Positions 1 through 33,198 of a stretch of 33,198 nucleotides of DNA are shown piece after piece. Location: the IMG/VR virus record IMGVR_UViG_3300028423_000423, positions 1 to 33,198 of that record, one strand, 5' to 3'. The notes beneath the pieces are model-generated. The model saw nothing but the letters and a program-made list of their open reading frames with translations. It was not told the origin of the DNA and did no database searches. The DNA is from a virus. Numbering within the stretch: the stretch's first letter is position 1; the number at the start of each line of letters is the position of its first letter. Both the position numbers and the translations under genes were made by a program.

Positions 1-99
1 ATCTGAGCTACCCGGACCACCTTCGGACACAGGTAGGCGGTTATACTCATAGCAGCGAGCAGCACTTGTAATATAGAGCACAACCCGGTCAACGCCGTA
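1..99. repeat. Left copy of 99-bp exact terminal direct repeat
   Basis: Bases 1-99 are identical to 33100-33198. An exact, k-mer-sized overlap at both ends is what an assembler leaves when it closes a circular or circularly permuted genome. The repeat falls inside the endolysin gene, which reads correctly only when the ends are joined. Headful packaging, expected for P22-type terminases, also gives circularly permuted DNA. A true short terminal repeat is possible but less likely, because it would cut a gene. Confidence 0.9.
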
Positions 100-240
100 T
101 TTACTAGCGAAGTAATCACAGCAATCTTGAACGCGCTGAATGATTGGCTCATGCGGTTGTATTGTTACTTCGCATGAGCCGCATTTGCAGTCCAGTTCAT
201 GTTGACTGATGTTTTTTGTGTTGCTAAACTGAATAATCAA
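1..240 (-). CDS. Endolysin, M15 peptidase family, N-terminal part (split by contig ends)
   Basis: This is the 5' part of a peptidoglycan-degrading M15 (D-Ala-D-Ala carboxypeptidase-like) lysin. It continues without a frame change into the piece at the right end of the window. Joined across the circle it is about 138 aa. The N-terminal segment has the Cys-rich LDCKCGSC motif common at the start of phage M15 peptidases, then SAARCYEYNR. The catalytic zinc residues lie in the other piece. No ATG fits the frame. TTG at 240, just after an ACGGGG stretch, is the best start and overlaps the end of the upstream tailspike gene by 17 nt. The start is uncertain; the family call is strong. Confidence 0.8.
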   Translation of the reverse strand, partial: MIIQFSNTKNISQHELDCKCGSCEVTIQPHEPIIQRVQDCCDYFASKYGVDRVVLYITSAARCYEYNRLPVSEGGPGSSD

Positions 241-2236
241 AATCCCCGTTATTTCTAAACATCTTTACCTGCCCCGGTGCCAGAGTCCCTATTGTGCTAG
301 TATTGGTGTAATCCTTTACCGTTAAATTATATGTCCCTCCAGCGTTTATAATCAAAACGTCAAAATATTTATATTTATCAGGCCGTGGCAATGTTATTAC
401 TCTATCTGCTCCGCTCGGTGTAATGGTTTGTATTTTTGCCGATTCTGGCTTGAGTGCCAGCAATGAGGTTATTGTTTCTGTGTTATTTTCAGGTCTATAA
501 AAACGATAACTATCGACATAGGTTCCAACCGAAGGTATGGAGCTAGTCTCAATATCTCTAGTAGAATTCAATTCTACCCGTGAACTTGATAGGTCTACAT
601 AGACGTAAATAGTGTTTGAGTTAAATATGGTATAAGCGGAAGTATCGCTGGACACATCCCGTATACCGCACGAATCAAATATAATACCCCTATCAGATTG
701 CCCGCTACCACTCGCTCCAATATTTTGCGAGCTATAGAGGAAACCATTTGTTTCAATTTCACACGATACAAATTTCAACAACCCAAAAATCACATTGTCA
801 TTTATAAAGCCGTAAGACGCACCAGTAAATGAGCAGTTGTCTACTATTATTTCTGTATTATTTCCCGCGTTGGCTAATGCTAAGTAGCTTGTCTGTTCTC
901 TGGATAAATCTCCATCACCCGGCCATAAACCGCCACCAATAACATCAGCATTACAGCCTGAATATTTTACGTAAAGCCTAGAAAATGAAACATCCGCATT
1001 TTGATGAAATGTTTTTCTCAGCCCAGTAGCATTGACATTTGATATAGTGAGGTATGAATAATCTGGACTGGATGCGGATATATACCCGACAGTAGCGCAG
1101 TTCTTCACAACCGCCCCGTTCACAATAGTTTGACTTGATGCCGAACCAAACGCATAACCCAAATCTTTAGCGGAACCATTTGGGAATGCATCTGCATAAT
1201 AACCACCATTAACGATGACAGTCACATCTTTGTCTTCTGTTATTACGCAACCTTTCGAACCATAGGTGTAGGATTCTTTAGAAGATGCACAAGAATCTAA
1301 ATTGCTAGTATGAGAAGAAAAGCCTGATACTGATATGTCCCCTGCCCAGCTATCAAAAGCGTAAGCTGCATAACCTAGTGATGCTGGATTACTAAAGCTG
1401 CTCCTAGCATTTACATTGCTACTAGACATAACATAATAAGAAGCAACAGAGCCACACAACCTAAATGAGCAATTTTCAAAATCAACATCTTTACTGCGTA
1501 TTGTTACACATGCGTGTCCACCATTTTGTATGGCAAAATCTCTTCTCGCCTCATCTCCAAGGGGGGATGAGGCATCAGTGTCACCCCAACTTTCCCCTTT
1601 AGAATAAAAATGGGAATTTATAACTCTAACATCACTACATCCATTCAGGGCGAATGTACTAGGGTACCTGAATTTGGTTACTGAAACGCTGGGACTATCC
1701 GCGCGTAAAGTAATGTTTTTGATTGTTACATTTGATAGACCGTTGACGTGGGGAATATCAGACAGTGGCAATGCATCTCCAGTTGTAACCCCGACAACAT
1801 CCTTATAAATGGTAAAATCTCCACCTAGTCCGTCAACTGTTCCTCCATCCGACAGGCTAGAAAACATTTGAACAATAGATTTTGTATCATCTAAACCGCC
1901 AGTCGCCCCAAACATATACGGCGTAACATACTCAAAATTAGGTCTAACCCAAACCCCACTCTCAACACCGTCAGCCGTGAACCACGCCTCAACCTGCCCT
2001 GAATCATTCCAGTCTGTCGGAAATGTTTTTTCAGGGTCAATTACCGTACCGCCATTGTGGCCTGACTTCGCACGACTAGCGTCATAAACAAAATTACCGC
2101 CACCAACGTCACTATCAGGGTGATAGCCAATGACGAAAATACTTTCATTATGTCGACGTGTAGCGCGCTCCATTGCATCAGGGATGCTGGAATAAGTTTG
2201 ACGCATTTCTGATAGGGGTTTGTTTAGGTTTGTCAT
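224..2236 (-). CDS. Second tailspike / capsule-degrading beta-helix protein
   Basis: This 670-aa protein has no P22-type head-binding domain. It begins with about 100 residues (including GYHPDSDVGGGNFVYDASRA and a stretch ending VWVRPNFEYVTPYMFGATGG) that resemble the N-termini of other phage pectin-lyase-fold proteins. Residues 110-600 show the short alternating strands and Asn/Ser-rich turns of a right-handed beta-helix (for example VTIKNITLRADS and VDFENCSFRLCG). The C-terminus is a small beta domain. It probably binds or cleaves host surface polysaccharide. It lies 18 nt downstream of the first tailspike and may attach to it rather than to the tail. The enzyme activity cannot be read from the sequence. 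Confidence 0.75.
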   Translation of the reverse strand: MTNLNKPLSEMRQTYSSIPDAMERATRRHNESIFVIGYHPDSDVGGGNFVYDASRAKSGHNGGTVIDPEKTFPTDWNDSGQVEAWFTADGVESGVWVRPNFEYVTPYMFGATGGLDDTKSIVQMFSSLSDGGTVDGLGGDFTIYKDVVGVTTGDALPLSDIPHVNGLSNVTIKNITLRADSPSVSVTKFRYPSTFALNGCSDVRVINSHFYSKGESWGDTDASSPLGDEARRDFAIQNGGHACVTIRSKDVDFENCSFRLCGSVASYYVMSSSNVNARSSFSNPASLGYAAYAFDSWAGDISVSGFSSHTSNLDSCASSKESYTYGSKGCVITEDKDVTVIVNGGYYADAFPNGSAKDLGYAFGSASSQTIVNGAVVKNCATVGYISASSPDYSYLTISNVNATGLRKTFHQNADVSFSRLYVKYSGCNADVIGGGLWPGDGDLSREQTSYLALANAGNNTEIIVDNCSFTGASYGFINDNVIFGLLKFVSCEIETNGFLYSSQNIGASGSGQSDRGIIFDSCGIRDVSSDTSAYTIFNSNTIYVYVDLSSSRVELNSTRDIETSSIPSVGTYVDSYRFYRPENNTETITSLLALKPESAKIQTITPSGADRVITLPRPDKYKYFDVLIINAGGTYNLTVKDYTNTSTIGTLAPGQVKMFRNNGDFDYSV

Positions 2237-2254
2237 TTTGGTTGCCTCTGACTG

Positions 2255-4462
2255 CTAATTAATCGGGTGTGTGAGTGTTATACTGATTTTATCCCCTGCT
2301 GACCAAACCCAAGGCGAGATATTACTTGTTATATTACCATTACTAGGGTAACAAACCACCTGATTAGAGCCAGAATTAACTTTACTCACCCCAGAGTCAA
2401 AACCAATCCCTGATTCAAAGTGCAATACTGTGCCTGTCCTTTCCCTTATTGACGAAAACGGCAGTGAAAATAAGAATGCACCTGACCCCATTGATGTAGT
2501 AGAGCCGATTGTTAGCTCTATGTACGCGGTACACTCATTACCATTCAGTGTGTAAAAACCTTCAATAGTACCATCCCCTAAAGCTGGCTGAGTCCCGCCT
2601 TGCCCTGTCCAAGTCGGGGTGTAGCTGCCTTGGTGTTTTACAGAAAACCTATCTGTAGGTAAACCAGCCCCATATACGCTCCACCCAGATGCTAATATTT
2701 CAGTATCTAGGTCAAGTGGGCTTTCATACTTTAAGAATGTAGGAGAATCTGAGTGTATGAAGCTTAAATTATCTTGCGTTCCATCTGTTTTACCTAGTGT
2801 AATATAGCCTCCTGAAACCTTAGCAGATGCTGCTCCAGATTCGTGCCATATAAAAGAATTAATACCTTCACTGTTTGTATTAACTAATGTTCCATATACA
2901 CAACTATCAAGTCTAATGTCTTGTGAAAATCCTGCAATTTTAATAGCTGGGGCTTCACACTCGAAATAGCATCCATAGAACTGTGTTGACTTAGATGACC
3001 CAAAGATCACCCCTAGGTTATCTCCACGAAACTCTGTATTAACGAAGGTGTTACTAAGCGCCCCCAAGCCACCAGCGTCTATCCGACCTGCATTTGAGTG
3101 TCCTCTTATAAAGCAAGTGTTAAACTGATTTGCATTACAAAAATCATCCCCACCTAGACTCAACCCTTCGTTATCTACATCAACCCATAAGTTTTCAAAA
3201 TAATTAAACAACGGGCCTAAAGTACCGTATACGCCCACCTGTATGCCATTATCAGAGTCCAGTATTGATAGGTTTTTAATAGTACTACCTACAGAGTAAT
3301 TCATCTTAAAACCCCAACGTGCCTCTTTTACGACCAAGCTCTCTAAGTGGTAGGTTATATCTCCCGATGTGTTCGATTTCTGAACCAAACCATCGTAGGC
3401 TCTATCAAAAATTAATACAGTGCCATCATTAAAACCAAACCTTTCTCCACGTATTCGTGAACCTGATATGTCTAACTCACTAGGTAAGTTGTACGTGCCA
3501 GCGGGGATAAATAGTGTCTTTTTATTGGCCCTACAATACTCATTTGCTGCTATTACATCATCATCGAACTGCTTTACGTTTATTTCGTCTGAAGCTGAAT
3601 CAGCCAACGTCCTAGGCGTAGTGGTTCCTGTGGCTGTTACTAATGAGTTATTTAGGTTTGCAATGGTAGACGGGTCAAAATAGGTAATGTCTATATTTGA
3701 GCCGTTTGGCGGTGCCGTGACAAAGGAAATATCGCCAGTGTTAAAGTCTACCGTGAAGTTATCAACAGGCTTTTGGTAAACACCATCAATATACACAAGA
3801 AATGAGTCAGTATCGGCGCTAGAAAAGCCTAGATTGTAGTCCGTGGTAGCGCCATCGCCAGTTAAGCGAGGAAGGACTGTAGGGACCACTACCGCTAAAT
3901 CTTTAGCTGCAACCCATGATCCTTGGCTGTAAACTCGGAACGCTTTAATGGTGCTATTCCAATAGAGTGAACCCTCTTCTGGTGGATTGCCTTCGTCATT
4001 TGTGGACGGGTCTGAGGCGTAAGTACCAAAGTAGCGAATCAAAAAATCAGAATACAGGGACTCTACTAGGTTTCTAGCAGATATAGCGCCAGCCTCTGCT
4101 GTTTGCGCCTCTGTCGCAGCCTCTTGTGCTGTTATGGCAGCGTTCGCGTCTGATAGGTCGTAAACAGGGATATAGGAAAGCTCAGAGCCGTTAGCGTCAA
4201 AAACAACTACTGAATAGGTATCTGCCACCTCGCCATATAACAACCCCGTGCTGCTTTGATCAAAAACACCATTAGAATCAAGACCTTGCGGGTTTTGCGC
4301 TTGCTGGGTTAAAGCGTTATCTAGCCAAATTGATTTTAAAGTAGCAGGGTTTTCAGGGTCGGGCTTAACATTGGCCGCGCCGAAAACAACGGATCCGCCA
4401 GCTACGATTTTACCGCCTGCAATGACTGGATATGTTATTGGTGCTTTTATTGGGTCTGCCAT
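2255..4462 (-). CDS. Tailspike with P22-like head-binding domain
   Basis: At 735 aa this is the receptor-binding spike. Residues 1-110 (YPVIAGGKIVAGGSVVFGA, DPENPATLKSIWLDN, SVVVFDANGSELSYIPVYDL) match the layout of the P22 gp9 head-binding domain, which docks on the gp4/gp10 tail hub. Residues 180-270 form a small adaptor domain (YIDGVYQKPVDNFTVD). Residues 295-610 look like a pectate-lyase type beta-helix (IPAGTYNLPSELDISGSRIR). The C-terminal 120 residues start with HQGSYTPTWTG, a beta-sandwich seen on many phage spikes. The start codon overlaps the stop of the upstream gene (TAATG). Polysaccharide binding or hydrolysis is inferred from the fold. Confidence 0.85.
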   Translation of the reverse strand: MADPIKAPITYPVIAGGKIVAGGSVVFGAANVKPDPENPATLKSIWLDNALTQQAQNPQGLDSNGVFDQSSTGLLYGEVADTYSVVVFDANGSELSYIPVYDLSDANAAITAQEAATEAQTAEAGAISARNLVESLYSDFLIRYFGTYASDPSTNDEGNPPEEGSLYWNSTIKAFRVYSQGSWVAAKDLAVVVPTVLPRLTGDGATTDYNLGFSSADTDSFLVYIDGVYQKPVDNFTVDFNTGDISFVTAPPNGSNIDITYFDPSTIANLNNSLVTATGTTTPRTLADSASDEINVKQFDDDVIAANEYCRANKKTLFIPAGTYNLPSELDISGSRIRGERFGFNDGTVLIFDRAYDGLVQKSNTSGDITYHLESLVVKEARWGFKMNYSVGSTIKNLSILDSDNGIQVGVYGTLGPLFNYFENLWVDVDNEGLSLGGDDFCNANQFNTCFIRGHSNAGRIDAGGLGALSNTFVNTEFRGDNLGVIFGSSKSTQFYGCYFECEAPAIKIAGFSQDIRLDSCVYGTLVNTNSEGINSFIWHESGAASAKVSGGYITLGKTDGTQDNLSFIHSDSPTFLKYESPLDLDTEILASGWSVYGAGLPTDRFSVKHQGSYTPTWTGQGGTQPALGDGTIEGFYTLNGNECTAYIELTIGSTTSMGSGAFLFSLPFSSIRERTGTVLHFESGIGFDSGVSKVNSGSNQVVCYPSNGNITSNISPWVWSAGDKISITLTHPIN

Positions 4463-6414
4463 TACTTAGCCCCTTCCGTTAAAAGTTCTTTGATTGACTT
4501 AAAGGCATTCTCTTCATTAACGCCTTTCAATTTATCTACAGCGGATTTGCCAGCTCTGGCCGCCATGCCTGCTGCGGTTTCCTGTGTTGCATCAAGTCCA
4601 GCCTTAATGCCTTGCTCTACCTGTCCTTGAAATGATGTGCGCGCCACTGGCTTAAATACTGTATCCAGCTCGTCAGCGAATAACGTTTGAATCATTAAGT
4701 CATCATCAAAATTCGCGCCGTACTTTTTCGCAGTTGTTTCCAAAGTATCTATGGAGTCAATAAGGTTGCCCCTAGATTGGGCATTACTCATAAGCCTGCG
4801 AGTCGTCGTCCCAAGCTGCTTATCCGCACTTGGGCTCATAATATCAAGCTTAGAAGGGGTTGCTTCTGCTATTGAGTCAAGAGCCTGCCTAGTATCAGCG
4901 TATTTTGTATTTGCCTTGTCATAGGCTGGGTATGCCTCATCAAGCGCTGAATCAATATTTCTGCGTAGGTTTTTAAGGATTCGCTCCGTGGTGGCTGTCA
5001 TTCCCTCTTGGCGCTTGCCGTACGATACGTTCTCATCAATATATCGCTTTAGTCTGTGAGCGTCATAAGCGTCTGGGGCCTTAGTGTCAGCCAAGCGTTT
5101 AACCATGCGCGATATAATGCGCTGTACATTTTCTTGACCTTCAATATCTGAATCACGGAAAACTGGCTTTAAGTCATCACCGATACTTACGCCAATTTCA
5201 CCAAGGTCATTAATAAACTGATCTATAGCACGGTCTTGCTCTACTGGCTTACCTTTTAGGCCTTTTGCAACCTTTTCCAACTCCGAACCCGCTTCTTTAT
5301 TGATTTTGCGAACGGTCTTAATTCTACTTAAAAGGCTATCCCCCGCCACATCGGCTGGGCGGTTGCGCATTGCAAACTGTTTATTCCGCTTGCCTTGCTC
5401 CATGGCGTTAACCATTTTAAGCATTTTGCGCTTATCTGATTTACTAGCTTGCTTAACCGCTGCTATTACACCCTCATCAAAACCCTGTTTTAAGGTTTCT
5501 CTTGCTGTGCTGTCTTTTGCTATTCTAGGTGTCTGAGATTCAACGGCAGACCTGATTTGCTGAACTGGGGACTTAGGCCGCAAGTCAGGTAGTGATTTTT
5601 GTGCGGCATCATCCGCAAGCTTGTATTTGGCCGTGGATGTATCGGGCGTCTTGTCTTGGATTAGCCTGGCAATTTCTTGCTTAACAGGAGATTGCCTTGT
5701 GAATAATCTCTTAACTGCTTGTGGCCCGGCTACTGCCGCAACAGGAGCGCCAATAGCTCCAACCATGGCGCCAGTCTCGCCGCCAACATCTCTACCAACT
5801 TCTTCACCAGCACCAGAAACAGCACCTAGCGCCACATCAGCCGCTGGCGTGGTTTGCCCCATTGTCCTAAGAAGACCAGCCGCCGCGCTTTCGCCTTGCT
5901 TGGCTAATTCGGGTAATGCCTTAGCTCCTTGTCTTAATGCCGCGCCAGCACCCGCACCCATGGCGGCAACCTCACCAGCTGAGCCAGCTGCTCTGCCTGC
6001 CAGAGACTCATCAAACGAACCTTTGTCCATACCAAACGATTCGCGTAATGTCGGTACATCATAATCAATGCCCGCCACATCAAGCACCGCGTTGGCAGTA
6101 TCTGGACCAATAAAATCCAATACGTCAAAGATAGTTCGATTTACGCCGCCCGCAAATTCAACCAGCGGACCTAGTCCGTATTCTTTTAAAGATTGATCTA
6201 TCTTTGTTGTAATATCCTGTTTTTCTTTTTCAGGCATAGCAGGGGATTGAATGGGTTGATCTTTTTGCGGCTCAACACTTTCTTCGGGAGCAGGCCCGCC
6301 AAAATCAGACTTAGTAGCTAATCCAGCCTTAATAGCTTTTGATTTGATTTCTTCTTTGGTGGTGCCTTCTGGAACTCCGCGAATTAGCTTGCCATTGGGT
6401 AAACGAACATCCAT
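4462..6414 (-). CDS. Large ejection (DNA-injection) protein
   Basis: This 650-aa protein is the last of three consecutive genes in the position of P22 gp7-gp20-gp16, whose products leave the virion with the DNA and cross the cell envelope. Residues 1-40 form a small domain (MDVRLPNGKLIRGVPEGTTK followed by EEIKSKAIKAG) found at the N-terminus of many podovirus internal proteins. Residues 70-240 are Ala/Gly-rich and could insert into membranes. The rest is mostly charged alpha-helix. No lysozyme or transglycosylase motif is visible. It joins both neighbours by TAATG overlaps. Role inferred from position and composition. Confidence 0.6.
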   Translation of the reverse strand: MDVRLPNGKLIRGVPEGTTKEEIKSKAIKAGLATKSDFGGPAPEESVEPQKDQPIQSPAMPEKEKQDITTKIDQSLKEYGLGPLVEFAGGVNRTIFDVLDFIGPDTANAVLDVAGIDYDVPTLRESFGMDKGSFDESLAGRAAGSAGEVAAMGAGAGAALRQGAKALPELAKQGESAAAGLLRTMGQTTPAADVALGAVSGAGEEVGRDVGGETGAMVGAIGAPVAAVAGPQAVKRLFTRQSPVKQEIARLIQDKTPDTSTAKYKLADDAAQKSLPDLRPKSPVQQIRSAVESQTPRIAKDSTARETLKQGFDEGVIAAVKQASKSDKRKMLKMVNAMEQGKRNKQFAMRNRPADVAGDSLLSRIKTVRKINKEAGSELEKVAKGLKGKPVEQDRAIDQFINDLGEIGVSIGDDLKPVFRDSDIEGQENVQRIISRMVKRLADTKAPDAYDAHRLKRYIDENVSYGKRQEGMTATTERILKNLRRNIDSALDEAYPAYDKANTKYADTRQALDSIAEATPSKLDIMSPSADKQLGTTTRRLMSNAQSRGNLIDSIDTLETTAKKYGANFDDDLMIQTLFADELDTVFKPVARTSFQGQVEQGIKAGLDATQETAAGMAARAGKSAVDKLKGVNEENAFKSIKELLTEGAK

Positions 6415-7295
6415 TATAATTCACTCCAGTCTACAGGCTCCTGAGTTTCTTGAGGCGCGCTTTCTTTCTTTTGAGTGCCAAAAATATCATCAGCATTCAG
6501 GTTATACCTATCGCCAATAGACAAAATCTCACTCTTAACCCTATTGTTTCTTTGCTGGGCGGTGTTAAATAAACGCTCCGCTCGAGCTCTAAACATTTCA
6601 CGCTGCTTAGGCTGCAAGCGCTCACCACTAGCAATCTTGTTGTACATATTGCGAATAGATTCATCAACGCCACCCGCATTCTCAGCTGTAGCAAATTCAC
6701 CTTCACGAACAACAGAACCAGGGTCTAGCATCTTCATATAGTTGAAGATCAAGGCAATATCACCTGCTGCATCAGGCTCTTCAACAGACGCTTTTACTCG
6801 GTCGTAAGCAGCCTCTACATCAAAATAATCTTTTGATAGCTTATTGTATTCACCGCGCAGCTTTTCTGCTCTTTTGAACGTGGTCTCCTCGTCCTTTAGC
6901 TCGCTTTCGATCTGAGCTTTGCGCTGCTCAATCATTTTCTCCATCTGGCTTTGTTGCTGCTCTCGGAAGCTACCTCTTGAGCCTAGCGCTTTGCTAATAA
7001 GATCAGGCGCCAGCAATGAAGCCTGGGCTACTAATTGCTCCTGCTCTTGCGGATTGTCAGAGTTTACAGCTTGGCGGAACAAGTTAGCCGCTTGTGCCTC
7101 TTTTTTCGCTTGGGATTGCGCCGCCTGTTTTTGGGCTTGACGGTCTGCTAGTTGCATCTGACGGTCATCACGGGCCTGTCCGATTTGCTGGCCTTGCAAA
7201 TAACCTTGTGTGCCTGCTTGCAGTAGCTCACCTAATTGCTGCAATCCACTCTTAGGTGCTGCTGCCATGATTTGTTGTGCCGTGGGAAAAGCCAT
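6414..7295 (-). CDS. Ejection / internal virion protein
   Basis: A 293-aa, Gln-rich, largely helical protein. Residues 15-75 are a Gln/Ala-rich helix and residues 110-160 a charged coiled coil. Residues 175-250 hold the stretch DIALIFNYMKMLDPGSVVRE, then GEFATAENAGGVDESIRNMYNKI, split here by a comma only for length. This segment recurs in internal proteins of podoviruses. By position it matches P22 gp20, part of the trans-envelope DNA channel. It starts two nt after the stop of the upstream gene and overlaps the next by TAATG. No enzymatic motif is seen. Confidence 0.6.
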   Translation of the reverse strand: MAFPTAQQIMAAAPKSGLQQLGELLQAGTQGYLQGQQIGQARDDRQMQLADRQAQKQAAQSQAKKEAQAANLFRQAVNSDNPQEQEQLVAQASLLAPDLISKALGSRGSFREQQQSQMEKMIEQRKAQIESELKDEETTFKRAEKLRGEYNKLSKDYFDVEAAYDRVKASVEEPDAAGDIALIFNYMKMLDPGSVVREGEFATAENAGGVDESIRNMYNKIASGERLQPKQREMFRARAERLFNTAQQRNNRVKSEILSIGDRYNLNADDIFGTQKKESAPQETQEPVDWSEL

Positions 7296-7296
7296 G

Positions 7297-8019
7297 TTAT
7301 GACGCTCCGTAAATCATTGCGCCTGTTTGCGCAAGTGGTAACAACTGTTGCAATGGGCTCGTTTGCATTCCAGCCATGCCTAGATTTGTTTGAGCGATAT
7401 TGCCTAAACTTTGGTTTACACCTTGGTTTAACTGCCCCTGTGCTTGTAATTGAGTGCCGTAGGTGCCTAGTCCAAGGTTTGCACCTGTCATTAGATTTCC
7501 TAGGGCTGACTGATAAGCCTGCCCGCCTAATTGGTTACCAAGGCGCATTGATTCACGCGCTATCCGGTCTTGAGTGCCACTAGAGCCTAAACCGCCTGTA
7601 GCTGCTGCTGATTGTAAAAGCTGGTCAGTGGCTTGGCTTTGGTATTGCTGGAACTCATCGCCCTGTAGGTAATTAGAGATGAAATCTTGTCGCGCTTCGG
7701 GGGAAAGCATTTCCTGCAATTGAGGCAAAAAGGACTCACCAGCTTCGCGGAATGGCTTTAAGCCTTCGGTAATATCACCATATTGTTCACGCATAAAGGC
7801 AATCTGATGCATTTGAGCGTCATTACTTGAACGAAGCGCCTCTTCCATTGCTTCTTGCTGCTCTTTACCCGTCAATTTATCCCATGGCTTATTAATAAGG
7901 TCTTTTTGCTCCTCGTATATAGCCTCCCCGACCTTGTTAAGACCACCTGTGCCAATAGTCGTGACGGTATCTACTGGGTCAAAATCTGAGCTTGTTGGAT
8001 CTGTACTTGAATCACACAC
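7297..8019 (-). CDS. DNA transfer protein, P22 gp7-like
   Basis: A 240-aa protein, the first of the three ejection proteins. The middle (residues 95-190) has the pattern of P22-type DNA transfer proteins: GLKPFREAG, a Gln-rich helix, then GGLGSSGTQDRIARESMRLG and AYQSALGNLMTGANLGLGTYG. The C-terminal third is Gly/Gln/Leu-rich and might line a channel or membrane. The start is GTG at 8019, preceded by an AGGGGA ribosome site, and overlaps the stop of the GNAT gene by 8 nt. It is likely packaged in the head and ejected early. Confidence 0.65.
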   Translation of the reverse strand: MCDSSTDPTSSDFDPVDTVTTIGTGGLNKVGEAIYEEQKDLINKPWDKLTGKEQQEAMEEALRSSNDAQMHQIAFMREQYGDITEGLKPFREAGESFLPQLQEMLSPEARQDFISNYLQGDEFQQYQSQATDQLLQSAAATGGLGSSGTQDRIARESMRLGNQLGGQAYQSALGNLMTGANLGLGTYGTQLQAQGQLNQGVNQSLGNIAQTNLGMAGMQTSPLQQLLPLAQTGAMIYGAS

Positions 8020-8437
8020 TGTAAACGTCCCCTATTTTTTTTAGGTTGAACTTCTTGGCCAATTTGTTGAACTCGGTTCCCGTTATACCTGTGCTCTGTG
8101 AGATTTTAACATCATTCGCACCTATAGCGGTAGCCCACTGGAAAAAGGCTTCTAAGGCTTCTACTGCCAGACCTTGTCCTCGGTATTCTTTTCGAGTGTA
8201 AAGCAGTATATCGGTAGCATGGGTGTCGTCGTTGTACCATGGCTGATAGGCTTTACCCATCATTAAACACTTGCCGTTATAGAACAAAAAGCCCTTTTCA
8301 TAGCAGTAAGCTATTGTATTCAATATCTTTTCTGGAACGGGTGAAAACTTTGCGTAAGCCGTTTCATCCCGCATTTCCATAATCACATCGTAAATATCAT
8401 GGAGTAGGTGTTGCTGGGTCGTAGGTTGTCCCGTCAT
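8012..8437 (-). CDS. GNAT-fold acetyltransferase-like protein in the virion operon
   Basis: A 141-aa protein. The start at 8437 is chosen because a clear GGAG lies 5 nt upstream; a longer reading frame to 8467 has no such site. Residues about 70-115 carry the GNAT core: a strand ending DILLYTRKEYRGQGLAVEAL. This is the R/Q-x-x-G-x-G/A acetyl-CoA pyrophosphate loop followed by its helix. GNAT-like proteins also occur in structural cassettes of other podoviruses (the T7 gp13 region). It lies between a small structural-operon gene and the gp7-like gene. The substrate is unknown, and it may be a virion component. Confidence 0.6.
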   Translation of the reverse strand: MTGQPTTQQHLLHDIYDVIMEMRDETAYAKFSPVPEKILNTIAYCYEKGFLFYNGKCLMMGKAYQPWYNDDTHATDILLYTRKEYRGQGLAVEALEAFFQWATAIGANDVKISQSTGITGTEFNKLAKKFNLKKIGDVYSV

Positions 8438-8690
8438 ACAATCTCCGCCATTTATCGTTGCCGCCAATCACCACGGCCTCATAGGTTCCTGTATCCAAGT
8501 AAAGCCATGCCTTTTTGCTTTCTGGTAATAATGGAAAGTTGCCGCCAACAACGTCCGATTGATCAAAAATAAATGGAATTTTAGTAACATCGGATTGAAT
8601 GGCTTCTAGGAAATTAAAGAAGCGCATCACGTTATTACCTAGGCGGCTCAACTCTTCTGTTGTTAATGCGTTATTCTCAATAGATTGCAT
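8397..8690 (-). CDS. Small late-operon protein of unknown function
   Basis: A 97-aa protein not recognised from any family. Residues 1-45 look helical (LTTEELSRLGNNVMRFFNFL). The C-terminal half resembles a small beta domain with the end of a carbohydrate- or tail-type repeat (TYEAVVIGGNDKWRRLYDGT). It starts at TAATG overlapping the gp10-like gene and its 3' end overlaps the GNAT gene. P22 has its tail needle gene (gp26) at a comparable place. This product is far shorter and lacks the long coiled-coil repeats of a needle, so that role is not supported. Confidence 0.5.
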   Translation of the reverse strand: MQSIENNALTTEELSRLGNNVMRFFNFLEAIQSDVTKIPFIFDQSDVVGGNFPLLPESKKAWLYLDTGTYEAVVIGGNDKWRRLYDGTTYDPATPTP

Positions 8691-10267
8691 TATGAGTAAC
8701 CTTTAGTGGTTCTTGATAATATCTTCAACACTCGCACCGGGTATGGATTAACAACACTGATCTTAACAACAAATGATTGATCGACATAACCAACCCCTAA
8801 GAAACGCGTCCTAGCATTGTACTCGCCAACCTTACCAACACTTAGCGCCCGTTCTGATTCAAAGGTATTGCCAAAATCATAACTCATTGAAAGCTTAACC
8901 TTAGCATCTACCCAGCCAGTAACAGGCTCTGAATAATCAGCCTCACACATTGGCTCAAGCTCGCTGACCACCATTCTATCATTATTAGCGTTAAATGGTG
9001 CCGAAGTCACTTCTCTGACCATTAGCGAACCAAGCTCTAACCCTGATTTACGATTTGGCTCAGAAATATTTGTATCGTAAGTACCATCACCGTTATCTAT
9101 CCATGTATCAGATATAAATACTGGACCGTTAGTTGATATTCCATAACCAACACAATCCCAGTCATCGCGCCCATCTGTTTTTCTTTTATGCCATAACCCC
9201 GTGGTTTCACTAAAGCAAAAACACCCGCTAGGTGATCTAAATACAATAACATCCTCGCTATTGTCTGAAATTTTAAAGACTGGGATATAATCTGGAAAGC
9301 TTATATCCGAAGGGTATGGCAAAGGAAAACTGCTGTCATATAAAGTGTTTAAGCTTAAATTATAATCAATCGCTTGATTGCTTATTTTTTTATATGACCC
9401 GCCATTAATCAGGTATGCAGAATAGTTGCCTGAGCTTGACTTACCTACCATGTAAATCCCCGCCGCAGTCGCCACTTTCGACTCTGGCTGGTAAAGACCT
9501 ATATCTATTGACCCTATAAACCTATAAGGCAAGGTGACATCTGTAGTTGTTTGATACATATATGTCTTCGTCTCGGCAAAAACATATAAGGTATTACCTA
9601 AAACCTCTATCCCTTTTAATATTTCTGTATTTGAGTCTGGCGAGATAAAGTCCAAAGGGTCTGCATCTGGTGATGTTAGGCTGCTATAGTAAACAATGGG
9701 CGCAGAAGCGTTAAAGCTGCAATAAAGGAATCTGCCTCCAAAATATGCCACGTCCCATACATCTACTAATAAGCTAGAGTTTTCTTGGAATGACGGAACA
9801 GCTCCATTAGCGATATACTGCACTTTATATTCATCTTCTAAATCCGAATCTAAATCGTACATGACTACCGCAGCACTTAGTGGGCTCACAGCTACTCTAG
9901 CTCGACCACCATTCGGTTTGTTCCCAGAGGAGTCCTCGAGCAATTCTATACCACTCACGCTTTTTCCGAAAAGATTATCTCCTACTTGATTAAATTGCTG
10001 ATCTTTAACATAGCAAGCATAAGGCAGTATAGGTGACCACTGGACCACGTTGCTTTTAACTTTTAAGGATGTGTTTATATTTGTGTTGTCACCAGCTTTT
10101 AAAACATCAGGGTCAAATAGTTTAGTTCTTCCAACAGTTGGGAATAAAGATAAAGACGAAGTAGCACCATTATCTGACACTCTGGGAATAAAATTAATGC
10201 AATTTCGATCACTTAGCTTTGTTGATATTGAATCATTGAAGCCGTTTAATGGTAATTCTTTCATCAT
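8690..10267 (-). CDS. Packaged-DNA stabilisation / tail hub protein, P22 gp10-like
   Basis: A 525-aa beta-rich protein in the place of P22 gp10, which forms the ring below gp4 and holds packaged DNA. Features shared with that family are the early LSLFPTVGRTKLF segment and the mid-protein blade-like repeats (LGNTLYVFAETKTYMYQTT and ATAAGIYMVGKSSSG). There is also an aromatic ETTGLWHKRK segment and a C-terminal Arg-rich tail (FLGVGYVDQSFVVKISV then PVRVLKILSR). It is somewhat longer than P22 gp10 (472 aa). Two tandem ATG codons (10267, 10264) are possible starts. The tailspike head-binding domain would dock here. Confidence 0.75.
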   Translation of the reverse strand: MMKELPLNGFNDSISTKLSDRNCINFIPRVSDNGATSSLSLFPTVGRTKLFDPDVLKAGDNTNINTSLKVKSNVVQWSPILPYACYVKDQQFNQVGDNLFGKSVSGIELLEDSSGNKPNGGRARVAVSPLSAAVVMYDLDSDLEDEYKVQYIANGAVPSFQENSSLLVDVWDVAYFGGRFLYCSFNASAPIVYYSSLTSPDADPLDFISPDSNTEILKGIEVLGNTLYVFAETKTYMYQTTTDVTLPYRFIGSIDIGLYQPESKVATAAGIYMVGKSSSGNYSAYLINGGSYKKISNQAIDYNLSLNTLYDSSFPLPYPSDISFPDYIPVFKISDNSEDVIVFRSPSGCFCFSETTGLWHKRKTDGRDDWDCVGYGISTNGPVFISDTWIDNGDGTYDTNISEPNRKSGLELGSLMVREVTSAPFNANNDRMVVSELEPMCEADYSEPVTGWVDAKVKLSMSYDFGNTFESERALSVGKVGEYNARTRFLGVGYVDQSFVVKISVVNPYPVRVLKILSRTTKGYS

Positions 10268-10273
10268 CGCTCA

Positions 10274-11155
10274 CTATGCGCTCTTAATAACCATGGTGGA
10301 GCCTTTAAGCGCGGTTACATTATCAGTGCTTGAGCCGTTGGCCACCTGCAAGCTGATATGATCATTCTTTGATAGCTGAAGGGTTGTATATAGATTGTGC
10401 TGCGATCTATCACCAACACCAGCGACACTCTCAATATCTGCGATAACGACATCAAGGGAAGTATATCCGCTTAATGCGTCATCCCACTTTCTGACCTTGA
10501 GTGACACCTGGTTTCCAGCCGTACCTTCAAATAGATAATCAATGTCTAGTGTAAATCGCCTTGGGGTTTCGCCAATATAGCGAAGTTGGCCGCGTTCTGG
10601 CTGGTCAAACTGATCTGATAGCTCTGCCGCCGTGGCGCCTGCCACATCATAAAAAACAGTGGTCGCATTAATAGGCGTTGCCACCTCTGTATCTATTGTT
10701 GATTTAGCTGAATAATCCGCAACGGCACCTGGCTGCTGAAAAGCATGATAATAAGAGTCGTACCCACCATAACAAAGCGACTCACCCTGACCTAGTGGCA
10801 TATATGGATTGCGAGCCATTTGCGGCGGATAAATTGAGTACAGGTTACTCTTTGCACTGCTTGCCATTAAGCTAAGCTCTGGAGCCGCTGGCAAGCGCAA
10901 AAAAGTGGCGCATAATTGCACTGCAAGGTTATAAATGACCGCTTGCAAAGCAGTGTCATCAAGGCCAGATTGCTCATTGTATGAAGGTGTAAAGGTGGGG
11001 CTTTTATTGTAGCCAAGCTCTAAGCCTTCGTTAGCCCAAGCATTCATCATGCGTTCTAGGGTTTTTAATCCTCGGGCCGTGGCCGTTGACTCATAGCTTC
11101 CGCCAAAACCACACGCATCAAATGCCTCTGTAACAATCTCGCCTTTCGTTGCCAT
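10274..11155 (-). CDS. Tail accessory factor, P22 gp4-like, fused to a beta-sandwich domain
   Basis: A 293-aa protein. Residues 1-120 resemble P22 gp4 (the adaptor ring under the portal): MATKGEIVTEAFDACGFGG, LERMMNAWANEGLELGYN, TALQAVIYNLAVQLC. P22 gp4 is about 166 aa and ends near there. Here a further 130 residues (about 165-293) form a jelly-roll-like domain with FTLDIDYLFEGTAGNQVSLK, LYTTLQLSKNDHISLQVANG and STDNVTALKGSTMVIKSA. This domain type occurs on decorated phage virion proteins. It overlaps the upstream gene by TAATG and ends 6 nt before the gp10-like gene. Confidence 0.75.
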   Translation of the reverse strand: MATKGEIVTEAFDACGFGGSYESTATARGLKTLERMMNAWANEGLELGYNKSPTFTPSYNEQSGLDDTALQAVIYNLAVQLCATFLRLPAAPELSLMASSAKSNLYSIYPPQMARNPYMPLGQGESLCYGGYDSYYHAFQQPGAVADYSAKSTIDTEVATPINATTVFYDVAGATAAELSDQFDQPERGQLRYIGETPRRFTLDIDYLFEGTAGNQVSLKVRKWDDALSGYTSLDVVIADIESVAGVGDRSQHNLYTTLQLSKNDHISLQVANGSSTDNVTALKGSTMVIKSA

Positions 11156-11460
11156 TACTTAGCCTCAAGCTCTTTTAATTGCTTTTCCAGCGTTTCGATT
11201 TTAGAACGACCACCAGCACGACCGCCTAGAGCCTTGATATTTTCTCGAAGCTCTGCCTCGTACTCGCTCATTGGCTCGCCGCCTTCATTATCGAGTTTCG
11301 CAGTATCAGGCTCATGCGGGATTGCCTTGGCATCTTCTAGTGAAGAATACCAGCCATTACCGATAAACTTAGGGCTTTCTTCATGGTTTATTGCCCTAAT
11401 AGTGTAATCGGTGCCGTCTTTTGTTTTCCAGTCACCGCCTAATTTAAAAACATGAATCAT
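11155..11460 (-). CDS. Small late protein with C-terminal HeH-like helices
   Basis: A 101-aa protein downstream of the capsid terminator. The start at 11460 (ATG) is preceded by AAGGTG; an in-frame TTG one codon earlier is less likely. Residues 1-60 are a small beta domain (TDYTIRAINHEESPKFIG then NGWYSSLEDAKAI). Residues 68-101 are helical (YEAELRENIKALGGRAGGRS then KIETLEKQLKELEAK), resembling the short HeH/LEM-like helix pair at the C-terminus of some phage head-completion proteins. No function can be assigned. The order MCP, this gene, gp4-like suggests a minor head or head-tail protein. Confidence 0.55.
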   Translation of the reverse strand: MIHVFKLGGDWKTKDGTDYTIRAINHEESPKFIGNGWYSSLEDAKAIPHEPDTAKLDNEGGEPMSEYEAELRENIKALGGRAGGRSKIETLEKQLKELEAK

Positions 11461-11478
11461 CAATCACACCTTGAATTG

Positions 11479-11499
11479 AAAAAAGGGGCCGAAGCCCCT
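11479..11499 (-). terminator. Rho-independent terminator after the major capsid gene
   Basis: On the minus strand GGGGC-TTCG-GCCCC (a 5-bp stem with a UUCG tetraloop) is followed by six T. It lies 9 nt past the capsid gene stop and 19 nt before the next start. Because the late operon continues, it probably acts as a partial terminator that gives more capsid mRNA than downstream mRNA. Confidence 0.85.
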
Positions 11500-11507
11500 C
11501 AACTGTT

Positions 11508-12758
11508 TTAGGTTTGTCCGTCTAAGATAACGCCAACCTGCTCAGGATGAACAACCGCAACATCGAAGAAAATCAACGTCTTAATGTTCAACGCTTCGCC
11601 GTGCGGGTCATACCACATGGTCATACGCATTGGCAGGCCGTTAGCGGTTGCACCATCAAACACTTCTACGCCGCCAGCTTCTTGCGTTACAGGTAGGTAG
11701 CCCGGCACTACAAAAGTGGACTCTGGAGTGTAGAACAGAGACGCCGCATTAGTAGTTGTGTTTAGAATGGTAACAGCCGATGTATCCGCTGCCTGAGCGC
11801 TTGCGTTCTGGTACGGGCCAGATACAACAATGGCAGGCGACACAACAGGAGCGCCGTTAGCAGCCTGAACAACTGTGAACTCAAGAAGTTCACCGCTTGA
11901 TGTGCGGCTTTCTGGATTTACAGCTTCAACATCAGCAATGGTGAACTTAGTACCAACTGGCATGTTAGACGTGGTCGCACCTGTAATGCTTAACGTCATT
12001 TGGCGGTTATCTTGGTAGAAATCGCCAGAGCTATCATAAGTTGATACTGTGTGAGATTGATCACCATTGATAGCCAAGCCAGTAGTGCTATTACCTTCCA
12101 AACTATCAATGTACTCAGCGCGCATTGTCTGGAACGTTGATAGGTTTGGCACTTGTGCGCGTGTTAGCGCGTCATTCACCATGACGTCTCGGCTAGCGGT
12201 CTGCAAGTCCTTCGCCACTTTGTTGTAGTGAGGAATAGACAGGCAAAGCTTCTTATCATAGCTACCAAGGCCAGCATTCAGCATCTTACTTTCTGCAAGA
12301 ATGGCATCATCATAAGAGAAGTTGCCAGACAGTGCTAGGGACATATTGGCACGGTCACGCATAGTCTGATACGCAGTGGTATCAACCGCGTTGGCAATGT
12401 CTTTTGCCATGCCTTTCTTGGCACGTTCTAAGCGCATCGGGTCGCGCAAGTCTTTAGTTTTGATCTGGGTCAGGATTCGCTTAGCCTTGTTGCGGCGCAC
12501 TGGAATGTTACGGTCGATCAAGTCCTGCAAGTCGCTAGAAGTTGACTCGATACCATCCTGCACGTTAAAGCGATACTCTTGTGGAATCCACTCAGTATCT
12601 GCGCCTGAGCCAGCGGAGTCGGTTGTACGGCCCATATCAGAAGAATCAGACATATCATAGAGGTCTAAATCCTTTGAAAGGGATAATTTTAAAGACGTGG
12701 TTTCTGCTGTTTCCTCGAACAGCGTCAGCATCTTGTCCTTGCTAAATTCGTTAGCCAT
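11508..12758 (-). CDS. Major capsid protein, P22 coat (gp5)-like
   Basis: A 416-aa protein close to the length of P22 gp5 (430 aa). The early segment around residues 50-70 (DTEWIPQEYRFNVQDG) and the region ending DLRDPMRLERAKKGMAKDIA follow the P22 coat pattern. The part around residues 215-340 (VGTKFTIADVEAVNP and similar) corresponds to the inserted telokin-like domain, and the C-terminus closes with FFDVAVVHPEQVGVILDGQT, like the P22 ending. It follows the scaffold gene by 2 nt, with AAGGTGA as ribosome site, and is followed by a terminator. Confidence 0.85.
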   Translation of the reverse strand: MANEFSKDKMLTLFEETAETTSLKLSLSKDLDLYDMSDSSDMGRTTDSAGSGADTEWIPQEYRFNVQDGIESTSSDLQDLIDRNIPVRRNKAKRILTQIKTKDLRDPMRLERAKKGMAKDIANAVDTTAYQTMRDRANMSLALSGNFSYDDAILAESKMLNAGLGSYDKKLCLSIPHYNKVAKDLQTASRDVMVNDALTRAQVPNLSTFQTMRAEYIDSLEGNSTTGLAINGDQSHTVSTYDSSGDFYQDNRQMTLSITGATTSNMPVGTKFTIADVEAVNPESRTSSGELLEFTVVQAANGAPVVSPAIVVSGPYQNASAQAADTSAVTILNTTTNAASLFYTPESTFVVPGYLPVTQEAGGVEVFDGATANGLPMRMTMWYDPHGEALNIKTLIFFDVAVVHPEQVGVILDGQT

Positions 12759-12760
12759 GG

Positions 12761-13714
12761 TTATTCACCTTTTGATTTTTGAACTTTTTGTTTAGCGGCC
12801 TGCATAACCTTAAAATTCTGAACCGTTCGGTTCTCAAGGTATGCTTTTCGTGCCTGCTCCAATTCTTTTGTGGCTACATTCACTGGACCGCTGCTATTTA
12901 CTTCGGGTTCCGGTTTAGTATCAATTGGCTGAGACTTGCGTTCTTTGATCTTGCTTGCTGCCTCTTTCATTGCTTGAGCGATTGCATAAGGGTTATTGGT
13001 CGCCGCTGCTTTTCCAAGCTTATCCAGCATACCCGGCACCTTTTTAAGCGCATACATAGACTTTGCGTAGTCGATTCCGTGCAAGTGTGAAATTGCTATC
13101 AACTCAGCCTTAGCCGCGTCAACATTAACACCGCTATTCTTTAGCTGGGCATCTAGCTCAGACTCGACTTCATCGTAGTCAGAGAAATGCTTTTTAAGCT
13201 CTTCCTTTGACTTGTACGCATAAAACTCTTGGTCCTCTGTAAGGTTAAATCGCGTTTCAGTGTTTGCCTCTTGCTGATCATTCTGGCTTTTGTTGCGCTG
13301 AAAGCTGTTAGCCTTTTCCTCATATCGCTTCATGGCATCCGCGTATTCGGACGCATCGAGAAACTCATTAGGGTCAGGCTTATTACCTACAGCGGCATCA
13401 AGCGCCACCTGCTCAACCTTAGACAAACGCTCTTCAAGCTCTTGTACTCGCTTTTGACTTTCCTCAAGCTCCGCATTCTTACGCTTGCGCTTATCTCGCT
13501 CTTCTTTGAAAGCTGCCCGCATTTGGGCCTCAGTCATTCCACTATTATTAGACGATTCTTCTTCAAGCTGGTCGTCTTCTTCCTCGATATAAAGCTCTGA
13601 TTGCTCTGTTGCCTCACCCTGTGGCGTGGGTTCGGTTGCCTCCGATTCAGCCGCCACAGCTTCCTCGGGTTGAACTTCATTGCTTTCTACTTCGGACATA
13701 TCACCAGAATCCAT
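12761..13714 (-). CDS. Scaffolding protein, P22 gp8-like
   Basis: A 317-aa, highly charged helical protein just upstream of the capsid gene. The start at 13714 (ATG, GGAG 8 nt upstream) is preferred over the longer frame to 13783, which has no ribosome site. Residues 1-60 are acidic. Residues 60-110 form a coiled coil (MRAAFKEERDKRKRKNAEL). The C-terminal 25 residues are basic helices (TVQNFKVMQAAKQKVQKSKGE minus its last residue), as in gp8, where the basic helix-turn-helix binds coat protein. It directs procapsid assembly and leaves before packaging. Confidence 0.8.
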   Translation of the reverse strand: MDSGDMSEVESNEVQPEEAVAAESEATEPTPQGEATEQSELYIEEEDDQLEEESSNNSGMTEAQMRAAFKEERDKRKRKNAELEESQKRVQELEERLSKVEQVALDAAVGNKPDPNEFLDASEYADAMKRYEEKANSFQRNKSQNDQQEANTETRFNLTEDQEFYAYKSKEELKKHFSDYDEVESELDAQLKNSGVNVDAAKAELIAISHLHGIDYAKSMYALKKVPGMLDKLGKAAATNNPYAIAQAMKEAASKIKERKSQPIDTKPEPEVNSSGPVNVATKELEQARKAYLENRTVQNFKVMQAAKQKVQKSKGE

Positions 13715-13815
13715 AAAATTATCTCCGTCTTTATGGCTAACGAAACAGCGGGAAAGGCCGCCGACCTGTTTGCATTTTATCACCTAATGTAATATGAGCG
13801 CAAATATCATTGGTT

Positions 13816-13859
13816 TTGGTAGTTTTTGCCAATTACTTTTACTCTGCTGTCTGTATTAT
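13816..13859 (+). promoter_or_regulatory. Dyad-class phage promoter (plus-strand island genes)
   Basis: The perfect consensus dyad TTGGTAGTTTTTGCCAA lies at 13816-13832. The -10 box TATTAT is at 13854-13859, exactly 22 nt after TTGCCA. No good -35 hexamer is present at the usual spacing. It drives the zinc-ribbon-like gene whose start is 25 nt downstream of the -10 box. Confidence 0.7.
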
Positions 13860-13883
13860 AAGGTTATCTAATTGGAGGTTATT

Positions 13884-14093
13884 ATGGCTAAGCTAAAGTG
13901 TAAGTGTGGAAATGTCCTAAGTAATACCTTGTCTTCAAATAAGACTGATTATTCCGCTTATGATGAACATGACGAAACATTAATAAGCGTATGGATTTGT
14001 GAGGAATGTAAAAGCGTGCATATTGAAAGCGACTACCACGGAATTAATGGGTGGTACACCGCAGACACAAAGGTGGATTATGAAATACATTAA
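13884..14093 (+). CDS. Small zinc-ribbon-like protein
   Basis: A 69-aa protein on the strand opposite the structural operon, between scaffold and portal. The start at 13884 follows a strong GGAGG with 5 nt spacing. It has a CKCG pair near the N-terminus (residues 5-7) and a CEEC pair around residue 43, the four-Cys arrangement of a zinc ribbon. Between them is an acidic stretch (DYSAYDEHDE). It is driven by the dyad-class promoter just upstream and overlaps the next gene by 14 nt. Small zinc proteins of this kind often bind nucleic acid or host RNA polymerase, but nothing here proves that. Confidence 0.7.
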   Translation: MAKLKCKCGNVLSNTLSSNKTDYSAYDEHDETLISVWICEECKSVHIESDYHGINGWYTADTKVDYEIH

Positions 14094-14253
14094 TCAAGGC
14101 GACACAATTACAATTGAAGGGTTAGTACGGAATTCTAACGGTAATCTTTGTTTTGATAAGCAAAAATCAGAGAAAAGAAAATTAAAAGATGAATACCTAG
14201 GTCGTTGCAAGCAAGTTAGGCTAACGGTTTTGGATGAATGCAAAGGGCGTTAA
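14080..14253 (+). CDS. Small basic protein, unknown, second island gene
   Basis: A 57-aa Lys/Arg-rich protein starting at ATG 14080 inside the end of the previous gene, with AGGTGG 3 nt upstream, so the pair is probably translationally coupled. The sequence shows a short beta part (GDTITIEGLVRNSNGNLCFD) and then a basic stretch (KSEKRKLKDEYLGRCKQ). No family recognised. A short hairpin (GGGC-GTTAA-GCCC) overlaps the stop region and may weakly end the transcript. Confidence 0.6.
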   Translation: MKYINQGDTITIEGLVRNSNGNLCFDKQKSEKRKLKDEYLGRCKQVRLTVLDECKGR

Positions 14254-14305
14254 GCCCCTCAATTATTCGCTTGCTACATCATTGCTACTTTTTAAGCTAA
14301 TCTTT

Positions 14306-14410
14306 CTATTTCTCAACCCGTGTTACATGCGCTATCAGATAGCTGCCATCATTCACCATGTAAGCATTACATTCAAACTCTGTAACTCTCTGAGCGGATT
14401 TTAATCCCAT
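14306..14410 (-). CDS. Candidate microprotein in the portal-scaffold gap (34 aa)
   Basis: A 34-aa reading frame with protein-like composition (EFECNAYMVNDGSYLIAHVT). Just upstream and overlapping it is a 15-codon frame (14401-14448) starting after a very strong GGAGGTGG site. The two could be one gene read with a frameshift, or a leader peptide coupled to this gene. A third tiny frame precedes them. No terminator separates them from the late operon, so they would be co-transcribed with portal and scaffold. Low confidence because of length. Confidence 0.35.
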   Translation of the reverse strand: MGLKSAQRVTEFECNAYMVNDGSYLIAHVTRVEK

Positions 14411-14448
14411 TCGAAGATGATGAATTCGAACGCGTTGTTATTACTCAT
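14401..14448 (-). CDS. Possible 15-aa leader peptide with strong ribosome site
   Basis: ATG at 14448 follows GGAGGTGG by 2-3 nt, one of the strongest ribosome sites in the window, yet the frame stops after 15 codons (MSNNNAFEFIIFEWD). It overlaps the next 34-codon frame by 10 nt. It may be a leader that couples translation, or the start of a frameshifted gene. Confidence 0.3.
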   Translation of the reverse strand: MSNNNAFEFIIFEWD

Positions 14449-14539
14449 AACCACCTCCGCGTAGCTCGCCTATCGTTGTTATAGTTCCGGCATTAGTTGA
14501 GTATTCACCATCCTTCATTGGTATGATATAAGTAGCCAT
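14441..14539 (-). CDS. Candidate microprotein in the portal-scaffold gap (32 aa)
   Basis: A 32-aa frame (MATYIIPMKDGEYSTNAG at its start) beginning 64 nt downstream of the portal stop, with AAGGA 8 nt before the ATG. Its end overlaps the start of the 15-codon frame. Its role is unknown. It belongs to a run of three tiny minus-strand frames facing the two plus-strand island genes. Confidence 0.4.
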   Translation of the reverse strand: MATYIIPMKDGEYSTNAGTITTIGELRGGGYE

Positions 14540-14602
14540 TTTGCTTTTCCTTTGTTGCAATGTCTTACTACATTAATTCCTAAGCCATTATACTACTCTA
14601 GA

Positions 14603-16678
14603 TTAGACTTGTCCTTGATTTGCCTTAGCTATCTTTAATTGCTGGTCAAGGTATTCGCTTTGCGTCTTGGCCTCGACGTTCTGAATATTAACCCCAGCCT
14701 TAGCCGCTTCTATCTCAAGCTTTTGGCGTTCGGTTAGCGCCTTAAATTCATCGATAGCAACTTTCCTAGCATCATTCTGCTCATTCATTAGCGCCGCTTG
14801 ACCTTCCATCATTCTGGCTTGGCCTTCCATCTCCATAGGATTCTGTTGATTTTGAGCCGCTGCTTGCATTTGCTGCATTACTCGCTGAGCATGTGCTCGC
14901 TCTTCATCAGTTTTAAGGTCAGGGTCAATGCCTTGCTGAATGAGAATGCCAATCTCGTTAAACCTAGCCATTTTACGGGCTGTCTCTTGCCCTTCGCCAG
15001 TAGTCGATTGAATAGCCGACATTAGAACTATCTGGCCCATTGGCGTTGATGTATCCGCATACTGTAGCAGCTCCCTTGCAGCCGCCGCTTCTGCCTCTTT
15101 GGTGGATTTGTGGGATTCACCAACCTTAACAGTAACGTCATACTTGCCACGGGCTGAATTCTTATATGGGCCATATTCGTTATCAGGTGTTAGCGTGTAT
15201 TCCATTGTTTTGATTTGCGAATAAGCACCATCCGGGCCTTGAATGCGTATAGTCCTTGAGCTTGAGAAGTAAAGCTTTTGAGCTGCTGGTAGCCAAACTT
15301 TACAAGCCGCCTTAATTGCCTGTACTGCGTTTTGAAATAACGGCTGGAACGCATCGTCTTGGCGCTCATTCATTTGAGCAATAGCATCCGCCGCGGTATT
15401 ACTTGGGATGGTTGATTGCCCAGTGCCGCCCTGCTCTCTCATATTTGAGTCAAGATATTGAAGGGTACTGGCTAAACCACTACCAACTTGTGGCGGCGTA
15501 TACTTGCCAATTGGGCCTAAATGCCTAATCTGCCCATTCTCTTTGATCGGGTCAGTAAGTAGAAATGGAGGGTTATCTAAGCCTTTTCGTGCATGCTGTT
15601 TAGCATGACGATTAACTTGTTCTGGTGCGTACTCTGGAATTTCAACTTGCGGTTGAGCGGCTATTTCCATTAGTGCACCAAAACCCATATTCTCAAATCG
15701 TTGCATATCCCGCTGGCGCGCTGTTTCGCCGCAATAGTACTCTTCACCATTGATCACGGTATGGTAGCCGTACTGAGGGATAATAGGGATTGATTTAAAT
15801 GGCGTGCGCTGGGGCTTGATTAGGTATCGGCCGCCGCTCATTAGGGCATACTCAACAAACCGTACTTTGCGCTTTCTGATCTCGTAATCGGCTACTGCCC
15901 TTAGCTCGGATAGCTCATCACGGGCAACCTTGTTGCCGAATGAATCCTTGATACCGTCACCAGTGGTAACGACAAATCCGCCGCCAAAATCATAATCGGT
16001 CAGTGTTTTTTCAAATACTTCGTAGTAATGAGCTACATATATATCTTTACTGCTATCGCTAGAGCACCAATCAAAGAATCCCATAGACTGAGGAAAGCTA
16101 GCCAGGTTAACGCCGTACTCGTCTTCGGTGGCCTTGCGATTAACCTTTATTAGCTGCCACGCTTGCTTTGCATCTTGCTTGTCTTTGCGAATAGCTCCGG
16201 CACCAAACACCACCGAGCTAGGTGCTGAATATACTGGCTCTATACATAAATATTGATTTTCGGGGGTTGGGTCTTCTTCGTCTTCATACTTAGCCACAAC
16301 CTTGAATGCGCCAAAGCCACCAAAAAAAGCCTCATCCGCTGCGTTATTTAGCGCCTCAATACCATCTGACATATTGAAGTCATTACGCCAGCGACCTTGA
16401 AGCAAGTCCGCATCCTCATCTGTTGCCTGATTACTAGCACTAGCAATACGCGCATTCATCTCCATGCGCTGGTATTGGCCAAGCAATCGGTTTACCTGTT
16501 TGAACACCTTGTTATTCTCAGGCTTTGGCTTATTGGCGAACTGCTCACCGTCGCTACCTTTCCATTGCGCCCCGGCAACCTTAGCAAACTCTATATCTTC
16601 AAGGCATGACTTGTTTAATTCATACCGAGAAGCGATTGCATCGTTAAAGTCTACTAAAATATCCTGTATATCTTTCAT
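14603..16678 (-). CDS. Portal protein, P22 gp1-like
   Basis: A 691-aa portal subunit (P22 gp1 is 725 aa). It forms the dodecameric ring through which DNA enters and leaves the head. The N-terminal helical part includes KVFKQVNRLLGQYQRMEMNA and FNMSDGIEALNNAADEAFFG, typical of P22-type portals. The middle has YYCGETARQRDMQRFENMGF. The C-terminal 130 residues are Gln/Ala/Met-rich helix (MQQMQAAAQNQQNPMEMEGQ), corresponding to the barrel region of P22. It starts 5 nt after the large terminase stop. Confidence 0.85.
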   Translation of the reverse strand: MKDIQDILVDFNDAIASRYELNKSCLEDIEFAKVAGAQWKGSDGEQFANKPKPENNKVFKQVNRLLGQYQRMEMNARIASASNQATDEDADLLQGRWRNDFNMSDGIEALNNAADEAFFGGFGAFKVVAKYEDEEDPTPENQYLCIEPVYSAPSSVVFGAGAIRKDKQDAKQAWQLIKVNRKATEDEYGVNLASFPQSMGFFDWCSSDSSKDIYVAHYYEVFEKTLTDYDFGGGFVVTTGDGIKDSFGNKVARDELSELRAVADYEIRKRKVRFVEYALMSGGRYLIKPQRTPFKSIPIIPQYGYHTVINGEEYYCGETARQRDMQRFENMGFGALMEIAAQPQVEIPEYAPEQVNRHAKQHARKGLDNPPFLLTDPIKENGQIRHLGPIGKYTPPQVGSGLASTLQYLDSNMREQGGTGQSTIPSNTAADAIAQMNERQDDAFQPLFQNAVQAIKAACKVWLPAAQKLYFSSSRTIRIQGPDGAYSQIKTMEYTLTPDNEYGPYKNSARGKYDVTVKVGESHKSTKEAEAAAARELLQYADTSTPMGQIVLMSAIQSTTGEGQETARKMARFNEIGILIQQGIDPDLKTDEERAHAQRVMQQMQAAAQNQQNPMEMEGQARMMEGQAALMNEQNDARKVAIDEFKALTERQKLEIEAAKAGVNIQNVEAKTQSEYLDQQLKIAKANQGQV

Positions 16679-16682
16679 CTGC

Positions 16683-18209
16683 TCACCAGTGGTTTACCGA
16701 GCTAATATGTAAATGACTCATATCTTGTTCCACCTTAACTACAGGCTCAGCGAATGTTAAAGCCGCCGCATCCCCGTAGTCAGGACTAAAGCCATATTTT
16801 TCTTTTATCTTATCCTTGCTCCATAATACCCTACGGTCATTTGAGTCACGATCATAGGGGCTAGCGCACAAGTCTGCTTGTATTTCATCACTATCCGGAA
16901 TATCAGGAGGCATAGACTCATCAGTAATCCACTCTGCCATCTCTCCCCATATTTCGTTTCGCTTGTTCCTGTACTTCTCAGGATTTAACGCAGTAGAACC
17001 GAAGTTTACAGCCTTTATTCTACCCTCATACCCTAATTCGTTCAATCTATCAACAATATCGGCGCCTGAGCCAAAGTCTACAAACATCATATCAGGCTTT
17101 TTGCCTGCTACCGGGCATTCTTCGTCAAGTATTCGCTTGCAGATTGCAACATTCTTACCAAGCTGATTACATTGCTCACCAATGTAAGATTCTTGACCAT
17201 ACATTTTGCGGCCTTGGCGCTTAATGATCGCAAACCTATCGCCGCCTCTGGACGGGTCAACACCTGCGATTAGTGGGCCATTACCATTGGCCTTCTGGCT
17301 TCTGGCTTTCTCGCAGTCGCTAGGACTTATAAGGCCGTCACCACCAGATACCTGGAATGCTTCCGCTGCGTTGTTCGGGTATTCTTGCTTAAACGCCTTT
17401 TCTCCATCCGCGCCATCTGTCGTAAGCTCTGCTATTTTCGAGCGGCGCCATACTAACTGCGGGTTTGTTAGATTGTATGTTTCTTTTAACTGCTGCTCTT
17501 CTTCGGTTGCCTTAAACCCGTCCGGAACTTCTTTGGTGTATTCTGTTTGCCAGTACCACGGTACAAATATCGCCTCAAAATCTGAAAGCCCCTTTTCTGC
17601 TAGCTTCCATTGTTGGTGAAAGAAGTTATTCACACCATTGGCCGTGCTTTCAAATACCACCTCAGTACCATCAGCATCAGGGATTGCCTGCATTACGCCT
17701 TTAGTGTGCTCAGAGGCGTTCTTCCAGAATGCGACCTCTGAACCATGGAAATATTGTATGGTTTGGCCGCGCCCTACTGATTTATTCCCGGCTGTCCCGA
17801 TCTTGTAGCCAGAATCAAGAACATCGAAGTGAAGCTCTTTGGCGTTAGCTGCTCCCGCTGTTGGTTTTACAAATAAAGGTAGGTTTGTGTAATAGCGCTC
17901 TGTCATCTCAAACAAAGCATTGGTGGATTCGGCTTCATGCGTAAGTATGAACGCCCTTACGCCTTTGTGGTGGGTTGTTTTCCATAAAAATCGACCCTCA
18001 ACATAAGTACTCATACCCTGTTGCCGGCCTTTTAGGATAATAGCACGAACTTTACCAGTTTCTTCTATCTGCTTTTGAAGCCTTTCATGAATGTATTGTT
18101 GAGCGCTGTTTAATACAAGATTAGTTAAACCCTCATGCTTAGTTCGAATACATAAGCAATTACGAGCATAAAACTCAAAGTCGTCTTTTAAGCGCTGCCT
18201 TTTATTCAT
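16683..18209 (-). CDS. Terminase large subunit (packaging ATPase-nuclease), P22 gp2-like
   Basis: At 508 aa (P22 gp2 is 499) this is the motor that pumps and cuts DNA. Walker A is GRQQGMST at residues 61-68. Walker B is in IQYFHGSEVAFW (151-162) with the acidic pair replaced by S-E. The coupling segment is ESTANG (187-192). The nuclease domain starts at AGVDPSRGGDR (315-325), continues with FVDFGSGADI (around 376-385) and ends near PDYGDAAALTFA. The P22-like set of terminase, portal, scaffold and coat suggests headful packaging. It starts at TAATG overlapping the small subunit gene. Confidence 0.9.
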   Translation of the reverse strand: MNKRQRLKDDFEFYARNCLCIRTKHEGLTNLVLNSAQQYIHERLQKQIEETGKVRAIILKGRQQGMSTYVEGRFLWKTTHHKGVRAFILTHEAESTNALFEMTERYYTNLPLFVKPTAGAANAKELHFDVLDSGYKIGTAGNKSVGRGQTIQYFHGSEVAFWKNASEHTKGVMQAIPDADGTEVVFESTANGVNNFFHQQWKLAEKGLSDFEAIFVPWYWQTEYTKEVPDGFKATEEEQQLKETYNLTNPQLVWRRSKIAELTTDGADGEKAFKQEYPNNAAEAFQVSGGDGLISPSDCEKARSQKANGNGPLIAGVDPSRGGDRFAIIKRQGRKMYGQESYIGEQCNQLGKNVAICKRILDEECPVAGKKPDMMFVDFGSGADIVDRLNELGYEGRIKAVNFGSTALNPEKYRNKRNEIWGEMAEWITDESMPPDIPDSDEIQADLCASPYDRDSNDRRVLWSKDKIKEKYGFSPDYGDAAALTFAEPVVKVEQDMSHLHISSVNHW

Positions 18210-18640
18210 TACTCTAAGCTATCCAGCCATTCTTCATGAGTCATTTGCACTTGCACCTGCTCTTGCTTATCGCGCCATCTAGAAGGATTTCTGTTTTTAA
18301 GCCAGAATATACAAGCGGTCGGGTCAGGTGGTAATTCCTTGGTTGTCTGTACTGCCGATGGTGCTTCGTCATCATCTCCACCACCTGCTACCCTTTGCTC
18401 TGTTACCGTCATACCCATAGCGCGCTTTAGAAGGGCATTCTCAACACTATTTGTATCAAATTCGTCCTTTCCTTTTTTTAAGGACTCTAGAAAGCTGTCA
18501 TTCTTCAGCTTCCAATTGTTTATGGTAGCCTCACAAACACCAAACAACTGAGCCAAGTCTGCATCTGTAGCACCTAGCTTGCAGTGTAAGTACGCTTGTC
18601 TATCGTATTCTTCTTTGTAGTCTGTTTTTCTATGTGACAT
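18209..18640 (-). CDS. Terminase small subunit
   Basis: A 143-aa DNA-recognition subunit. Residues 22-45 are a helix-turn-helix (LGATDADLAQLFGVCEATIN), followed by a helical oligomerisation region (FLESLKKGKDEFDTNSVENA). The C-terminus has the conserved PPDPTACIFWLKNRNPSRWR segment of this family. It is the first gene of the late operon. AAGGGG lies about 8 nt before the ATG, and a 7-9 bp hairpin sits in the leader just upstream. Confidence 0.85.
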   Translation of the reverse strand: MSHRKTDYKEEYDRQAYLHCKLGATDADLAQLFGVCEATINNWKLKNDSFLESLKKGKDEFDTNSVENALLKRAMGMTVTEQRVAGGGDDDEAPSAVQTTKELPPDPTACIFWLKNRNPSRWRDKQEQVQVQMTHEEWLDSLE

Positions 18641-18747
18641 AGTATTATCCCCTTGGGTGCCTCAGTAAAACGCAACGGGGATTATGTGACCTGAGGCGCA
18701 TCACAATAGGGTAATAATATCATAACACTAAAAATAGAGGAAATAAG
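18641..18747 (-). promoter_or_regulatory. Leader and candidate promoter of the late operon
   Basis: On the minus strand a TATGAT -10 box (18719-18724) sits 17 nt from a poor -35 (CTTATT, 18742-18747). The dyad of the early/middle promoters is absent, so late transcription must use another rule. Between the promoter and the small terminase start is an inverted repeat GCCTCAG/CTGAGGC (18659-18665 and 18691-18697). It is the same stem sequence as the hairpin ahead of the gene ending at 28453. Confidence 0.45.
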
Positions 18748-18779
18748 GCGGGGTTAAAAAGATCGGCTCACATTTCAGG

Positions 18780-19067
18780 GTCTAATGCGGAGGTCTAAAT
18801 TCGTAAGTAAAGAACTGCCAAGGGTAGCGCCTTGGCTCCGCTGTCTTTCCAGCTGTCAATACAATGTCAGCGACTTTTAATTCGCCGTAGTGCATTAAGC
18901 ACCATAGATAACTCTAGCCGCCAAGATTGCGGTCATTGACATTTAAGTTATGGCTAAAGCTATCTATGCTGATCAATGCTATTGAATTTACCCAAACGCT
19001 TCACAGCGTGTTGAGGGATGGACGTTGCTAACCGCCCTACGTTTTCACCTGCTTGCTGGGTGGTGAT
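18780..19067. other. Structured, mostly non-coding junction between early and late regions
   Basis: About 290 bases without a convincing gene but rich in inverted repeats. There is a perfect hairpin GCCAAGG-N6-CCTTGGC (18817-18836). A long pair CATAGATA (903-910 of 18,000) / TATCTATG (961-968) encloses TAGCC/GGCTA. There is also ACGCT-TCAC-AGCGT near 18996 and TCACC/GGTGA just past the stop of the next gene. They may end early transcripts, form a small RNA, or act in packaging-site recognition. No choice can be made from sequence alone. Confidence 0.5.
18782..18895 (-). CDS. Candidate 37-aa microprotein upstream of the terminase genes
   Basis: A 37-codon frame (MHYGELKVADIVLTAG at its start, YPWQFFTYEFRPPH at its end). 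Its ATG overlaps the stop of an even smaller 15-codon frame (TAATG). No good ribosome site is present, and a 7-bp hairpin lies inside. The composition looks protein-like, but the region could equally be a structured non-coding RNA. Confidence 0.3.
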   Translation of the reverse strand: MHYGELKVADIVLTAGKTAEPRRYPWQFFTYEFRPPH

Positions 19068-19220
19068 TTAAACTTCCTCAGACCAATATTCTTTTAGATT
19101 TCGCTTTTCTACAATGTTTCTTGCTTGCTCGCGTATCTCATCAATTGTGCCGCTAATAAGCCATGTATCCTGTGTGCCATCTTGATATACGCCATGTATT
19201 CTAAATGTTCTTTTTTCCAT
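19068..19220 (-). CDS. Small unknown protein (50 aa) behind a double-site promoter
   Basis: A 50-aa frame starting at ATG 19220, with AGGGG about 6 nt upstream, 30 nt downstream of the -10 box of a dyad-class promoter. The sequence begins MEKRTFRIHGVYQDGTQDTW and ends in a charged helix (IDEIREQARNIVEKRNLKEY). It reads like a small beta-alpha protein. No family recognised. It is the last gene of the early minus-strand block, ahead of the structured junction. Confidence 0.6.
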   Translation of the reverse strand: MEKRTFRIHGVYQDGTQDTWLISGTIDEIREQARNIVEKRNLKEYWSEEV

Positions 19221-19250
19221 TATTATCCCCTTTCGTTAGTTGGTATATGT

Positions 19251-19317
19251 ATATTAGCAAAGGGGATTAAGGTTGGCATTGGCAAGATAGATCAAAATGA
19301 CTGGCCAAAACTACCAA
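19251..19317 (-). promoter_or_regulatory. Dyad-class promoter with two tandem sites
   Basis: The proximal site is TTGGCAAGATAGATCAA (19279-19295, plus-strand reading) and the distal site CTGGCCAAAACTACCAA (19301-19317). Their starts are 22 bp apart. The minus-strand -10 TAATAT is at 19251-19256, 23 nt from TTGCCA. It drives the 50-aa gene. The distal site lies against the stop codon of the upstream gene. Confidence 0.65.
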
Positions 19318-19318
19318 A

Positions 19319-19489
19319 TTACTTAGGTTTTCGCCGTTTTCGCTCCCAGTACCACTTATCAACGGCAATAACAAGATGACCTACTGCAACAATAGCCATG
19401 ACAGCTTTAAGGGTTCCGTCAAACGTCATCATTCCCGCGAGAAGCGTTGCGCCCCACGTTAGTTCGTTTACGGTGCTTTCTGCACTCAT
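19319..19489 (-). CDS. Small holin-like membrane protein (56 aa)
   Basis: A 56-aa frame starting at ATG 19489, overlapping the stop of the upstream membrane gene by ATGA. Residues 10-45 hold one or two hydrophobic segments (TLLAGMMTFDGTLKAVMAIV and AVGHLVIAV). The C-terminus is strongly basic (WERKRRKPK), a pattern of small holins and other phage inner-membrane proteins. Its neighbour is a larger membrane protein. A dedicated lysis cassette lies elsewhere, so this could be a second holin or antiholin, or something else. Confidence 0.55.
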   Translation of the reverse strand: MSAESTVNELTWGATLLAGMMTFDGTLKAVMAIVAVGHLVIAVDKWYWERKRRKPK

Positions 19490-19944
19490 TTCCAACCCTT
19501 ATCCAGGTTATGGCGACGGGTATCAGAAACATGACGCAACCAGAAGCCGCGACAATCGTCAGCAAATCCACGCATAAGACCCTTAGTGCCATCCATGAAA
19601 AACAGGCATAACAGTAAAGAGATACCCAGCACGATTGATACCCCTAACGTCAAACTCCCAGAAATATCATAAAGGCGACTAAAATCATTCAGGGCGGCAA
19701 GCGTGCCAATAGTCATGACTGCAATGGATAAGGGTTTTCTATTAGCGATATAGTAAGCCCCTGCCATTATAACCATCAGCGAGTTAAGCCCACACAAAGA
19801 TACTATCAAACCCTCAACACTTACCGCTGTACTGGCAGAATAAACACCCATGGCACTAATAGCTGCCGCTACCCATGCCAAGTCCTTATTGGTCCAGACT
19901 GCAACGAAAATGAAAGATATTAAAAAGAGTATTGATAGTTCCAT
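19486..19944 (-). CDS. Multi-pass membrane protein, unknown
   Basis: A 152-aa hydrophobic protein with about four to five membrane segments: residues 2-16 (LSILFLISFIFVAVW), 23-40, 45-70 (LIVSLCGLNSLMVIMAGAYY), 73-85 and 98-117 (LTLGVSIVLGISLLLCLFFM). A basic cytoplasmic tail follows (FWLRHVSDTRRHNLDKGWK). It starts 2 nt after the stop of the 25-aa basic protein, so translation is probably coupled. It is unlike the usual phage holin classes in size. Superinfection exclusion or an envelope role is possible but unproven. Confidence 0.6.
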   Translation of the reverse strand: MELSILFLISFIFVAVWTNKDLAWVAAAISAMGVYSASTAVSVEGLIVSLCGLNSLMVIMAGAYYIANRKPLSIAVMTIGTLAALNDFSRLYDISGSLTLGVSIVLGISLLLCLFFMDGTKGLMRGFADDCRGFWLRHVSDTRRHNLDKGWK

Positions 19945-19946
19945 GT

Positions 19947-20024
19947 TTAGCGCTTCTTCTTGCCCGTGTTATATCCAGCACCAGCCATTTTCTGTTTTTT
20001 GGTGCTCTTCTTTTTCTTAGCCAT
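19947..20024 (-). CDS. 25-aa highly basic peptide
   Basis: The frame MAKKKKSTKKQKMAGAGYNT followed by GKKKR has 11 lysines in 25 residues. ATG at 20024 follows AGAGGA at about 8 nt. It sits between the 68-aa gene and the membrane gene, with gaps of 20 and 2 nt. Such peptides are found in other phages and may bind nucleic acid. A real gene is likely because of the ribosome site and tight packing. Confidence 0.6.
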   Translation of the reverse strand: MAKKKKSTKKQKMAGAGYNTGKKKR

Positions 20025-20044
20025 GATGATTATCCTCTTTATGT

Positions 20045-20251
20045 TTATTCCTTCGATGATATTTTAACATCATCAAGCTTTGAAGCATAGCCAGTGATTA
20101 GATGCCTAGCTTCTTCGTCGCGACCCTGCTGGTAAAACCGCTTGGCACGCTTTAATACCGCCTCGCGATCTCTCAGCATCTTAGCCTGCTTATCGACTAG
20201 CTTGCCGCGTACTTCTGCGGTTTGCCAGCCGTCACCAGCATCATAACTCAC
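20045..20251 (-). CDS. Small helical protein (68 aa)
   Basis: It starts with GTG at 20251, whose bases overlap the stop of the upstream gene (GTGA), with GGGAG 7 nt before. No in-frame ATG is available near it. The body is a charged helix (VDKQAKMLRDREAVLKRAKR). A tetratricopeptide-like turn around DEEARHLITGYASKLDD follows. No family recognised. Translationally coupled to the 104-aa gene. Confidence 0.6.
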   Translation of the reverse strand: MSYDAGDGWQTAEVRGKLVDKQAKMLRDREAVLKRAKRFYQQGRDEEARHLITGYASKLDDVKISSKE

Positions 20252-20562
20252 TCAAGAACTCCCTCAAGCAAGTCAGTCGCCACTTCTTCTAAATGCTCAT
20301 TCAACTGCTTGCGATTGTCTGCGCCGCTATATTGCTCAACCAATAACTGGCTGATCAACTCAGCGTCATATTTGCCAGCATTGATTGCATGGTCAATTAC
20401 GTCACGCATAGACCACTCATGGCCACCTGCTTGCACTTCGCCACCACCAAGGATGATTGCAACCTCGCTCTGGATTTGCGCGTCTAGTCGCTCCTGCGCT
20501 TCGCCTGCTTCTTGCAATTTTTGGTCGTATGCAATGCTTTCTGCGTATGGATTAAAGTTCAT
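20248..20562 (-). CDS. Acidic helical protein (104 aa), unknown
   Basis: First gene of a short operon behind a dyad-class promoter (site 20618-20634). The leader carries a GGAGA ribosome site. The protein is acidic and helical, with a Gly-rich break in the middle (IILGGGEVQAGGHEW). Its C-terminus (LNEHLEEVATDLLEGVLE) looks like a coiled coil. No family recognised. Confidence 0.6.
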   Translation of the reverse strand: MNFNPYAESIAYDQKLQEAGEAQERLDAQIQSEVAIILGGGEVQAGGHEWSMRDVIDHAINAGKYDAELISQLLVEQYSGADNRKQLNEHLEEVATDLLEGVLE

Positions 20563-20590
20563 GATCTGTCTCCGTGTTGGTATAGTGCCT

Positions 20591-20634
20591 ATGTTACTGA
20601 TTTACAAAGAGAATACAGTGGCAAAAAATACCAT
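20591..20634 (-). promoter_or_regulatory. Dyad-class phage promoter
   Basis: The site GTGGCAAAAAATACCAT (20618-20634, plus-strand reading) matches the dyad. The minus-strand -10 TAACAT at 20591-20596 is exactly 22 nt from TTGCCA. It drives the gene starting at 20562. Confidence 0.7.
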
Positions 20635-20643
20635 CTTTCTTAT

Positions 20644-20838
20644 TTATTCTGGCATATCTTGCCAATCAACTACGCCATTTTCTGGTACTGCTATTAGCTT
20701 GCAATCTTGACTTCGTGGTAGGTCTTTAACGCAATCGTAATAGCCTGCTGTTTCTTCGACTACAATTTTATGATTTAAATTTCCAGCTGCTAAGCCAACT
20801 AATAAGCCACCGAAGAATCCAATTAGCACATTAAACAC
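20644..20838 (-). CDS. Small membrane-anchored protein (64 aa)
   Basis: GTG at 20838 is preferred because AGGGG lies 8 nt upstream; the frame extends to another GTG at 20847 with no room for a ribosome site. Residues 1-20 are a hydrophobic anchor (MFNVLIGFFGGLLVGLAAGN). The rest is a soluble tail with two Cys (YYDCVKDLPRSQDCKLIAVP). It could be a membrane or lipid-facing small protein. It overlaps nothing downstream and ends 10 nt before the next promoter site. Confidence 0.5.
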   Translation of the reverse strand: MFNVLIGFFGGLLVGLAAGNLNHKIVVEETAGYYDCVKDLPRSQDCKLIAVPENGVVDWQDMPE

Positions 20839-20839
20839 G

Positions 20840-20956
20840 CTACTCACCCCTCGCTATCTCAGCCGCTCGCTTATGGTCCTGGTAGTCCATCTCACCAACT
20901 ACCCCAAAAATCAGCATAGTGATGATCATTACCGCTGCAAAAATCGCCTTATCCAT
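20840..20956 (-). CDS. Tiny single-pass membrane protein (38 aa)
   Basis: The ATG at 20956 has GAGGTGG 3 nt upstream and overlaps the end of the coiled-coil gene by 8 nt. A longer frame upstream is mostly the shadow of that gene. Residues 4-22 are one hydrophobic segment (AIFAAVMIITMLIFGVVGE), then a charged tail (MDYQDHKRAAEIARGE). Unknown role. Confidence 0.5.
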   Translation of the reverse strand: MDKAIFAAVMIITMLIFGVVGEMDYQDHKRAAEIARGE

Positions 20957-21176
20957 GCGCCACCTCGCCCGACTTGCAAGCACGCTCATCCAAATCAATG
21001 CGCAATTCTTGAATCTCATCTTGCGCTTGAGCCAAGTCACTGCTCATAGTTAGCATTTCTTGATTCAGATTGCACAACTTTTGAAGCGCCTCTTTTGCTT
21101 TTTTGTTGCCGTTATTTGCGCTTAGCTCCAATGCTTCGCGCACTTGCTGAATTTCGTTTATTGTTGTTTGTTCCAT
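20949..21176 (-). CDS. Coiled-coil protein (75 aa)
   Basis: First gene after the dyad-class promoter at 21204-21247. AAGGGG lies 7 nt before the ATG. The whole protein is predicted helix with heptad-like spacing (INEIQQVREALELSANNGNK, then MSSDLAQAQDEIQELRIDLD). No family recognised. It is followed by two tiny membrane proteins in overlapping frames. Confidence 0.6.
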   Translation of the reverse strand: MEQTTINEIQQVREALELSANNGNKKAKEALQKLCNLNQEMLTMSSDLAQAQDEIQELRIDLDERACKSGEVAHG

Positions 21177-21203
21177 TTTATTCCCCTTGTTAGTGTTCTT
21201 ATA

Positions 21204-21247
21204 ATCATAACACCGCTATTCATTTAGTCAGTGGCAAAAACTACCAA
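21204..21247 (-). promoter_or_regulatory. Dyad-class phage promoter
   Basis: The site GTGGCAAAAACTACCAA (21231-21247, plus-strand reading) differs from the consensus at one base. The minus-strand -10 TATGAT (21204-21209) is exactly 22 nt from TTGCCA. The leader has CTAACAAGGGGA, shared with other operons here. Confidence 0.75.
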
Positions 21248-21265
21248 AATCATTGGCCTATTAGA

Positions 21266-21625
21266 TCAATCTAGGATGTTTATCTTTAGATCAACCCTTC
21301 CGCCTTTTACTTTTTCGCCTTTCGATATGATTAGCCTATCCACCTGCTCATCATCAACCCAAAAGCCTGCGTGTGTGAGGGCGTCAAACGGGCCTTTACA
21401 CCAGTTGTCAATGTCGTATTTTCTTAATGTCGGGGGGTTAATTACAACTGACACGGATAGCCTTTGACTGACTAGCTCATTGGTAAGTCCTAGCAGTCTT
21501 ATTGCATTTGCCGTACTCTCTCTGTACTCCCTGCCTCGTTTGCTTATAATTTGACGCCCTTGGAATGATCGCCAGTATCCATTAACACTAGGTGGCCAAG
21601 GCAATGTAAACTCATAATCAGCCAT
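21266..21625 (-). CDS. rusA: RusA-type Holliday junction resolvase
   Basis: A 119-aa protein, the usual RusA length. It cuts four-way DNA junctions made by recombination before packaging. The family motifs are PWPPSVNGYWRS (residues 9-20), DIDNWCKGPFDAL (71-83) and the DD pair at 91-92. The catalytic acids of E. coli RusA (D70, D72, D91) and the essential Lys (K76) have counterparts at D71, D73, D91 and K77. It overlaps the upstream HNH-like gene by 8 nt and is the last gene of the recombination operon. Confidence 0.9.
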   Translation of the reverse strand: MADYEFTLPWPPSVNGYWRSFQGRQIISKRGREYRESTANAIRLLGLTNELVSQRLSVSVVINPPTLRKYDIDNWCKGPFDALTHAGFWVDDEQVDRLIISKGEKVKGGRVDLKINILD

Positions 21626-21977
21626 TTTTCCACGTTCTCCCCCATGATTCGATTGCCGCTTGTACTTCTTCCGGCGGCATTTCGCCAGTTTCTTTTTGAT
21701 AACCTGTAATCAGCGAGTACCACGCCCCAGCGTAATCCCCCAGCTTTTCACCTTCGACTGTCTTTTTGTAGTCGCACTCTTCGCAATTTGGCAATACGAA
21801 CCAATGACCAATATGAACCTTATTGTGGCCCTGCTTAGCGCCTATGACGTGATCAACAATAGACCCTGATTGACTGCCGCACCACACGCACGGCTGATAT
21901 TTAACCCATCCCTGAAAGCGCTTTTCCGCTGCGTTCGCACTGCGTCCGTATCTATTTTTACTAGCTTTGCTTTGCAC
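21618..21977 (-). CDS. HNH-like zinc protein (DUF968/Ref-type nuclease candidate)
   Basis: A 119-aa protein starting with GTG at 21977 behind GGGAGG. It has a CVWC pair (residues 30-33), VDHVIG (41-46), H51 and CEEC (65-68). That is the two Cys pairs and central D-H of zinc-bound beta-beta-alpha nucleases such as the DUF968/RecA-dependent nuclease group. Its place beside RusA matches the recombination genes of lambdoid phages. It probably nicks or processes DNA. The family assignment is tentative. Confidence 0.55.
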   Translation of the reverse strand: MQSKASKNRYGRSANAAEKRFQGWVKYQPCVWCGSQSGSIVDHVIGAKQGHNKVHIGHWFVLPNCEECDYKKTVEGEKLGDYAGAWYSLITGYQKETGEMPPEEVQAAIESWGRTWKNG

Positions 21978-22326
21978 TTCGCACCTCCCATACAGGTATT
22001 CCAGCCTCTTTAGCTTGGCCTACCATGTTTTCTGTACCCGTACCGCCTTCAAAAGCAACAACCCCGTCAGGTTGGCCATAAACCAGCATATTACTATTCC
22101 TGATTGGCCCAGCATTTTTACCAAGATGTTTCCAGTTAGCATGGAATGTCATTCTTGGAATCAGGTTGTTATCCGCCCATATTGCCGCATGCCCATCAGC
22201 ACCCTTAGCCCCACCCTCAATAATTAGTTCAATTCCATTTTTTGCATGCACCGCATCAAGCGATTTAACAACCAATTTCCAGTCTTGAAAGTCGCGGCCA
22301 CCGCAAACTAATATCCTAAGCGCCAT
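21961..22326 (-). CDS. SLOG-family nucleotide-binding protein (DUF2493)
   Basis: A 121-aa Rossmann-like protein. RILVCGGRDF (residues 4-13), GGAKGADGHA (38-47) and the glycine-rich FEGGTGTENMV (92-102) are the hallmark motifs of the DUF2493 branch of the SLOG superfamily. The same motifs bind nucleotides or ribosylated ligands in relatives such as YpsA and lysine decarboxylase-like proteins. It lies in the early operon, overlapping both neighbours by 11-17 nt. The substrate is unknown. A role in signal-nucleotide binding or host defence evasion is conjecture. Confidence 0.75.
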   Translation of the reverse strand: MALRILVCGGRDFQDWKLVVKSLDAVHAKNGIELIIEGGAKGADGHAAIWADNNLIPRMTFHANWKHLGKNAGPIRNSNMLVYGQPDGVVAFEGGTGTENMVGQAKEAGIPVWEVRSAKQS

Positions 22327-22654
22327 AATGTGATTGCTCCCGCCTGCTACTTGCCTCTCTTGTTCGCCAAATGCCTATACGCTCTTCTGCTATCTTCATT
22401 CTGTATCGTAGGCTTTCGCTTATCTCTGTTGCCTCTTTTAAGCCATCCAATAGCTTCAGGTAGTCAGGGTGTGAGTATGCGTAAGCTTCTCTTTCCTGTC
22501 CCGTCTTTAATCCTTTTTGCTCAGCCTCAACCATCTTTATGGCCTTTAAGCTTTTTCGGTACTCAGTAAGATAGACCTTATTAGCATTAGCTTTTGCGTA
22601 CTCCGATACACTCTCTCGCCAATCGCTTATTAGTTTTTCTATTTGCTCACTCAT
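22316..22654 (-). CDS. Helical early protein (112 aa), common in phages, unknown
   Basis: A charged, all-helical protein. Its pattern (AYAHP-like AYSHPDYLKLLDGL, then LRYRMKIAEERIGIWRTREA) recurs in small genes next to SSB and recombination genes of many siphoviruses and podoviruses. No function has been set for it that I know of. The start overlaps the stop of the preceding gene by ATGA, so it is translationally coupled. Confidence 0.6.
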   Translation of the reverse strand: MSEQIEKLISDWRESVSEYAKANANKVYLTEYRKSLKAIKMVEAEQKGLKTGQEREAYAYSHPDYLKLLDGLKEATEISESLRYRMKIAEERIGIWRTREASSRREQSHYGA

Positions 22655-22812
22655 AGCTTACCTATCCACCCAAGCCGCTTACACGCATACAACTCATGCT
22701 GGCCGTCTTTATCATTTAGCGTCATGCTTGTGTAGTGACATACTGGTCGGTATTCATAAGCTACCGTGCCAGTAATTAAAAGTATCAATACCAGGGTAAT
22801 TGTTATTTTCAT
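22651..22812 (-). CDS. Small secreted or membrane-anchored protein (53 aa)
   Basis: ATG 22812 is chosen because AGGGGA lies 5-6 nt upstream; the frame to 22872 has no site. Residues 1-18 are a hydrophobic N-terminal signal or anchor (MKITITLVLILLITGTVA). A periplasm-facing tail with two Cys follows (YRPVCHYTSMTLNDKDGQHE). It lies between SSB and the 112-aa gene. Confidence 0.55.
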   Translation of the reverse strand: MKITITLVLILLITGTVAYEYRPVCHYTSMTLNDKDGQHELYACKRLGWIGKL

Positions 22813-22892
22813 CCTATCCCCTTCGTTAATTAGTGCCCCGCTGCGTAAGGGCCGGGCCAGCCCCACTAACACCGCGCAGCTCGGCTGGAGGA

Positions 22893-23399
22893 TTAAAAAG
22901 GCGGGGTGTTTGGGTCTTGTTGTCCTTGTTGTGGAAATTGTGGTACACCGTTTTGAGCCTGAGCGTAGCCGTTGTTCTGGGGTACTTGCTGTGGCTGCTG
23001 TGGTGCCATTTGTGGTGCTTGTTGTGGCGGTTGCTGGTATGTCGGCTGTGGCTGTGTTTGCGACTGATTATAAGCCTGTTGCTGACCTTGTGGCTTACTG
23101 CCGATTAGATCAATGTTATCAACTCGCATAGCCAATGCAGCGCCTTTTCCGTTGGCACCGTCCCACTCTTGCAATTCTAACTCGCCGCAAACGGCAACCT
23201 GCGTACCTTTGAGTAGGTACTGCGGTAAATTGCCTTCAGCCTTTTTGCCAAACATAGCGCACCGAACCCAATTCGTTTTTTCGCGCTCACCATAGCCAGA
23301 CTTAACAGCCACGGAAAACTCAGCTACTGGCGTGCCCTGTGAAGTGTACTTTACTTCGCAATCCTTACCTAGATTGCCTGTAATATGCCATACGTTCAT
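22893..23399 (-). CDS. ssb: Single-stranded DNA-binding protein
   Basis: A 168-aa SSB. Residues 1-105 are the OB-fold (MNVWHITGNLGKDCEVKYTS, FSVAVKSGYGEREKTNWVRC, LKGTQVAVCGELELQEW). Residues 106-160 are a Gln/Pro-rich linker. The acidic tip DPNTPPF is the C-terminal motif through which SSBs recruit partner proteins (DDDIPF in E. coli). It coats single-stranded DNA during replication and works with the annealing protein and exonuclease upstream. The start overlaps the stop of the 33-aa gene (ATGA). Confidence 0.9.
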   Translation of the reverse strand: MNVWHITGNLGKDCEVKYTSQGTPVAEFSVAVKSGYGEREKTNWVRCAMFGKKAEGNLPQYLLKGTQVAVCGELELQEWDGANGKGAALAMRVDNIDLIGSKPQGQQQAYNQSQTQPQPTYQQPPQQAPQMAPQQPQQVPQNNGYAQAQNGVPQFPQQGQQDPNTPPF

Positions 23400-23497
23400 T
23401 GTTTCTTTTCCTCTTTGAGCCAGCCTAAATCAATAAACTGGCGTTTAGTGGTTTCTGCTATTTCGTTTAATAGCGCTTTTACTTCTTGCTGTGTCAT
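23396..23497 (-). CDS. 33-aa microprotein between exonuclease and SSB
   Basis: A 33-codon frame linked by ATGA overlaps to both the exonuclease stop and the SSB start. This is strong evidence that it is translated. The sequence is one amphipathic helix (MTQQEVKALLNEIAETTKRQ, then FIDLGWLKEEKKQ). It may be a small partner of the exonuclease or SSB. No family recognised. Confidence 0.6.
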   Translation of the reverse strand: MTQQEVKALLNEIAETTKRQFIDLGWLKEEKKQ

Positions 23498-24120
23498 TTG
23501 TGGCCTAGTTTAACTAGAATTTCCTGCATTTCGTCGATGAATTTAAAGCATTCATCTTTTAGCGATTTAATGTAATTATCATCACGCTCGACACGAATGC
23601 AAAAATAATCGGCTTCTGTATCAATGCGCGGGTCGAAGCTTACAAAGTCGCACCACTCCCGCTCGCTGATCCATAACTGGCCTTGAACCTGAGCCTTGTA
23701 TTCGCTAGGGAATTCGCCCGTCAGATAGCGCTGTATCTGTGTCGTGGTTTTAGGGCATTTGATCTCTAGCAGGCCATTTTCACCCACTAACCCATCAGGA
23801 CTAACCCCAATATGCGGGCTGAACTCAGGCTTAATGAATCCAACTTCCTCAACCTCGAGATCGTTTATTATCTCATACTTTGCCCGTGCGCGCGGCTCGC
23901 ATTCGTTGCCCCATTCCATTGCTGGATTAGTAAACGTATCTTGGGCCTCACCCGTAAGAATCTCAGCAATGATTTGCATCATGTAAGATTCTCTGGTCTT
24001 GCTTGGCGCATTGCCTCGGCCCTTTGCCATTACGTCTTTAAACTTGCTTGCAGTCAGACATCCTAGGCGTAGCTCGTGCCACGCCTCGGTTCCCTGCTCA
24101 ATGTCGTTGAATATCATCAT
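23494..24120 (-). CDS. YqaJ / lambda-exonuclease family recombination nuclease
   Basis: A 208-aa 5'-3' double-strand DNA exonuclease. The lambda Red-alpha-type core is clear: GTEAWHELRLGCLTASKF (residues 10-27), GNECEPRARAKYE (71-83), the catalytic GVSPDGLV (105-112) and LLEIKCPKT (117-125). YKAQVQGQLW (141-150) follows. D109, E119 and K121 are the metal-site residues. It makes 3' overhangs for the ERF protein encoded just upstream, and overlaps it by ATGA. The two form a Red-like annealing pathway. Confidence 0.9.
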   Translation of the reverse strand: MMIFNDIEQGTEAWHELRLGCLTASKFKDVMAKGRGNAPSKTRESYMMQIIAEILTGEAQDTFTNPAMEWGNECEPRARAKYEIINDLEVEEVGFIKPEFSPHIGVSPDGLVGENGLLEIKCPKTTTQIQRYLTGEFPSEYKAQVQGQLWISEREWCDFVSFDPRIDTEADYFCIRVERDDNYIKSLKDECFKFIDEMQEILVKLGHK

Positions 24121-24716
24121 AAACCCAAGTCCTTTTTGATCTTAGCCACATCTTTAGCTCGAATCTGGTCTACGCCGCTAAACTTATAAATTTTGGCTAG
24201 GCGCTCACCTTTCTGGTTTAAGTAAAAATTACCATCTTCGCGCTGCTCAATAAGCAATGGCCAAAGCACTTGAATATCATCCTGACCAATCAACTCAGGG
24301 TTTCGCATCTCTGCGCGGCTTTCGTCATTCTCGCCAGTTTCGATACCAAAAACCTTAAGGTGTGATATTTTAGATGCGTAGGTGATTGCCTTACCCGGCG
24401 CCTTATCGCCGCTATCCTGAGCGTGCGCCTCTACGGTTGCCGTGAATCGGTCTTCTGGGTTGTCCACGTTTACATAGTGCACCAAAAAATCAGACTCATA
24501 CACATAATGGCCCTTGGCAGTACTGCGCGAGCGTGATGATTCTTGCTTCTCGGTGTAGCTCATGATGCCGTGTTTTACCATTAGTGGTGCAAGCTTTGAT
24601 ATAACCTCGTCATATAAAACACCAGTACCCTGACCTGCTGAACCGCGCTTAATATATAGCGATTCTTCTTGCATCACTGCGTTAATGCGCTGGTATATGT
24701 TTTTTACTTCACTCAT
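24117..24716 (-). CDS. erf: ERF-family single-strand annealing protein
   Basis: A 199-aa recombinase of the P22 Erf type, which anneals complementary single strands. The N-terminal region has VLYDEVISKLAPLMVKHGI (residues 33-51). The family signature is GKAITYASKISHLKVFGI (108-125), followed by ETGENDE. It starts about 28 nt downstream of a dyad-class promoter -10 box with CTAACAACGGGAG as leader. It heads the ERF, exonuclease, 33-aa, SSB chain. Confidence 0.85.
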   Translation of the reverse strand: MSEVKNIYQRINAVMQEESLYIKRGSAGQGTGVLYDEVISKLAPLMVKHGIMSYTEKQESSRSRSTAKGHYVYESDFLVHYVNVDNPEDRFTATVEAHAQDSGDKAPGKAITYASKISHLKVFGIETGENDESRAEMRNPELIGQDDIQVLWPLLIEQREDGNFYLNQKGERLAKIYKFSGVDQIRAKDVAKIKKDLGL

Positions 24717-24743
24717 ATCTATCTCCCGTTGTTAGTTATTCCA

Positions 24744-24809
24744 ATGCTACACGACTTATTTCATATAGCATTGGCAAGAAGTATCAAAAGTATTGGCTAA
24801 AACTACCAA
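24744..24809 (-). promoter_or_regulatory. Dyad-class promoter with two tandem sites, recombination operon
   Basis: The proximal site TTGGCAAGAAGTATCAA (24771-24787) and distal site TTGGCTAAAACTACCAA (24793-24809) start exactly 22 bp apart. The minus-strand -10 TAGCAT (24744-24749) is 22 nt from TTGCCA. The distal site is inside the last codons of the upstream gene. Confidence 0.7.
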
Positions 24810-25200
24810 ATAGCTTTGGATCACCGTATTTTTCGATGGCCTCGTCGTATTTCTTGCGTCGGAATAGCTTCCACATATCATCAAGATTGTGCTGATTGAT
24901 TGCATAGGTCGTATGTTTAGCTAGCCACCTTGCCGACTCTTCATTTGTACTGCTCAAAAAATAGTAAGAAAGGCCCATGTAGTCGCGCCTGACTTGGTAC
25001 CTGTGACCCGTTGATGTTGTGCGGGTCTGATATCCTTTTGCTGCACCTCGCTTCTTGACGCGCTTTTGCGTCCTTCGCTCTACCGCTTCAAACACTTCTA
25101 AGTTGTTGATAGCCTTAATCTTTTCCTTTTCGTAGGCACTAAGTTTCAGTCCTGCGCTCATCTCTACTTCTGGCTTCATGCCGTGGTAAATTGGTGTCAT
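24784..25200 (-). CDS. Basic early protein (138 aa), unknown
   Basis: No family recognised. The middle is strongly basic (ERRTQKRVKKRGAAKGYQTR). An aromatic segment follows (YQVRRDYMGLSYYFLSSTNE) and the C-terminal helix is DDMWKLFRRKKYDEAIEKYG. The last codons overlap an operator of the next promoter. The start overlaps the preceding gene by ATGA, so it belongs to the replication operon. Binding to DNA or RNA is a guess from charge. Confidence 0.55.
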   Translation of the reverse strand: MTPIYHGMKPEVEMSAGLKLSAYEKEKIKAINNLEVFEAVERRTQKRVKKRGAAKGYQTRTTSTGHRYQVRRDYMGLSYYFLSSTNEESARWLAKHTTYAINQHNLDDMWKLFRRKKYDEAIEKYGDPKLFGSFSQYF

Positions 25201-25517
25201 TTTGCTTTCTCCATTGCGATTGCTACTAATACCTCGCAGATTGCGCGGAGTGGGCTTTCATGTGTTCGGTAAACGCCGTTCGCATTATTTTCCCTTACCT
25301 CGTAAAAATTGGGGTAAAGCGGATTATTCATTGGTTTTATAATCAAATTGTTCTTTATCGCCAGCGGCATAGTTAAACCCCAATCTCTTGAATACTTAAG
25401 CCTTGCAGCAAGAACTCTATCCCTAACTGAATAGTCTCGTTCAAAATCTTTTCCAAAGTCTAATTTTGCCAACTCAAAATCCATCTCTCTTTCTGTCATT
25501 TCGTGTGGTTGTTTCAT
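25197..25517 (-). CDS. NinX-like small protein (DUF2591 candidate)
   Basis: A 106-aa protein. The ending is HESPLRAICEVLVAIAMEKA, and the central block (WGLTMPLAIKNNLIIKPMNN) resembles phage NinX/DUF2591 proteins, which share an N-P-L-R-A-x-x-x C-terminal pattern. Their role is not known. It is coupled by ATGA to genes on both sides, following the P-like helicase loader. Confidence 0.5.
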   Translation of the reverse strand: MKQPHEMTEREMDFELAKLDFGKDFERDYSVRDRVLAARLKYSRDWGLTMPLAIKNNLIIKPMNNPLYPNFYEVRENNANGVYRTHESPLRAICEVLVAIAMEKAK

Positions 25518-26212
25518 TTTAGCGCCTCCCGCATTGCTCTTAGTTCGTTGATAGCCTTATCTTTATTCATAGGCGTGTGGGTTTTCTCTATGCTTTTGAC
25601 TGGCTCAGGCGCTTGCTTTAATTGCCCTCCAGCTCTTAATAACTCAAGCGTCCTTTGATATTCAGACTCCCAGTATTCTTTGTGCTTGTCCTTGCTCATG
25701 TGTCGCCAGGCATGAATATCAGCAAGGCTGACCAATGTATGGTAAACCTCTGGAGATAACCCCTGCGGCTTTCTTTGCTCTCTGGGCAAGCATTGGTACT
25801 CTGTAACCTCCTTGTACGCCTTGTGGGGTGTTAAAATCCCTTCTGGTAGGCTTCCTTCACGGCACCATCCAATAAACTGCCCAATAGTTGGCAAAAACGG
25901 GTTGCCTGATTCCTTTACGCAATTTAGAGCGTAATCAATAACGTGACGTTGATTGATACCCGCAGCCATTAGGCTTGATAGCCATTCTCGTTTCTGGGTT
26001 TTCAAAAGCTTTTCTTTTTCATCGTGACTCATTCCGGCAAGCGATTGCTGCCATGCTGGGCAAATAGCCTGAAGCTTATGAAAGATATAATTGATAATCT
26101 TTCGATCTTGCTCGCTATCTTCTGTCTGCTGTTTTTCAGCTAGCGCCTCAGCCTTACCAATCTGTGTCGTTAAGGTTGCTAAGTGTTGCTTTGCTTCCAA
26201 GTGATTGTCCAT
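25514..26212 (-). CDS. Replication protein P-like helicase loader
   Basis: A 232-aa protein with the signature of lambda P-type loaders, which bring host DnaB helicase to the O-origin complex. NPFLPTIGQFIGWCREG lies at residues 104-120, after a helical N-terminus (IINYIFHKLQAICPAWQQSL, then KTQKREWLSSLMAAGI). The remaining C-terminus is helical and charged. It overlaps the O-like gene by 59 nt and starts behind AAGGA. The O-P pair predicts theta-type replication relying on the host helicase. Confidence 0.75.
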   Translation of the reverse strand: MDNHLEAKQHLATLTTQIGKAEALAEKQQTEDSEQDRKIINYIFHKLQAICPAWQQSLAGMSHDEKEKLLKTQKREWLSSLMAAGINQRHVIDYALNCVKESGNPFLPTIGQFIGWCREGSLPEGILTPHKAYKEVTEYQCLPREQRKPQGLSPEVYHTLVSLADIHAWRHMSKDKHKEYWESEYQRTLELLRAGGQLKQAPEPVKSIEKTHTPMNKDKAINELRAMREALK

Positions 26213-26852
26213 TGCTGTATTCCTTATTTCGTTTAAACCAATTTCTAACTGCTGCCTTCCAGTCCTTCATGGGTGTTTTGCCTCCGACCTTCCAGCCATT
26301 CGACTCGAAGTGGTCAAAGAAGCGTTCACCGTCATCAAGGCAAGTAGTAGAGCCTATTTCGTTAAAATAGCTTTGAACCTCTTGCAAGGTTGGCCTTTTC
26401 ATTTGAGCGCTTTTTTTAGCGTTAGCTTTACTCTTATCTATTCTATTCTTCTTCTTATCTTCTTCTATTCTGGGCTGACATTTTCTGACAATGTCATGAC
26501 GTGTCCTGACATCCTCTATAAATTGGCGCATAGCTGGGCTGTTAGTCATTGATTTGTCTAGCCTTTTTGCTAATTTTAGGCAGGTTATAACGCCGTTCGA
26601 GTTCTCAAATAGACCGATCTCTACGAATCGAGTCATCATCTCTTGTACCTTTTGAACGCTTGACCCTGTGTTTCTGGCGATTATCCGCGCGTCATGCTCA
26701 AGCTCGAAAGTGATATTATCGGAGTCAATCTTTTGCGTAATTAGCTCTATGCAATACCAGTACAAGCCATAACCTTCCAGCCCGTAATCCAGTAATATCT
26801 CTTGTAAGCGTGCATCCATGTTTGCATCACTGTCATGTTTAAACCACTTGAT
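26154..26852 (-). CDS. O-like replication initiator, probable non-ATG start
   Basis: The ATG-based frame begins at 26819 (221 aa). The reading frame continues upstream as K-W-F-K-H-D-S-D-A-N-M-D, the usual opening of this initiator family, until a TGA at 26856-26858. An AUC at 26852 follows GAGGAG at 7 nt and is the only well-placed start; CTT at 26855 is the other option. N-terminal part: LLDYGLEGYGLYWYCIELIT (winged-helix type). C-terminal part: TLQEVQSYFNEIGS, DGERFFDHFESNGWKVGGKT, PMKDWKAAVRNWFKR. The middle is a Lys-rich linker encoded by an unusual purine tract and repeats (candidate origin). It starts replication with the P-like protein. Confidence 0.75.
   Translation of the reverse strand: MKWFKHDSDANMDARLQEILLDYGLEGYGLYWYCIELITQKIDSDNITFELEHDARIIARNTGSSVQKVQEMMTRFVEIGLFENSNGVITCLKLAKRLDKSMTNSPAMRQFIEDVRTRHDIVRKCQPRIEEDKKKNRIDKSKANAKKSAQMKRPTLQEVQSYFNEIGSTTCLDDGERFFDHFESNGWKVGGKTPMKDWKAAVRNWFKRNKEYSNGQSLGSKATLSNLNDTDW
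26420..26511. other. Candidate replication origin inside the O-like gene
   Basis: TGAC-start repeats begin at 26476, 26486, 26497 and 26507, a 10-11 bp spacing that places them on one face of the helix. An inverted TGTCA sits at 26492. Next to them (26420-26470) is a strand-biased pyrimidine tract (purine on the coding strand). Lambda also keeps its iterons and AT/purine-rich region within the O gene. No binding has been shown; the spacing is visible, the role is inferred. Confidence 0.4.
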
Positions 26853-26886
26853 AAGTCAACTCCTCTAGGGTCTTTGAACCCAGCTT

Positions 26887-27213
26887 TTATTTAGATTTAT
26901 TTCTTAAAACTGAATTTAGCTTTTCCGTTGCCAGCTCTTTATTGCCGCAGATAAAATCAAGTATCGCCTCACTAGCTTTTATATCGGTTTTTAATTCGTC
27001 ATATACAAAAACACCATCATGGGTATCACGCTTTCTAGTTTTGCACCTTGCACACAATATCTGCATATTTTCTATATGATCTTCCCCGCCCATTGCTAAA
27101 GGCTTTATATGGTCAACTTCGAGCGATTCTTCAGATTGGCAGTTGTTGCATTTAAAGTCATACAGCCACATAAGAAACCATCTATCTGAGTTTGATATGC
27201 GCTTTCTTTTCAT
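26887..27213 (-). CDS. HNH endonuclease
   Basis: A 108-aa protein with CNNC (residues 22-25), the EVDHIKPLAMGGEDHIENMQ catalytic core (32-51) and CARC (54-57). These are the two zinc-knuckle pairs and D-H of a classic HNH nuclease. The C-terminal helix is charged. It starts at the ATG directly after the stop of the RHH gene. It is a stand-alone nuclease, likely homing-type or early DNA processing; nothing shows a target. Confidence 0.85.
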   Translation of the reverse strand: MKRKRISNSDRWFLMWLYDFKCNNCQSEESLEVDHIKPLAMGGEDHIENMQILCARCKTRKRDTHDGVFVYDELKTDIKASEAILDFICGNKELATEKLNSVLRNKSK

Positions 27214-27351
27214 CTACTTAACCTCTTTCTTTAAGGTCTGCTCAATGAAGTTGTTTAGGCTGCGACCGTCCTCTTTTGCTGCCTGCTTTAGCTTTTCTAT
27301 TAGCGCTTCATTTAAGCGAATTGTGGTTGTTTTCTTTGATTGCTTTGTCAT
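27214..27351 (-). CDS. Arc-like ribbon-helix-helix regulator (45 aa)
   Basis: A 45-aa frame with the RHH fold: an N-terminal strand KTTTIRLNE (residues 7-15), helix A ALIEKLKQAAKEDG and helix B SLNNFIEQTLKKEV, close to P22 Arc/Mnt. A dimer would bind short inverted repeats through the strand. AAGGGG precedes the ATG. It is the first gene of the replication operon, and a 12-bp palindrome (27408-27419) lies in its promoter region. A candidate regulator of this operon or of the dyad-class promoters. Confidence 0.8.
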   Translation of the reverse strand: MTKQSKKTTTIRLNEALIEKLKQAAKEDGRSLNNFIEQTLKKEVK

Positions 27352-27507
27352 GGTTATCCCCTTTTGGTTGATTTATATATGCTATCACTTTGTAATTAGT
27401 TAGCAATACATTTAAATGTTTTTTAGTTTTAATATTTCGATAGATTGAATGGTTTAAGCATCTAATTTGTAGATATGATAGGCAGGAAAAATCAAAGCCT
27501 AATGTGA
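27352..27507. promoter_or_regulatory. Promoter region of the RHH-HNH-replication operon
   Basis: An AT-rich, gene-free stretch. On the minus strand TTGCTA-N16-TAGCAT (27385-27404 region) could be a sigma70 promoter, and ATATATAA boxes follow. A perfect 12-bp palindrome, ACATTTAAATGT, lies at 27408-27419, just upstream of the -35 and well placed for operator binding. The shared leader (CAACCAAAAGGGGA) precedes the RHH start. The phage dyad is absent here, so this operon may be the immediate-early one. Confidence 0.45.
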
Positions 27508-27758
27508 TATAATGCCCTTGGCTTCACAGCGCGCCTTAAGTAGCTGATAGCCCCGCCAAGCCTCTGCAACTTGTAAGTATTGCTTACAGGTTCAAGCTCA
27601 AATTGATTCGTTTCAGTGGCTGACTTGTTGAGATAGGCTCTGAATCTGCGGGGATTTTGCTGCCACCATCGGGCGGCGCTCTAGTATATACGGCGGTGAC
27701 GATGGAAAACCCGCTAGCCCGTTCACGCAGGTTTTAACCCTGTATTGCGGGGATTTTC
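27505..27758 (+). ncRNA. Extended -10 promoter and structured untranslated leader before tRNA-Trp
   Basis: TGATATAAT (27505-27513) is an extended -10 element facing right. The next 245 bases have no gene but several pairings: CTTGGC/GCCAAG (27517-27522 and 27555-27560), a 10-bp stem AACTTGTAAG/CTTACAGGTT (27568-27592), and CCATCG/CGATGG (27666-27671 and 27700-27705). A 12-mer TGCGGGGATTTT occurs twice (about 27649 and 27746), the second copy just before the tRNA. It may be a processed leader or a decayed tandem RNA gene. No known RNA class recognised. Confidence 0.4.
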
Positions 27759-27833
27759 CAGTCTGTAGCTCAATTGGTAGAGTAGTGGTCTCCAAAACCA
27801 CGGGTCGCGGTTCGAATCCGTGCAGGCTGGCCA
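27759..27833 (+). tRNA. tRNA-Trp (CCA anticodon)
   Basis: A full cloverleaf with encoded CCA. The acceptor CAGTCTG pairs with CAGGCTG (one G-U). The D-arm is GCTC/GAGT, and the anticodon stem GTGGT/ACCAC has loop CTCCAAA (anticodon CCA). The T-arm is CGCGG/CCGTG with TTCGAAT, and the discriminator base is G. The D-arm and anticodon loop closely follow bacterial tRNA-Trp. It probably supplements UGG decoding for Trp-rich phage proteins, or replaces a tRNA cut by host defence. A small membrane gene follows 17 nt later, probably in the same transcript. Confidence 0.9.
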
Positions 27834-27850
27834 TAAAAAGAGGATATACA

Positions 27851-28081
27851 ATGGAACAAATAGCGATAGCGGTAACTGGAGTTGTAGCAATCTGGCTAAC
27901 CCAGCAATCAAAAAGTGAGCTTAAAAAATACGCCAGTATACTGGGATTAATAGGTCAGCCGTTCTGGTTTTATGCGACTATTTCCGCTGAGCAGTGGGGT
28001 ATTTTTGTTCTTAGTTGGTTTTACACTTATAGCTGGGGTCTTGGTTTTTATAATAATTGGATTAAAAAAGGCCGCATATAG
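27851..28081 (+). CDS. Small membrane protein (76 aa) downstream of tRNA-Trp
   Basis: ATG at 27851 with GAGG 8 nt upstream; a longer frame starting before it runs through the tRNA and is rejected. There are two or three hydrophobic segments: residues 3-18 (QIAIAVTGVVAIWLTQ), 30-44 (ILGLIGQPFWFYATI) and 48-70 (WGIFVLSWFYTYSWGLGF). Rich in Trp and Tyr, and ends in a basic tail. The layout resembles small phage membrane proteins with the G-x-x-G-Q-P-F-W segment. Role unknown. Confidence 0.7.
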   Translation: MEQIAIAVTGVVAIWLTQQSKSELKKYASILGLIGQPFWFYATISAEQWGIFVLSWFYTYSWGLGFYNNWIKKGRI

Positions 28082-28086
28082 CGGCC
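28062..28086 (-). terminator. Intrinsic terminator for the leftward 28.1-29.2 kb genes
   Basis: A GGCCGC-N5-GCGGCC perfect 6-bp stem (28070-28086). On the minus strand TTTTTT follows directly. The stop codon of the convergent membrane gene lies inside the hairpin. To the right only a short T-poor tract follows, so it mainly ends minus-strand transcripts. Confidence 0.8.
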
Positions 28087-28091
28087 TGTGG

Positions 28092-28442
28092 TTATTTATC
28101 AGTTAGTTTCCTTCTGACTTCCGCGGGGTTCGCTCCAGAAAAAGCTATGGATTCGAGCCTTATGTTATCCGGCACCTCAACCGCTTCACCAGTATGTATG
28201 TTGTACATGGTTTTGGTTAGCGGGATAGGGCGGTAAACCTCCCCGTTTAAACAGATTAGGCTAATTATTTGACTACAACCAACTTCGCTAGGAAGATGCT
28301 CATCTTTGAACGCCTTTAACTCCAACCCAAACCCCTTCTTACATTCAGGGTACTCCCGCATGTAGTCAGCTAGGTACTCCAATAGATCGGGCAGGTTGTC
28401 TTTGGTGAATATCTTGCCTTGGTGTTTTTGTAGGTTGTTCAT
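28092..28442 (-). CDS. Unknown early protein (116 aa)
   Basis: ATG 28442 follows GGAGGTAAC; the longer frame to 28475 has no such site. The sequence starts MNNLQKHQGKIFTKDNLPDL. It has an acidic helical N-terminus (LEYLADYMREYPECKKGFG) and a beta-rich middle (SQIISLICLNGEVYRPIPLT), and ends in a basic helix. No family recognised. It ends the leftward 29.2-28.1 kb operon right before the terminator. Confidence 0.6.
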   Translation of the reverse strand: MNNLQKHQGKIFTKDNLPDLLEYLADYMREYPECKKGFGLELKAFKDEHLPSEVGCSQIISLICLNGEVYRPIPLTKTMYNIHTGEAVEVPDNIRLESIAFSGANPAEVRRKLTDK

Positions 28443-28452
28443 GTTACCTCCT

Positions 28453-28794
28453 TTAGATAAGATACTGATCTTCAATATCTTTTAAACCTAGGTCAAAATA
28501 CATCGTCGTCATTATATTTATTGGCGCTATATCGCCAACGCGTCTATCTTCCGTGTAGTAGTCAATCCCATAAATCTCAGGCTCATCTAAATCATAACAG
28601 GCCAAAGTTATTGTGTGATTTTGCCTAAGCACATTTTCTGGGTAATACAAATATAAGTTAACCACAACGAAAGCTCGACCATCCTCATCCCCTACGGACT
28701 CATCCTCAAATGAGTGATTAATGATAGCGGGGATGCTGCTCATTGCTTCATTAAATTCTCTTTTCATTTTGTTTAGTAGCTCTTTTGTGCTCAT
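28453..28794 (-). CDS. Unknown acidic early protein (113 aa)
   Basis: An acidic protein with a helical N-terminus (LLNKMKREFNEAMSSIPAII) and a beta-rich body (GRAFVVVNLYLYYPENVLRQ, HTITLACYDLDEPEIYGIDY). Starts behind GAGGAGATAAC. Its leader carries the strong GCCTCAG-type hairpin also seen before the small terminase gene. Function unknown. Confidence 0.6.
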   Translation of the reverse strand: MSTKELLNKMKREFNEAMSSIPAIINHSFEDESVGDEDGRAFVVVNLYLYYPENVLRQNHTITLACYDLDEPEIYGIDYYTEDRRVGDIAPINIMTTMYFDLGLKDIEDQYLI

Positions 28795-28807
28795 GTTATC
28801 TCCTCTA

Positions 28808-28837
28808 CGCCTCAGCCTTTCTCTAAAGCCTGAGGCG
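28808..28837 (-). promoter_or_regulatory. Hairpin in the leader of the 113-aa gene
   Basis: CGCCTCAG/CTGAGGCG (8 bp), one mismatch, then CTTT/AAAG around a 4-nt loop. It lies 14 nt before the ATG and close to the GAGGAG ribosome site. No T-run follows on either strand, so it is not a terminator. Translation control or RNA processing is more likely. Confidence 0.55.
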
Positions 28838-28905
28838 CGTTCTGTTTGTTTGTGATAGTTGACCCGTCTAAGCGATTAGCGTCGCATAGCGGGCCTTGGG
28901 TGTTG

Positions 28906-29235
28906 TTAGCTTTCGACCAGCTCCTCTAGTAGTGCGTCTGCGTATTCAGTGGCTGCTATTGCAGCAAGGGTTGAGTCATGCGACCACGCGCCCTCAGAAT
29001 CGCAAGCTGATGCAAGGGCTTGCATGGCCATAGCTGCAATACGTTTGCGTTCACCTTTGCGAATAATACCATCAAGCTCAGGGTCGCCTGTTTCTGGTAC
29101 GCCCATTTGCAAGCAAAATTTCTCGCGCTTGCTGAGTCCTGATAACAATCCTTCACGAAAACCAACATCACCCATGTGATGCGGTGCACCCTGTTCATTT
29201 ACGATTGGCTGTATAGGTAAATCTGCGTTTTTCAT
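28906..29235 (-). CDS. Small early protein (109 aa) of a common phage type
   Basis: ATG 29235 follows AGGAG by 8-9 nt; the longer frame begins inside that ribosome site. The pattern (GLSKREKFCLQMGVPETG, AAMAMQALASACDSEG, ends TEYADALLEELVES) resembles small phage proteins of unknown role that share a LT/S-K-R-E-x-F opening and an ADAL-like C-terminal helix. It is the first leftward gene behind the divergent promoter, with a perfect TATAAT -10. Confidence 0.65.
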   Translation of the reverse strand: MKNADLPIQPIVNEQGAPHHMGDVGFREGLLSGLSKREKFCLQMGVPETGDPELDGIIRKGERKRIAAMAMQALASACDSEGAWSHDSTLAAIAATEYADALLEELVES

Positions 29236-29265
29236 TTTTGTAGCTCCTCTCATTAGTTAGCCTTG

Positions 29266-29367
29266 ATTATAGCCATAGAAGCCTATTTGTAATTGGCAAA
29301 ATGTTCCAAGTTTTGGTTTTATTTTGGTAGTTTTGGTCAATGTGGTTTTGTGTGTGGTGTGTATTAT
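29266..29367. promoter_or_regulatory. Divergent pair of dyad-class promoters
   Basis: Leftward: site TTGGCAAAATGTTCCAA (29293-29309) with -10 TATAAT (29266-29271), 22 nt apart. Rightward: site TTGGTAGTTTTGGTCAA (29324-29340) with -10 TATTAT (29362-29367), 22 nt apart. The two dyads start 31 bp apart on opposite strands. They drive the 109-aa gene and the RMF-like gene. Confidence 0.75.
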
Positions 29368-29392
29368 TAGGGGTAACTGATAGCGAGGTAAT

Positions 29393-29563
29393 ATGAATAA
29401 ATACGAGCGAGACATATATCAAAGCGGCCACAGTGCTGCAAAAAACGGAAAGCCAAAGTCGGCATGTCAGCTAAAAAAATGGACTGAATTGCGCCAACGC
29501 CATTGGTGGTTGGCAGGCTGGCATGATTGGCATATTGAGAATAATACCGGGATTAGGAGTTAA
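29393..29563 (+). CDS. Ribosome modulation factor (RMF)-like protein
   Basis: A 56-aa protein starting at ATG 29393 with a GAGGT site. It follows the E. coli RMF pattern: a basic N-terminus, G-x-x-A-A-x-x-G (SGHSAAKNGK), a Cys in the middle, then R-x-x-x-WLAGW (HWWLAGWHDWHIEN). RMF binds the small ribosomal subunit near the 3' end of 16S rRNA and pairs ribosomes into inactive 100S dimers. A phage copy from a strong dyad-class promoter could dampen host translation or protect ribosomes. The family call is good; the role in infection is inferred. Confidence 0.75.
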   Translation: MNKYERDIYQSGHSAAKNGKPKSACQLKKWTELRQRHWWLAGWHDWHIENNTGIRS

Positions 29564-29574
29564 ATACCGCAATC

Positions 29575-29618
29575 TCGGTAGTTTTTGAAAGCAGTAATTC
29601 CTGCTTTGGCTTTATAGA
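29575..29618 (+). promoter_or_regulatory. Dyad-class promoter ahead of the attenuator and Rha/KilAC gene
   Basis: TCGGTAGTTTTTGAAAG (29575-29591) is a weaker dyad match. A -10 TATAGA (29613-29618) lies exactly 22 nt after TTGAAA, the TTGCCA position. The spacing supports it although the right half-site is poor. The predicted start is around 29624. Confidence 0.5.
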
Positions 29619-29646
29619 CTCTGTTCTATCAATCAAGCATAAAACG

Positions 29647-29715
29647 GCTAGTGCATTATTTGAGAGGGTGAGCTTGAAGCCCAATTCTGACCTCAGATAG
29701 TGCACTAGCTTTTTT
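29647..29715 (+). terminator. Strong 18-bp-stem terminator just before the Rha/KilAC gene
   Basis: GCTAGTGCATTATTTGAG (29647-29664) pairs with CTCAGATAGTGCACTAGC (29692-29709), 18 bp with two G-U pairs, followed by six T. The T-run ends 15 nt before the ATG at 29731 and only a GGAG site lies between. With the promoter at 29575-29618 it bounds a transcript of about 90 nt. It acts either as an attenuator for the Rha gene or as the end of a small RNA. A second hairpin (AAAGCAG-N6-CTGCTTT, 29588-29607) overlaps the promoter. Confidence 0.75.
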
Positions 29716-29730
29716 ATTGGAGCTATAAAA

Positions 29731-30372
29731 ATGAAACTATCCACAAACACCCACCAGACCATGTCTAGCCGTGAAATAGCGGAACTAACTAGCAAACACC
29801 ATAAAAACGTTAAGCGCGATATTGAGAAAATGCTAAATGAGTTGGATATAGATAGGCTCAGTATTGAGCGCATCTATTTAGACTCAATGAATCGCAAGCA
29901 ATCTGAGTACAATCTAAATCGCGACCTAACAGACTGCCTTTTAACCGGCTATAGCGCCAAAGCTAGAATGGCTGTCATCAAAAGATGGCGAGAACTGGAA
30001 TCAAAAGAGCAGCCACCAGCAATCCCGCAAACCTACGCGGAAGCCCTTCAATTAGCCGCTGACCAAGCAAAACAGCTAGAAGAAGCCAAGCCCAAGCTCG
30101 AGTATCATGACAAAGTACTTGCAACTGAGAACGGCATCACTACTACGGAAATAGCCAGCGAGCTAGGCATGACAGCCAATAAACTCAATAAGTTATTAGA
30201 AGCCATGAAGGTTCAGCGCAAGATAGGCCGCCGATGGGTGCTTACCGCTGCTAATATCGGTAAAGGCTACGATGTCGAGACTACGCATGTAGATGATGGA
30301 GGTGTATCGCGTCACGCTATGAAATGGTCAGAGAAGGGCCGTAAATTTATTCATGAGCTAATCTGCCAATAA
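29731..30372 (+). CDS. Rha / KilAC-domain antirepressor-like protein
   Basis: A 213-aa protein. Residues 9-90 match the Rha N-terminal domain (TMSSREIAELTSKHHKNVKR followed by DIEKML, with the RxKxxYNLNRDLTDCL strand), and residues 95-213 the KilAC (ANT) domain (TTTEIASELGMTANKLNKLL, ending WSEKGRKFIHELI). Such fusions act as regulators in lambdoid phages: Rha in superinfection control, ANT in relieving repression. No repressor gene is seen here, so the target is open. The gene lies directly behind a strong terminator and has no promoter of its own between that and its ATG. Confidence 0.8.
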   Translation: MKLSTNTHQTMSSREIAELTSKHHKNVKRDIEKMLNELDIDRLSIERIYLDSMNRKQSEYNLNRDLTDCLLTGYSAKARMAVIKRWRELESKEQPPAIPQTYAEALQLAADQAKQLEEAKPKLEYHDKVLATENGITTTEIASELGMTANKLNKLLEAMKVQRKIGRRWVLTAANIGKGYDVETTHVDDGGVSRHAMKWSEKGRKFIHELICQ

Positions 30373-30418
30373 TAATGATACTTCTTGCCAATGATTTATA
30401 GGTATTGGCTGGTATTGT
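30353..30418 (+). promoter_or_regulatory. Dyad-class promoter for the 30.4-31.1 kb genes
   Basis: The proximal site ATGATACTTCTTGCCAA (30375-30391) has -10 TATTGT (30413-30418), exactly 22 nt after TTGCCA. A weak second site ending TGCCAA (30353-30369) is 22 bp upstream, inside the Rha gene end. It drives the coiled-coil gene at 30444. Confidence 0.6.
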
Positions 30419-30443
30419 TAGGGTTCAATATTTGGAGGTGATT

Positions 30444-30758
30444 ATGAGTATTAAAGATATGCCACACGTAACAGTCGAGCAGGTACTAGCTTTGCGTGAG
30501 GCGGCTATAAAGCTTGAGCAAGAGCTGGCAGAAATTAAAGCCAAGGCAAATGAGCCAGCGGCTAAGTGTCACGAAGGCCAGTGCAAGCACCAAACGTACA
30601 AACTTCACTTGCGCGGTGTCCGGAAAGATAATAAGTACCTGATGGGCATTATTCACAGCTTGCAAGAAGAGAATGAGCAATATCGCCCCATCAAATCCGA
30701 GCGTGATTCGTTTGTTGAGAAGTACGACGCTGGCTGCCGCTTCGTGGAGGATGAATAA
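30444..30758 (+). CDS. Coiled-coil protein (104 aa)
   Basis: ATG 30444 follows GGAGGTGA, a strong site, 26 nt after the -10 box. The helical N-terminus has heptad spacing (QVLALREAAIKLEQELAEIK). A His/Cys-containing middle follows (CHEGQCKHQTYKLHLRG), which could hold a metal. The C-terminus is acidic. No family recognised. Overlaps the next gene by TAATG. Confidence 0.6.
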   Translation: MSIKDMPHVTVEQVLALREAAIKLEQELAEIKAKANEPAAKCHEGQCKHQTYKLHLRGVRKDNKYLMGIIHSLQEENEQYRPIKSERDSFVEKYDAGCRFVEDE

Positions 30759-31144
30759 TGTCACAACGCAAGACAATCACAGTACGCTCTAAGCGTTTAA
30801 GCGATAAATTCAACTCAGCACACGGTAATCGTGATGAATACGCTGTGACGGGATATAAAGAGCTAGACGGGCAAATATACGCGCTATCACTGGCAGGTTA
30901 TACGCTTTATCAAGATTCGCCGTATTTTAATGAGCTGGCCAAGGTGTATGCGGCAATGGATACGGATGAAAAAGCTGAAGTTAAGCAAGATGGCATGACC
31001 GAAGAAGTTAAGCGCCAGGTGCTTGAAGGCGTATTTCATTCGCGTCACATGTCGTCTAGCGTGGATAATGATGCAAAAGAACTATTGGCGGCTGAGTTTG
31101 CGGCTAATTTCGATAATCGCTTTAATGAGATTTTTGGTGGTTAA
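30758..31144 (+). CDS. Unknown helical protein (128 aa)
   Basis: Overlaps the upstream coiled-coil gene by TAATG, so translation is coupled. N-terminal TITVRSKRLSDKFNSAHGN, then helices (DGQIYALSLAGYTLYQDSPY, RQVLEGVFHSRHMSSSVDND), ending LAAEFAANFDNRFNEIFGG. No family recognised. The role may be tied to the neighbouring coiled-coil gene. Confidence 0.55.
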   Translation: MSQRKTITVRSKRLSDKFNSAHGNRDEYAVTGYKELDGQIYALSLAGYTLYQDSPYFNELAKVYAAMDTDEKAEVKQDGMTEEVKRQVLEGVFHSRHMSSSVDNDAKELLAAEFAANFDNRFNEIFGG

Positions 31145-31211
31145 TGTGAATGTACTCAGCCTTTTGATGTCAATTTTTAGAAAATGCTGGCGGTGACAAG
31201 GAAAAATAATT

Positions 31212-31796
31212 ATGAAATCTGACTTTTCAATACAGTTAATAGATAAACGCTCATGTGAATTTTTACTTCACCATCATCACTATTTATCAAAACAAAGCAA
31301 AGGTTTTAAATCTGGATATAATTTTGGACTAATTTATAACGATGAGATTGTCGGTGTTTGTATCTTCACGGGATTCCCAGTCCCAGAATTATCAAAAAGT
31401 ATTTTTGGGCTTGATAGAAAAGATCAAAAAGGTTTTTTTGAGTTGAGCAGGTTGTGTCTCGACCCTGTTATTCAGAAAAACGAACACAACATAGCAAGCT
31501 GGTTTGTGTCTCGTTGCATTAATCAAATTAGAAAGCTAACAACGGTTAGATGTATATTATCTTACGCTGATGATGACCATCACAAAGGCACAATATATCG
31601 AGCATGTAATTTCAAGTATTACGGCAAGACAACACCGAAAAAAGATTTTTGGATTAGACAATCAGATGGGTCTTTTGTTAAGCACTCTAGAGGAAGCGTG
31701 AAAGGGTTAGAAGGGAAATGGTTGTCCAGAAGTCAAAAGCATAGATTTCTCATGGTATTCGATAAAAAATTAAAAGTACAATGGAATGAGCAGTAA
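31212..31796 (+). CDS. Mom-like GNAT DNA-modification protein
   Basis: A 194-aa protein resembling phage Mu Mom, which converts adenine in phage DNA to N6-carbamoylmethyladenine and so blocks restriction. The shared core is FELSRLCLD (residues 76-84), then SWFVSRCINQIR and YADDDHHKGTIYRACNFKYY (118-137). It is a GNAT-related fold lacking the usual acetyl-CoA loop. Residues 20-23 are a His run. The gene is AT-richer than its neighbours, which suggests recent transfer. Its ATG lies 67 nt after the upstream stop, behind AAGGA. It may modify this phage's DNA; activity unproven. Confidence 0.75.
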   Translation: MKSDFSIQLIDKRSCEFLLHHHHYLSKQSKGFKSGYNFGLIYNDEIVGVCIFTGFPVPELSKSIFGLDRKDQKGFFELSRLCLDPVIQKNEHNIASWFVSRCINQIRKLTTVRCILSYADDDHHKGTIYRACNFKYYGKTTPKKDFWIRQSDGSFVKHSRGSVKGLEGKWLSRSQKHRFLMVFDKKLKVQWNEQ

Positions 31797-31924
31797 TGAA
31801 AACAATGATCGGCCCTGTGCATAGATGCAAATTTAGCGCAAATTACCGCAAAAGTAGTCGCACAAAGTGGTTCATGTCATTTTCGACTGGAATTATCGCG
31901 CACATATTTAAGGAATTAAAATGA
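31796..31924 (+). CDS. Small basic protein (42 aa) coupled to the Mom-like gene
   Basis: The ATG overlaps the stop of the Mom-like gene (TAATG), and its stop overlaps the next start (ATGA). Both links point to real translation. Sequence MKTMIGPVHRCKFSANYRKS, then SRTKWFMSFSTGIIAHIFKE. It is basic with a hydrophobic stretch near the C-terminus. The ribosome site is modest. It could be a partner of the Mom-like protein (Mu has com beside mom), but it lacks the zinc-finger Cys of Com. Confidence 0.5.
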   Translation: MKTMIGPVHRCKFSANYRKSSRTKWFMSFSTGIIAHIFKELK

Positions 31925-32238
31925 TCAAAGCAAGAAAGGATGCGGCCACTGGCGGTAAGCTTGTGTTTTACAAAAGAGGACGGGGTATGTCACTAGAAAA
32001 AGCGGCCGATGAGCTATACAAAAAATCAGAGCAGCTAATGCAAGCCAATGCGCGTGTATGTGCCGATAATGACGAGTTGCGTCAAGAAAACGCACGATTG
32101 CGCGCAAAGTATGAAGCGGTTACTGAGAATCTTGAGGAATGCCAGACCGAGCTTAACCGAGTTTATACTGCCATTGGCAAGCTAAAACAGCACATTGATT
32201 CAGGTTCTGGATTCATTGCCAATCTGTTAAAGCTCTAA
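31921..32238 (+). CDS. Coiled-coil protein (105 aa)
   Basis: ATG 31921 behind TAAGGA; an internal ATG at 31987 with GAGGA is a possible second start. The basic N-terminal part (RKDAATGGKLVFYKRGRG) is followed by a long coiled coil (LRQENARLRAKYEAVTENLE). Unknown function. It ends convergently with the o-spanin gene, the two stop codons overlapping, with no terminator between them. Confidence 0.6.
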   Translation: MIKARKDAATGGKLVFYKRGRGMSLEKAADELYKKSEQLMQANARVCADNDELRQENARLRAKYEAVTENLEECQTELNRVYTAIGKLKQHIDSGSGFIANLLKL

Positions 32239-32489
32239 TCCTGAATACCCATGATATGGCGCTTATCAACATTGCACTGCTTCAATTCGTAAATGCTTTT
32301 TTGATAAGCGTTAACCAGTGACTTACTCGTGTACTTACCATCAATCTTTTCTATTGCCGGCAACGTGTGAAGTTTTAGCCGCTGAGCGGGTATGTTCTTT
32401 ACAACGTATTCGGTTTTAACTATCGGGCTGCAAGGCGTTAACCAATTCGTTAGGAATTTCGCAGCTATAAAAATCAGCGCTAATACCAT
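32235..32489 (-). CDS. o-spanin (Rz1-like)
   Basis: ATG 32489 with GGAAAGG upstream gives 84 aa. The frame to 32576 is mostly the shadow of the i-spanin gene. An N-terminal hydrophobic segment (MVLALIFIAAKFLTNW) is followed by LTPC, a weak lipobox with Cys at residue 20. SPIVKTEYVVKNIP follows, typical of Rz1-type proteins that reach across the periplasm. It overlaps the i-spanin gene by 74 nt in another frame, the classic Rz/Rz1 layout. Fuses inner and outer membranes at the last step of lysis. The lipobox is atypical. Confidence 0.65.
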   Translation of the reverse strand: MVLALIFIAAKFLTNWLTPCSPIVKTEYVVKNIPAQRLKLHTLPAIEKIDGKYTSKSLVNAYQKSIYELKQCNVDKRHIMGIQD

Positions 32490-32724
32490 TAAGCCTTTCC
32501 AGCTCACTAAGCTGATCTGAGTTCGATTTTGCAAGTTCTCGTATCGCGTCTTCAGTTTTTGCGTTAATTTGCTCATTTTTGTCTAGCTCTTGGTAGCATT
32601 GATCTATTAGCTTTGACTGATCTATTACGATTTGGCTGATATTGTCGGATGTTTTGCGTTCTTCGCCTAGTTCGTATCCGGCCCACACATTAAGAGCAAT
32701 AGATATTATTAGCGCCTCTAGCAT
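32416..32724 (-). CDS. i-spanin (Rz-like)
   Basis: A 102-aa protein with an N-terminal signal anchor (residues 3-16, EALIISIALNVWAG). A periplasmic coiled coil follows (QSKLIDQCYQELDKNEQINA, then IRELAKSNSDQLSELERLNG). The ATG overlaps the holin stop (TAATG). Its end overlaps the o-spanin gene. Forms the inner-membrane half of the spanin pair; the Cys in the tail may make disulfides. Confidence 0.75.
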   Translation of the reverse strand: MLEALIISIALNVWAGYELGEERKTSDNISQIVIDQSKLIDQCYQELDKNEQINAKTEDAIRELAKSNSDQLSELERLNGISADFYSCEIPNELVNALQPDS

Positions 32725-32957
32725 TATTTAATCCCTCGGTTTTCCCAAGCAGCCCCAAAAACATAAGAACCAACACATGCCATAATTAAAACGAAACTGA
32801 ACTGAGTCATAGTCTCGTGCAAAGGCGAATCAGGCTCGCCCCATACCAAAAGCCACGTTATCAATCCAAAGCAGAATGCGAGCGTTACAAAAAGCACCCG
32901 CTTGCGGTTTTCCCAGCTTGTCTTACCACCTGGCACGGTATTCTCTTGTGTCGGCAT
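32724..32957 (-). CDS. Holin
   Basis: ATG 32957 (77 aa) with GAGGG 8 nt upstream. Two hydrophobic segments, RVLFVTLAFCFGLITWLLVW (residues 20-39) and FSFVLIMACVGSYVFGAAW (53-71), are joined by a short acidic loop, with a charged N-terminus, in keeping with a class II holin. It overlaps the lysin gene by 35 nt and the i-spanin gene by 1 nt. Forms the lethal membrane hole that times release of the M15 lysin. Confidence 0.75.
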   Translation of the reverse strand: MPTQENTVPGGKTSWENRKRVLFVTLAFCFGLITWLLVWGEPDSPLHETMTQFSFVLIMACVGSYVFGAAWENRGIK

Positions 32958-33198
32958 GTACAAAGCCCTCGTATAAACCTAAGCCCATGGTATTAGGCCA
33001 ATGCTCATCAAACCAATCGTAAATGTCTTTAGGCGGTACTACTTCGCCATTAGCGGTTATCGCTATATCCATGGCATTGCATCGCGGGTGCTGGCTTCCA
33101 TCTGAGCTACCCGGACCACCTTCGGACACAGGTAGGCGGTTATACTCATAGCAGCGAGCAGCACTTGTAATATAGAGCACAACCCGGTCAACGCCGTA
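32923..33198 (-). CDS. Endolysin, M15 peptidase family, C-terminal part (split by contig ends)
   Basis: Continues the gene that starts at the left end of the window. It contains the catalytic core: SQHPRCNAMDIAI, where His and Asp (H-x6-D) bind zinc, and GFVHADTREYRARW, with the third ligand His in V-H-x-D. This is the standard ending of phage M15 lysins. It overlaps the holin start by 35 nt. No signal peptide is evident, so release depends on the holin. Expected activity: peptidoglycan peptide cleavage. Confidence 0.85.
   Translation of the reverse strand, partial: YGVDRVVLYITSAARCYEYNRLPVSEGGPGSSDGSQHPRCNAMDIAITANGEVVPPKDIYDWFDEHWPNTMGLGLYEGFVHADTREYRARW
33100..33198. repeat. Right copy of 99-bp exact terminal direct repeat
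   Basis: Identical to bases 1-99. Removing one copy gives a circular unit of 33,099 bp. The copy lies wholly within the endolysin reading frame, so it has no visible role of its own. Confidence 0.9.

Follow-up and report, generated by a model that had tools for sequence, protein, structure and literature searches.

An oriented element near -42 marks a predicted activator-dependent promoter class in a group of uncultivated phages

In phage lambda, CI activation of the PRM promoter involves a dyad of 17 bp near -42; another operator lies next to it, about two turns upstream. The middle promoters of phage T4 form a phage-wide class in which a MotA box, centred near -30 and not a dyad, replaces the -35 and is combined with a -10. 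At the Pm promoter of phage Mu, which together with its activator Mor is the closest described case to the promoters reported here, the -35 is replaced by a Mor dimer bound to a 16-bp element that has its centre at -43.5 (PMC4390567). The same paper names a class II CRP-type promoter, CC(-41.5) of E. coli (PMC4390567).

The stretch of DNA analysed here (the window) spans the 33,198 bases of an IMG/VR virus record. It encodes a P22-type coat protein, the best named relatives of which (about 54% identical) belong to Vibrio lentus phages. The terminase of the window shares about 77% identity with the terminase of Pseudoalteromonas phage vB_PspP-H6/1. Further genes are those for ERF, YqaJ, RusA, a lambda P-like replication protein and a Rha/KilAC regulator, together with a Mom-like gene. 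Promoters with a shared element precede early and middle genes, among them the ERF operon, the Mom operon and small middle genes, and also an opposite-strand gene at 13884; the divergent pair 29293/29324 belongs to the same set. In agreement with the earlier note, no element lies upstream of the replication operon (RHH, HNH, O-like, P), in which the RHH gene comes first. A tRNA-Trp (CCA) gene at 27759-27833 (+) lies beside the element-free early promoter region. The 56 aa product of 29393-29563 (+), served by an element promoter, resembles ribosome modulation factor by eye (GHxAAxxGKPxSAC...WLAGWHDW), with no match in Pfam; related small proteins are present in the contigs G011, G015 and G023. 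The Mom-like DNA modification gene (31212-31796, +; PF25680, E 4.5e-24) is the last in its element-controlled operon. The features are summarized in Table 1.

Table 1. Positions of the predicted promoter elements, their -10 boxes and two related genes in the window.
Feature	Position	Strand	Remark
Activator-type element TTGGTAGTTTTTGCCAA, perfect consensus	13816..13832	+	promoter of opposite-strand gene(s) from 13884
-10 box TATTAT, 21 nt past element	13854..13859	+	
Element TTGATCTATCTTGCCAA, gap 22	19279..19295	-	before small gene 19068-19220, which precedes terS/terL
-10 box TAATAT	19251..19256	-	
Upstream second copy TTGGTAGTTTTGGCCAG, 22 bp from proximal copy	19301..19317	-	
Element ATGGTATTTTTTGCCAC	20618..20634	-	promoter of 20248-20562
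-10 box TAACAT	20591..20596	-	
Upstream second copy TTGGCAAGATATGCCAG, 31 bp away	20649..20665	-	
Element TTGGTAGTTTTTGCCAC	21231..21247	-	promoter of 20949-21176
-10 box TATGAT	21204..21209	-	
Weak upstream copy TTGATCTAATAGGCCAA, 22 bp away	21253..21269	-	
Element TTGATACTTCTTGCCAA	24771..24787	-	promoter of ERF / YqaJ / SSB operon; conserved in G023
-10 box TAGCAT	24744..24749	-	
Upstream second copy TTGGTAGTTTTAGCCAA, 22 bp away	24793..24809	-	within 3' end of AP2-like gene
Element TTGGAACATTTTGCCAA	29293..29309	-	promoter of 29235-28092, leftward operon; conserved in G023
-10 box TATAAT	29266..29271	-	
Element TTGGTAGTTTTGGTCAA	29324..29340	+	divergent partner of 29293; promoter of 29393-29563; perfect consensus in G023
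-10 box TATTAT	29362..29367	+	
Element ATGATACTTCTTGCCAA	30375..30391	+	promoter of 30444-31796 incl. Mom-like gene; conserved in G023
-10 box TATTGT	30413..30418	+	
AP2-like protein, 138 aa	24784..25200	-	phage-encoded candidate reader of the element
RHH (Arc-type) protein	27214..27351	-	head of element-free replication operon

The earlier note had listed nine sites sharing a dyad and a fixed gap, and eight of these were confirmed at their given positions. Each is a TTGGTA-N5-TGCCAA near-palindrome with 0-2 mismatches and has a -10-like hexamer 3' of the element. The hexamer begins 22 nt past TTGCCA, which equals 21 nt past the terminal A of the element (CCAA), at 13816(+), 20618(-), 21231(-), 24771(-), 29293(-), 29324(+) and 30375(+). 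At 19279(-) the gap is 22 nt, and this is the one site to which an extra nucleotide had been ascribed. The ninth site, 29575, was dropped, with 4 mismatches in 12 dyad positions and surroundings that do not align to the near relative G023; a further dyad match at 21788 is intragenic, has no -10 and was not counted. Second upstream copies, overlooked in the earlier note, are found at 19301, 20649, 21253 and 24793, the elements at 29293 and 29324 serve each other, and the start-to-start distance between paired copies is 22 or 31 bp. Seven dyads (≤2 mismatches) in the window carry TAnnnT at gap 21; in 300 simulated first-order Markov sequences such composites averaged 0.07 and never exceeded 2. 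Averaged over all gaps, the count among the 19 window dyads with ≤2 mismatches is 0.6.

A motif search extending from the window to relatives and beyond, as the earlier note had suggested, found the element and gap in about 25 uncultivated phage contigs with differing terminases and early genes. All viral contigs were scanned with the element, gap and TAnnnT; this composite, which selects through the -10, returned 27 stretches in more than 20 contigs, many of them multi-site, where a rough estimate of the chance expectation is below about one. Most terminase relatives are without the element; the close relative G001 has seven copies at ≤1 mismatch, and G015, G033 and G034 are carriers with other terminases. 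G023 retains four of the promoters, though the linker of the divergent pair has changed. No element was found in named phages among the collections searched, nor was its sequence found in phage or bacterial papers with an open licence. Within these collections and papers, the earlier statement that no described phage regulon has this sequence holds. A k-mer search for an alternative dyad in the element-negative terminase relatives yielded only coding or tandem repeats. One terminase relative, G010 (contig IMGVR_UViG_3300044448_006145), contains a long tandem array at 12570-13520, which repeats about every 75 bp with a unit that includes GGCGCTAACTT.

Alignment of 85 non-redundant promoters gave the consensus TTGGTAGTTTTTGCCAAT, with high information over 18 bp, approximately zero information across the next 20 bp, the expected place of a -35, and then a clear -10. 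Some of the aligned promoters had been selected through their -10, and 51 dyads not picked in this way are the fairer test: their TATAAT-like hexamers peak at gaps of 21 nt (14 sites) and 22 nt (20 sites), the typical background being about 4. The -10 boxes are weak in several carrier contigs. With a presumed start 7 nt past the -10, the centre of the element lies at -42 or -43.

The central spacer GTTTT is conserved and asymmetric, and in the reverse orientation the element reads TTGGCAAAAACTACCAA. Among 50 consensus copies, a -10-like hexamer is present at 21-22 nt on the TGCCAA side in 44 and on the opposite side in 5 (background about 7 and 9, respectively); some copies entered through the composite search, and the effect holds also in the set of unselected dyads. 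This bias indicates that the element would work in one direction, a point missed by the earlier note. The site had been described as a plain 17-bp dyad; it is indeed a near-palindrome, but an oriented sequence of 17-18 bp with a conserved GTTTT spacer. Second copies, direct or inverted, often lie 22 or 30-32 bp upstream, corresponding to two or three helical turns, and thus stay on the same face of the DNA. Recurrence of the element through chance or coding repeats has no supporting point of weight. It is opposed by the viral-contig scan, the gap peaks among unselected dyads, the 85-promoter alignment, the Markov simulation and the orientation count, and was ruled out as an explanation, its probability being negligible.

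Its position, its orientation and the lack of a -35 together suggest that the element serves class II activation of a host sigma-70-type polymerase. With the presumed start, the centre falls within the interval of -41.5 to -43.5 that characterizes class II architecture, and the clear -10 of the alignment is accompanied by no good -35. Both the window and many independent phage contigs support a genome-wide promoter class with an activator position near -42 and no -35, as originally proposed. Judged from sequence, these promoters quite probably constitute an activator-dependent class common to one phage group and read by a predicted factor. A sequence-specific protein would bind the oriented TTGGTAGTTTTTGCCAAT and substitute for the missing -35 contact, and host RNA polymerase, through the sigma-70-type -10 box, would then start the early and middle operons and the opposite-strand inserted genes. 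Cooperative binding is probably aided by the second copy, placed two or three helical turns further upstream.

A -10 without a -35, an inverted repeat centred at about -43 and a host sigma-70 polymerase are the features in common with Mu Pm and Mor; replacement of the -35 contact by a phage activator is a feature of Pm and a presumed one here (PMC4390567). Mu has a single middle promoter with a 16-bp site and a G/C-rich spacer, whereas the present genomes have up to about eight promoters each, a conserved, oriented and T-rich spacer and, frequently, a second copy upstream. The Mor family (PF08765) was rejected as binder: the 8 element-bearing contigs searched, the window among them, gave no match at E ≤ 1. 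The likeness to class II CRP-type promoters lies in a dimer-type site near -42 from which the polymerase may be contacted, but the sequence and spacing of the site are unrelated and no host regulon was found in the genomes searched. Compared with the single promoter of lambda, the promoters described here form a dispersed regulon, and no CI-like gene was recognised. They differ from T4 middle promoters in having a dyad near -42, and no MotA/AsiA-like gene was recognised.

The elements might instead be operators of a phage repressor, similar to stoperators. The 17-bp dyads spaced about two turns apart do resemble lambdoid operators, and the phage carries the antirepressor-like Rha/KilAC protein. 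However, a fixed centre at -42, strict orientation and no -35 at any site are unexpected for operators, which usually overlap the -35/-10, and no CI-like protein was recognised, so that this reading is regarded as unlikely and binding by an activator is favoured.

As to the protein that would bind as activator, no phage protein is both universal among the carriers and conserved enough for a strictly conserved 17-bp site. The earlier note had named the phage RHH protein, the zinc-ribbon protein and a host factor. A point in favour of the Arc-type RHH protein is its expression from the replication operon, an element-free unit, but it is present in only three of nine element-bearing contigs (window, G015 and G033). 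It is missing at E ≤ 1 from G001, G013, G017, G018, G022 and G034, and G001 has, by our reading, only a different RHH-like gene. Not being universal among carriers, the RHH protein was rejected, and there is very little probability that it binds the element. The small RHH-like gene of G001 (1707-1907; region L083:1560-1710) has a promoter with GCCAATGCGCA[CT]ATGCAA on both sides, and these two copies may be operators of that gene. The zinc-ribbon protein occurs in two carriers only and was likewise discarded. Rha/KilAC is absent from G018, where the early region is covered, has a variable recognition helix and is widespread in element-free phages. The MSIKD coiled-coil protein is a product of element promoters and has no recognised DNA-binding domain. 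Neither was retained as binder.

A host transcription factor is the one earlier candidate to survive, at a tentative level. The phages would then borrow a conserved class II activator of the host, and the early genes would fire at once with no phage factor. The element surpasses every phage regulator in conservation and stays constant where the head-of-operon regulators change from carrier to carrier: the window, G015 and G033 have RHH, G012 and G017 an XRE-type HTH, and G001 another RHH-like protein. Host genomes gave no excess of sites to match: the strict composite occurs only 9 times in 84,980 species genomes, over unrelated organisms and consistent with chance. Among 398 sampled Pseudomonadota genomes 12 have a match at ≤1 mismatch, fewer than the reversed control; the sample may miss the host, and natural host sites may be more degenerate.

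About as likely as a host factor, and the best phage-encoded candidate, is a family of AP2-like proteins with the motif Y[FY]G[MQ]xP-x3-LSAKM, one member of which is encoded in the window. It might be the activator, its AP2 units reading two unequal half-sites and its conserved N-terminal peptide touching RNA polymerase; the chance of this is put at clearly less than even. Each genome has one or two genes of the family, in most cases immediately ahead of erf/recT-type genes, and the window member carries a variant of the N-terminus, YHGMKPEVEMSAG. A search of all viral contigs with the DNA signature of this N-terminus returned 11 contigs, comprising seven known carriers and four new ones, all four element-bearing. 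Structure models suggest a disordered, conserved N-terminus followed by one or two beta-beta-beta-alpha units, and their best PDB matches by Foldseek are AP2 domains, although weak (E 0.04). One member matches Pfam AP2 with E 7e-4, below the curated cut-off. In G017, G018, G022 and G025 the gene sits behind tandem near-perfect elements, as for autoactivation. Against this assignment, the AP2 units are about 20-40% identical between most carriers and the putative DNA-facing residues vary; the window protein has a single unit, and the forms in G033 and G034 are divergent. Other clade-specific genes, too, are confined to carriers, so co-inheritance may explain the link with the element, and the gene adjoins erf and could serve recombination. 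The member tested had no match in named phages. Alignment-based searches with the family were unproductive because of too few conserved columns, single members retrieving only close relatives. The full proposal is that a phage-wide class II regulon is controlled via an oriented imperfect dyad by a new activator family, in which AP2-like units bind the DNA and the conserved, disordered peptide at the N-terminus contacts RNA polymerase; it is regarded as speculative, with a probability well below even.

The promoter class outlines how transcription would be programmed in a little-known group of marine-type phages, the element having no carrier among the named phages searched, and would allow start sites and temporal classes to be predicted from sequence alone. 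One short DNA sequence provides a clear bait for the activator. If the AP2-like protein reads the site, it would represent a new class of phage activator; if a host protein reads it, these phages would tie their early genes to an undescribed host regulator.
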